This document shows, piece after piece, positions 1-64,000 of a stretch of DNA of 64,000 nucleotides (within the stretch, counting starts at the first letter, position 1; each line of letters starts with the position of its first letter). The notes beneath the pieces were generated by a model. It ran no database searches. It was given only the letters and a program-made list of their open reading frames with translations, and had not been told where the DNA came from. The stretch is from Nipponacmea schrenckii (lineage: Eukaryota > Mollusca > Gastropoda > Lottiidae), in the NCBI GenBank assembly GCA_030562195.1, contig JAUJPP010000006.1:186001-250000 (forward strand). The letters run 5' to 3'. The position numbers and the translations under genes were made by a program.

Positions 1-359
1 GATTGGTTCCCTCTACGAAAACCTACGAATCACCCTTTTCCAAAAAGCCTCAAATGTTTGTCCAAATTTTAATGTTTTTAATACAAACGAGAAGTTGAGT
101 TTTTTAATGTGCAATGAAATTCTTTTACCTTTATTTGCCACTACCTTGCATAAGATGTATTTGATAAGAAAAAACACGATTGTCTATGAATTTTCAGTCG
201 CTTTTATATGGATTTATTAGTTTAATTATTTTATGTATAGTAAGTTTTATACTGTGATTTTTAAGTTATTTATCCCACAGGATGTAATCAATTTACTTAA
301 CTTCATATTTTTTTAGTCTTTTTTACCATCCTGAATGGAATATTAAAGTAAACTTGTTT

Positions 360-635
<276 letters not shown>

Positions 636-3313
636 GTATGATGTGAGGACAATTTTTGTATAATAAAACTCATCAGAACATTTTGTAAATCATATCTATG
701 GTCAATTTTATTTCGCCAAAGAAACGCCAGAAGGTAGAATAGCTTATTATTAATTGTGCTATTTCACCTAAGTCAATGCAGAAGAGTAGGACGTAAAACT
801 CCATTCATTTCATTTTAATTGAAAATCAAGTATAAATTAAGACATACCCCCACACACACAAATATTATATTATATTTTGTTATATAAAACGTAATAATAC
901 CAAAATGTTATCGCTACTTGTTTCAGTAGTAAAGACATATATATTTTTTTTATGTTAGTGTTATTTTGTTATTTACTTGATTTATATACGACTGTGGATC
1001 AGAAGCAAACTACTATAGTTATATAATATATATTGCATACTTAGCACCGATGGGCTGATATCATATAGAAACTATTTTTGTAGTATTTTTATATAGCATC
1101 TCGTGTATTATGACACTGTAGAAACAGGAAAGGTTAGCAAACCCACAAAAGCTGTAATATCACATTACTTTGCGGTTTGCTGTTGTCACTATTCAATATT
1201 TTATCACCCTACATAATACCCTACGATTCGTTAAAAATAAAGTTTTTAGGGGGGGGGGGGCTTTGTAGCAAATTATTGGATTACAGACTAAACTAAGAGT
1301 GAAGAAGACCGAATACAACTATGTGTTGGGTAAAGATTCCTGTATGTGAATTGAAACGTTGCAAAAATTAAAGGAAGGAGTAGTATACCCATAATGGTGT
1401 TCTTATTATAATGTTCTATCTACATCTAAATGTCATTTAAGGATTATACAGAATACAACCGTTCTGTTTAATATCCGAACTAACTCTCAACTGAACCAAT
1501 CTCACTAAATCTTGTCATCTTCTTTCATTGGTTGCATTTTAACAAAAGTGGATCTTTTATTTTGTTTATTTGATGTTTAACCCTTTTATAATTTTATAAT
1601 AACCTTACATTGTCGTATATTAATCGTTGAATTATATTGTCCTCTCTTAGTTTCCATATATAGTTTATTACCAAACGCCTTTCGGCATATAAGTATTTTA
1701 TAAATAACAAAATACATAATTCAAGTTTTCTTACTGAACTGATCTCTCTGGACCTAGACAATAACTGAGTTTGTTTTTATGTTGTTTTGGAAATAGGCTA
1801 TAGTTTTAATCCTATTGTTTACCGGATTATAATACCGCAGTAGGTTTAATACTAGAACAATAGCTATTCGCAAAGTGGGAACCCGCCCACGAGTCAATGG
1901 TTAGATTAATGAGTTTGAAGTGAGTTTCCTCCCCTGTCCATTCAGTTTAATAACTTTTGTCTTTGTGCTCAAAATGGTAGTTTATTTCAACCTCTTGACA
2001 AGTTATATTTATTGATCTTATTTCATCATTTAGTACAATTTTCCTCAAATTTTACTTCTCTGGTATATGTATATAACTGGAATAGCTACTTTCTATTTAT
2101 CACAGAAGTTTGGAAATGAAGTCAGGGAGCAAATCGGAATCCTCGACAGAGAGCCTGTGAACTAAAGGCCATAATGTTTTCAGTCTGTCTGTTGTGGGTT
2201 ATCAATGTGAACGGCCACAACCTGAGACTGAAGTTAAATTTTAAATATTGGTGAAACTAGAGACAATATAATATCAGTTGATCTATCTCATTCGTCTATC
2301 TCGGCTGTCTATCCACATATTCAACAGTCTCCTACAGTGAGATAATGATATGTGATATCTGTCAGTCAAATCATCTTTTAAATCTTAACTTTAGCCTCAT
2401 CCAAGTGACGAAGAATTCATCTTCGGTTTCAATATTCCTACCGAGACTTCACTTCCGGCATAAATAAAGTAACGATGAATAACGGTAATAATTCACACCT
2501 TGAGACAGAAATATAAGCCATGCTGAAGCAGTTAGTTCAAGAAAAAACTGAAAGTTATAGAAGTTACTTATTCTTTGATTTCAGTTGAAAAGTCCAACGA
2601 TCACCTGTTTAAGGGAGGTAATAAGACAACAAGGTTACAGCCAACTATCTGTTGAAGATTGGATTGTGTCAAAACTAAATGACGATTAACTGACCTTAGT
2701 GTTGCTCTTATCTGTTAAGTTAATTATTTAATTTTGATATATTCATGGCCCTTTTGTTGCTCATGTTTGATAAGTTTTCTGATGTTAGTTAATATAACAG
2801 TCTTCAAAAATATTACAGGTAACTTTAAAATACAGACTACAGACTACAACTGAGTAGTTCATCCTTGCTATATTTTGTTTAATATTTTGTATACATTAGA
2901 AGCATTAGATGTTTGTTTCTCCCATTATTCAGTGAAATTTAAGTAGTGTCTGAATTCGTTTTACCTTTACGCATATTTTAAAAGAAATTTTGAAGTGAAT
3001 CCTAGGTTTTCTATGATTGTATAGCTGGGGTCCTCGAAACTTACATATATCGTATACAAAATTTAAATAACTAGCCACAATTGTATGATTAAAAGTGACT
3101 AATAAATAACTTGGAATGAGTAAACGACTGCCAAATTTTACGTAAGGAAGTGATTTCCAAAAAAAGAAATAAAAAATAAAATTAGGAAGTTAATCTCTTA
3201 TTAATATTTGACAAATCTTACATCACTACATCAGGACTTTTTGTTAAAAATTACTCCAGAAGTACCCACAACTCATTTTCTTTTAATTTCAATTTAGAAG
3301 TGATACCAACTTC
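636..3313. other. No gene recognised
   Basis: AT-rich sequence without a convincing open frame, domain or RNA gene. It contains a short poly-G run near 1250-1260 and a CA-rich patch near 850. I see nothing else I can support. Confidence 0.6.
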
Positions 3314-3821
3314 ATATTAATATTATCAATTATTCAATCATAAAAACAACATTGTCTATTAATATTATCAATTATTCAATCATAAAAAAACAACATTGTC
3401 TATTAATATTATCAATTATTCAATCATAAAAACAACATTGTCTATTAATATTATCAATTATTCAATCATAAAAACAACATTGTCTATTGATATTATCAAT
3501 TATTCAATCATAAAAACAACATTGTCTATTAATATTATCAATTATTCAATCATAAAAAACAACATTGTCTATTAATATTATCAATTATTCAATCATAAAA
3601 ACAACATTGTCTATTGATATTATCAATTATTCAATCATAAAAACAACATTGTCTATTGATATTATCAATTATTCAATCATAAAAACAACATTGTCTATTG
3701 ATATTATCAATTATTCAATCATAAAAACAACATTGTCTATTAATATTATCAATTATTCAATCATAGAAAAACAACATTGTCTATTGATATTATCAATTAT
3801 TCAATCACAAAAAAACAACAT
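3314..3821 (+). repeat. 42-bp tandem repeat, 12 copies
   Basis: Twelve head-to-tail copies of a unit of about 42 bp, containing CAATTATTCAATCATAAAAA then CAACATTGTCTATT. Copies differ mainly in A-run length (4-7 A) and a TAATA/TGATA change. Because 42 is a multiple of three, an open frame runs through the last copies. It is a product of the repeat, not a gene. The array ends exactly where LINE-derived coding sequence starts. Confidence 0.9.
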
Positions 3822-5134
3822 CTCCCACCTACCTCGAGGTCAAGAGGTTCGGGCAAGTCAAAAAGAATATTAGCTTTGGCCAGGCAGTTCGGGAATCCGT
3901 TCGAAAATATGGGCTAGATAGGTTGCCCATCAGAGAGTTTGCACTCCCCCAGATTGCTCCTTGGACGATCACGCCTCCTCTTGTCGACATCTCTCGCTAC
4001 GAGATTGGATAAGAAACGGGACGATCTCTGCATCGCTCGGATGATCGCTTTAACTCATATGGACGCTAGGTGGTCGGAAAGCACCCGTATTTACACTGAT
4101 GGTTCACATAACCCGGAAAATAGTACGACCGGGTTGGGGATTTATATCCCTTCGAGCAGTACAAGAATAATCAAGCGACTACCCAATAACTGTTCGGTGT
4201 ATACCTCAGAGATGCTTGCAATCCTCTATGCGGTGCAATATTCCGCAGACCACCAAAATCCGAATTATGTAGTATTAAGCGACTCGCTTAGCAGTCTGAT
4301 GTCAATTGTCAACGACTCTTCGAGTTCCCAATCGGGGCTAGTGGATGAAATCAGGCAAGCGTGCTCATTAATACATAGTCAAGGCAAATCAATCGAACTG
4401 GCATGGATGCCGTCTCATGTTGGCATACAAGGAAATGAGATTGCAGATGAACTCGCAAAACAAGGACTAGATCTAACGGAAATTGAGCCTATAGACTACA
4501 GTTTATCAGAAGTCCGGCGCAAGATCGGTAAAAACATCAAATCTGCATGGGAGGAAACTCTCGTGGATAATGATACGTTTCGCTTCAGAATAAACGATAG
4601 CATTAGCAGTAAAGTGATCTTGCACCATCCCAATCGACAGATCTGTCTGTCGGTCGCTCGTCTGAGAATGATGGGTGAGGTAATAAATCACAATTACAAA
4701 CTAAAGCTATGTCCCTGCGGTGAAGCTGGCACCGCAGAACATCTGTTAATCCATTGTGAGCAATTAAGGGAAGAGAGGGAAACACTGGACTATAATCTGA
4801 AAAACATTATGTCACATACGAGAGAGGGTATGCCGTCAATTTGTGAATCAGTTTATTATTTATTAAAAGAAATAGGAATGATGCAATTATCAGCGAATTG
4901 ATTAATGTGGGGAAATATTTATTTTATGCAAATAGAAAACGAGATAAGATATCTAATTACTATGTATTAATTCACCGAGTGTATATTATTATGTTTTTTT
5001 GTTTTATATTTATTGTTTATATCATAATGTTGGACTAAGTCAAGCCCTGAACTTGTTATGTATAGTGTATGTTGCCGCACTTATTTGTATGTGTATTATA
5101 TTGTAAATATGAAATAAAGAATTTGAATTTGAAT
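3822..5134 (+). mobile_element. 5'-truncated I-like LINE with RNase H domain, decayed
   Basis: This is the 3' end of an ORF2-type polyprotein. The first part reads in one frame (KYGLDRLPIREF, then ALPQIAPWT) and then slips by one base near 4000 into the frame open to 4901. The open part holds an RNase H domain with the expected acidic residues: D in YTDGSHN (about 4096), E in YTSEMLA, D in LSDSLSS, and D in GNEIADELAKQG after WMPSHVG. A cysteine/histidine pattern (CPCG, AEHLLIHC) follows, as is usual downstream of RNase H in I-type elements. A stop lies at 4899-4901. The 3' UTR ends with AATAAAGAATTTGAATTTGAA at about 5134. The endonuclease and reverse transcriptase are missing, so this is a 5'-truncated dead copy. 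Confidence 0.85.
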
Positions 5135-5474
5135 GAAGACCATTTCAAACTCTAAAAATAAAATGAACCTATTCAGATAAACTTGATTCGATGTGTGACA
5201 TGACTAATTTTAGCACAAAGCGACATTGTACGCGCAGGTTTCTCACTTTATGAATGAACCTGTACTTGAAAAACTGTATTGTATGACTTCTTTAAACTGC
5301 TCAAGAATTTGATCCACTATTCTCCGTAAATAGAAACTATATCAAATTATTGTCGTCTGCTAATTTTTGTATTATGATTATAAGAGACGCTATTGGTATA
5401 GAATTTATTTTCGTGTGTAACATATACCATTTAATAAACTCACATAAAGTACATGTAACAATAAAAGTGATGAG
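5135..5474. other. No gene recognised
   Basis: Short AT-rich spacer between two LINE remnants. No repeat or coding signal was recognised. Confidence 0.5.
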
Positions 5475-6792
5475 TAACACCAAGCCGTAAACGGCTTATG
5501 AGACAGTATATATATAGTTTCTATATACATTTGTCTGTTATTATGTCATCCCTGCTTAAACATGGTCATATTCCCTCAGCCTTAGCCTTGTCCACAATTA
5601 TTTCAATTCCTAAAAATAGGAAAAGATCTCTAAACTCGTCAGAAAACTACAGAGGTATAGCATTAAGCAGCATTATAGGAAAACTGTTCGATTGGGTCAT
5701 CTTGAATCGAAATAGAGATATATTTAAATCATCATCGATTTCTGTTAAATCTATATACCAATCAAACAGTTCAAATTCGGTGGTCCGGATGTCTTTCATC
5801 ACCTTTTCACGTCTCAAATGGTGTGAAGCAGGGTGGCGTGTTATCTCCCATATTGTTTAGTGTATTCTTGGATGAACTTTTAAATCGACTTCAAAAAAAG
5901 CCTATGCAGACGACGTTATTCTACTAGCACCAAGTCGTACTGCACTTCTGAAACTTTTAGATATTGCAAAAGATTATGCTAAAGAGTATGATGTTAGCTT
6001 TAATCCAGACAAGAGTAAACTTGTATTCTTTGGGAGCAAAAAAGAAACCTGTGAAATCAATGATATTCTTTTTAACGGTAAATATATCAAATCTCTAAAA
6101 ACTGAACTACACCTGGGTAACTCATTAGAATTTGACAGCAATGAATCAAAGGTCAAAAGGTGTATTGATAGTTTCCTTATTAGATCATGTAGCTTTAAGC
6201 CAGTTTAAAAATACATATTCTAATGTAAAATATAATTTATTTAAGACCTTTTGTATTCCATTATATGGGTCACAATTGTTAGATTTTTCACATAATACTA
6301 TTGAAAAATTGTATGTAGCATGGCGAAAGATAGTAAAACGAACACATTCAATGTCAATTATTGAGACGGTTTCTTAGATTTAATATTCTGTTGTCAAAAG
6401 TGATAATAGCATCAATCAACTACTTAGTCAACATGCATTAAATGGTAGTCAGTTATCTGTTGCTAACACTTTGAATATACTGAACCATAAATATAATATA
6501 TGTAAATCCGACCTAAGTAGGTTAAAACTATGTGTATTAATTGATAAATTATGTAGTAAGAGCAAATAACTTAATTGTGAGACCGATGTGCAGACTGTCT
6601 GTGCAATAAATGATATGATCGGGTTCAGAGAAATAAACTATAGAAACATAGATATGAGAAAGGAGATCACCCAAATTATAGAATTTATGTGTACAGGGTG
6701 AATTAAATATTGTATTATTTATTGTATTTAAACTTGTGTAATTGTATAAATTACGAATAAACATTTATTATTATTATTATTATTATTATTAT
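5475..6792 (+). mobile_element. Decayed CR1/Jockey-type LINE, reverse transcriptase part
   Basis: Reverse-transcriptase blocks appear in order but in different frames. They are LLKHGHIPSAL and IPKNRKRS, then NYRGIALSSIIGKLFDWVIL (5640-5710), then GVKQGGVLSPILFSVFLDEL near 5820-5875, then the catalytic box AYADDVILLAPS near 5900, then SFNPDKSKLVFFGSK. A C-terminal segment reads CIPLYGSQLLDFS (about 6250-6300). Frames shift at about 5810 and again just before YADD, where some 15-20 residues seem to be lost, and again near 6180. The element ends with AATAAACA and a TTA microsatellite tail (6763-6792). Both ends of the protein are absent, so this copy is dead. CR1/Jockey-like is a judgement from the motifs. 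Confidence 0.85.
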
Positions 6793-7465
6793 ATCGAGAT
6801 GATCAAATCTATCAGAACAACTTTACTCACAGGAAACACAGCCATGTATAAATTAAATAAAATGCTTAATCTGATAATTTTTATTTTTTATATTTAAAAC
6901 AACTCGTTCACTGCAATGTAAATTTATATTTAGATTAGATTATTATTTTTCAATTTATTCATCGGGCCAGATAGAATGAAAATTCAAAACTATTGGCACC
7001 ATATAAATACACCCTAAATGAACATACAACAATTCAAAAAATATCTTAGACAAAATAGCAAACTAAGCGATGAAGGTAATATCAATAATATGATACTATT
7101 AATGACAATTTGTAATCGTCACTTAGTAACAATACACTATTATCACGTGACATAATCTAGTCACTCGTCAATAGGGCATAACACAAAAATAGGCGCAATA
7201 ATGGATCAATATGTATCATTCGATCAATATGTATGTGTGTCACGTTAGCAAAAAAAAATCTACAAGCCCATTCTTTTAATAGAATGTTGTAGGGCAGTCT
7301 GACTTTTAATTCTAAAATGTACTTTACTATTTTCATAATGTCAAGCTATTACATTACTTTATGCTTTGACTGCGATAGCCTCTTTTCATGTTTCATGGTA
7401 TGCATTGATGGAAAAATGCAAAATTAATTTTATGCAATCCAATGCTGTGTTCCAGGAGAAAGGAA
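6793..7465. other. No gene recognised
   Basis: AT-rich sequence with no convincing frame. A small internal repeat, GATCAATATGTAT, appears twice near 7205-7232. Confidence 0.5.
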
Positions 7466-8025
7466 TAGTGACTATTTTCGTCAAAGTTTACGAAATTCAT
7501 AAAAGCTACACATTGTGAAGATGTATGGAAAGTTCAATTAGAGCTGTCTCAGAAGGTTAAAATATATCTAATCTACGATATATATCCCTTTAAACTATAT
7601 CTGAGGTTTTTTAAGCTTGAGCTAGAGAAGTTCTAACGAAGGTCCCATTAGTTGTACTTTAATTAAAAATACTCATTACTGTAAAATGTAGAATTGAATG
7701 TAGTTCTGTAAGACTGTAAAATGTAGAATTGAATGTAGTTCTGTAAGACTGTAAAATGTAGAATTGAATGTAGTTCTGTAAGACTGTAAAATGTAGAATT
7801 GAATGTAGTTCTGCAAGACTCTATGTTGTTATATAATAAAAGAAGTAAGAAGACATATACAAATATTATTGTTATAATCAATCCTCTCTAATCCATGATA
7901 GTGACTATTATAGTCAAGGTATAAGTATACATTGTGAAGATGTATGGATAGTTGAATTTGAGCTGTCTCAGAAGGTTAAAATATATCTAATCTACGATAT
8001 CCCTTTAAACTATATCTGAGGTTCA
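7466..8025. repeat. Direct duplication flanking a 35-bp tandem repeat
   Basis: Two copies of a segment of about 130 bp lie at 7466-7605 and 7901-8025. They share TTGTGAAGATGTATGGA, GAGCTGTCTCAGAAGG and TTTAAACTATATCTGAGG. Between them, 7679-7820 holds four copies of a 35-bp unit starting ACTGTAAAATGTAGAATTGA. No coding function is visible. Confidence 0.85.
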
Positions 8026-8346
8026 GAACAGCGACATCACTTTTTTTTTGCTATAAGGATCTTGAACGTGCACAGCCTGTAGCAGTATACTACTTTATAT
8101 TACATGTATGTTTAGCAGCAGTATTTGATATAAGCCTTTTTCAATTAAGAATATATATATATCATTGATGGTCATACTGCCTTTTTATCACCTACTCATC
8201 TCTTCGATTGTTATTACATATACATATATCCCACTAATAAGAGCTTGAAATTTAATTCCAATGGTGAAAAGCATTGATTTTGAGTGAAGATTGGAGTTAC
8301 CAGAACTTTCCTTTGCCATAATAGGGCTGTTTTTTTTACATTTTAT

Positions 8347-9470
8347 TTGACAGTTAGTGAACAGTTTTTACCTTATATTGGACAGTTAGTGAACAGTTTT
8401 TACCTTATATTGGACAGTTAGTGAACAGTTTTTACCTTATATTGGATAGTTAGTGAACAGTTTTTACCTTATATTGGACAGTTAGTGAACAGTTTTTACC
8501 TTATTTTGGACAGTTAGTGAACAGTTTTTACCTTATATTGGACAGTTAGTGAACAGTTTTTACCTTATATTGGACAGTAAGTGAACAGTTTTTACCTTAT
8601 ATTGGACAGTTAGTGAACAGTTTTTACCTTATATTGGACAGTTAGTGAACAGTTTTTACCTTATTTTGGACAGTTAGTGAACAGTTTTTACCTTATTTTG
8701 GACAGTTAGTGAACAGTTTTTACCTTATATTGGACAGTTAGTGAACAGTTTTTACCTTATATTGGATAGTTAGTGAACAGTTTTTACCTTATATTGGACA
8801 GTTAGTGAACAGTTTTTACCTTATATTGGACAGTTAGTGAACAGTTTTTACCTTATATTGGACAGTTAGTGAACAGTTTTTACCTTATATTTGACAGTTA
8901 GTGAACAGTTTTTACCTTATTTTGGACAGTTAGTGAACAGTTTTTACCTTATATTGGACAGTTAGTGAACAGTTTTTACCTTATTTTGGACAGTTAGTGA
9001 ACAGTTTTTACCTTATTTTGGACAGTTAGTGAACAGTTTTTACCTTATTTTGGACAGTTAGTGAACAGTTTTTACCTTATATTGGACAGTTAGTGAACAG
9101 TTTTTACCTTATTTTGGACAGTTAGTGAACAGTTTTTACCTTATATTGGATAGTTAGTGAACAGTTTTTACCTTATATTGGACAGTTAGTGAACAGTTTT
9201 TACCTTATATTGGACAGTTAGTGAACAGTTTTTACCTTATTTTGGACAGTTAGTGAACAGTTTTTACCTTATATTGGATAGTTAGTGAACAGTTTTTACC
9301 TTATTTTGACAGTTAGTGAACAGTTTTTACCTTATATTGGACAGTTAGTGAACAGTTTTTACCTTATTTTGGACAGTTAGTGAACAGTTTTTACCTTATA
9401 TTGGACAGTTAGTGAACAGTTTTTACCTTATATTGGACAGTTAGTGAACAGTTTTATACCATATATTGGA
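8347..9470. repeat. 32-bp minisatellite, about 35 copies
   Basis: Head-to-tail copies of a 32-bp unit, GACAGTTAGTGAACAG then TTTTTACCTTATATTG. Few variants occur (TATTTTGG for TATATTGG, GATAG for GACAG), so the array is young or homogenised. The sequence just before the first unit (GGGCTG, T-run, ACATTTTATTTGACAGTTAG) occurs again as a single copy at 17703-17741. Confidence 0.95.
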
Positions 9471-10017
9471 TAGTTAACTAGATAATGGATAAAAAGAATA
9501 AGGATGACGGAATAGTTATTATTCAAACCAGGCTTTGCCTATCTTTCTTTTACTGACATTCAGAAGCCAATATGAATCTTTGATATATACACCCAATATA
9601 TGGGATCCTTTAAGTTTACACCTGAAAACTCTCCCAGAAAAGGTATATGCTAACACCTAAATGGCTCACACCGAATAACTTCACATTCATTCTCATGATT
9701 CACAGTTTGATCAAGTAGATACATAGAAATAGAAATATAGAAATATTTTCAATTGCAATTGACCATTTTTTTGATAATGAAAATTGTGAATAAACAACTT
9801 TCCGTGTAATATAAAGTTCAGAGTTAGGGTTAGGGTGACCCAATTCCTTCTCGTGACGTGTATTTTAACAGGAAAGTTTCATAAATCGTTGATTTATATT
9901 CAGCACAGTTTATAAGATTGAATCCTTATTTGATCTTATTTGATCTTATTTGATGTCAATAAATGTATTTGAATATTTCTGAATGAGCAAATGGGAAATA
10001 AATTTTATTTTATACAT
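9471..10017. other. No gene recognised
   Basis: AT-rich sequence. Contains two TTAGGG units (about 9823-9836) and three TCTTATTTGA units near 9930. Neither is long enough to mean anything. Confidence 0.5.
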
Positions 10018-10530
10018 TATTCATGGGTCGTATGATTCATATCGAAAATGAAATACCAGTCAAAACAAGTTCGGTCGTTAGTTTCAGTATTATTGTTTGA
10101 GCAGGAAGATTTAAAATAGTCGTTACGTGCAGTCTATGGAAAATAATGTGTATAAGCATAGTGTGACACTTTCCTTCTGGTTGGTGTTTAATGTAGAACC
10201 CATACTATTGTTGAAATATTAGCATAGTGTGACACTTTCCTTCTTGTGGGTGTTTAATTTAGAGATCAGATTATTGTTGAAATATAGATCCTTTATTGGT
10301 ATAAACAAATATTCATGGGGTGTATGATTCATAGCGAAAATGAAATACTAGTCAAAACAAGTTCGGTCGTTAGTTTCAGTATTATTGTTTGAGCAGGAAG
10401 ATTTAAAATAGTCGTTTCGTGCAGTTTTATGGAAAATAATGAGTATACGTTTAAAGTGACACTTCCCTTCTTGTGGGTGTTTAATTTAGAACCTATACTA
10501 TTGTTGAAATATAGATCCTTTATCCAGTTA
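10018..10530. repeat. Two-copy direct repeat of about 290 bp with nested 66-bp duplication
   Basis: The segment from TTCATGGGTCGTATGATTCA to GATCCTTTATTG recurs from 10312 to about 10530. It includes AAACAAGTTCGGTCGTTAG and TTGTTTGAGCAGGAAG. In the first copy the end (TAGTGTGACACTTTCCTTCT to TTGTTGAAATAT) is itself duplicated. No gene is apparent. Confidence 0.8.
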
Positions 10531-10896
10531 CAGAATATATACCCTGACCCCGGTTTACCCTCCAACCTGTATCACATGCTCTGCGTCCAGATCGTTTATT
10601 AGTGGAATCATTTAATTACGCAATTTTTAGCACAAGTGACTGAATACGTGTTGGCTGCGACATTCTTTAATAGAATTATTGTTTTCATAAACTGTTCTGT
10701 TCGAATAGTGTGAACCGCTAACTAGGGTGATTAACTGCAAGCGGCGCCTGTTTTTATAATTTGTATTTGTATTTGTTTAATGAGAAATTGCTAAAGTAAA
10801 TTTTCAATGTACCATTGAGGAAGACTACAGTATTTTTTACATAAGCAGCATTGGTTTAACATTGTTGTGTTAAACAATTTGCATTAACTTCTTACA

Positions 10897-11452
10897 TTAA
10901 AGCGGCTATGCTTGAAAAATCTCATCTCTCACAAACTAAACAGTCATTACAATCATTAAGTTGATATTATAATAATGGACTGTGTCCAAAAATTGTCCAA
11001 ATCCGTCAATTCTTCGCGGAGTTATGAGCATCAAAAAATTTTGTACCTTTGTTTACATTTTGATATCGGAAAATCTACGGAAATGGCCGAGGTATCACGG
11101 AAATGACCGAGCGAGACTGGTTGATCGCCACAAAGTTTGACGTTCGACCGGATATGGCCCAGTTATCAATAATACAATCAAGGTCCGCCATGACAGTATC
11201 ACGTGAAGTAAATATAGTCACAGTCGTCAGGTCGTCTTTGGTATTTCCGGTTGACGTCATATCACAACAACGTAAATTTAATGGAGTCAGCTTGTTGACA
11301 TCATCGAAAACAAATCCGATTTAATCCAAGCCATTGGTTGTTGTTTTAAAATAATAAAAGCGCTAATCTTTTAATTATACATTTCTCTTTCATTTTATCA
11401 TCATATTAGCGTGTATTTATTTTATTTTTTCGTCTCAACATAGCCACTTTAA
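10897..11452. mobile_element. Putative TTAA-flanked MITE with inverted termini
   Basis: The left end TTAAAGCGGCTATG (10897-10910) is matched by the inverted right end CATAGCCACTTTAA (11439-11452). Both ends carry TTAA, the target used by piggyBac-type transposases. The inside is unusually CpG-rich for this window (GACGTTCGACCGG, GTTGACGTCAT). No transposase is present. Short open frames inside (11075-11324, both strands) have no recognisable domain. Confidence 0.55.
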
Positions 11453-12065
11453 GCATTACCTACATATGTTAATATTGACAACATTCCCACCATATACTAA
11501 GTATACGTTAAACTAATTGATTTTGAAGCAGACCAAGTAATGTAGTTCACTAATTATCTATGGCTTGCTGGTCCAAATATACACTAAAGGGAGAGAGGTT
11601 TACGGCGGCTGGTTATCTGGAGAAGGATGGATAATCTGAATGAGGAAAGAGAAGAGGGGTAGGGGTGCCATCTCTAAAGTTTTACTGTGAAAACACGTAG
11701 CAATGGTTTTCCTTTTCTATGCGTTATACGATTGGTTGTAATACTCACAACATGGCCAGACTGACCGTTTAAAAGTATTTGAATAGTCATTTATATCAAA
11801 TCTGAAAATGGCTTAACAATATTTTGGGGCTAGACCAGATTGCCGCAAGATATTGGCCGTGGTCGCCAAATACATAATGTTTCGCAAAGTCGATAATCAG
11901 TCAGTTTGAATATGAATAGGTATACATGTAGTAACTTCAAAAAAATTTAATATAAATTTTCCCTGGGATTTTATGAATAACAGTTAAGTTCTTTGTATTA
12001 TTTGGTCGAAATATTTCATATAAACCCTTCTACCCTTCTAGATTACACATCACAACCTATACTTA

Positions 12066-12565
12066 NNNNNNNNNNNNNNNNNNNNNNNNNNNNNNNNNNN
12101 NNNNNNNNNNNNNNNNNNNNNNNNNNNNNNNNNNNNNNNNNNNNNNNNNNNNNNNNNNNNNNNNNNNNNNNNNNNNNNNNNNNNNNNNNNNNNNNNNNNN
12201 NNNNNNNNNNNNNNNNNNNNNNNNNNNNNNNNNNNNNNNNNNNNNNNNNNNNNNNNNNNNNNNNNNNNNNNNNNNNNNNNNNNNNNNNNNNNNNNNNNNN
12301 NNNNNNNNNNNNNNNNNNNNNNNNNNNNNNNNNNNNNNNNNNNNNNNNNNNNNNNNNNNNNNNNNNNNNNNNNNNNNNNNNNNNNNNNNNNNNNNNNNNN
12401 NNNNNNNNNNNNNNNNNNNNNNNNNNNNNNNNNNNNNNNNNNNNNNNNNNNNNNNNNNNNNNNNNNNNNNNNNNNNNNNNNNNNNNNNNNNNNNNNNNNN
12501 NNNNNNNNNNNNNNNNNNNNNNNNNNNNNNNNNNNNNNNNNNNNNNNNNNNNNNNNNNNNNNNNN
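12066..12565. other. Assembly gap of 500 N, flanks look like overlapping ends
   Basis: Exactly 500 N. The sequence to the right (12566 to about 12905) is a deletion-rich version of the sequence to the left (about 11612-12065). Both hold GATGGATAAT(C)TGAATGA, then TGGCCA(GA)CTGACC, ATATCTGAAAATGG, AATAACAGTTAA and ATATAAACCC followed by TACCCTTCTA. The gap size is a placeholder, and the true arrangement is probably an overlap. Confidence 0.8.
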
Positions 12566-13145
12566 GAAAGATGGATAATTGAATGAAAAAAAATATCCAT
12601 TTTAAAGTTTTTGTAAAAACTAAATTTTTTTTTTCTAGTTTATACATTGGTTGGAATCTCAAAATGGCCAACTGACCTTTAAAAATTTTTGAAGGGATTT
12701 AATCATATCTGAAAATGGTTAACAAATTTTTCTGACCAGTTGTGCAAAATTGGCCTTGCCAAATTTAATTTTGCAAAGCAAATCGTATTTAATATAATAG
12801 GATACATTGTTATTAAAAAATTAAAAAATTTTTATTTTATAATAACAGTTAATTTTTGATTATTTGGCAAATTTTATATAAACCCCTTTACCCTTCTAAT
12901 TAAATTTCAAACCAACTTTTTAAAATAAGTCTTAAAAATTGTTAAATTAGTCCTGAAAATTTAATATTAAATAAATTTTAAAATCAATTCACTTTCAGAG
13001 AAATAGCCAAAATTTTACTTGGAACATTTAAGGACCAAAATCTTATTTGAACTTAAATTTTTTTTTTAAACAAAAACTGTAATTATGCAATAGAACTGGA
13101 AATAAATCTGACAAGTTTTGATAAAAAAAATTGAAAATGCAAACA

Positions 13146-15988
13146 TTTGTTAATTATAATACAATTAGACCAACTTTGTTAATTATAGATACAATTAACC
13201 AACATTGTTAATTATAATACAATTAACCAACTTTGTTAATTATAAATAAATTAACCAACATTGTTAATTATAAATAAATTAGACCAACTTTGTTAATATA
13301 GATAAATTAGACAACATTGTTAATTATAAATATAATTAGACCAACATTGTTAATTATCATACAATTAGACCAACATTGTTAACTATAGATACAATTAGAC
13401 AACATTGTTAATTATGATACAATTAACCAACATTGTTAATTATAGATAAATTAGACCAACATTGTTAATTATAGATAAATTAGACCAAATTGTTAATTAT
13501 AATACAATTAGACCAACATTGTTAATTATCGATACAATTAGACAACATTGTTAATTATAGATACAATTAGACCAACATTGTTAATTTTTAATACAATTAG
13601 ACCAACATTGTTAATTATAGATACAATTAGACCAACATTGTTAATTATAGATACAATTAGCCCAAACATTGTTAATTATAATACAATTAGACCAACATTG
13701 TTAATTATGATAAATTGACAACATTGTTAATTATAGATACAATTAGACCAACATTGTTAATTATGATACAATTAGACCAACATTGTTAACATAGATAAAT
13801 AAGATCAACATTGTTAATTATAGATAAAATTAGACCAAATTGTTAATTATGATACAATTAGACCAACATTGTTAATTATAGATAAAATTAGACAAACATT
13901 GTTAATTATAGATACAATTAGACCAACATTGTTAATTATAGATAAATTAGACCAACATTGTTAATTATAGAACAATTAGACCAACATTGTTAACTATAGA
14001 TACAATTAGACCAAATTGTTAATTATAATAAATTAGACCAACATTTTTAATTATGAACAATTAACAACATTGTTAATTATAGATAAATTAGACCAAATTG
14101 TTAATTATCGATAAATTAGACAACATTGTTAATTATAGATAAATTAGACCAAATTGTTAATATAGATAAATTAGACCAACATTGTTAATTATGATAAATT
14201 AGACAACATTGTTAATTATAGATACAATTAGACCAAATTGTTAATTATAAATAAATTAACCAACATTTTTAAATTTATGATAAATTAGACCAAATTGTTA
14301 ATTATGATACAATTAGACCAACATTGTTAATTATAGATAATTAGACCAACATTTTTAAAATATAGATAAATTAGACCAACATTGTTAATTATAAATACAA
14401 TAAGACCAAATTGTTAATTATAGATACAATTAGACCAAATTGTTAATTATAAATACAATTAGACCAACATTTTTAATTTATAAATAAATTAGACCAACAT
14501 TGTTAATTATAAATAAATTAGACCAACATTTTTAAAATATAGATACAATTAGACAAACATTGTTAATTATAGATACAATTAGACCAAATTGTTAATTATA
14601 GATACAATTAGACCAACATTTTTAATTATAAATAAATAAGACCAACATTGTTAACTATAGATAAATTAGACCAAATTTTTAAAATATAGATACAATTAGA
14701 CCAACATTTTTAATTATAAATAAATTAGACCAACATTGTTAATTATAGATAAAATTAGACCAACATTGTTAATTATAGATACAATTAGACAAACATTGTT
14801 AATTATAGATAAATTAGACCAAATTGTTAATTATAGAACAATTAGACCAACATTTTTAATTATAGATAAAATTAGACCAACATTGTTAATTATAGATAAA
14901 TTAGACCAACATTGTTAATTATAGATAAAATTAGACCAAATTGTTAATTATAGATAAAATTAGACCAACATTGTTAATTATAGATAAATTAGACCAACAT
15001 TGTTAATTATAGATAAAATTAGACCAAATTGTTAATTATAGATAAATTAGACCAACATTGTTAATTATAGAAAATTAGACCAAATTGTTAATTATAGAAA
15101 ATTAGACCAACATTGTTAATTATAGATAAAATTAGACCAAATTGTTAATTATAAATAAATTAGACCAACATTGTTAATTATAGATAAAATTAGACCAACT
15201 TTGTTAATTATAGATACAATTAGACAAAATTGTTAATTATAGATAAATTAGACCAACATTGTTAATTATAGATAAATTAGACCAAATTGTTAATTATAAA
15301 TAAATAAGACCAACATTGTTAATATGATAAATTAGACCAACATTTTTAAAATAAGATAAATTAGACCAACATTGTTAATTATAGATACAATTAGACCAAA
15401 TTGTTAATTATAGATAAATTAGCCCAACATTGTTAATTATAAATCAATTAGACCAACTTTGTTAATTATAGATAAAATTAGACCAACATTGTTAATTATA
15501 GATAAATTAGACCAACATTGTTAATTATAAATAAATTAGACCAAATTGTTAATTATGATAAATTAGACCAACATTTTTAAAATATAGATAAATTAGACAA
15601 AATTGTTAATTATAGATAAATAAGACCAACATTGTTAATTATAGATAAATTAGACCAACATTGTTAATTATAAATAAATTAGACCAACATTGTTAATTAT
15701 AAATACAATTAGACCAACTTGTTAATTATAGATAAATTAACCAACATTGTTAATTATAGATAAATTAGACCAACATTGTTAATTATAATACAATTAGACC
15801 AACATTGTTAATATGATAAAATTAGACCAACATTGTTAATTATAGATACAATTAGACCAACATTGTTAATTATAGATACAATTAGACCAACATTGTTAAT
15901 TATAGATACAATTAGACCAACATTGTTAATTATCGATACAATTAGACCAACATTGTTAATTATAGATATAATTAGACCAACATTGTTA
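13146..15988. repeat. 30-bp minisatellite, about 95 copies, noisy
   Basis: Unit of about 30 bp, ATTGTTAATTATAGATACAA then TTAGACCAAC. The last units (about 15838-15987) are nearly perfect. Most earlier ones show scattered one- to three-base losses (GATAAATTAG for GATACAATTAG, CCAAATTG for CCAACATTG). The array abuts the Penelope-like coding sequence at about 15988 without a spacer. Confidence 0.9.
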
Positions 15989-17700
15989 TCGAAGGGATAA
16001 ACAAACGGAACGATACATAATTACGAAAGAGGAACAAACGGCTATGAAAGATCTTCTAAATGATAACGACATCATCATAAGACAAGCAGATAAAGGATCC
16101 GGGGTAGTGGTTGTAAACAAGGATAACTACATCAGGGAACTCAAAAATGAGATGATAAAAAACGAGTCTTACATAGAGACAAATGAGGACAAGACCAAAG
16201 AATCGATGAAAAAAGTGAAAAACATAGCTAACAGCCTGTACAAGAACGGACACGTGGATAGAGACCATATACCAAAATATCCCACTAGCGGTCAACTTAA
16301 AGGCAATCCGAAGATCCATAGGAAAGGAAATCCCTTTCGGCATATTGTTAATGGTCAAGGAACAGCGACAGAAAGACTAGCGGAAATAGCAGAAAAGGAG
16401 TTAGAGGACTTTGTTGTTGGAACAGAGAGTTATATAAAGGACACAACAGATTTTTTGAATAAACTGAAAACCGTACAGCAACAAATACCCAAGAACGCGA
16501 TCCTATTCTGCTTTGACGTTGTCAAACTATATCCGTCCGTACCAAAGATAGAGGGACTGGCAGCTTGTAAAGAAGGTTTAGAGAGACGTGAAAACCCGAG
16601 GATACCAACAAATTATGTGATGGAGATGATAAGTACGGTTTTAGAAAACAACAATTTCTCTTTCAATAATAAACATTACATACAAAGAGATGGAGTGGCA
16701 ATGGTCCAAACTAGGCAAGAACTATACATGCGCATACATGAGAAAGTGGGACGAACAGTTCAGAGCAAAAGATAACAAGAGACATATATATTTCTATAAA
16801 AGGTTTATTGATGACGGTTTCGGTATATGGACAGGTGCCCTGGCGAAATTAAAAGAATTTCAGAATTTCAAGCGGAAATCAACAACATACATGATAAGAT
16901 AAAAGTTGAATTACGATGGAGCTATGAAAAGATGGAATTTTTGGACGTGATGGTCTCAAGGATAGGTGACAGACTAACAACTGGATTATACGTGAAACCA
17001 ACGGATAAGCATATGTATGTACAGGCCAAATCATGCCACCCAATGAATGTGAAGAAGGCGATACCACACGGATTGGCGATTAGACTGAAAAGAATCTGTG
17101 AAAGTGAAGAGGAATATCGAAAGCATAGACAAGACTTGAAACAACAATTAAGAAAGAGAGGGTACAGTTCAAAATTTATAAAAGGGCACTTATCAGGAGT
17201 GGATGGAATGGATAGAGACAAGCTCCTAAAAAAGAAGAAGGTTACAAGGAAAGACAACGAAAGAACACACCTATAGCGACGACATATACGAAAGACCTAC
17301 ATAATATTGTTAGAAAGAATATGAAAATACTGCATCAGTCAGAAAGAATGAGAAAAAAATATTTTTGTACAAGGAAAGTTAAACAGGCCTGATAGGAATA
17401 TTTGTGATACGGAGAAATGTGGGGTTTGTAGCAGGATACCAGCAGAAAGCACGATAACATCTACAGCCGGGAAGAGAACGTTCAACCTAGACCATAATAC
17501 CCATGGATGTCAGACTAGAAATGTCGTGTATGCAATAAGCTGTAGTACATGCAAGAAACCGATATATGTAGGTGAGACAAGGAGGACACTAGGGGAACGA
17601 ATAGAAGAACATTTGGCAGATATAAGACTAGAAAGATAGAAACCATCAGCGGGGCACCAGACGGAAACCACAAGACAAAGGAAGCTACCAGACATTTCCT
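15988..17700 (+). mobile_element. Penelope-like element, RT plus GIY-YIG, frameshifted
   Basis: Coding similarity starts at about 15990, upstream of the ATG at 16044 (KQTERYIITKEEQTAMKDLL). RT blocks in order are RQADKGSGVVVVNKDNY (16080-16130), NPKIHRKGNPFRHIV, FCFDVVKLYPSVP (16507-16545, first catalytic Asp), NNFSFNNKHYIQRDGVAM, then after a frameshift near 16700 KNYTCAYMRKWDEQF and YKRFIDDGFGIW (catalytic DD, about 16800). A second shift near 16860 leads to FLDVMVSRIGDRLTTGLYVK and a basic stretch ending at 17276. Further on come CDTEKCGVC and the endonuclease core NVVYAISCSTCKKPIYVGET with GERIEEHL (17519-17615). This is the GIY-YIG arrangement of endonuclease-bearing PLEs. The 5' part is absent and several frameshifts are present, so the copy is dead. 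Confidence 0.9.
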
Positions 17701-18110
17701 TTGGGCTGTTTTTTTTTTTACATTTTATTTGACAGTTAGTTAATTAATAGAGGGTTATTTTTTTCAGATTCTTAAGGTGCTTTTTGTCCTCTTTCCAACG
17801 ATGTATATCAAAGGTTTTTTGATTGAAAATTGAATTTTTTTATTTTTGAAAATAAAAGTACATTGAGGTATTTTCGCTTATTTGAAATGTATATGTTTAG
17901 ATCTCATGATCCATTAGATGTGCAAGCTTCAAATTTGCACCATGATAATACATTTTAAATGTGAATAGATTAACCCCCCAAAAAATTAGATGGGCGTGGC
18001 ACATCCGGGTAAACTTCCAATTTACCATTTATATGGGTCAGTGAATTACGCCTGTAGGAAATAACATTTTTCAAAAAAGTACCTTGCACACAGATACCTT
18101 ATTGCCATGG
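17701..18110 (+). repeat. Interspersed repeat, inverted copy inside F3 at 40.6-41.0 kb
   Basis: From about 17742 the sequence (TTAATTAATAGAGGGTTATT, then CTTTTTGTCCTCTTTCCAACG, GATGGGCGTGGCACATCCGG, GTACCTTGCACACAG) is matched in reverse complement between about 40630 and 40995. The first 40 bases match the left flank of the 8.3-9.5 kb minisatellite. The ends of the repeat are not clear. No coding is seen. Confidence 0.7.
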
Positions 18111-18287
18111 CCAGTTTATCCCCAGAAATCATATGTTTCGGCCCGTTTGTTGCAATTTGCGACGTTAGCAAGTGGCTCTAGTGTTCTTCTTGTTTTTTTT
18201 GCTTTGCTTTATTTTATCATTTACATGGTATATAATTTAGTTGACAACCAGTTATATGGAGTTCATTTTGCTCATTGCTTACATCTA

Positions 18288-18430
18288 GGGACCTGTTTCT
18301 CAAAATTTTAACAAAGATACAATCAAGATTTTAAGAAATAAAGTAACACGATTGGTTAATAAAAACTCAATTTTGGAGATTGACCAATCTGATCAATGGC
18401 ACTAAAAGTTAAGTTTTCGTGAAACAGGCT
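18288..18430. mobile_element. Short MITE with CCTGTTTCTC-type inverted ends
   Basis: The left end GGGACCTGTTTCTCAAAA and right end TTTTCGTGAAACAGGCTCC form imperfect inverted termini around 143 bp of AT-rich sequence. The host sequence CCAGTTATATGGAG is present on both sides, so the flank has been locally duplicated. Non-coding. Confidence 0.6.
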
Positions 18431-18584
18431 CCAGTTATATGGAGATCTATCATCCTGTTTATTGCTCACATCATATATTGGTTCATGGTTAGTCCACGGG
18501 GAGACTTTTATCGCGTAGTCTTTTATGTTATTAAGTTACATTGTTGGACATTGTTGACGGTCTTCACAATTTATCTCGATTAGG

Positions 18585-18755
18585 CCTATTTGTTAATGAC
18601 AATGCAGTTAGCTGAATGCAATGACTCATATCTCAAATTGAAATCTCGATGAACAATGATCTTTCTAAATTGTATAAATGGTGGAGTGACTGACTTGTTA
18701 GCTTTAAACACTCCAATACCAAAATAGTCCCCTTTTCTGGGAGGTCGAAAACTCG
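18585..18755 (+). pseudogene. LINE reverse-transcriptase remnant, tentative
   Basis: With stops interposed, the frame reads FVNDNAV, then LISQIEISMNNDLSKLYKWW, then a short tail. This resembles the stretch after the FADD box in LINE reverse transcriptases, where an NDL..LYKW segment is common. The DD pair itself is not preserved. The match is short and decayed. Confidence 0.35.
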
Positions 18756-18790
18756 GGACTTCTCGGAATCCTAGGACTGTCGAATCCTAA

Positions 18791-18991
18791 GAATTCGAAG
18801 AATGGTCTAACGACAATAGGCCTACATGTAATAATACTGAAGGTGGGAATGTCGATAACATCAAAACCAAGGAAACAAAATTAGCTATGTGGACTCTCCG
18901 GAGGGCAGCCGAGTTGACAAACCCAGTCGCAGAATGGTACCAGGTGTTCCGGAAGGGTGAGCATGCCCTGCTAACGACACTCGCCACGTGA
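18791..18991 (+). pseudogene. Coding-like fragment of unknown origin
   Basis: A 66-codon frame without an ATG near its start, ending in TGA at about 18989. Its composition looks protein-like (TKLAMWTLRRAAELTNPVAE, then WYQVFRKGEH). I do not recognise the family. It lies next to the LINE remnant and a MITE, so it is probably a piece of a mobile element. An unrelated host exon is possible. Confidence 0.3.
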
Positions 18992-19387
18992 CATATCTAA
19001 TCAAACTCAACAAAGATGCATTCTATCAAGACGTTAAAGTTGGGTTCCTATATGAATTAGAGTCAAAGTAAGCCCACTAATTGATTAATTGGGGTTTCTA
19101 ATGAATAAACCATGTATTCTCAAGTTCAAAAGACCTATGTGGACGTAGAAATGCTTGTGGCATCCATTTGCCTCTCATCTGCTTTGAAACGCTAAATTTA
19201 GACTCATGTTTGTTCACGTGACCAAATGACGTCATATGAATGAAGGTGTATAAGAATTGATTTTGTATTTTATTATTAGTGAGTTAAAACTTATTTAAAT
19301 TAATTCATAATGAATTAACAGAACTGGATGATCAAAAAAAAAGATCAACGAAGTTAAAACGACATTTGAGCCTTGACGTACATACCT

Positions 19388-19525
19388 ATGGTAGTACCCT
19401 ACTGAGGAAAATCCCGTCATAATTAGCCTAATGACGAGTTAATTAAGGACTTGTGGGACCATCTGGTATTTTTCCCAGTCATTAGAACACCTGTACTTTC
19501 TATTGATATAAGTATTACCGGTCCA
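19388..19525. mobile_element. Partial copy of the palindromic MITE found at 40.15-40.39 kb
   Basis: AGTCATTAGAACACCTGTAC and the ending ATAAGTATTA match the right arm of the 247-bp palindrome at 40148-40394. Upstream, TAGTACCCTAC, GAGGAAAA and TTAAGGACTTGTGGGAC match its centre. The left arm is missing. Confidence 0.65.
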
Positions 19526-20124
19526 ATTATGGTATATATATATGTATATATATGAAAATAAGGGAACCCTTGTTTAAGCATTTGAGGCACTTCATCAGCT
19601 GTGAATTTTGTATCGAAACAAAAACTACAACTGTAAGAATACATAATGATACTCAATAAGAACAATTCAAAAACATAGACTTTAGTGGTTTTAGGTTCAT
19701 AATACACAATACATCAAAACTCCGATTTTTTAATTCCTAAGAATCACTTCCGAGTTTTCGGTTTTCAAATAGAGCAATATCGAAAATTCGGACTTCTCTA
19801 AATCCTAGGTATATCGAAGATTTCCGAGTATTTGACCCCCCCCCCCTTTTTTCAACTAAATACATCATCTTAGCGCCACACTATAGAATGATCGATCTAT
19901 ATAGATACGATTTGTAAGTCTGCTTATAAATCGGTAGATATATCATATTGAGCTTTTTCTTTTCAAACATTCCAAAGGCAGGTTGACCATAGCTAGTTCA
20001 AATATCTTCTGAAATACTTGAAGGGATTTGTCGGTACCTCGAACAACAAAAAATACCTTGTAAAATGATACATACTGCAACTTTAAAAACATATTGTATA
20101 CTCTTTTTTTTCTTTTTTTTTCAG

Positions 20125-20193
20125 TTTGAGTTTTATATGATGTTTTTGTTCCAAATCCAACCTAATAACGCAATGCAAGTAAAACAAAACGAG
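20125..20193 (+). CDS. 69-bp exon, paralogue of the acidic-repeat exon at 62.2 kb
   Basis: A T-rich tract ending in CAG precedes a 69-bp open segment (23 codons, FEFYMMFLF to VKQNE). GTATGAATG, a good donor, follows. Both borders are phase 0. The flanking introns match those of 62203-63618: CCTTGTAAAATGATACATAC upstream and GTATGAATGTTTGTAGTTG downstream. The two are therefore paralogous exons. The one here lacks the repeat expansion. The rest of the gene is not identifiable, and expression is inferred only from the splice sites and symmetry. Confidence 0.5.
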
Positions 20194-20845
20194 GTATGAA
20201 TGTTTGTAGTTGTAAATTGTACAAGAATCAGTACTTTCTGTATCTACACCTTATTCAACCATGTCGGTCTTTAACACTTTACCCATCATGTAATGATACA
20301 TTTAAAGTAAAATGTCATCACTGAAGTAACATCAGAGGAGGTTATAATATATGCCCACCATCTGACCCTTCAAGTTGCAATTTAATATTCCTGTTATTTA
20401 TCTGAAGTGGTAGATGGGATTCTTCGAAACAAAATACTCAACTCTTGGCATGCTTTTGAGTTTAATCCTGTCTATATAGTCACAATGATTATGGTCGGTT
20501 CTTATGTCAGATCGCCCAACCTCATCATAATTAATCGGATTTGTATACTTAATAGCAATTTTGACAATGATGTACAGTCTGTTAAGAACGCTACAATAAA
20601 CCGAAGATGTCTAATTTATTTGAATTTGTTATTTTATAAAGGTATCAAAATCACTACTGACAATCTTCGAAGAAAGTGTTTATTGTACTTATATATATTG
20701 GGGTTGGTATTAATATATAACAAGACCATAATTAACCGTACTCAAAACGACTTGAAAGCGTGTCGTACAAGTAATAAAAGCGCATTAAAGGTAACTATTT
20801 ATTATCTAAACTGGACGTTTCTCACTTTACCCACGGTAAACTATT

Positions 20846-21150
20846 CCCTGTCAATCAATTATCTCCACTATTTGTTCTGTTCCCTGTCAATCAATTATCT
20901 CCACTATTTGCTCTGTTCCCTGTCAATCATTATCTCCACCGTTTGTTATATTCCCTGTCAATCATTATCTCCACCGTTTGTTATATTCCCTTCAATCATT
21001 ATCTCCAGTATTTGTTCTGTTCCCTGTCAATCATTATCTCCTATGTTTTTTCTGTTCCCTGTCAATTAATATATCCACTGGATGTTCCATTCCCTGTCAA
21101 TCAATTTTCTCCACTGTTTGTTCTGTTCCCTGACCTGTCAATCAGGTATC
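20846..21150. repeat. Minisatellite, about 8 copies, 36-39 bp
   Basis: Repeats of TTCCCTGTCAATCA with a following TTATCTCCAC and a variable TTTGTTCTGT or TTTGTTATAT. Open frames through it (20407-21161) follow the repeat and show no domain, so I do not call a gene. Confidence 0.85.
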
Positions 21151-21396
21151 CAGAGGATTAATGGAATAACTAATGCATCAATTCTTTTATTACATACATG
21201 TATACATGTATTCTTCCAAATCACGAGAGTTCTACTCTTGTAATAAAGACATCCGTATTACATATATTGAATATAGTCAGAACTATTTCTCCACTAATCA
21301 CGCCATTTTTGTCGCCATCGCTCTTAATTTAGTTACAGTAAATATATTTTGAAAACTAGGAAACTACCTTCAACTCTGTTTCAGTGTTATTCAATT

Positions 21397-24300
21397 ATGG
21401 CACACATTAAAGACGGAATAGTTGAGATAAAAACAAGATCCGACGTGCTACAGACTGTACCAGTTATAAAACCTCAAACTTATGGACAGAAAAAAGAATA
21501 CACCGCTTCCCCAACAAATCTTTCATCTACATGGTGTGTTAGGATATTGAGGTGGATAGTTGTAATATTATCTATCATACACCTCACTCAATGTAAGTTT
21601 ATTCATGGCCTTATACAGATCGTTAAACATACCAAATCTGAGACACAGTAAGGCCCTAGCTATCATCTCTACATTTTTGTGTTGCCTATTTACTAGACAT
21701 CAATTAATGATACTGCATCTTAGAATAGAGATAAAAATAAGTTCTCAAAAATGGTGAATATTAGTATATATAACATACATTAGTGAATTTACCTATGGAA
21801 AACCCACAAAACTAAGTATTTATTGAAAAACTCTTAATCAATTTATTTCAATAATCAATTGCATTTTTGTAAATAATTACTATTTTGGGATTATAGGATT
21901 ATATAAGGATTATGTTATGTTATTTATGGCAGCAGGTTTATCTACGGATGAATATATGCCCTTATTGGCCATATTTAAAAATTTTAATTTCTTATTCCTT
22001 TAATTATTATAATATTGACTTAGAAAATCTAACATAAGTGTTACAGTACGTTTTTAGTGGAATAAATGGGAAATGATTGCGTTTTTTACATATTTAAAAC
22101 AGTTGCTCAGTTATATATAAATACAAAACTTTTGTTTTTTATATATTAATACAGGTGTAAGGTTTGGACCTGATAACAGTTATACCTGTCACTGTTTTAA
22201 TGATACACTATGTATTAAAGATACCGGTTACTGTAGTGGAGGTTGTGCTACAGGATGGTCTGGTGCTACTTGTCAAAAACGTAAGCTCCTTTAAGCTGTA
22301 TTTTCGGGATTACCACCCAATCTAGAAAGATCCACGGCTGAGATAAGACCACGCAAACTAACTTATTATGTCCTTGGTCCTTATTATAAGACTGTATTAA
22401 GGATGGCTATAAATGTGACAAACCAGAAATTATCAAATAATATAAACACTTAGTTTTGCATCAAACCCACAAAATCCAATCACAAATCTATACATATCTT
22501 CATATGTTTAAACAGTTTGAATGAAAAAAAAGTCTGACGTACGACATTTTAAAATCAACATGATTTGCTCAAACGTTCCTCCACTACGCCTTAAAATTCC
22601 TCCCGGTTGATAACAACTGCCTTAAAGGATGGTATAAATATTTTACAGAGAATGTAGAATATATTAGATATGGACGAATGATCTTATCGGAATAGACAGT
22701 GCCCTATTTGTGTAATATACAAAATAACATCTTCCTAATCTTTCATCTTTACAAACTACATGGTGTGTTATGTTATTGAGGTTGATAGTTGTGATATTAT
22801 CTATTATACACCTCACTCAATGTAAGTTTATTTGGGCCTTACACCATTAAGAACGTTAAACATCTCAAATCGTACATAAAGTAAGGACCGAGCTATCGTG
22901 AAAAGAGAGAAAAAAGAGAACTGGGGGTTATGCAGCACACTTAATACAGTTGTTACAACAGCATAGAATTGAGAGCAAAGGAAGTGTCAGATAGTCATGG
23001 ATTTGATTGCCGTCATTTGTTTCGGGTCGTCAACGTGAAAAGCCACAGTCACTCGGTCGAATATGTGAATCATATATAGAATATATATATATATATATAT
23101 TTCCACTCTCACTGTATTTCTCGTAATAAACCCTTCTACTAGAAACGCATTCAAATTCACGTAAACTGCAGTGAGACACGTGCTCACATTCCTGAGCGCG
23201 TAGGAATACAATAACATGACCCACCATACTGTTAGGCCTACTACGTTTTGTCGTCTGCCGTGACCTAGATAGGGTTTTTGACTAGGCCTAGGTCAATATT
23301 TTATGGATTACAACTTATGAATCAAAATGGAAATTGAAATTTTTGAATATGGAAAGTTTGCTAGGATCAATTTTCGGCATTTCGCGTCAATCCACAACAA
23401 ATTAATTCCCAAACTATGTAAATTGCACTTGGAATGTAAACGTCGTCAAGGGTCCAAACTTATAAATAATATCACAGAAGCAAAACACACAGCTAAATCG
23501 TTAAATTTTACACTTGTTTCAATTTTACACATGTCAATTCACTTTTGTTAATGATAAGGCTATCGTTTAGTCTTTTCAATCGTTGATATTTTTGTTTACT
23601 AGCCGCCATTTTGGTTCATTGACGATCTTTTTTTTTTCTCTTGGTCACATGGCTAAATTTTTGGATTATTTTTACATTTTATTAAAAATGATGTCAAGAT
23701 TTATATATCATTACAATATAAAAAAAATAAACATATCTTTTTTTAACTACTGTCCTTTTTTGAAGCCGAATGTTTGGGACTATTTTCCTTAGCGTATGCT
23801 CAAACTAACACTCACAACATGACTTATATTTAGACCTTATTTTCAACCGGCAATCCTTTTGACATGGAATTTAATCGGAAACAAAAATAATACAAATAAG
23901 ACAGTGGAAATATAAGCAATGAACGATGGACCCACTGCAGTTATTGTGATATGAATACATTGGTCAAGGTGCCAAATTCATCATGCATGCCTTCGGTAGC
24001 TCATTCAATTTGGCACCTTGCCCAATGTATTCTGCAGTGGGTCCATCGTTCATTGCTTAAATATGTAACATACCTAGCGACATACAAGTATAGATTGTAG
24101 ATCAAAGTACTAAGGGAGTGTATAAACATTTCATGTGTTTACTTAAGCAATAAACGGTCACCCTATGGCGGTTATGGTCGTATATCAGGACAAAGGTTGG
24201 ATGGAAAATTGAATGAATACGCGTTCACGACATTTTCAAATCAACGTGATTTACTAAATCGTTCCAACCCGACGCTTTTGATGATGAAATAAATATTTTA

Positions 24301-25638
24301 CAGAGAATGTAGCTCTAAATAAACCATCAGGTCAGATTAAGATTAACAGAACAAGAAGAGAACCTGGTGATAAAACTACTAATGTACCTGGACAATGTGC
24401 CAATACAGATATGACTCGTAAATGGTGGGGAATAGATCTACTAGAGGAATATCCTATTAAACATATTATCATCCAACGTAAGAATGGAATTTTTCTCTTA
24501 AATCTCCCACAGTTTACAAATTTATCATCTATTATCCCATAATAATTGGCTGATAATGCCAACGTAAATTCTACAAAGAATTATTTTAAGTCCAATTTTG
24601 ATATTAAAGGTTTACTCTTGACCAATCTCTTGTAACAAATCGTATTACAATAATAATAATATTGTAATAAATGTACTGTCCTCGGTTGTTATAATATCTT
24701 TAATATTGAAATTAGACGAGAAACTGATTAACTGATTATCTATTGTAATTGTTCATTATATTTTATCTTTCAGCTAATCGAGGTGAGTTAATAAAATAAT
24801 ATTGTTTATAAAGGCAATATCCTTTTTGCAATCAAACTTTAATATACTTTAGGATTTAGAATAGTAAAATAAACAGTTATATAGTAAATATTAACCTCGT
24901 CCCAACGGTCGATATCATCATTGGGGTAATATCCAATATTGTTGGACTTCATTAAGGAGAATAATTCCACGAGGTGTGTTTATATAAAATACAATGATAT
25001 ATTATTGAAGTTGTTATTTTTCAAATCATATTTTTAGATGTATACTCAGTAAATGGAATTTCACTGTACGTTATAAACGAGAATGAAGAACCAGAACTAT
25101 GTTATAAAGAAAGAGTTGGTTTGTCGCTACCGATTGTTAAAGATATAGAGTGTAATCAGGTTATAAATGGTCGTTTTGTTAATATCAGTAATGATATTCA
25201 CTATCATTTTGGAGCATATTTAACTTTCTGTCGTGTGGAGCTATATGGTAAGATTTTATTCTGTGAAGTTATTCACAGTTTAACTTAATCACTAGAGAAG
25301 AACAGAACGTTTTATTTTGAAAATATATTGTACAAGCTAGGGCCAGTGATATATATACAAAAAAAGTATTCCAATAAATATATTAGATGTGGACGAATGA
25401 CATGAAGGGAGACTTTCTAACGGAAGAGTCAGTGCCCTCTTGGTATGAGGGATAATAGATTCTCAATTTCTACTATCTGCCATTTCTTTATATTACTTCA
25501 TTTCAGTATGTTCTACAGGAACGTTTGGTTCAGATTGTACCAACTTCTGTCATTGTTTAAATAATGAAAGATGTTCAGAGATTGGTGAATGTCCTAATGG
25601 TTGTTCTGATGGATGGACAGGAACAACCTGTAGTCAAG
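21397..25638 (+). CDS. EGF-FTP (fucolectin-like) membrane or secreted protein, gene 1
   Basis: Multi-exon model with every junction in phase 1. Exon 1 is 21397-21592: the ATG has A at -3 and G at +4, about 50 residues precede a hydrophobic segment (WIVVILSIIHLTQC), and the donor is GTAAGT. Exon 2 is 22155-22280, an EGF-like domain (TCHC, CSGGCATGWSGATC). Exon 3 is 24304-24477, the first half of an FTP/F5-8C-like lectin domain (NVALNKPSGQ, CANTDMTRKWWGIDLLEEYP). Exon 4 is a 9-bp micro-exon, 24774-24782. Exon 5 is 25038-25247, the second FTP half (GISLYV, four Cys, AYLTFCRVELY). Exon 6 is 25507-25638, an eight-Cys EGF-like domain (CTNFCHCLNNERC). Reading through its GTAAAG donor meets a stop at about 25681, overlapping an AATAAA, so exon 6 may be terminal. 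FTP domains are carbohydrate-binding in known members. A type II membrane anchor or a cleaved signal are both possible. Confidence 0.75.
22560..22830 (+). pseudogene. Relic of a third EGF-FTP copy, with an orphan signal-peptide exon
   Basis: 22560-22661 matches the intron and acceptor before exon 3 of gene 1 (ATATTTTACAGAGAATGTAG at 22642-22661). It then switches to sequence matching the intron before exon 6 (TATTAGAT.TGGACGAATGA, as at 25379). At 22770-22821 a complete first-exon analogue follows, an ATG opening a hydrophobic leader (MLLRLIVVILSIIHLTQC) and the same GTAAGT donor, nearly identical to exon 1 of gene 1. It cannot splice to the next FTP exon, because T plus AG makes TAG. It is thus a relic or an alternative first exon with a distant partner. 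Confidence 0.65.
23080..23101. repeat. (AT)n microsatellite
   Basis: About eleven AT units in the large second intron of gene 1. Confidence 0.8.
23914..24058. mobile_element. Foldback (hairpin) MITE, 145 bp
   Basis: The left arm AAGCAATGAACGATGGACCC...CTGCAG is perfectly inverted at the right as CTGCAG...CATTGCTT. A second inner pair (AATACATTGGTCAAGGTGCC and its inverse) continues the stem. A 13-bp insertion (23941-23953) interrupts only the left arm. It lies in an intron of gene 1. Non-coding. Confidence 0.75.
24774..24782 (+). CDS. 9-bp micro-exon inside the FTP domain of gene 1
   Basis: CTAATCGAG lies between a TTTATCTTTCAG acceptor and a GTGAGT donor. Both borders are phase 1, so it adds three codons (P-N-R then G/D at the junction) between the WWGIDLLEEYP half and the second half. 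Without it, exons 3 and 5 still join in frame, so inclusion could be optional. Confidence 0.55.
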
Positions 25639-26219
25639 GTAAAGTTTTATGCGTTTTTGGTTTTTGCACAATCTATGTCAAATAAACACAGTGCAAGTTG
25701 TTTTAGAATGAACACAATTTTATTTTCGATCATACATGGCCGATAACACTATACATGTATATATCCAACGGTTGTCTTACCTGGTGTCAAAACTATACAC
25801 CAAATGCCTCTCTAATCTGCACAACTAAGTATCAGGGATAGAACGCTTAATTCATCCACAAATTGCGAGTCTTGGAATCCGTGGTTATTATAAGGGGAAG
25901 TAACTATAACACGGTGTTTTCCCGCACCCTTGAAATCTACTCTTGAATTGTTCTCAACATCGTCAGACAATATACGATATCTTAATTAACGGAAGACCGA
26001 AAAAAAGCAATTCATATGATCTTGAATTATTACTCTAACACCGACACAATTTTCAACGAACATTAATCATTGGCATTTTTTTTTTGTATTCACAGGACAC
26101 TTATTGTCAAAGTGCGCTCGCGAATAGGGAATATAAAACATGTATAAGGTATAATGGAGTATAAATAATTATAAATAAATAAATAACAAATATAAAAAAA
26201 ACATCAAAAGGATTCAGAA

Positions 26220-27246
26220 ATGATTCTAATAAATTTGGCCAAATTAAACAAATGCCTCTTGTTGTTATATGTTATATGTAAGTTTTGAATATAGTTTAAT
26301 CGGGGTAATATCGATTCTAACTCTCAATTAAAGTTGGTAAGTTTCTCATTTTAAGTAGCAGTGATTTGTTTGTAAATTTTGAATATAGGCTGGGACCAGG
26401 TAATATCGATCATATATGTGTAAACATTATTTAGTTTATAACATATTAATCATAAAACTGTGAGGAAATAACGTATAGTATTTTAAAAATAGGTGTTAAG
26501 TTTGGACCTGATAACAGTTATACCTGTCACTGTTTTAATGATGAACCATGTAATAAATATACTGGTTACTGTAGTGGAGGTTGTGATATAGGATGGTCTG
26601 GTGCTTCTTGTCAAAAACGTAAGTCGTAACCAGTAACCACCCCAATATGAAAGAACCCACCACTGAGATGAGACACCTTATCTTCTTTTTTCTATTTTGG
26701 TCCCAATTAGAATGGCCGTATAAAATGAAGATAATTCAATATAAAAAACCTTATTTTCCATTAAACGCAAAACTTCAAACATACGACTTTGAATATTTTC
26801 ATGGAAATATTTAGAAGTATTAATGGTGTAAAACTAAGGGGTTTTTTATTGTTGTTTTTTAACTTATAAAAGCAAGTACTGTCTGTCTATATTAATATTC
26901 GAAAATTATTACCATTTATAAATCCTTTATTAAATTAAATTTCCTTTCCATCCACATGTAGAACTATTTTTGATATATTTCCTTAAGTTAGAGAGGCAAT
27001 AAAGATCACATGATACATGCATATAACAAATAGAGACTTAAAGATTCTTCACCACGCATTGTTTGATTACAGAGAATGTAGCTCTAAATAAACCATCCGG
27101 TCAGATTAAGATTAACAGAGCAAGAAAAAAAGCTGCTGATAAAACAACTAATGTACCTGAACAATGTGCTAATACAGATATGACTCGTAAATGGTGGGGA
27201 ATAGATCTACTAGAGGAATATCCTATTAAACGTATTATCATCCAGC
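26220..27246 (+). CDS. EGF-FTP gene 2, 5' part, runs toward the gap
   Basis: Exon 1 is 26220-26277: an ATG followed by a 19-residue leader with a hydrophobic core (CLLLLYVI), ending in T before GTAAGT. Exon 2 is 26493-26618, an EGF-like domain nearly identical to exon 2 of gene 1. Exon 3 is 27073-27246, the first half of an FTP domain with the same 174-bp length as in gene 1 and about 90% or better identity (KWWGIDLLEEYPIKRIIIQ). All borders are phase 1. The remaining exons are not found before the LINE tail at 27.59 kb and the N gap at 27830. The gene is therefore truncated by insertion or continues in the gap. The start was chosen because T plus GT at the junction encodes the first cysteine of the EGF domain. 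Confidence 0.7.
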
Positions 27247-27579
27247 GTAAGTAATATTGTTTTAAAAATCTTCAAATATTATGTATAAATTTCTCAACTA
27301 TTATTTTCCTTATGTTATTGCCAAGCCAATATAAATTGTACTAATTATAAACCTTATCTTGGATGTTGCCGTTTTAGTCTTGATCAATCTCTTGTAACAA
27401 ACTAGCCTCGGTTGTTATATAATATTTTTAATTTATAAATTAGATGAGAAACTGATTAACTGATTATCTATTAATCTTTCAATGGCATATTAGAAGCACA
27501 GATATAGATAAATAAAACAATTTTATGGATGGATACTTCTTGATTTTATTAGTTTCAACGTTTCAATGTGGTTCTCACA

Positions 27580-27829
27580 TAATAATAATAATAATAAACT
27601 CTTTATTTTACATGGGTCAGATTAGGCCCAATGCACAAGGACATGGTCCTGTCTCACACTCAGCCCATGGGGCAATACATTCCAATGCGCACGTGCATAA
27701 AACGCACAAACCTACCCCCAGCGACCAATCGCACGACCGCAAAAAACACGTATTATTTCAACGTACAATTTGTTTTAAAATACACAAGTGCATGTGTAAA
27801 TAATGGACAGATTAATCTTTCGGCGATCA
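27580..27829 (-). mobile_element. LINE/SINE-type 3' end, minus strand
   Basis: On the minus strand the sequence ends CTGACCCATGTAAAATAAAG, then AGTTTATTATTATT, a retroposon tail with AATAAA and a microsatellite. It matches 57712-58060 (AATAAACTCTTTATTTGACA, TGGACAGAT, CGGCGATCA). The gap cuts the rest. No coding part is visible. Confidence 0.6.
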
Positions 27830-28329
27830 NNNNNNNNNNNNNNNNNNNNNNNNNNNNNNNNNNNNNNNNNNNNNNNNNNNNNNNNNNNNNNNNNNNNNNN
27901 NNNNNNNNNNNNNNNNNNNNNNNNNNNNNNNNNNNNNNNNNNNNNNNNNNNNNNNNNNNNNNNNNNNNNNNNNNNNNNNNNNNNNNNNNNNNNNNNNNNN
28001 NNNNNNNNNNNNNNNNNNNNNNNNNNNNNNNNNNNNNNNNNNNNNNNNNNNNNNNNNNNNNNNNNNNNNNNNNNNNNNNNNNNNNNNNNNNNNNNNNNNN
28101 NNNNNNNNNNNNNNNNNNNNNNNNNNNNNNNNNNNNNNNNNNNNNNNNNNNNNNNNNNNNNNNNNNNNNNNNNNNNNNNNNNNNNNNNNNNNNNNNNNNN
28201 NNNNNNNNNNNNNNNNNNNNNNNNNNNNNNNNNNNNNNNNNNNNNNNNNNNNNNNNNNNNNNNNNNNNNNNNNNNNNNNNNNNNNNNNNNNNNNNNNNNN
28301 NNNNNNNNNNNNNNNNNNNNNNNNNNNNN
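27830..28329. other. Assembly gap of 500 N
   Basis: Exactly 500 N, a placeholder size. The left side is a retroposon tail and the right side is the middle of an F1 element. The missing sequence must include at least the 5' part of that F1 copy, and perhaps the 3' exons of EGF-FTP gene 2. Confidence 0.95.
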
Positions 28330-29005
28330 GAAATGACAACCTTTAGAATTTTAAATGATATTCTCTTAAGCAAAAATAATGTACAGTTGAGAGGACTAGT
28401 GGTATAAGGGACGGAACTCTATAAAATACTCTCTTAAAGATGTAAAGCCGCGCTGTTAATTTGATGGCTCTATGTTATACCATGGCAACTTGCCCCAAAT
28501 TGCAGGATCTAATGTTCCTACTACACCTAAATTAAGATTGATAAATAAACAAATTAAAAGTATCAACGATCTGGAAAGTTAATTTAATCCGAGATCAATT
28601 TGTAATCTCAAATAAGGTGTTATGTCCCACAAATTTGTTTTTTCGACGTTTTGTTTTACACACTAATTAAACAGATAAAAATGTTACAAGAAGAGTTAAG
28701 AAGATAATGTATCAGGTCATAAAGTCAAATTGTGTTAATTTCTTATCGTTTGGTCAAGACAAATTTTGACATTTCCAGTATAAGTATCGCAACCAATCAA
28801 AACATGTCATTATACTGAGTAGGCGTGGTTACGTTCTATTTTAAATGACAGCCAGGAGATATAACAAATTCTAAATATCTCGGAAGCTGCACAATTGTTA
28901 CAAACAGGTCTAGTTATTATTATGGAATTGGATATTATAAATGCAACGTTTCACCCATGCAATAGAAGGGACGCGCACTGCCTTGGTACCGTCTAACGGT
29001 TCTAG
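28330..29005 (+). mobile_element. F1 Helentron-like element, 3' part, plus strand
   Basis: Ends GCGCACTGCC, then a hairpin ACCGTCTAACGGT, then TCTAG at 29002-29005. It is the same sequence as the 3' ends at 34212 (plus) and, inverted, at 37127 and 53106. The 5' part is lost in the gap. The next element's 5' tip starts one or two bases later, so the copies sit head to tail. Confidence 0.75.
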
Positions 29006-30648
29006 TTGCAGTGCGTTCTTTGAACGCACTGCTTTGTTTTCGAAATGACTATTTTTTTTTTTTTTTGTCTTTTTCTGGTCACGCTCCCCAGCCATAACTG
29101 CAAATGTCTTACACAATCTGGCGTGATATTGTGACGTAATCTAGTGCTCGTTGTTGTTTAAATGTAAAATGACGCATTTTTGTTTTACCGGAAATGACGT
29201 AGAACGTCACAAATTTTATTTTTGTTTACTAACTCACGGCTCGTTTTTTTATCTAATCTGGTTCGGACTTTTTTTTTTTACTACTTATAACTTAGATTTA
29301 CAGAATAGCAGTTTAAAAATTTTGAAATTTTTACTTTTGTTGGTGACTTTTGAATTTTAAAATTTAACACTTTTTCTAATTTCTGAAATTTTGATTAGAT
29401 CGAAATCAAACTTTGCAGTTAGATAAACATTTTTCTTGTCAAGAAAAATCTGTTTTCAAAATATCGACATCACTTCCGGTTTCGGCGTCATACGTCGCTA
29501 AACTTCGAATTTTTACTTCCGGAATTCTAAAGATATTTGAATTTTTTTTTTTGCAATTAGTTACTATTAACCTATAATGATTTTATAATTAACAAAAATT
29601 GAACCGGAAGTAACAGGTCAGTCGCCATCATTAAACCACTTACTTTTGTAAAGTGAAAAATTGGGCCTTGGGGTTTAATCGGACAATTGTTATTTTGATG
29701 TCTATGTAATCTTCAATCGATTGCTAACAATTCTTAGGAAGCCGAATTTTGAATTTCGATTTAGCTTACCTTTCATTTCCGGTTCTTTTTTTTCACTCAG
29801 TGCCTAATTTTCCAACGTTCATATATCGTGACCTTGACCTTTGGTGACCATGTGACCTGCACAAAAGTTGTTGCCCTTGTCGAGATCTATCCATTGATGT
29901 CTTCATTTGTGGTGTGCAAATGTCAAATTCCGGTTTTACAGCCATTTGAAAATTGCACTTTTTAACTTCGAAGAGCTCTGTCACGTGACCTAATTTGCAT
30001 ACGTCAAAATTTCTTTTATGTCCTTATTACGCGTAATTTATTCTTTTCAATGGTGTATAACACTTTATATTTTGATCAAAATTGCGCTTTTTAATATTTG
30101 AAAATTTTGTTCTTAGTTCTATATTAATTGTGCGTGATTTATGAAAAAGAACGTGTTTTTTTTTCAAATTTACGTCTTATTTTTTCACAAAAATTGGTAG
30201 ATGAGTAGACAAAAAATTATCATTAAAGATTCCGATAAAAAATTTCCGAAATTAGCCGGAAATGTCCGAAAATGGCCAAAAAATGTAGAAAATCACAGAA
30301 ATCGGAATTTTCGGATTAAATTTTTGCACAAACATGCAATTTTATTATTCCACAGAATTAGTACCATCAATATCTGTATTTTGTATGTATGCCGTATATG
30401 CAAATTCCTAACCGTTTGATCGCCATCTTGAAATATGTAAATTATTGGAAAAATACTACTCGTCCGCCATTTTTTCTCCTATTTTTTTCAGACTTGTTTT
30501 AAAATATAATTTGGATAATTATCTATGTCCTCTAGTGGCATATTTTTCAATTTCAAATTTGTCTTTGGACCAGGTCCTGCCAAAGTTTTTCAAACTGACT
30601 TCCGTTTGAAAGTTCATAACTTTTGAACTCTACCATATGCATCCTTTT

Positions 30649-30870
30649 GATCTCAAAACAACATCACCAAAGAGGCACTGTACTGGAATCCCCAAGGTCA
30701 TAGAAGGCAAGGACGACCTTCACATAGCTTGAAAAGAAAAAGACTGAAAGAGCTAGGAAAGAGGCAAGACCTGGAATGAAGCAAAAAGAACAGCTCATAA
30801 CAGAGTGAGATGGAGAACGTCTGTAGCAGCCATATGCTCCGCAAGGAACGAAGAGGACTAACTTACTAAT
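30649..30870 (+). pseudogene. RTE-type LINE 3' fragment, flanked by ATGCATCCTTT repeats
   Basis: Reads ALYWNPQGHRRQGRP, then after frameshifts NEAKRTAHNRVRWRTSVAAI with CSARNEED and a stop at 30859-30861. This is the typical C-terminus of RTE-clade reverse transcriptases. It is flanked by a direct repeat ATGCATCCTTT (30637 and 30871), a likely target-site duplication. The same fragment in the same site occurs inverted at 51.2 and 55.7 kb. Confidence 0.8.
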
Positions 30871-31986
30871 ATGCATCCTTTATTTTTCTGAACAATCATC
30901 TTCATTGGCGAAAGGTTCATATGATACCTTGATTTCTAATTTTAGTAAAGAACATTTGGTTTAATGGGGATCCAAAAATTGGTAATTTGCATATTTCTCG
31001 TATCTTCAGATGGTTATATCTCATGAACAAGGCTCTTGGCAACATTCTAATTGACATTATTGTGATGTGATTTTCACCAGCTTTCTAACAATATCTTTAT
31101 TTTAGCTATAGACCGAAAACTGTTGAAAATACGCCTAGTAGAAAATAAGCGATTTTAACATTCATATTTTTTTATATTTAGTTCTATTTAACTTAAAAAC
31201 AAAATTCGAACAGATTTATAATGTGCAAATTCCCAGCTTTCAAGCAATATATAAATCAATATGTATAAATAAAAACTGCGAAACGTTTAAGAATAAAATT
31301 ACACTCTAATTAAACAGATATAAATGCAACAGGTCATAAAGTCTGATTGTGTTAATTTCTTATCTTTTGGTCCAGACACAAATTTTGACATTTCCAGTTA
31401 TCCCAACCAATCAAAACAAGTCATTAGACTTTGTGGGCGTGGTTAAGCCCAGATATTTTACATCACTGTGTGTATTTTTCTTTCAATCGAAAATAGGGTC
31501 TCGGAGGATCAGTCAATATGTGTTATTTTGATGTACATGTATATAGAATCCATAACCGATTGCGTGGTTAAGCCTAGATATTTTTACATCACAAACCTTA
31601 ATGATTGCCAGTCTATTAACAAGCTCAAATGTCACGTGTTAAATCATGAATAAATCATCTCTCCAAATAAATGCAAAATCAATCTACATTCTATCCTTAA
31701 ATGACAGCCAGGAGACCAACAAATTCTAAATAGCTCGAAAGCTGCAGAACTGTTACAAACAGGTCTAGTTATTCTTTCCGATGGTGTATAACACTTGATA
31801 TTTGATCAAAATTGCACGTTTAAAATATGCAAATTTTGTAATTTCTTCTATACTAACTGTGTATTTTTCTTTAAATCGAAATAGGGTCTCGGAGGTTAAT
31901 TCAATTTGTGTTATTTTGATCTACATGTATATAGAATCTATACCGATTGCCGAAATATATATGGAAACCGATTTTTGAATTGTTAT

Positions 31987-32032
31987 TGCGTGGCAAATAA
32001 AATTTGTCACGCTTTGTTTTCGTTCGGATTAT

Positions 32033-32063
<31 letters not shown>

Positions 32064-33393
32064 GGGAAGCTCGCTAGCCCAAACGGAAAAAGATAGACTA
32101 TTTCTGTTTTCACCAATGGTTTTTATATGGGCTGGAATCAAAAATGAATATCTAACATGAAATTTTCGCTAAACCGAAAGTGGCTAATTGCATAATATGC
32201 AAATAAGATTTCAAGCTAGCTCGGGCCCTAATAGTCGGATCGGTCTGAAATTTACAGGATATAGATAGATAGGCAGCGCAATTAAAACTACATCATCAAA
32301 ATTTTTTGATCACTTCCGGTTTGGGCGTGGGGACTTCCGGTTTTTTCGTCTCATGTCGGGCGACCCTGCTTCCCATGTAATTCAAGAATCTAAACAAAAA
32401 CAGTATATTTAAGCTATACTAAATGATTTTAATCCCCTGAGATGAAGAAAAATTAAATTGAATGTTGCGCATGCGCAGTTTTCAAAAATGGCAAATTTTC
32501 TTAAAAATTTAATAAGTCCGCCAACTATTGACTGATTTTTATGATTTTGGTGTCTATCAAAACCTTGATACTTTATCTAAAAAATGTTCGGAACAGAATT
32601 TTGATTTTCGAATTTGAATTTTTTTATGCCCGTTCGAATTTTTCAAAAATTTAAAACTCTATATCTCGTGACCTTGACCTTCAATGACGTTGACATTTGA
32701 GATGTAGAATGTCCTTGACCTCAGCTGTCTATAGATGTGCTGATATTGCATGACAAATATTAACTTCCGGTTTTATAGCCCACCGAAATCTGACTATTTT
32801 GCAATTTTGGACGGTTATATTACACTTTCGGGCTCTAATGTTCGGATCGATCTGAAATTTACAGGATATAGATAAATACGCAACACAATACAAAATATAT
32901 CATCAAAATTTTTTGATCACTTCCGGTTTGGGCGTGGCGACTTCCGGTTTTTTATCTCATTTCAGGCGACCCTACATCCCGTGTAATTCAAGAATGTAAG
33001 CAAAAACAGTATATATTAGCTAAACAAAATAATTTGTATCCCCCGAGAAGAAAAAAATTCTAATTGCTAGTTGCGCATGCGCCATTTTTCCGAGAATGGC
33101 AAATTTTCTTTAAAATTTAATTAGTCCGTCATTTATTATTTATGCCCGTTTGAATTTTTTAAAAATTTGAAATTCTAAATCTTGTGACCTTCACCTTCAA
33201 TGACCTTGAAATTTTCCATATAGAATGGCCTTGACATCAGCTGTCTATAGATCTAACAATATTGTTACGCTTGTTCCACAATTGGAGGCTGAAAAGTAAC
33301 GGAATTGAAAGCTAGCAGGTTAGAAGTTTCAAAATGTTCGAAATCCATGGGATAACGCATAGTTGCCACGCTCGGAGATGTTCACAGTTCTAG
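31987..33393 (+). mobile_element. F2 Helentron-like element nested in F1, plus strand
   Basis: The 5' tip TGCGTGGCAAATAAAATTTG, then TCACGCTTTGTTTTCG, is followed by a T-run and GGGAAGCTCGCTAGCCC. The 3' end is TTGCCACGCTCGGAG, then a hairpin near TGTTCACAG, then CTAG (33390-33393). The GCGTGGCAA at the 5' tip is inverted as TTGCCACGC near the 3' end. The F1 copies at 37.9 and 54.4 kb lack it and show an uninterrupted TTGAATTGTTG/TTTTGATTTT site, which defines both ends. 1,407 bp, non-coding. Confidence 0.8.
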
Positions 33394-34212
33394 TTTTGAT
33401 TTTAATTTTTTTACGATTAAAAATTAATCCAGTTAGAATGATTCAAAGATATTATATATCTTAAATAAAAGGAATGATTGTTCATTTCTCGTTGTGGGCG
33501 ATGTATGATATGGAATATTTGGAAGGAAATTACAAACTTTAGAATTTTAAATGATATTCTCTTGAGCAAAAATAATGTACAGTTGAGTGGAATAGTGGTA
33601 TAAGGGACGGAACTCTATAAAATACTCTCTTAAAGATGTAAAGCCGCGCTGTTAATTTGATGTCTCTATGTTATACCATGGACACTTGCCACAAATTGCA
33701 GGATCTAATGTTCCTACTACACCTAAATTAAGATTGATAAATAACAAATTAACAAGTATCAACGATTTGGAAAGTTAATGAAATCTGATATCAATTTGTA
33801 ATCTCAAATAAAGTGTTATGTCCCACAAATTTTTTTTATCGACGTTTTGTTTTACACACTAATTAAACAGATATAAATGTTACAAGAAGAGTTAAGAAGA
33901 TTATGTAACAGGCCATAAACTCAAATTGTGTTAATTTCTTATCGTTTGGTCAAGACACAAATTTTGACATTTCCAGTTTAAGTATCGCAACCAATTAAAA
34001 CAAGTCATTATACTGAGTAGGCGTAGTTCTTTTTTAAATGACAGCCAGGAGATATAACAAATTCTAAATATCTCGGAAGCTGCACAACTGTTACAAACAG
34101 GTTATATTATATTATAATAGTTATTATTATGGAATTGGATATTATAAATGCAACGTTTCAACCATGCAATAGAAGGGACGCGCACTGCCTTGGTACCGTC
34201 TAACGGTTCTAG

Positions 34213-35774
34213 TTTGTTTTTTTTCGGGAAGCTCCCTAGCTCAACTCGAAAATGGTATTGTAATTTGGTTTGAAGAATGCGATAAGATACGTACTGGAAT
34301 CGCAAATGAATGTTTATAACTATAATTTTTAGGCATCGTAAGTGAGAAATTGCATAATAATAATTGAATAATTGCATAACTTTGTTGCTTATTATCCGAT
34401 CGCTTTGAAAATTACAGAATATAGAGAATTCGCCTATAGAAATAAAAATACATCATAAAAAACTTTCTACCACTTCCGGTTTTTGCGTGAGAACTTCCGG
34501 TTTTTCAGAACCACATTGGGTGACCCAACCTCCGGTGTATGTAAGAAATTAGTACAAAAGCTATACATATAAAATATCAGGCATAATTAGAACCCAATTA
34601 GAGGAAAAAATTCTAACCGGAAGTTAAACCTTATGTGTTATCACAGAACGGTGTCAAAATTTAGCAACATTTTAATAAGTCCGCTAATTTTTCTCCGATT
34701 TGTACGATTTTGGTGTTTTTTGAAACCTTGTTACTTTATCTACAATTTGTTGAGAACAGAATTTTCATTTTCAAATTTAATTTTTTTTTAAGCCCGATTG
34801 ATTTTTTAAAAAAATTAAAAGGCTATATCAAATGACCTTGACCTTCAATGACCCTGAATTTTTACAAGTAGAATGTTATTGACATTAGCTATCCACATGT
34901 AGGATGAATATTTATAACTAAAATTTTTATGCATCGGAAGTGAGAAATTGCATAATAATAATTGAATAATTGCACAACTTTGTTGCTAATTATCCGATCG
35001 CTTTGAAAATTACAGAATATAGAGAAGTCGCCTATAGCAATAAAAAGACATCATAATTTTTTTTTTTTTAAAAAGGCTATAGGCGAAATAGGAGTGGCGC
35101 TCTATGAAAGGATAGAAGTACCAACTGGTCCAAAGACCATAACGAAATGGGAGGGGGCTTTATGAATAGTGAGTATCAACCAAAGGCCATAGGAAAAGGT
35201 ATGCCTGGATATATGCTTATTCTTTTCATACCTTCTTTCAAACCCTATAGGCCAATTTTCTTATTATCTCAGAACATTTAGACTCAAGACACTAATATGT
35301 TCACAATATTTGTTGCAAATTTAAATCAATCTCAACGCTTCCTTCCAGCTTAAAACATATGCTCCCTACGAGTTTATATAAAAACACTGTTATATATTGT
35401 ATGTTTCCATTACGTCTTGCTTATGCAGTTACTTTTCACAAAGTACAAGTTTTGAGTTTAGATAGAGGCGTAATATCACTTCATAAGATATTCCAAGCTG
35501 GTCAAGCCTATGTTGCGTTTACATCAGTAAAGAAATTCCGTCACGTACGTACACATACCTGTTTATTATAGCTACCATGAAGCTATAAAAATAACCATAA
35601 GATAACGTTATATGGATACAAAATTGAGTCTACCCGTTCATGAGCAAGTAGTTTGGCTGTTTACTAAAAGTGGTCGAGTGAACACCTTGCTTTAGAGGGT
35701 TTGAATTTCCAAAAGGTTTCAAAGCCATGATCCAAAGTATCACGGGCCACGCTCAGTGCTGTTCACAGCTCTAG
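34213..35774 (+). mobile_element. F2-type element with helicase remnant, 5' tip missing
   Basis: Starts directly behind the CTAG of the preceding F1 with TTTGTTTTTTTTCGGGAAGC, so it has the T-run and subterminal part but no 5' tip. Ends GGGCCACGCTCAGT, hairpin GCTGTTCACAGC, TCTAG at 35774. A Pif1-like helicase C-terminus lies 200 bp inside the 3' end. It is the only copy in the window with protein sequence of rolling-circle transposon type. Confidence 0.65.
35359..35571 (+). pseudogene. Pif1-like (Helitron-type) helicase C-terminal fragment
   Basis: The frame encodes [20 protein letters not shown], then [20 protein letters not shown] and SVKKFRHVR. It matches the last helicase motifs of the Pif1/RecD-like family (usual form PLRLAYAxTIHKSQGxTLD, then GQAYVALSRV). 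The usual KSQG is KVQV and the arginine of SRV is lost (TSVKK), so motor function is not expected. The N-terminal part of the helicase and the Rep domain are missing. Its position 200 bp before a CTAG end fits a RepHel C-terminus. A host PIF1 pseudogene is a less likely alternative. Confidence 0.75.
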
Positions 35775-36338
35775 TTATTATTATTATATAATGATGTTTT
35801 TCTCGTGTGCGTGATGTTTGATATAAATAACAGGACTCTTTGGATTAGAATAACAACAAAACTAACACTAACGACTCAATAGACAGAATAAAACCAAAAG
35901 CCAATGACACAAAATACGAACGACGAAAGACGAAAAACAAAAGACCTTGGTTCCTAGTTCGTCAGCGAGTATATCTCCCTATCCCTTAAAGTGATCCTCC
36001 CACACATACCATATTTGGTCATATTTTCTAGCCGTAGCGATGAGTAATGCTTGAACCCTTATCGACCACTTTTGTAATACGTTTTAAGATCAATAATTGG
36101 ACAAGCACGCTCCTTTCTAATTTTGATAAAAGATAATTAAATCCTGCACTGTGACTCATGGTCAAGAATCAATTACGACACCCGACCAGTCAATTTCTGC
36201 TACGACCATTATTAGGGAGATAACAAAAGCTTTCCGAACTGAAATCAATAAAACTTAATTTCAAACATCATTCCATTTATACCTCCATGTAAGGTAACGT
36301 ACAGGGGTTTATAACATTGAACATAATCAGTCAAAGCT
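35775..36338 (-). mobile_element. Probable 3' untranslated end of the tyrosine-recombinase retrotransposon
   Basis: Lies downstream of the RNase H part on the minus strand, without coding similarity that I can see. A short ATT/TAT stretch borders the CTAG of the neighbouring F2 element. The exact end of the retrotransposon is not visible. Confidence 0.35.
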
Positions 36339-37084
36339 CTAGTAACTCTGCAAATTTAAGCCCCACAATCCCTTCTTAGAAGGATACAATAAAACATCCC
36401 TGTCACCTTTTATACCCGGGGTGGCCACTTTCGAGGAAGAGGCAAACACTCTAGGACACCAAATTTGTTTAAATGAGAATTTCGGAATCACCAGTGTAGA
36501 ATCCAAATCAGATTCTAGGATAAAAGCTATCAAAGCCTCGTATAACTTTATCGGTGGGAAATCATAACAAACTTCAGCACGAGATACATTTTGGCAAAAT
36601 ACATCCACTCCGTCGGAGCAAGGTGACGGAAAATGAGGCAAGCGTGAACCAGTTTTGCTCCTCATGGCGTTAGAATCCAGGGACATCAAATCAATGGAGT
36701 GCCTGTTACCACCTCTCAACTATTGCACACATTCCAACAAGATATCAGATAACATAGCATCCTCTTTTGACAAACTTCGTGACATTGGATCAGCTTCGTT
36801 TTCTTTAGAGGGTACAAAATAAAAAGACAATGCTATCTTTAAATCCTTAATAAGGTAAAAAAAAGTTCAAACGTCAATCGAGGCGACCTTCAGCCTTGAC
36901 CTTCCCATGCTTTTGTAAATGATAGACAATCACCAAATATATCTATACGGGAATCTATAGCGTGTTCTTGTATCGCCTCGAGGAATGTTCGTGCCTTTTC
37001 ACCTCTTTGAAAATTTCCCTATTAAACGATCATCAATATAAACAAGATTACAAATTGAAAGACTTCTTGAATACGATGCTTTTG
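36339..37084 (-). pseudogene. DIRS/Ngaro-like retrotransposon, RT end and RNase H
   Basis: Minus strand. After the insertion junction at 37085 come SICNLVYIDDRLIGKF (RT catalytic box YIDD, 37021-37080), RTFLEAIQEHAIDSRIDIFG and DCLSFTKAW. After frameshifts VPSKENEADPMSRSLSKED follows (36760-36825), the usual wVPSxENxADxxSR end of such RNase H domains, then SIDLMSLDSNA and GVDVFCQN with FPPIKLYEAL. This order is typical of tyrosine-recombinase retrotransposons. The frame is broken by stops near 36720 and 36890. The upstream half of the RT is at 58379-58800. Confidence 0.8.
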
Positions 37085-40000
37085 TTAAAGGGATAATAGG
37101 CCTTATTATGATAATAATAATAATAACTAGAACCGTTAGACGGTACCAAGGCAGTGCGCGTCCCTTCTATTGCATGGGTGAAACGTTGCATTTATAATAT
37201 CCAATTCCATAATAATAACTAGACCTGTTTGTAACAATTGTGCAGCTTCCGAGATATTTAGAATTTGTTATATCTCCTGGCTGTCATTTAAAATAGAACG
37301 TAACCACGCCTACTCAGTATAATGACTTGTTTTGATTGGTTGCGATAATTAAACTAGAATGTCAAAATTTGTCTTGACCAAACGATAAGAAATTAACACA
37401 ATTTGACTTTTTGCCCTGTTACATTATCTTCTTAACTCTTCTTGTAATATTTATATCTGTTTAATTAGTGTGTAAAACAAAACGTCGAAAAAACAAATTT
37501 GTGGTCTAAGGGACATAACACCTTATTTGAGATTACAAATTGATCTCGGATTAAATTAACTTTCCACATCGTTGATACTTTTAATTTGTTTATTTATTTA
37601 TTTATCAATCTTAATTTAGGTGTAGTAGGAACATTAGATCCTGCAATTTGTGGCAAGTTGCCATGGTATAACATAGAGCCATCAAATTAACAGCGCGGCT
37701 TTACATCTTTAAGAGAGTATTTTATAGAGTTGCGTCCCTTATACCACTAGTCCTCTCAACTGTACATTATTTTTGCTTAAGAGAATATCATTTAAAATTC
37801 TAAAGGTTGTCATTTCCTTCCAAATATTCCATATCATACATCGCCCACAACGAGAAATGAACAATCATTCCTTTTATTTAAGATATATAATATCTTTGAA
37901 TCATTTTAACTGGATTAATTTTTAATCGTAAAAAAATCAAAATCAAAACAACAATTCAAAAATCGGTTTCCATATATATTTCGGCAATAGATTCTATATA
38001 CATGTACATCAAAATAACACAAATTGAATTATCTTCCGAGACCCTATTTCAATTTAAAGAGTTAGTATAGAAGAAATTACAAAATTTGCAAATTTAAAAC
38101 GTGCAATTGGGATCAAAAATCAAGTGTTATACACCATTGGAAAGAATAACTAGACCGGCTTGTAACAGTTCTACAGCTTTCGGGCTATTTAGAATTTGTT
38201 GGTCTCCTGGCTGTCATTTAAGGATAGAATGTAGATTGATTTTGCGATTATTGGGAGAGATGATTTATTCATAATTTAACACGTAACATTTGAGCTTGTT
38301 AATAGACTGGCAATCATTAAGGTTTGTGATGTAAAAATATCTGGGCTTAACCACGCCCACAAAGTCCATTGACTTGTTTTGGAAACTTCAACTGGAAATG
38401 TCAAAATTTGTGAATTGACCGTTTTATAGGAAAAATTCGCAATTTTTAAATGCCGATAAACCGAAAGTTTACATTATTCTATAAAGCTTAATATGTCATT
38501 GGATAGAACGTATCACATATGTACAGGTATAAAGATCGCCAAAGGTCAACGTCACAATATACACCTTCGAAGTTTTTATAATTTTTAATCGTAATTAAAT
38601 CAAAATCAAATTAAAAAATCAAAAATCAGTTTCCATATAAATTTCGGCAATCGGTTATAGATTCTATATACATGTCTATCAAAATAACACATATTGACTG
38701 ATCCTCCGAGACCCTATTTCGATTGAAAGAAAAATACACACAGTGATGTAAAATATCTGGGTTAAACCACGCCCACAAAGTCTAATGACTTGCTTTGATT
38801 GGTTGAGACACTTTAACTGGAAATGTCAAAATTTGTGTCTTGACCAAAAGATAAGAAATTAACACAATCAGACTTTATGACCTGTTGCATTAATATCTGT
38901 TTAATTAGAGTGTAATTTTATTCTTAAACTTTTCGCAATTTTTATTTATACATATTGATTTATATATTGCTTGAAAGCTTGGAATTTGCACATTATAAAT
39001 CTGTTCGAATTTTGTTTTTAAGTTAAATATAACTAAATATAAACTAGAGCCACATGTGGCACAGAGTGGGACTTTGCTAATGTTGCAAATTGCAAGCAAC
39101 TTTGATGAAACATGTATGTAACTATTTTGAATATTTGAATAAATAGTGTTTGAAAAAAGGTATCTCCTTTATTGAAGAGTTCTACTTTTAGCGTGCCTGG
39201 AACGGTTCCGAGAACGGTTGTCACTCGACAACGTAAACCTCCAGTAATAACATATGTATGATAGTATAAAGCAATAGTAATTATAAACGGAAACGTTAAG
39301 TTTCGTTTTACAGGTCTTGATAAAAGCAGTTTGGCATGATGCGGCAAGTTAAACAAATCCACCGTCATAACCTTAGTTCACAAATATAAAAAAACAAAGG
39401 CATTTGTAGCAAATTGAAATGTAAACCTAAATTAACTAAATTATGCAATATAAACACTAAATGACAACCTACACTCCAGCAATAACATAGTATAAAGCAA
39501 TAGTAATCTAAAATAATCATTAATTGCTCTTAATAAGAACACAAATTTACAAAATTCCAGCGAACTACGTGTCATCAAAAACGGATGCCTTTGGGCTGTG
39601 ACAAACTAATAGAATTCTTTTGATGTCTAGATCAAAGAATGCACTTGGAAACTTTGTTCATATTCACCAATTGATAATACACAGTCAGTTAATGACCAGT
39701 TGATATTACTCAATGAAAACTTCAACTGTTCAAATAAGCCAACATGTAATATAAACTATCAAGCTATCGAATTTCGCATGGCTGTTTAACTGGGTCTATT
39801 CATTGGAGTTGAAAAACGAAAACACTGATGGATATCCCCGGATATTAGCCCACTGCTCAAGAAAGAACAAGGTTATCCATAGTCATGATCAAAAATAAGA
39901 GAAATAAGGAAGTTATAAAACCTGTTCCCTTTTTGAACTAAAAGGCTGACATTATTGATTGTTTCAAACAAATCAACCAAATTAATGATGAACATCTGTG

Positions 40001-40147
40001 CAAAGTCCTATTATGAACTATTTTGCGGAAGTTATGAACCAAACTCCATAAGTATGCAATCAGGATACAACCCAAATGTGTCACGCCCATTCGAAAATAT
40101 TTTAAAGATGCATTCCCTTCTTTTAATTGAAAAAAAAATAAAAATGG

Positions 40148-40394
40148 TAATACTTACATAAATAGAGAGTAGAGGTGTTCTAATGACTTGGAAAAATAGT
40201 AGCTTGTCTCACAGGTCCTTAGTTAAGTCGTAATTAAGCTATTTACGACAAGGATTTCCTCTTTAGTACCCTACATTACCATTCAAAAGAGGAAAACCTT
40301 GCTGTAATTCGCTTAATTAAGACTTAACTAAGGACCTGTGAGACAAGCTACTAGTCATTAGAACACCTCTACTCTCTATTTATGTAAGTATTAG
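40148..40394. mobile_element. Palindromic MITE, 247 bp, inside F3
   Basis: TAATACTTACATAAATAGAG at the left is inverted as CTCTATTTATGTAAGTATTA at the right. The inner parts (AGCTTGTCTCACAGGTCCTT and its inverse) continue the stem almost to the centre near 40275. Non-coding. A half copy lies at 19388-19525. Confidence 0.8.
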
Positions 40395-40629
40395 CCTTTT
40401 CATTTTCATCAATGAAAACAAGGGAAGCCATCTTTAAATGTAATCAATTGGTATAAATATGTCAATATATATTCAAAATTTGAAGCATCTACATGAGATA
40501 TACACACCATAAAGGTGAAAAAAACGAAAATACAAAAATTGGAAAAATGGAAATTCTAAAACCCGTTCCCTTTTTTGAAGCCTTTGTTCAAAATATCTGA
40601 CTTTCTGGTATAAAATGGCCAAAGCATCG

Positions 40630-40995
40630 AGGTACCTGTGTGCAAAGTACTTTTTTGAAAAACGTTATTTCCTACAGATGTAAAGCGCTGACCGATATAA
40701 ATGGTAAATGGGAAGTTTACCCGGATGTGCCACGCCCATCTCATTTTTTTGGCGTAGGTCTAATCACATTCACAATGTATATGCACGGTACAAATTTGAA
40801 GCATGTACATCTAATAGATCACGAGATATACACACATACATTTCTAAAAAACGTCAATACGGCAAAATGTACTTTTATTTTAAAAAATCAAAAATTTCAA
40901 TTTTCATTTTAAAAACCATTGTTATACATCGTTGGAAAGAGGACAAAAAGCACTTTAAGAATCTGAAAAAAATAACACTCTAAATTAATTAGGTC
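40630..40995 (-). repeat. Inverted copy of the 17.75-18.11 kb repeat
   Basis: On the minus strand it matches 17742-18110 (GGATGTGCCACGCCCATCTC, CGTTGGAAAGAGGACAAAAA, GTGTGCAAAGTAC on the plus strand here). Non-coding. Part of the F3 body. Confidence 0.7.
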
Positions 40996-41873
40996 ACGCT
41001 CTAGAGCAGTCCAAAGCTGCGAATTTCGCTGTTTTTGGACAGCTATAAAACCGGAAGTAGACGTCGGAGGTCAAAGGTCAAAGTATCAACTGATAGCCAA
41101 GGTCAACGACCTTTGACCTACTAAAGGTCATGGTCACCAAAGGTCAAGGTCACGAGAAATAAGCCCCCAAACTTTGAAAAAATTCAACCGGATGTTGCAA
41201 AAATGCAAAAGCGAAATTCAAAAATCGACTTCCAATGTTTTTTTGCAATTTTTATGTTCTTTCATTTGACACCAAAATCATCTCAATCGGATAAGCCATA
41301 ATGTCTGAATTAAATTCGCGCAATTTCAGAAAAATCAAAGGGCGGCGAAAGTTGCGCATGCGGCCTTGATTTTATTTTCTTCGCTTTTTTGTATGGCTAA
41401 TGGCTACCCGATGATACAAGTTTGAATCTCATACATTAATAAAACCGGAAGTTATTCAACCGGACGTAAAACTCTATTTTTCACAAAAACCGGAAGTGAC
41501 GCAAAAATTTTGACCTACTTTTTGGAAATCATTCAATGAGCTACATATACTCAATTTTTTTAAGATTAATCGGTCTTTAAATAAAAAAGTTGCAAAAATG
41601 TGCAAAATACGGCAAAAAAATGTGTGCTACGAATTATTTCAAGTTTCCAAAAATGCAAACCCGACGAAAATCGATTGAAAATTGCGACTTCTAGAGCCAC
41701 TGACCGACTTTTTAGGTATGTTGCAATGCAGCACCTTCCGGTTTTGCAAAAATGTTCAAATTTATATTTAATAGAAACGTCGCCACGACAGAAGGTGTAG
41801 AGAAGTTGTGAAATTGCTGCAACTATAGCAGCCTAGGCTGTGTGCCCTGTGTAAATTTCGAAAAAAAAAAAAA

Positions 41874-43631
41874 CTAGAACTGTGAACAGCTCCGAGCGTG
41901 GCAACTGTGCGTTATCCCATGGATTTCGAACATTTTGAACGTCTAACCTGCTAGCTTTCAATTCCGGTACTTTTCAGCCTACAATTGTAAGCGTAAACTT
42001 TCCGCTATATAGGCAATTTTTTCTACTATAAGTTTCTACTATCAGTTCCTTATTAGATTTTTGTACATGTCTAAGATTTCGGTAGGATATTTACATAAAT
42101 TCCAAACTAAAATTTAAGTAGGTAGTAAGATGTCAATTTGTCATGAATTTTTAAACTCTCTATATTCAAATTTAAACATTATTTTGTAACTTTGGTTGTA
42201 ATTAACATAGAGAGAAAATTCAAGCTATGTGATAATTTGCTAATTCACAGCTTTATAAAGAGATATTTTTTGAATTTGTATGCAAAAATTTTACAAAAAA
42301 ATAAATAAATTTTATTAGCAATTGGAATTTTTTTCTTCTCGAGGGATGCAAATTATTTTGTATAGCTAATGTACTGTTTTTGCTTACATTCTTGAATTAC
42401 ACGGGATGTAGGGTCGCCTGAAATGAGATAAAAAAAAAAAAACCGAAGTCCCCACGCCCAAACCGGAAGTGATCAAAAAATTTTGATGATATATTTTTAA
42501 TTGTGTTGCGTATCTATCTATATCCTGTAAATTTCAGATCGATCCGAACATTAAAGCCCGAAAGTGTAACATGACCATCCAAAATTGCAAAATAGTCAGA
42601 TTTCGGTGGGCTATAAAACCGGAAGTTAATATTTGTCATGCAATATCAGCACATCCATAGACAGCTGAGGTCAATGACATTCTACATCTCAAATGTCAAG
42701 GTCATTTAAGGTCAAGGTCACGAGATATAGAGTTTTAAATTTTCGAAAAATTCGAACGGGCATAAAAAAAAATTCAAAATCGAAAATCAAAATTCTGTTC
42801 CCAACATTTTTTAGATAAAGTATCAAGGTTTCGATAAACACCAAAATCATAAAAATCGGTTAATAATTGGCGGACTTATTAAATTTTTAAGATTTCGGTG
42901 GGCTATAAAACCGGAAGTTAATATTTGTCATGCAATATCAGCACATCTATAGACAGCTGAGGTCAATGACATTCTACATCTCAAATGTCAAGGTCATTTA
43001 AGGTCAAGGTCACGAGATATAGAGTTTTAAATTTTCGAAAAATTCGAACGGGCATAAAAAAAATTCAAATTCGAAAATCAAAATTCTGTTCCCAACATTT
43101 TTTAGATAAAGTATCAAGGTTTCGATAAACACCAAAATCATAAAAATCGGTTAATAATTGGCGGACTTATTAAATTTTTAAGAAAATTTGCCATTTTTGA
43201 AAACTGCGCATGCGCAACATTCAATTTAATTTTTCTTCATCTCAGGGGATTAAAATCATTTAGTATAGCTAAAATATACTGATTTTGTTTAGAATCTTGA
43301 ATTACATCGGAAGCAAGGTCGCCCGACATGAGACGAAAAAACCGGAAGTCCCCACGCCCAAACCGGAGGTGATCAAAAAATTTTGATGATGTAGTTTTAA
43401 TTGCGCTGCCTATCTTTCTATATCCTGTAAATTTCAGACCGATGCGACTATTAGGGCCCGAGCTAGCTTGAAATCTTATTTGCATATTATGCAATTAGCC
43501 ACTTTCGGTTTAGCGAAAATTTCATGTTAGATATTCATTTTTGATTCCAGCCCATATAAAAACCATTGGTGAAAACAGAAATAGTCTATCTTTTTCCGTT
43601 TGGGCTAGCGAGCTTCCCAAAAAAAAAAAAA
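41874..43631 (-). mobile_element. F2a Helentron-like element, minus strand, no 5' tip
   Basis: Starts CTAGAACTGTGAACAGCTCC (hairpin CTGTGAACAG), then GAGCGTGGCAACTGTGCG. The far end is GGGCTAGCGAGCTTCCC then an A-run that meets the CTAG of F1c at 43632. Its 5' tip is missing. Contains a 292-bp tandem duplication (42598-43181). Confidence 0.75.
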
Positions 43632-45820
43632 CTAGAGCCGTACGCCTAACGGCACTGAAGCAGTGCGTTCCATCCAGGGATTCGTTCGTTAAGCAAAAGA
43701 CAAAAAGGGTTTATTAAAATAAAAAAATGTGCATCAGAAACGGATTTTGATTTCATAACAAACGCTCCCATACCCCATTTCCCCCCTTTCCCCTCTTTGC
43801 CCCTCCCCATCCTTAGCCCTCATCATCAATTAAGATAGATAATAAGTTAAAATCATAATAAAAAATGGATAGAGGGTCGTTTAATCTAAAAAAGAAATCC
43901 GGATCGCCGAAACTCATATTTGTAAATCGCCCAAACGTAGAGAATAATACCCAATACAATGTAGATTGTTTTATATATTAAATTCGCAATTTTCGGATGG
44001 CGATGAAACCAAAAGTAGATATCGTACAAAAAATATATATATAGCATTGGATAGACAATGTCGAAGCTATATAAAAATCGAAAGGTCACTAATGGTTCAA
44101 GTTGTCTTAAGTCGCCAGGGTATAACATTGAGACACCACATAAATAGCGCGGCCTAACATTTTTAAATTTATATTGAATAGATTTTCGTCCCTTAGACCA
44201 TTGTTCCAGTCAACTGTATATTATTGTTGCATAATATAAGAGATAAAATTTAAAATTCTAAAGGTTGTAATTTCGTTCCAAATATTCAATATTTACATCA
44301 CCCACAACAGGCAAAACATATATAACAACTTTGAATCATTTAGACTAGATGTACAACGATTAAACTAAAAAATAATTTCAGATCGCTGAAACTTATATCT
44401 TGTAGGTCGCCCAAATGCAACACATTAAACAGATTGTTATAGGGAAAATTCGCAATTTCCAAATGGCGATAAAAGCGGAAGCATACATCTTACAATAAAG
44501 TTTTATATATCATTGGATAGAACTTCTCGAGAGCTATCATATTTGTACAGGTCAAAAATTCGTCAAAGGTCAACGTCACAATATACGACCCTTCAAAGTT
44601 TTTAAAAATTTTAATCGTTAAAAAATCAAAATCAAAATCAAAATTCAAAAATCGGTTTCCATATATATTTCGGCAATCGGTTATAGATTCTATATACATC
44701 AAAATAACACAAATCGAATTATCCCCCGAGACCCTATTTCGATTTAAAGAAAAACACGCACAGTTAGTATAGAAGAAATTACAAAATTTTGAAATTTTTA
44801 AACGCGCAATTTTGACTAAAATACCAAGTTTGATATATTAATGGGAAGATGACATTAAGCGTAAAAGGAATATGTAAGAAATTCTGTCCTATGTAAATTA
44901 GGTCACGTGATAGAGCTCTTTAAAGTTAAAATTCGTGATTTTCAATTGGCTGCAAAACCGGAAGTGAACATCGGACAACAAAAGTGAAGATACCATTGGG
45001 CAGATTTAATCAAGGGCAATAACTTTTGTTCAGGTCACAAGGTCACCAGAGGTCAATATGGCCAAATATGACCTTTAAAAGTTTTGACTATTACTGAAAA
45101 ATTTCAACCGGAAATAAAGGAAAAGCAAAGTCGAAATTCAAAAATCCCTTCCCATACTTTTTTGCGCAATCGATAGATGTTGTTAGAAAATTTAAAATTA
45201 TGCAAATTAGATTTAACCCTGAGGCCCCATTTTGAGTTTTACAAAAGTAAACCATCTCAAGATGGCGGCTGATCCGTTACTTCCGGTTCGATTTTTTTAA
45301 TTTAGCATCATTTAATAGACAATTGTAGCTAATTGCAAAAGAAATTTTTCAAATATCTTCATTATTCCGGAAGTGCAAAATTCAACTTTAAAAGCAAATA
45401 ACATCAAAACCGGAAGTAATATCAAAGCTTTGAAAATTAATTATAGTTCGCAATCCAAATGTCTATATATCTGTAAATTTTCAGATCGATCGAAATAAAA
45501 ATGTAGAAGTTGAAAAAAACGCAAAAATTAAAAATAAAAAAGTCAGCGACAAAGTTGGGAAATGTATAATTCTTAAATTGCTATCTTGTCAACAAAGATT
45601 GAATGTAATAAACAAAGAAAACCCGATCAACTTTGATTGAAAACTAGCGTCGCAAATGAGAAAAAACCTAAACTTAGTCATAACGTCGTACGTCATTTCC
45701 GGTTGGACAAAATGGCGTGAAAACACATTCACCTGATTTAGTCTCGCGGCATTTACAGGAGAAATGTTAACAGTTTGTATGTGGCACTTGTAGTTTGGGC
45801 TGAGGACTCTGACCAGAATT

Positions 45821-45857
<37 letters not shown>

Positions 45858-45898
45858 ATTTCGAAAACAAAGCAGTGCGTTCGATAGAACGCACTGCA
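43632..45898 (-). mobile_element. F1c Helentron-like element, minus strand, complete ends
   Basis: Starts CTAGAGCCGTACGCCTAACG, then GCACTGAAGCAGTGCGTTCC. The far end is AAGCAGTGCGTTCGATAGAA then CGCACTGCA (45898). The inverted match between tip and subterminal sequence is exact over 11 bases (GCAGTGCGTTC/GAACGCACTGC). The 3' hairpin differs from F1a/F1b (GCCGT...ACGGC with a 7-base loop). 2.27 kb, non-coding. Confidence 0.75.
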
Positions 45899-45917
45899 AA
45901 AAAAAAAAAAAAAAAAA

Positions 45918-48419
45918 CTAGAACTGTGAACAGCTCCGAGCGTGGCAACTATGCGTTATCCCATGGATTTCGAACATTTTGAAACTTCTAACCTGCTAGC
46001 TTTCAATTCCGGTACTTTTCAGCCTACAATTGTAAGCGTAAACCTTCCGCTATAGAGGCAATTTTTTCTACTATAAGTTTCTACTATCAGTTCCTTATTA
46101 GATTTTTGTACATGTCTAAGATTTCGGTAGGATATTTACATAAATTCCAAACCAAATTTTAAGTAGGTAGTAAGATGACAATTTGTCATGAAATTTAAAC
46201 TCTCTATATTCAAATTTAAACATTATTTTGTAACTTTGGTTGTAATTAACATAGAGAGAAAATTCAAGCTATGTGATAATTTGCTTATTCACAGCTTTAT
46301 AAAGAGATATTTTTTGAATTTGTATGCAAAAATTTTACAAAAAAATAAATTTTATTAGGGTTATCAGATTATATCATTAGATTAATTTACTCTTTGGCCA
46401 CCTGTGTGCGTTGAACCGTGACTAAAGTGGTCAATAGTTCATCTGTGTTTTATAAGACTTATATGTCTGCTACTCTTCACATGCCTGTATTTGACATTTT
46501 TTTTATAAAATCATTTCTATTTAAGATACGAACAAAATTCGAACTGATCAATGACAAGCGAATTTACTTCTTTAACTTGATGCATGTTTTGAATTTGAAT
46601 GGAAATATTTTAAGAAATTACATAATCAGATTAATTTGTTCCCCAGCTCAGTGATTTGACAAGTAGGTGTGAAAATTTAAACCACCAGTTTTACTGACAT
46701 GTTATATAACAGCCTTTAACACCCTGACTGATCAATTTGAAACAGATTTTATGAAATAAAAAACCCAAAATTGGTATTTATTTTGTTAATTTATCTAAAA
46801 TTAATGCTTAAATTTTCATGGTAAAACGACCATGTCGCATATCATTTAAGAGACAATTTAATTTGGAGTCCAATGATGTATACCACATTGATGTGGGATG
46901 AATATATTTTATGTTAGTACTGGAGTTGTAAAATTTAATTTTGCTTTTTTAAAATATGCTTCTGCACTTTTGGCATATATCCTTTATTGAAGAGTTTTGA
47001 GGCTATTATAAAACAGAAAATCTCAAGTCAATGTGTTCATAAGGAAATGTAATATTGCCGTTCAAAGTTTCAAAAATGTCAGAATTCGGTTGGCTATAAA
47101 ACCCAGAAGTTGATATTTTTCATTCAATATTGTCATGTCTATAGACAGCTGAGGTCAAGGCCATTCTATATGGAAAATTTCAAGGTCATTGAAGGTGAAG
47201 GTCACAAGATATAGAATTTCAAATTTTCAAAAAATTCAAACGGGCATAAAATAAATTTATGTTCGAAAATCAAAATTCTGTTTCAAACATCCTTTAGATA
47301 AGGGAGCAAGGTTTTGATAGATACCAAAATCATACAAATCGGATAATAAATGACGGACTAATTAAATTTTAAAGAAAATTTGCCATTCTCGGAAAAATGG
47401 CGCATGCGGAACTAGCAATTGGAATTTTTTTCTTCTCGAGGGATGCAAATTATTTTGTATAGCTAATATATACTGTTTTTGCTTACATTCTTGAATTACA
47501 CGGGATGTAGGGTCGCCTGAAATGAGATAAAAAAAACCGGAATCCCCACGCCCAAACCGAAAGTGATCAAAAAATTTTGATGATATATTTTTAATTGTGT
47601 TGCGTATCTATCTATATCCTGTAAATTTCAGATCGATCCGAACATTAGAGCCCGAAAGTGTAACATAACCGTCCAAAATTGCAAAATAGTCAGATTTCGG
47701 TGGGCTATAAAACCGGAAGTTAATATTTGTCATGCAATATCAGCACATCTATAGACAGCTGAGGTCAAGGACATTCTACATCTCAAATGTCAAGGTCATT
47801 GAAGGTCAAGGTCACGAGATATAGAGTTTTAAATTTTCGAAAAATTCGAACGGGCATAAAAAAAATTCAAATTCGAAAATCAAAATTCTGTTCCCAACAT
47901 TTTTTAGATAAAATAGCAAGGTTTCGATAGACACCAAAATCATAAAAATCGGTTAATAATTGGCGGACTTATTAAATTTTTAAGAAAATTTGCTATTTTT
48001 GAAAACTGCGCATGCGCAACATTCAATTTAATTTTTCTGCATCTCAGGGGATTAAAATCATTTAGTATAGCTAAAATATACTGATTTTGTTTAGAATCTT
48101 GAATTACATGGGAAGCAGGGTCGCCCGACATGAGACGAAAAAACCGGAAGTCTCCACGCCCAAACCGGAAGTGATCAAAAAATTTTGATGATGTAGTTTT
48201 AATTGCGCTGCCTATCTATCCATATCCTGTAAATTTCAGACCGATGCGACTATTAGGGCCCGAGCTAGCTTGAAATCTTATTTGCATATTATGCAATTAG
48301 CCACTTTCGGGTTAGCGAAAATTTCATGTTAGACATTCAATTTTGATTCCAGCCCATATAAAGACCATTGGTGAAAACAGAAATAGTCTATCTTTTTCCG
48401 TTTGGGCTAGCGAGCTTCC

Positions 48420-48472
<53 letters not shown>

Positions 48473-48558
48473 GAACGAAAACAAAGCGTGACAAATTTTA
48501 TTTGCCACGCAAATAATCCGAACGAAAACAAAGCGTGACAAATTTTATTTGCCACGCA
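45918..48558 (-). mobile_element. F2b Helentron-like element, minus strand, duplicated 5' tip
   Basis: Starts CTAGAACTGTGAACAGCTCC. The far end has the tip AAAGCGTGACAAATTTTATT then TGCCACGCA twice in tandem (48465-48511 and 48512-48558, period 47). The A-run at 48421-48469 separates the tip from the body. Non-coding. Contains AAGGTCA and ACCGGAAGT blocks shared with F2a. Confidence 0.75.
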
Positions 48559-48580
48559 AAAAAAAAAAAAAAAAAAAAAA

Positions 48581-49677
48581 CTAGAATTGCTTACAATTAT
48601 GAACGTATTTCGAGAGCCTTAAAATATTATGTAGGCTAAATTTGCAATTACCTACATCTAGACAATATATTAAATATCATTTGACCTAGTTTTCAAACTC
48701 ATAAAATAATTAGGTCATACCTTCCGTAACGGTTAAAAATGGCGAAAATATGAAAATTATCAATTTTTGCTGCATTAAAGTACACTTATCTCTGTGAATT
48801 TTTTAAGTAAGCCAAATAAAAATATACCTACTCGTAGACAATATATTGAATATTATTTGACTTAATTTTCAAGGTCATAGATTAAGTGGGTCACACCTTC
48901 CGTAGCCGTTAAAGTGACCTAATTTTGAAAAAATCGAAATTTGAATAATTCGAAAAAAAAATACGAAATTTAAAAATCGGCCTCCAAGAAAAGGTAGATA
49001 ATGATCCAATGTATCTATGTGCTAAATTTCATCGAAATCGGTCTATCAATAGTGTCTGAATTTCGGATTTAAGAATTGTAACGAAAATTCAAAATGGCGG
49101 CCGATATGGCAGCTTGACCTAATTTTTTAGGTCAAATCGATTACTATTGACAAGTTATTTATAAAACAGTTTTCACTTTTCACCTAGCTGTTATAGACCA
49201 GAAGTTACGTAATTACGTCATTTGAGACTAAATCGGAAGTGGAATTTTTTTTTTCAAAATTTTTCAAAAATTATAATCATATCGCCTATCAACTGGTAAA
49301 GTTTCACAATTTTACCATTTATATTAAACGAGAAATCACGGTCTGAAATTTTTGCCGATGACCCTTGAATATTGAATTGCAAATCGTGGGTAAAATATTT
49401 AACCTAATTGCATACAACCTATAATTGTTAGTTGACAAATACATTGAAGTTTTCAAATCTGAAAATCAGGTCAAAATCGAAGAGAAAATAAACTTGCTAA
49501 CGAAAAAAAACCTCAACTTCCGGTTCTCACTTCCGGTCAGAGATAGAACTTCCGGTTTTGTTTTATTTGATAATAGAAATCATTCTAAGATCAACTGTAA
49601 ATTTAGAATTTCTGTACCTTTTACCAGTTTGTCTACAAACTCATCCAAGAATCGCAAAAAAAAAAAAAAAAAAAAAA
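48581..49677 (-). mobile_element. F4a Helentron-like element, minus strand, no 5' tip
   Basis: Starts CTAGAATTGCTTACAATTAT (hairpin AATTG-CTTA-CAATT), then GAACGTATTTCGAGAGCC. It ends in an A-run that meets the CTAG of F4b. About 90-95% identical to F4b by eye. Non-coding. Confidence 0.75.
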
Positions 49678-50882
49678 CTAGAATTGCTTACAATTATGAA
49701 CTATTTCGAGAGCCTTAAAATATTATGTAGGCTAAATTTGCAATTACCTACATCTAGACAATATATTGAATATCATTTTACCTAGTTTTCAAAGTCATTA
49801 AATAATTAGGTCACACCTTCCGTAACGGTTAATGAAGGCGAAAATATGAAAATTATCAATTTTTGCTGTATTTAAGTACACTTATCTCTATGAATTTTTT
49901 AAGTAAGCCAAATTAAAAAATATCTACTCGTAGACAATATATTGAATATTATTTGACCTAATTTTCAAGGTCATAGATTAAGTGGGTCACACCTTCCGTA
50001 CCCGTTAAAGTGACCTAATTTTGAAAAAATCGAAATTTAAATAATTCGAAAGAAAATACGAAATTTGAAAATCGGTCTCCAAGAAAAGGTAGATAATGAT
50101 CCAATGTATCTATGTGTTAAATTTCATCAAAATCGGTCTATCAGTAGTGTCTGAATTTCGGATTTAAGAATTGTAACGAAAATTCAAAATGGCGGCCGAT
50201 ATGGCAGCTTGACCTAATTATTTAGGTCAAATCAATTACTATTGACAAGTTATTTATAAAACAGTTTTCACTTTTCACCTAGCAGTTATAGACCGGAAGT
50301 TACGTAATTACGTCATTTGAGGCTAAACCGGAAGAGGAATTTTTTTTTCACATTTTTTCAAAAATTATAAACATATCGCCTATCAACTGGTAAAGTTTCA
50401 AAATTTTACCATCTATATTAAAGGAGAAATCACGGTCTGAAATTTTTGTTTTGCCGATGACCCTTGAATATTGAATTGCAAATCGTGGGTAAAATATTTA
50501 ACCTAATTGCATAAAACCTATAATTGTTAGTTGACAAATACATTGAAGTTTTCAAATCTGAAAATCCGGTCAAAATCGAACTGAAAATAAACTTGCTAAA
50601 GCAAAAAAAAACCTGAACTTCCGGTTCTCACTTCCTGTCAGAGATAGAACTTCCGGTTTTGTTTTATTTGATAATAGAAATCATTCTAAGATCAACTGTA
50701 GATTTAGAATTTCTGCACCTTTTACCAGTTTGTCTGCAAACTCATCCAAGAATTACAAAAAAAAAAAAAAAAAAAAAAATAAAATAATCCGAACGATTAC
50801 AATACGTTTTCGCCAAAGTCGAAATACGTAATAAAATAATCCGAACGATTACAATACGTTTTCGCCAAAGTCGAAATACGTA
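49678..50882 (-). mobile_element. F4b Helentron-like element, minus strand, duplicated 5' tip
   Basis: Starts CTAGAATTGCTTACAATTAT. The far end carries the tip TTCGCCAAAGTCGAAATACG then TA twice (period 52, ending 50830 and 50882). Tip TACGTATTTCGA and subterminal TCGAAATA.GT are inverted to each other (exact ACGTATTTCGA/TCGAAATACGT when compared with F4a). Non-coding. Confidence 0.75.
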
Positions 50883-51231
50883 AAAAGACAAACCGAAAAC
50901 AAACTGGGACTTTGCGGTAGTCCCACAAAAAAATATGAATGTTAAAATCGCTTATTTTCTTCTAGGCGTATTTTCATCAGTTTTCGGTCTATAGCTAAAA
51001 TAAAGATATTGTTAGAAAGCTGATAAAAATCACATCACAATAATGTCAATTAGAATGTTGCCAAGAGTCTTGTTCATGAGATATAACCATCTGAAGATAC
51101 GAGAAATATGCAAATTACCAATTTTTGGATCCCTATTAATCCAAATGTTCTTTACTAAAATTAGAAATCGAGGTATCATATGAACCTTTAGCCAATGAAG
51201 ATGATTGTGCAGAAAAATAAAGGATGCATAT

Positions 51232-51453
51232 TAGTAAGTTAGTCCTCTTCGTTCCTTGCGGAGAATAGGGCTGCTACAGACGTTCTCCATCTCACTCTGT
51301 TATGAGCTGTTCTTTTTGCTTCATTCCAGGTCTTGCCAATCCTTCCTAGCTCTTTCAGTCTTATTCTTTTCAAGCTATGTAAAGGTCTTCCTTGTCTTCT
51401 ATGCCCTTGGGGATTCCAGTCCAGTGCCTCTCTGGTGATATTGTTTTGAGATC
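51232..51453 (-). pseudogene. RTE-type LINE 3' fragment, copy in F1a
   Basis: Inverted copy of 30649-30870 in the same site, between two AAAGGATGCAT repeats. It encodes the WNPQG..RQGRP segment and the NEAKRTAHNRVRW segment on the minus strand, with frameshifts. It was carried along when F1 multiplied. Confidence 0.75.
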
Positions 51454-53667
51454 AAAAGGATGCATATGGTAGAGTTCGAAAGTTATGAACTTTCAGACGG
51501 AAGTCAGTTTTGAAAAACTTTGGCAGGACCGTAATAGGAACATGAAAGAAATTTCGACGCGATTTTCAAATGGCTGTAAAACCGGAAGTTGACATTGCAC
51601 AACAAAAATGAAGACATCAATAGATAGGTCTTGACAAGGGCAATAACTTTTGTGCAGGTCATAAGGTCACCAAAGGTCAATGTCACGAGATATTGACCTT
51701 CGAAATTTAGGTACGTATTGAAAATATAGAACCGGAAATAAAGGAATAGCTAAATCGAAATTCAAAATTCGACTGCCTGATATTTGTTAGCAGTCGATTG
51801 AAGATGACATAGACATCAAAATTACAGTTGTCCGTTTAACCCCTAAGGCCCCATTTTTCGTTTTACAAAAGTTAGTCATTTCATGATAGCGGTTTAAGTG
51901 TTACTTCCGGTTCAAATTTTTTCACTTTATTATCTTTCTTTATCATGTTCTATCATATTTATTGACGAATTTGACGCCTTTCGTAAAAATACGTAATTTA
52001 AAAAAACACGTGCTCTTTTATTAATCACGCACAATTACTATAGAACTTAGAACAAAATTTTCAAATTCTCAAAAGCGCAATTTTGATCAAAATATCAAGT
52101 GTTATACATCATTGGAAAGAATAGATTACGTGTAATAAGGGCATGAAAGAAACATTGACGTATGTAAATTGGGTCACGTGACAGAGCTCTTCAAAGTTAA
52201 AAATTGTGATTTTCAAATGGCTGTAAAACCGGAAGTTGACATTGCACATCAAAAATGAAGACATCAATAGAAAGGTCTTGACAAGGGCAAGAACTTTTGT
52301 GCAGGTCACAAGGTCACCAAAGGTCAAGGTCACGAGATATTAACCTTCGAAAATTAGGCACTTGGTGAAAAAATATAACCGGAAATAAAGAAAAAGCAAA
52401 ATCGAAATTCAAAATTCGGCTTCCTGAGAATTGTTAGCAATCAATTGAAGATTACATAGACATCAAAATTACAATTGTTAGATTAACCCCTAAGGCCCCA
52501 TTTTTCGTTTTACAAAAGTAAGAAGTTTAATGATGGCGGCTGACCTGTTACTTCCGGGTCAATTTTTGTTAATTATTGAATCATTATGGGTTAATAGTAA
52601 CTAATTGCAAAAAAAAAATTTCAAATATCTTAATTATTCCGGAAGTTGATTTTTCAAGTTTAGAGTCGAATGACGTCAAAACCGGAAGTGATGTTGTTAT
52701 TTTGAAAACATATTTTAGTTGACAAACGCATTGTCTATCAACATATTAATTTTTATTTCGATCAGATCAAAATTCTGAAAGTTAGAAAAAGTGTTAAATT
52801 TAAAAATAAAAAAGTCAGCGACAAAAGTCAAAATTTTACATTTTTTAAATTGCTATCCTTTAGAGTTTAGTTCAAAGAAGTTAATAAGAAAAGTTTGAGC
52901 GAAATTCGATTTGAAATAGAGCTGTTATATGAGAAAAAACTAAAATACTTTGGGATGTTATACCTCATTTCCGGTTTGGCAAAATTGCGTCATTTTATAT
53001 TTAAATAACAATGAGCACTAGTTTACGTTAGAATATCGCGTCAGATTATGTGAGACATTTACAGTTATAGCTGGGGAGCGTGACCAGAAAACGAAAAAAA
53101 AAAAACTAGAACCGTTAGACGGTACCAAGGCAGTGCGCGTCCCTTCTATTGCATGGGTGAAACGTTGCATTTATAATATCCAATTCCATAATAATAACTA
53201 GACCTGTTTGTAACAATTGTGCTGCTTCCGAGATATTTAGAATTTGTTATATCTCCTGGCTGTCATTTAAAGAGAACGTAACCACGCCTACTCAGTATAA
53301 TGACTTGTTTTGATTGGTTGCGATACTTAAACTGGAAATGTCAAAATTTGTCTTGACCAAACATAAGAAATTAACACAATTTGACTTTATGACCTGTTAC
53401 ATTATCTTCTTAACTCTTCTTGTAACATTTATATCTATTTAATTAGTGTGTAAAACAAAACGGCGTAAAAACAAATTTGTGGTCTAAGGGACATAACACC
53501 TTATTTGAGATTACAAATTGATCTCGGATTAAATTAACTTTCCAGATCGTTGATACTTTTAATTTGTTTATTTATTTAGTAGTAGTAGGAACATTAGATC
53601 CTGCAATTTGTGGCAAGTTGCCATGGTATAACATAGAGCCATCAAATTAACAGCGCGGCTTTACATC

Positions 53668-54140
53668 TTAAAGGGATAATAGGCGTTAGAATACACTCGT
53701 CCTACGGCTTATATTTGTGTTTCATATTGACTATTAGTTAATAAGTATGCATCCCACACTTTACCAAATTTTAAAAAGCCACAATAAAAATATATTCGAA
53801 ATTTTAAAAAAAAGTGAGCCAGCGACGATTCCATTCAGTTTGAGAATAAAAGCGTCTGGTAAATCAACACTAAAACATCATTGTGGAATTCAACAGTAGG
53901 GGTCAAGGACGCGTGAAAACTCACATGTTAGAGTTACTTCCCTCTATATTTACACGATTTGAAAATCGCTTGATGGATGGCTCAAGCGTTTTATGATTAA
54001 CTACTTTATTTTGGGGATTTATCGGATTTTAGAGGGATTTTGATGTATAGGTAAGTCCACTGATGGATATATACTGTTATTGTCCAAATTTGAGTGAACT
54101 TAAAATTTTATGTTCGTTCTAACGCCTATTATCCCTTTAA
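53668..54140. mobile_element. TTAA-flanked MITE inside F1b, 470 bp
   Basis: TTAAAGGGATAATAGGCGTT at the left is inverted as AACGCCTATTATCCCTTTAA at the right (the pairing continues to AGAA/TTCT). The other F1 copies read uninterrupted ACATCTTTAAGAGAG here. One T fewer is present than a clean TTAA duplication predicts. No transposase. Confidence 0.85.
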
Positions 54141-55741
54141 GAGAGTATTTTATAGAGTTCCGTCCCTTATACCACTAGTCCTCTCAACTGTACATTATTT
54201 TTGCTTAAGAGAATATCATTTAAAATTCTAAAGGTTGTCATTTCCTTCCAAATATTCCATATCATACATCGCCCACAACGAGAAATGAACAATCATTCCT
54301 TTTATTTAAGATATATAATATCTTTGAATCATTTTAACTGGATTAATTTTTAATCGTAAAAAATCAAAATCAAAACAACAATTCAAAAATCGGCAATAGA
54401 TTCTATATACATGTACATCAAAATAACACAAATTGAATTATCTTCCGAGACCCTATTTCAATTTAAAGAGTTAGTATAGAAGAAATTACAAAATTTGCAA
54501 ATTTAAAACGTGCAATTTTGATCAAATATCAAGTGTTATACACCATTGGAAAGAATAACTAGACCGGTCTGTAACAGTTCTGCAGCTTTCGGGCTATTTA
54601 GAATTTGTTGGTCTCCTGGCTGTCATTTAAGGATAGAATGTAGATTGATTTTGCGATTATTGGGAGAGATGATTTATTCATGATTTAACACGTAACATTT
54701 GAGCTTGTTAATAGACTGGCAATCATTAAGGTTTGTGATGTAAAAATATCTGGGCTTAACCACGCCCACAAAGTCCATTGACTTGTTTTGGAAACTTCAA
54801 CTGGAAATGTCAAAATTTATGAATTGACCGTTTTATAGGAAAAATTCGCAATTTTTAAATGCCGATAAACCGAAAGTTTACATTTTGCTATAAAGCTTAA
54901 TATGTCATTGGATAGAACGTATCACATATGTACAGGTATAAAGATCGCCAAGGTCAACGTCACAATATACACCTTCGAAGTTTTTATAATTTTTAATCGT
55001 AATTAAATCAAAATCAAATTAAAAAATCAAAAATCAGTTTCCATATAAATTTCGGCAATCGGTTATAGATTCTATATACATGTCCATCAACATAACACAT
55101 ATTGACTGATCCTCCGAGACCCTATTTCGATTGAAAGAAAAATACACACAGTGATGTAAAATATCTGGGTTAAACCACGCCCACAAAGTCTAATGACTTG
55201 TTTTGATTGGTTGAGATACTTTAACTGGAAATGTCAAAATTTGTGTCTTGACCAAAAGACAAGAAATTAACACAATAAGACTTTATGACCTGTTGCATTT
55301 ATATCTGTTTAATTAGAGTGTAATTTTATTCTTAAACTTTTCGCAATTTTTATTTATACATATTGATTTATATATTGCTTGAAAGCTGGGAATTTGCACA
55401 TTATAAATCTGTTCGAATTTTGTTTTTAAGTTAAATAGAACTAAGTATAAAAAAAATATGAATGTTAAAATCGCTTATTTTCTACTAGGCGTATTCTCAT
55501 CAGTTTTCGGTCTATAGCTAAAATAAAGATATTGTTAGAAAGCTGATAAACATCACATCACAATAATGTCAATTAGAATGTTGCCAAGAGTCTTGTTCAT
55601 GAGATATAACCATCTGAAGATACGAGAAATATGCAAATTACCAATTTTTGGATCCCTATTAATCCAAATGTTCTTTACTAAAATTAGAAATCGAGGTATC
55701 ATATGAACCTTTAGCCAATGAAGATAAAATAAAGGATGCAT

Positions 55742-55965
55742 ATTAGTAAGTTAGTCCTCTTCGTTCCTTGCGGGGAATAGGGCTGCTACAGACGTTCTCC
55801 ATCTCACTCTGTTATGAGCTGTTCTTTTTGCTTCATTCCAGGTCTTGCCAATCCTTCCTAGCTCTTTCAGTCTTATTCTTTTCAAGCTATGTAAAGGTCT
55901 TCCTTGTCTTCTATGCCCTTGGGGATTCCAGTCCAGTGCCTCTCTGGTGATATTGTTTTGAGATC
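55742..55965 (-). pseudogene. RTE-type LINE 3' fragment, copy in F1b
   Basis: Third copy of the same fossil fragment in the same ATGCATCCTTT site, nearly identical to 51232-51453. Confidence 0.75.
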
Positions 55966-57711
55966 AAAAGGATGCATATGGTTGAGTTCGAAAGTTATGA
56001 ACTTTCAGACGGAAGTCAGTTTTGAAAAACTTTGGCAGGACCGTAATAGGAACATGAAAGAAATTTCGACGTATGTAAATAAGGTCACGTGACAGAGCTC
56101 TTCAAAGTTTGAAATTGCGATTTTCAAATGGCTGTAAAACCGGAAGTTGACATTGCACAACAAAAATGAAGACATCAATAGATAGGTCTTGACAAGGGCA
56201 ATAACTTTTGTGCAGGTCATAAGGTCACCAAAGGTCAATGTCACGAGATATTGACCTTCGAAATTTAGGTACGTATTGAAAATATAGAACCGGAAATAAA
56301 GGAATAGCTAAATCGAAATTCAAAATTCGACTGCCTGATATTTGTTAGCAGTCGATTGAAGATGACATAGACATCAAAATTACAGTTGTCCGTTTAACCC
56401 CTAAGGCCCCATTTTTCGTTTTACAAAAGTTAGTCATTTCATGATAGCGGTTTAAGTGTTACTTCCGGTTCAAATTTTTTCACTTTATTATCTTTCTTTA
56501 TCATGTTCTATCATATCTATTGACGAATTTGACGACTTTCGTAAAAATACGTAATTTAAAAAAACACGTGCTCTTTTATAAATCACGCACAATTACTATA
56601 GAACTTAGAACAAAAGTTTCAAATTCTCAAAAGCGCAATTTTGATCAAAATATCAAGTGTTATACATCATTGGAAAGAATAGATTACGTGTAATAAGGGC
56701 ATGAAAGAAACATTGACGTATGTAAATTGGGTCACGTGACAGAGCTCTTCAAAGTTAAAAATTGCGATTTTCAAATGGCTGTAAAACCGGAAGTTGAAAT
56801 TGCACATCAAAAATGAAGACATCAATAGAAAGGTCTTGACAAGGGCAAGAACTTTGTGCAGGTCACAAGGTCACCAAAGGTCAAGGTCACGAGATATTAA
56901 CCTTCGAAAATTAGGCACTTGGTGAAAAAATATAACCGGAAATAAAGAAAAAGCAAAATCGAAATTCAAAATTCGGCTTCCTGAGAATTGTTAGCAATCA
57001 ATTGAAGATTACATAGACATCAAAATTACAATTGTTAGATTAACCCCTAAGGCCCCATTTTTCGTTTTACAAAAGTAAGTAGTTTAATGATGGCGGCTGA
57101 CCTGTTACTTCCGGGTCAATTTTTGTTAATTATTGAATCATTATGGGTTAATAGTAACTAATTGCAAAAAAAAAAAAATTCAAATATCTTAATTATTCTG
57201 GAAGTTGATTTTTCAAGTTTAGAGTCGAATGACGTCAAAACCGGAAGTGATGTTGTTATTTTGAAAACATATTTTAGTTGACAAACGCATTGTCTATCAA
57301 CATATTAATTTTTATTTCGATCAGATCAAAATTCTGAAAGTTAGAAAAAGTGTTAAATTTAAAAATAAAAAAGTCAGCGACAAAAGTCAAAATTTTACAT
57401 TTTTTAAATTGCTATCCTTTAGAGTTTAGTTCAAAGAAGTTAATAAGAAAAGTTTGAGCGAAATTCGATTTGAAATAGAGCTGTTATATGAGAAAAAACT
57501 AAAATACTTTGGGATGTTATTCCTCATTTCCGGTTTGGCAAAATTGCGTCATTTTATATTTAATAACAATGAGCACTAGTTTACGTTAGAATATCGCGTC
57601 AGATTATGTGAGACATTTACAGTTATAGCTGGGGAGCGTGACCAGAAAACGAAAAAAAAAAAAAAATAGTCATTTCGAAAACAAAGCAGTGCGTTCGAAG
57701 AACGCACTGCA

Positions 57712-58060
57712 ATAAACTCTTTATTTGACATGGGTCAGAAAAAAAAAAAATCGAACATAGATAATATCTCAATATACAATTCGTCTTAAAATACTAAAAA
57801 TGCACAAGTACATGTGCATCAAATGGACAGATCTATGTTCCGGCGATCAAGTACATGACCACAAAATAAATATACAATACTCCACGTGCAATTTGTTTAA
57901 AAATACACAAGTACATGTGCATGAAATGGACAGATCTATGTTCCGGCGATCAAGTACATGACCACAAAAAAATAAATATACAATACTCCACGTACAATTT
58001 GTTTAAAAATACACAAGTACATGTGCATGAAATGGACAGATTTTCAACGTACAATTTGTT
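57712..58060 (-). mobile_element. LINE/SINE-type 3' end with 115-bp internal repeats
   Basis: Begins AATAAACTCTTTATTTGACA then TGGGTCAG, the retroposon tail seen at 27.59 kb. Two and a half repeats of about 115 bp follow (CACAAGTACATGTGCAT, TTCCGGCGATCAAGTACATG, AATACTCCACGT). Its (ATA)n tail is at 37108-37126, on the other side of the F1 pair, so the F1 pair was inserted into this tail. Confidence 0.6.
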
Positions 58061-58378
58061 TATAAAATGGATATAATATATATAGAATGAACATGAAATT
58101 TTAAGAGCTCTATTCACCAGTAAATATACCTGCTACCATAAATAACATAAACAAAAATATCCAAAGCACTAAGTAATTATCGATAAAGATGCATTTGATA
58201 ATTGAAAACGCTTGATAAATAGATTAAGCTTTTTTAAAAAAATGACTTAGTTTGGCGTGTTTTCATGATTTTAAGAAATTTATGACACCAGGTAAGTTCC
58301 CTGATGAATATACACTCATATTGACCTTTCTTGAGAACTAAAATTTTAGGTTCATGCTAAGACCTATTATCCTTTTAA

Positions 58379-58800
58379 ATTAAGGCTATGATAGACGAAA
58401 GCAGAATTCTTCCAGCCAAAGGGTAAAGTATTACATACATTATAAATGTTATCCCAACAAAAACCTACAAGAGATTTCGACCTTTCATCCAGCAACACAT
58501 GATTATATTCAGATTTATCATCAAGTTTGGACAAGAAGAATTCTTATTAATAACCCTAGTGTAAACGGAGTGTCAATTATCCAGCAATTCAAACATCTTA
58601 AATTGATGCACAATCTGGGTTTAGTAGGCTCTACTGTCAAGGGAGGGATCAGATAAGGTTTACAGGATTCGTTAACAATAGATTATTTATTTCTGAGCAA
58701 ATGAAATCACTAAAGCCTTCGCAATGTTTTGAGTTGGAAAAGTGTTTTGAAGGTGGAAAAGAGCTAGAATAATCTATCCCGTCAAACAACCCCTTTAAAA
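58379..58800 (-). pseudogene. DIRS/Ngaro-like retrotransposon, first half of RT
   Basis: Minus strand: PTKPRLCINLRCLN (58580-58650), then after a frameshift LDDKSEYNHVLLDERSKSL (58480-58530, catalytic Asp region), VGFCWDN and TLPFGWKNSAFVYHSL (58381-58430). It continues in frame at 37084 once the MITE and one TTAA are removed. The protein has stops and shifts and is not functional. Confidence 0.8.
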
Positions 58801-58949
58801 GGGGCTGACATATTGAAATATATATATTTTGTTCTTAATAACATCTAAAATGTCAATGCCATCTGGATTATGATCTTTCGCTACAAGCTCCCATTCCGAC
58901 AGGAAATTATGGAGATTACCCGCCTTAAATTATTCAGGACACCTAAAAG

Positions 58950-59540
58950 GGATCAAGTTTAAATTCGGATATATATTCCTTTCTGATTTACCTCCTCCGC
59001 CGAAGGATGTTGAAGAGTGTCTTTGGTTTGACCATCAAAGGATATGCGAGAAATTAACGAATCATCGAACGTCTATAATAAACAAATTACATAACTACAC
59101 AAAATATTTTTTAACTGGACAGTATCTTGAAATATGACCCGTTACAACTATAGCATCTAACAGCGCTCGGAGTACGCATTTGAACAGGGAATGATCTTAA
59201 GAACTCTAATCCTCTCTTCAAAATTTTAGACTCTGCAGGTGTTGTTAACATTGCCACCGTTAGACTTCCCACTCTTGGATGAAACTTATTAAAGGGTTTA
59301 AAACCCTTTTCAAAACAAAAGAAAATGCTTCTGTGTCGGGATGATTGGATTTCTTGCCCGCTGTTCCAATGTTATAAGTTTCTGTAAAAATACATCGAGG
59401 TTGAAGTCAAATGTCCTGCTTCCATATTCTTTTACCTGCCGTAAGGCCGACTCTACAGATTCCTCATTTTGACATCTTTGTTGCTTTTCCACTGTTTTCC
59501 TTAAATCCTCTAACTCTTTCTCAATATCAGTCTGAAAATA
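58950..59540 (-). pseudogene. Gag-like part with CCHC zinc knuckle
   Basis: Minus strand. A predicted helical, charged segment (ELEDLRKTVEKQQRC, RNPIIPTQKHF) is followed by RGLEFLRSFPVQMRTPSAVR, then CYSCN and, after a frameshift, GHISRYCPVKK. Together these give C-x2-C-x4-H-x4-C (59118-59156), a retroelement nucleocapsid knuckle. TTTTCAG just before its start at about 59535 resembles a splice acceptor. Lies between the tyrosine recombinase and the RT. Confidence 0.65.
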
Positions 59541-60560
59541 ATGAAATCATTGTCTATTACACCGAATCCAAACCTGACCAATTGCACATATTTGCACTCA
59601 TTTCACTAACGTCCCCCGTCTCGACCCTATACGCATTCTCTGATAATAACTTAGCAGAGGCCGTGTTTTCCACAAGGGTTAAAGCAGTCGTATATCTGTC
59701 CAGCATTTTAGGTGACTTCCACCCAACATGATGTCAGATTTCATCAACAGGCACACCAAACAATTTAAGTGACATTGCACATGCCCACCTTGCACCATGG
59801 GGCGTTTCACCACTTTAAAGACCAGCGTTCTTAAGCGAGTTTTCATTGTAGATGACGTGATCGGCTTATTTGACTTTAAATCGGCAATAGATCTCTATGA
59901 TCGAAATAACTACCCAGAATGCAGACCCAACTCTTTACTCTCGCACCAATCTACATATTCGGTTATCCCTCGCACAGGACAAATCTCGTCACTATTACCT
60001 TTCAAGATTACAAATATACGAGGGGTACCCCGGATAGTCTTCCTTTCCATCAGACGAACAATTTACATGTTCAGTCCTGAGATTAGCTAAATCCCCCGCC
60101 CTATTGCCAGAGAATCCTAAAAAACCTAAAAAAAAAACACGTCATCCTTTTGAAGCAAAAACGAGTCCCTAAGAGAGAGTTTTGGACTTACAACTGAAAT
60201 TTTAAATATCTAGACAACTTCAAAATCTTTTCGAAGAATAACGGTCTAGTTTGCTTCGATACCACAAAAGCCAAAATTTGTTCAATCCTGGTAGCCTCCA
60301 AGTGCTGCTTAATAATAAAAGTTGCCATATGATTCCCCAAGCCCAGATCTTCATTCCACACTGACCCTCTTCCCCTATCTTTGAAAAAAGCTCACAATTG
60401 ACCAATAAGACTATCCAAAAATGACCCTGCACGACGCACAGGACAAACTCACTCTTTTATAACCAAACTTCCTTTTAAAGGGCAATCCACGACATGAACA
60501 TGGGTCTTGCAATCCTTATCTTTAAAGACTAAGAATTCTCTCATGTTATAAGCAGAGTTA
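59541..60560 (-). pseudogene. Tyrosine recombinase (retroelement integrase), decayed
   Basis: Minus strand order: NMREFLVFKDKDCKTHVHVV (60490-60547), SFLDSLIGQL, FFKDRGRGS and LGLGNHMATFIIKQHLEATR (60300-60430), FFEKILKLSRYL, then LGFSGNRAGDLANLRTEHV with the first catalytic Arg (60061-60120). Next come KSNKPITSSTMKTRL, GETPHGARWACAMSLKLFGV with His and second Arg (59780-59805), HHVGWKSPKMLDRYTTAL with His and nucleophilic Tyr (about 59690), and a short tail. All boxes of the family are recognisable, with stops and frameshifts between them. It would recombine circular cDNA into the genome in DIRS/Ngaro elements. A separate Crypton-type element is the alternative. Confidence 0.8.
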
Positions 60561-61372
60561 ATCGATTGTGGGGGGTATAAGAGAGTTCATAAAACACTCA
60601 AGCTCTGTCTCCAGCTTTCCCTTTTGCTCATTATATATTTTCGAACCCACAAAGCCGTCCAGTAGAACGATTCTGTTTCTGAATTCATTTCTATTGAAAT
60701 TCTCTGAAGGCGATGATGCACTCTAAAAGAAAACAATCAAAAACCATGCAGTTATTGAATCACAGCACATCTAGAACAGAAACTTTAATTAAGGATTATG
60801 TCCCAAACCCAATGGTTCATACTGATATCTTAGTTGAGAAAATTCTAGCAAGTTCTATTAACTTTCTATCTCTACATATCCTCTCCACCGTCTACATCTA
60901 CCCTATCCCTGCACGTGTCTCTACCCTCTTTCTCTACTCTCTATCTCAACTCCATCTTTCTATATTTTTAACTCAAAAACCCATGTTTCTATACCGATAT
61001 ATATATCTAATTCCATCTTATCTTTCTCATCATCCACCTCTCCTTCTATCGCTAACTCATTATACCTAATACGTCGCAGTGTAAAAATATATTGAGACTT
61101 CAATAAAATCATTTCATTTCCCCAATTAAGAAATGAAATGCGGTCTTAGACACCGCCAGTGTGCAATGAGGCATTTCTTCAGGACAGTCGTATTATCCTA
61201 CACTTACTATCGATTTATCAAATTAAATTAAAGTTACATATATCAGCAAAATCGACCACCACCTTCCAATATCGACCTCGTTCTAGCCAATAACCCCAAA
61301 ATATCTCAATTTAAACGTTTATCAGACGGCCATCCCCACAACCAAGACCGGTCCCACTACAATTTATATCAA
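60561..61372. other. No gene recognised, pyrimidine-rich
   Basis: Contains a stretch rich in CTCTAC/CTATC (60880-61060), so the plus-strand frame 60713-61069 is low complexity. AATAAAATCATTTCATTTCC near 61100 and an inverted GAAATGAAAT just after look like the end of a small retroposon. I cannot support more. Confidence 0.45.
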
Positions 61373-61650
61373 CTTTAATTAAATCTTGTCAAGATTTTAT
61401 TGTTGATGCCTTAGAAGCTACAATTTTCAAAGGATTTTAATGACTTGGTGTGAGCATTGGATTTGATAAGACGCCGGTCAAGTGTGAATATTACGATTTT
61501 TCGATGAATGGTTTGCAAGTTATTGCCCTTGGTTTAGTTAAAACGCGTCAAAATTGTATTGTGGATAAAATAGAAGCTACAATTTTCAATGGATTTTGAT
61601 GAAACTTCGTATGAGCATTGGAATTGATAAGGCGGTGGACACGTTAATCA
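61373..61650. repeat. Two diverged tandem copies of about 145 bp
   Basis: AGAAGCTACAATTTTCAA.GG followed by ATTTT.ATGA, then TGAGCATTGGA.TTGATAAG, occurs at about 61410-61475 and again at about 61570-61635. Non-coding. Confidence 0.65.
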
Positions 61651-62202
61651 TGTTTGAAATTGACAATTTAGATGAAGGGTTTTATTTGGATGCTATAAAT
61701 CAAAGAAAAAAATGATTTAACAATGCTAATGTGTTGACGTTACGTATGTTAACTTGCCTGACAACCTATCTTTGATTTTATCTAGGCTCGTAAAACAATC
61801 ACCTTAAAGCCCTTCATCTTACAAATAGTGATTTATCAATTGTATATAAATTGTATTTTGTAAAAAAAAGCTTGACCTATTTGATCGATAATTAAAACTT
61901 TCAGAAAACCAGACACCATTAGAGATTGAGATGTTCCTGTATCATTTAGAATAGTAATAAGAATAGCAATAGAAACTCGAGCAAGTGATACAAAACCTTT
62001 ACAAGTGAATGGCTTCAAAATACCCATGACAAAATTGGGTTCAGACAAAGCTACTTTAGAATGTGTTTTTAATGTACAAACTTTTGTACAATATCAGAAC
62101 ACAATCTGTTATCTTTCAAACAACAAAATATACCTTGTAAAATAATACATACTGCTACTTTAACAACAAATTGTATTATCTTTTTATTTTTTTTATTTTC
62201 AG

Positions 62203-63618
62203 TACTTGAGGTTTGATAACAAGACAATTAAGCACGTTTTAGACAAAGATGAGGCGGATGAGAAGTATGAGGAAGATGAGGCAGATGAGAAGTATGAGGA
62301 AGATGAGGCGGATAAGGCAGATGAGAAGTATGAGGAAGATGAGGCAGATGAGAAGTATGAGGAAGATGAGGCAAATGAGAAGGATGGGGAAGATAAGGAA
62401 GATGAGGCAAATGAGAAGGATGGGGAAGATAAGGAAGATGAGGAAGATGAGGCAAATGAGAAGGATGGGGAAGATAAGGAAGATGAGGAAGATGAGGCAG
62501 ATAAGAAGTATAAGGAAGATGAGGAAGATGGGGCAAATGAGAAGGATGGGGAAGATAAGGAAGATGAGGAAGATGAGGCAAATGAGAAGGATGGGGAAGA
62601 TAAGGAAGATGAGGAAGATGAGGCAGATAAGAAGTATAAGGAAGATGAGGAAGATGAGACAAATGAGAAGGATGGGGAAGATAAGGAAGATGAGGCAGAT
62701 GAGAAGTATGAAGAAGATGAGGCTGGTGAGAAGGATGATGCAGAAAAGAAGTATGAGGAAGATGATGCAGATGAGAAGTATAAGGAAGATGGGGCAAATG
62801 AGAAGGATGGGGAAGATAAGGAAGATGAGGAAGAAGGGGCAAATGAGAAGTATGAGGAAGAGGAGGTTGATGAGAAGTATGAGGAAGAGGAGGTCGATGA
62901 GAAGTATGAGGAAGATGAGGCAAATGATAAGTATGAGGAAGATGAGAAGTATGAGGAAGATGAAGCAGGTGAGAAGGAAAAGGAAGATGAGGCAGGGGAG
63001 AAGTATGAGGAAGATGAGGCAAATGAGAGGTATGAGGAAGATGAAGCAGATGAGAAGTATGAGGCAGATCGGAAGTATGAGGACGTTGAGGCAGATGAGG
63101 CAAATGAGAGGTATGAGGAAGATGAAGCAGATGAGAAGTATGAGGCAGATGAGAAGTATGAGGACGTTGAGGCAGATGAGAAGTATGAGGCTCATGAAAA
63201 GGATGAGGCAGATGAGAAGTACGAGGCAGATGTGGCAGATGAGAAGTATGAGGCAGATGTGGCAGATGAGAAGTATGAGGAAGATGAAGCAGATGAAAAG
63301 CATGAGGAAGATGAGGCAGATGAGGAAGAGAAGGCTCATGAGAAGTATGAGGCATATGAGGAAGATAAGGCAGATGAGAAGTATGAGGAAGATGAGGCAG
63401 ATGAGAAGTATGAGGCAGATGAGAAGTATATGGCAGATGAGGCGGGTGAGAGGTATGAAGCATATGAGGAAGATGAGGCAGATAAAAAGTATGAGGCAGG
63501 CGAGGCGAATGAGATACATAGGGCGGCTGAGGAAAATGAAGCAAATGAGGAAAAGAAGAAAGATGAAGCAGATAAGGACGATAAGGCAGAAAAGGCAAAT
63601 CAAATGACAAGAAACAAG
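62203..63618 (+). CDS. Exon with acidic Glu/Asp/Lys repeat, 472 codons
   Basis: A long T-tract ending in CAG (62202) precedes it and GTATGAATG follows. The exon is 1,416 bp, phase 0 at both ends, and reads on into TGA at 63622-63624 if not spliced. The protein is almost entirely repeats such as DEADEKYEE and DEANEKDGEDKED, with short unique ends (YLRFDNKTIKHVL; KANQMTRNK). A charged, disordered or single-helix chain is expected. Function is unknown. Two other frames are open over the same span because the repeat lacks stop triplets, so length alone proves nothing. The evidence is the splice sites and the paralogous 69-bp exon at 20125-20193 with matching introns. Rich in GAGGAAGATGAG units prone to slippage. 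Confidence 0.6.
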
Positions 63619-63855
63619 GTATGAATGTTTGTAGTTGTAAATTAGAGGTTATTCAGCCTTTGCCCTTTATAATGACAAAACGATTGAGACTTTCTTGTAT
63701 CACTGATAAAAAACCTTTACAAGTGAATGGGTTCTAAATATCCATGACAGGATAAGGTTTTATTAGGGTACCACTTTAACAATAGATTCTATTCTCTTAT
63801 TTTATTAGTCAGATTGAGCTTTTTAGTACCTATGATAAGGCAGATAGAGCGAAGC

Positions 63856-64000
63856 TGGAGGTTATATTCTCCTGGAGGTTATATTCTCCTGGAGGTTATA
63901 TTCTCCTAGAGGTTATATTCTCCTGGAGGTTATATTCTCCTGGAGGTTATATTCTCCTGGAGGTTATATTCTCCTGGAGGTTATATTCTCCTGGAGGTTA
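63856..64000. repeat. 17-bp minisatellite running off the window
   Basis: At least eight copies of GGAGGTTATATTCTCCT, one with CTAGAGG instead of CTGGAGG. The unit is partly self-complementary (AGGAG/CTCCT). The right end lies outside the window. Confidence 0.9.

Follow-up and report, generated by a model that had tools for sequence, protein, structure and literature searches.

Helentrons and their non-autonomous relatives have been described from several organisms, and four published accounts serve for the comparison below. In the mite Metaseiulus, HINE-Mo and Helentron-Mo carry palindromic subTIRs located 2-4 nt inside the 5' end and an inverse copy before the 3' palindrome, and insert in T-rich targets with an extra T, with Helentron-Mo providing a Rep-helicase-endonuclease partner (PMC4067079). 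Likewise, members of the Helitron2 group, such as Helitron-1N1_CRe, are described as combining a 5' hairpin, asymmetric inverted repeats and a 3' hairpin with insertion after TTTT, and pairing of the 5' and 3' repeats, with compensatory changes, has been proposed for them (PMC3627910). In the oyster Crassostrea gigas, 11 Cg_HINE elements have been described in one genome, with a 5' subTIR, a complementary IR, a simple repeat, a 3' subTIR with a palindrome and an oligo-T target (PMC7492417). FoHeli elements of Fusarium oxysporum are reported to insert into themselves, resulting in nested copies and several 5' termini in a row (PMC5148889). All these features have counterparts in the DNA analysed here, a stretch of 64,000 nt from the gastropod Nipponacmea schrenckii (contig JAUJPP010000006.1), which we refer to as the window.

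A sequence scan of the window recovered 12 non-autonomous Helentron copies of four families (F1-F4) in 28330-57711. A preceding sequence-only reading had counted at least eleven elements ending in a hairpin, CTAG and T; eleven of the twelve ends found have an exact hairpin stem of at least 4 nt, and the twelfth, at 33393, has one broken pair. The 3' layout common to all twelve is a subterminal repeat, a hairpin and TCTAG|T, with four ends on the + strand (29005, 33393, 34212 and 35774) and eight on the - strand (53106, 49678, 48581, 45918, 43632, 41874, 39044 and 37127). Each complete element reads, from 5' to 3', as a palindrome of about 25 nt, a linker, a T-run, a body in which no gene is intact, the inverse of the first palindrome arm, the hairpin and TCTAG. 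The linker is mostly common to the families, being TTTGTTTTCG or a relative thereof; its F4 counterpart, previously given as an inverted GTTTTCG, is actually ATTGTAATCG, after which F4, like F2, has TTCGGATTATT. The nine tips located in the window are all palindromic, imperfectly in F2-F4 and perfectly in F1. A hairpin before CTAG was dropped as a sole criterion, there being many chance cases among the 118 CTAG per strand, and an end filter also returned two other sites (60246 and 49187); it is the subterminal repeat that discriminates true ends. Six-frame Pfam searches of 28330-57713 for an intact protein, with X at stops, gave as their sole match a sub-threshold phage domain (E 0.06), and neither the F1 palindrome nor the F2 end was found in the viral contigs searched. 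Further in from the T-run, the F1, F2 and F3 bodies display 65-75% similarity. Among 15 pairs of the 220-nt stretches that follow the T-run, clear homology is confined to F1/F1s and F2/F2'; F3-F4 (34 vs 25), F2-F3 (30 vs 25) and F1s-F4 (29 vs 26) score modestly above the best of 200 shuffles, and the other ten do not exceed it.

The claim that each family carries the inverse of its own tip inside the 3' hairpin was borne out: in 12/12 ends, the longest inverse word in common with any of the four tips comes from the family of that end (7-11 nt, vs 3-7 nt for other families), these ends representing six distinct sequences and hence not 12 independent tests of the match. For each family, about 19,600 62-mers drawn at random from the window were compared as well, and words of at least 8 nt occurred in 0.1-1.6%, a rate inflated by the elements themselves lying in the sampled window. 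When hand-cut segments were folded as DNA, the subterminal repeat was a better partner for the first arm than the arm of its own hairpin in four of five sets; in long F1 the repeat was the poorer partner. Any transposon would be expected to have matching ends that vary from family to family. The two sequences do differ together between families, as the earlier suggestion of a co-evolving recognition pair had it; such a pair may exist, and the idea is not new, pairing having been published for Helitron2 (PMC3627910).

The + strand cluster begins with the 3' part of F1 copy D (28330..29005), which has the F1 3' end ACCGTctaACGGT TCTAG and 92-96% identity to other long F1 3' parts; its 5' part is lost at an assembly gap (27830-28329). 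A CTAG|TT|GCAG junction, found repeatedly across the genome, connects it to the complete F1 copy C (29008..34212, extending from a palindromic tip at 29008 to its end at 34212; 3799 bp without F2c), in which 29033..29066 (+) exemplifies an uninterrupted landing pad, namely the common linker TTTGTTTTCG and its T-run. The body of copy C houses F2c (31988..33393, +; 1406 bp), identified by tip and end, the empty site of which lies in F1 copy B at about 37969 on the - strand. Next comes the 3' part of F2' with a leftover T-run (34213..35774, +), which is 69% similar to F2 bodies and ends in GGCCACGC..GCTGTtcACAGC TCTAG; its tip is expected upstream of the F1 D/C pair. On the - strand, the complete F1 copy A (53106..57710, 4605 bp; tip at 57710, end at 53106) is followed by the T-run, body and 3' end of copy B (37127..53105, end at 37127), 96.7% identical to copy A over 3.5 kb. 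Copy B is missing its own tip and is split by an F3 nest at 50926-39044.

The F3 element of this nest (39044..50926, -; tip at 50926, end at 39044) has 2875 bp of its own sequence, and its 5' T-run contains five further elements. The outer F4 (48581..50881, -; 1149 bp), identified by tip and end, is 94.9% identical to the inner F4 in its T-run (49678..50829, -; 1152 bp), recognized by tip, end and body comparison with the outer one. The outer F2 (41874..48557, -; 1805 bp, tip at 48557, end at 41874) holds in its T-run an inner F2 (45918..48510, -; 2593 bp), supported by tip, end and body comparison, and a short F1, F1s (43632..45897, -; 2266 bp). The latter has the tip GCAGTGCGTTCTATCGAACGCACTGC, the subterminal repeat GAACGCACTGC and the 3' hairpin GCCGT/ACGGC, and is about 70-87% similar to long F1 in matched stretches. 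An occupied landing pad is seen at 48421..48532 (-), where an F2 linker is followed by a second F2 tip with its own linker and T-run.

The elements thus parse as typed brackets, the F3 nest being F3( F4( F4( )F4 )F4 F2( F2( )F2 F1( )F1 )F2 )F3, and such a parse arose by chance in 5,528 of 1,000,000 label shuffles and, when the order was shuffled 1,000,000 times, in 816. The parse calls for three further tips, two expected upstream of the + strand cluster (at the gap 27830-28329) and one lost. Eight of the ten placed insertions lie in the 5' T-run of another element and two in short T stretches of element bodies; in all ten the orientation is that of the host. This nesting in one another's 5' T-runs, absent from the sequence-only reading, is the main organising fact of the locus. 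Two insertions can be compared with uninterrupted paralogous sites, namely F3, with empty sites in F1 copies at 31158 (+) and 55466 (-), and F2c: in both cases the insertion separates two T and adds about 2-3 T, nothing else being duplicated. T-run lengths vary and the F2c empty site differs by one further base, making the insertion point uncertain by 1-2 T.

Genome-wide, the F2 tip occurs at 887 exact places, against none for a reversed-pattern control. The perfectly palindromic F1 tip does not reveal orientation, so the strand test was confined to F2: its tip lies 5-35 nt past another element's 5' linker in the same orientation at 169 places and in the opposite orientation at 0, the 169 including repeats of a duplicated assembly block (11 among the 100 matches listed). 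With these 11 dropped, at least two T precede the tip in 89/89 among the matches listed, which together with the two empty sites upholds the expectation that ends fall between T and T. In the neighbouring-tip test, for which 81 of the 100 listed matches were used, F2 tips at most 200 bp apart are on the same strand in 15/15 cases, none of them closer than 46 nt, where 0.04 cases were expected. The 5' T-run is therefore a frequent insertion site, entered in the host's orientation wherever this is readable, and builds nested stacks. Whether it is special is a separate matter, and we see about an even chance that any poly-T tract serves as target, with the 5' T-run struck merely for its length. 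Published HINEs target T-rich DNA (PMC4067079), and the two insertions in short T stretches of bodies fit this; against it, 12 of the 16 homopolymer runs of at least 12 in the window are in 5' modules or junctions of elements and the other four are without insertion, numbers too few to decide.

The stacks could alternatively be head-to-tail rolling-circle concatemers, formed in a single event by skipping of the terminator. Across 30 loci, an F1 end meets a tip as CTAG|TT|GCAG in 19 of 26 junctions (the query held TT and the ranking favours TT), as it does at the D|C junction in the window; some copies on C343 and C8 repeat at 4083-4087 bp, and tandem Helitron arrays are known (PMC12628747). 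However, the F3 nest mixes four families with outer and inner ends matched, F2 tips sit in the T-runs of F1-like and F3-like hosts in 19/89 among the matches listed, and CTAG|TT| also precedes the tips of other families. We hence regard concatemers as unlikely, and serial insertion as the preferred reading.

The 399-Mb genome also holds Helentron-type Rep-PIF1-endonuclease genes. One frame, on C8, is open for 2,696 aa and contains Helitron_like_N, PIF1 and Exo_endo_phos in a domain search; the last is above cut-off (E 7.9e-11) and recurs in the C14 frame, ruling out a Helitron2 without endonuclease. An F2-type 3' end lies about 540 nt past the stop of the C8 frame, F2-like stretches occur on both sides (best 79-81%), and an outer F2 tip at 38261252 probably belongs to its 31-kb element, as assigned by bracket logic across some 18 kb that contain local duplications and a few near-matches to the end motifs. 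A copy on C10, broken on its 5' side, is 99.85% identical over 3.4 kb; it agrees with C8 in 324/325 bases up to the F2-type CTAG and diverges directly after. In the window, tblastn detected remnants of such a frame in F2' (35317..35602, +, the element's sense orientation), matching the C-terminal part of the C8 frame in two stretches, one of 83 residues at 53% (E 2e-17) and one of 22 residues at 68%; Pfam missed them. The C8 frame with its F2 3' end, F2-like flanks and probable F2 tip, along with the frame pieces in F2', thus identifies F2 as a Helentron deletion derivative.

An autonomous RepHel element with the same ends, as earlier envisaged, is accordingly at hand for F2, its tip being probable; a search among the genome's Rep loci found none for F3 or F4. 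For F1, ACGCACTGC stands ahead of the CTAG end in two Rep-endonuclease copies on C5, with a 3' hairpin below the stem rule used elsewhere, and only suggests that the C5 element is the partner. A 3' end of the kind described is present at four (two pairs) of the 11 Rep-gene copies with the 3' side examined, domain matches numbering 59 in all. None was seen at C14, at C8:26.18 Mb or in five 2.5-kb pieces positioned with a fixed offset, and searches for the 5' end of C14, C8:26.18 Mb and two C5 Rep copies found none. Exact F1-F4 tips were absent at the Rep frames of the 12 loci scanned out of 30, and scanning all 30 for a palindrome plus linker yielded a single spurious match at an edge.

The partner also bears on whether the elements are canonical Helitrons or TIR transposons (MITEs). 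The 3' CTAG also fits a CTRR end (PMC4067079), and pearl-like elements were formerly called MITEs (PMC7492417); yet the 5' end is TT with a palindrome and not TC, the target is T|T and not A|T, two sites lack target duplication and the partner protein has a C-terminal endonuclease domain, making both assignments highly improbable. The Helentron-like, non-autonomous reading proposed earlier gains support from the common, precise ends and from T|T insertion without duplication beyond T. We therefore consider the elements almost certainly to be HINEs, the non-autonomous form of Helentrons, belonging to at least four families and inserting at T|T with the 5' T-run as a frequent target and so forming nested stacks. 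The Helentron Rep-endonuclease would nick at T|T, one strand would be peeled off from the tip, and pairing of the first tip arm with the subterminal repeat beside the 3' hairpin would end the process, as in the model outlined for Helitron2 (PMC3627910). The CTAG|TT|tip junctions are compatible with rolling-circle transposition through a single strand or a circle.

With T|T on the sense strand as the target, any copy would present the next one with a site in its own orientation. A more tentative proposal, which we rate as possible rather than probable, is that the T-run is a kept landing pad: each copy would carry the preferred target in the right orientation, new copies would be directed to old copies and not genes, and families with a common linker and T-run but different palindromes would stack and stay separately mobile. 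Stacking in a self-carried target would account for the growth of such repeats into dense blocks. The nests also yield insertion order, clean empty sites and, with 169 to 0, a test of T|T insertion that discriminates between strands, no experiment being needed; and with open Helentron frames and families with common ends in one genome, it becomes testable how partner and passenger are connected and what the tip and subterminal repeat do.

Set against the described systems, as far as the cited accounts detail them, the differences are several. Compared with HINE-Mo and Helentron-Mo (PMC4067079), the sequences are other ones, the T-run inside the 5' module is the main nesting site seen, and several families are stacked at one locus. 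Unlike the Helitron2 group as outlined (PMC3627910), the partner here has an endonuclease domain, placing it on the Helentron side of that group. Cg_HINE elements mostly have 4-nt microsatellites and satellite-like arrays (PMC7492417), whereas the elements here have a plain T-run, and their long bodies are repeated in part. FoHeli is described as being without endonuclease, with a TNAT|T target in two subgroups, and few nested cases are reported for it (PMC5148889), in contrast to hundreds of places here. The layout, the T target and the tip/subterminal pairing are already published, so F1-F4 add new families to a known kind. Least familiar among their features is the landing pad that they carry themselves in the T-run.

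The region 28330-57711 contains 12 3' ends with the TCTAG/T boundary, bearing out the claim of the sequence-only reading that at least eleven elements end in a hairpin followed by this motif. Upstream of every 3' hairpin lies the inverse of the palindromic 5' tip of the same family: CGCACTGC in the long F1 copies and GAACGCACTGC in the short copy F1s (43632-45897, -), TTGCCACGC in F2 and GCCACGC in its diverged copy F2' (34213-35774, +), AGTCCCAC in F3, and TCGAAATACGT, or in one copy TCGAAATA, in F4. When compared with the tips of all four families, the longest shared inverse word is that of the own family, as that reading had also held; this is so in 12/12 ends, representing six distinct sequences. 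All nine tips are palindromic, with 11 pairs in F1, 11 including one G-T in F2, 7 in F3 and 9 plus a bulge in F4. Tip and subterminal repeat do vary together between families, as suggested. In all three families with unequal arms (F2, F3 and F4) the 3' repeat matches its own first tip arm and not the second. In a folding comparison of hand-cut segments, the duplex of first arm and 3' repeat was stronger than that of the two tip arms in F1s, F2, F3 and F4, and weaker in long F1.

Two insertions could be compared with uninterrupted paralogous sites. The F3 element in F1 copy B (37127-53105, -) has 7 and 3 T on its two sides, the F1 copies at 31158 (+) and 55466 (-) being uninterrupted there, with 7 and 8 T. 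The F2 copy F2c (31988-33393, +) in F1 copy C (29008-34212, +) is flanked by 2 and 4 T; copy B is uninterrupted there, with a 4-T stretch and one adjoining base different. Insertion at these sites therefore added 2-3 T, beyond which the claimed absence of target duplication holds.

Writing tips and 3' ends as opening and closing brackets, the minus strand from 50926 to 39044 reads F3( F4( F4( )F4 )F4 F2( F2( )F2 F1( )F1 )F2 )F3. A complete parse of this kind arose in 5,528 of 1,000,000 trials when family labels were shuffled and in 816 of 1,000,000 when the order was shuffled. The F3 nest is lodged in the body of copy B, which comes after copy A (53106-57710, -) and is without a tip of its own; this tip may have been lost by recombination between T-runs, or A and B may have moved jointly from the tip of A. 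The plus-strand order is )F1 F1( F2( )F2 )F1 )F2', with the two tips expected upstream falling at the position of an assembly gap. Host and insertion share orientation in 10/10 placed insertions in the window, and 5' T-runs are the site of eight of these, three of which (A in B; C and F1 copy D, 28330-29005 (+), in F2') are placed partly by inference, one tip in each case being missing or beyond the window edge. Rather than separate insertions, D and C could be a head-to-tail pair.

The assembly comprises 399 Mb in 1093 contigs, and the window (G000:C6:186001-250000) is about 67% A+T with 1.6% N in two 500-N gaps. Genome-wide, the 25-nt F2 tip occurs at 887 places and the reversed pattern at none. 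Among 100 places listed, 19 repeat on the same strand of contig C3 at an exact offset of 29,626,336 bp (1.66-9.85 Mb vs 31.28-39.48 Mb), probably reflecting a duplicated block in the assembly; their removal left 81. Matches to the linker patterns described below add further such pairs up to 59.2 Mb. Among these 81 listed places, neighbouring tips at most 200 bp apart form 15 pairs (0.04 expected), 15/15 on the same strand and spaced by 46 to 117 nt, 46 nt being the combined length of a tip and the linker that leads to its T-run. The linker followed after 5-35 nt by an F2 tip (18 nt) was found at 169 places, C3 block repeats included, and with the tip inverted at none. In the 89 places analysed (100 listed minus 11 C3 block repeats), the host is F2-like in 69, F1-like in 13, F3-like in 6 and other in 1. 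At least two T precede the tip in 89/89 of these, exactly two being commonest, in keeping with the proposal that ends fall between T and T. The linker pattern with an F1 tip arm occurs at 848 places, the orientation being unreadable because the F1 tip is a perfect palindrome. On contig C5, nested F1 tips look very dense at about 15.1-16.6 Mb among the matches listed, and Rep-endonuclease frames are located at 16.47-16.62 Mb.

The Pfam Helitron_like_N model has 59 matches in the genome, and a frame on contig C14 combines Rep, PIF1 and endonuclease domains. On contig C8 (-), an open frame of 2,696 aa ending at 38230719 contains Helitron_like_N, PIF1 (1.6e-21) and Exo_endo_phos (7.9e-11) domains. 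Its element's 3' end at 38230176 aligns with the F2 end along the final 110 nt, with one inserted base and one substitution in the last 33 columns. A copy on C10, broken on its 5' side, is 99.85% identical over 3.4 kb; up to CTAG the two agree at 324/325 bases, and directly beyond they diverge, each entering a 5' module (tip, linker and T-run) of another element. The F2 3' end thus demonstrably belongs to the C8 Helentron. Upstream lies an F2 tip at 38261252, probably its 5' tip, with the T-run occupied by a complete F2 element (38261190-38259768); an 81% F2-like body picks up again past this nested element, and an F2-like stretch (79-80%) directly precedes the 3' end. Between tip and 3' end, the sense strand of the fetched sequence has no exact F1-F4 end or tip, and only one-mismatch or chance-like matches (38258567, 38257650, 38252276, 38251027, 38248311 and 38246706; also in L070, another fetched stretch). 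Given this frame with an F2 end, F2-like flanks and an outer F2 tip, F2 reads as a form derived by internal deletion from a Helentron of roughly 30 kb, and the C8 element answers the proposed search for an autonomous element with the same ends. Within F2' itself, two remnants of such a frame at 35317-35602 (+, the element's sense), one with 53% identity over 83 residues at E 2e-17 and the other with 68% over 22 residues, directly tie an element with these ends to a Rep-endonuclease gene. Pfam scans missed these remnants, no family exceeding threshold in six frames of region 28330-57711.

Two C5 Rep-endonuclease copies with different flanks share a TCTAG stop preceded by F1-like ACGCACTGC; their 3' hairpin is weak, below the stem rule, and an F1-type end is at most suggested. 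Helentron-type 3' ends were found in 4 of 11 Rep copies with the 3' side fetched (the C8/C10 and C5 pairs), and not in the other seven, five of which were covered only by 2.5-kb pieces at a fixed offset. About 2.9 kb past the C14 frame, the fetched stretch L062 (3153-4996) has F3-like body sequence (74-82%) running antisense to that frame, either part of the C14 element or a separate insertion.

Several further features were observed. Copy A contains an insertion of ~465 bp (53668-54140) with inverted ends AAGGGATAATAGGCGTTAG and TTAA on either side, presumably piggyBac-like by its target; the site is uninterrupted in copies B, C and D. Near short repeats AAGGATGCATAT, a stretch that looks like the 3' end of a reading frame from a non-LTR retrotransposon occurs in copy A (~55740-55960), copy B (~51210-51460) and copy C (~30690-30880). 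In the F3 body, 40101-40438 is self-complementary, aligning with its reverse complement at 81% over 349 columns, and related pieces lie at 19404-19519. The elements in 28330-57711 (27,984 bp) contain 42 occurrences of ACTTCCGG/CCGGAAGT, against one in the 34,118 bp outside; for TGACCTT/AAGGTCA the counts are 46 and 4. Two further families of like layout were seen in the fetched stretches L068 (~645-730; tip AGATTTCACAATCT..AGATTGTGAAATCT, ends ..ATTGTGAAATCAC..ACTGATCAAGATCAGT TCTAG) and L051 (~2900-2990; tip GTTCCTCGC..GCGAGGAAC, then a T-run). Elsewhere in the window, open frames at 15972-17276 and 3918-4901 look like a reverse transcriptase of Penelope type and the RNase H end of a LINE; tandem arrays occupy 13142-15988 (29-bp units), 8333-9476 (32 bp) and 62246-63514 (27 bp), the last within a 486-aa repetitive acidic open frame.

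The Helentron/HINE reading is correct; the system belongs to a known type. Earlier reports describe palindromic subTIRs, a 3' palindrome, T-rich targets, an added T and a Rep-helicase-endonuclease partner (PMC4067079), a 5' hairpin with asymmetric repeats and a TTTT target, together with the proposal that pairing of the 5' and 3' repeats opens the 5' hairpin and fixes the end point (PMC3627910), self-insertion giving several 5' termini (PMC5148889), and oyster HINEs (PMC7492417, PMC11136912). In the literature searched, which included few subscription papers and was seen in part, we found no description of nesting chiefly in a T-run that the 5' module itself contains. What is worth keeping beside these known systems is clean, countable self-nesting together with a partner locus.
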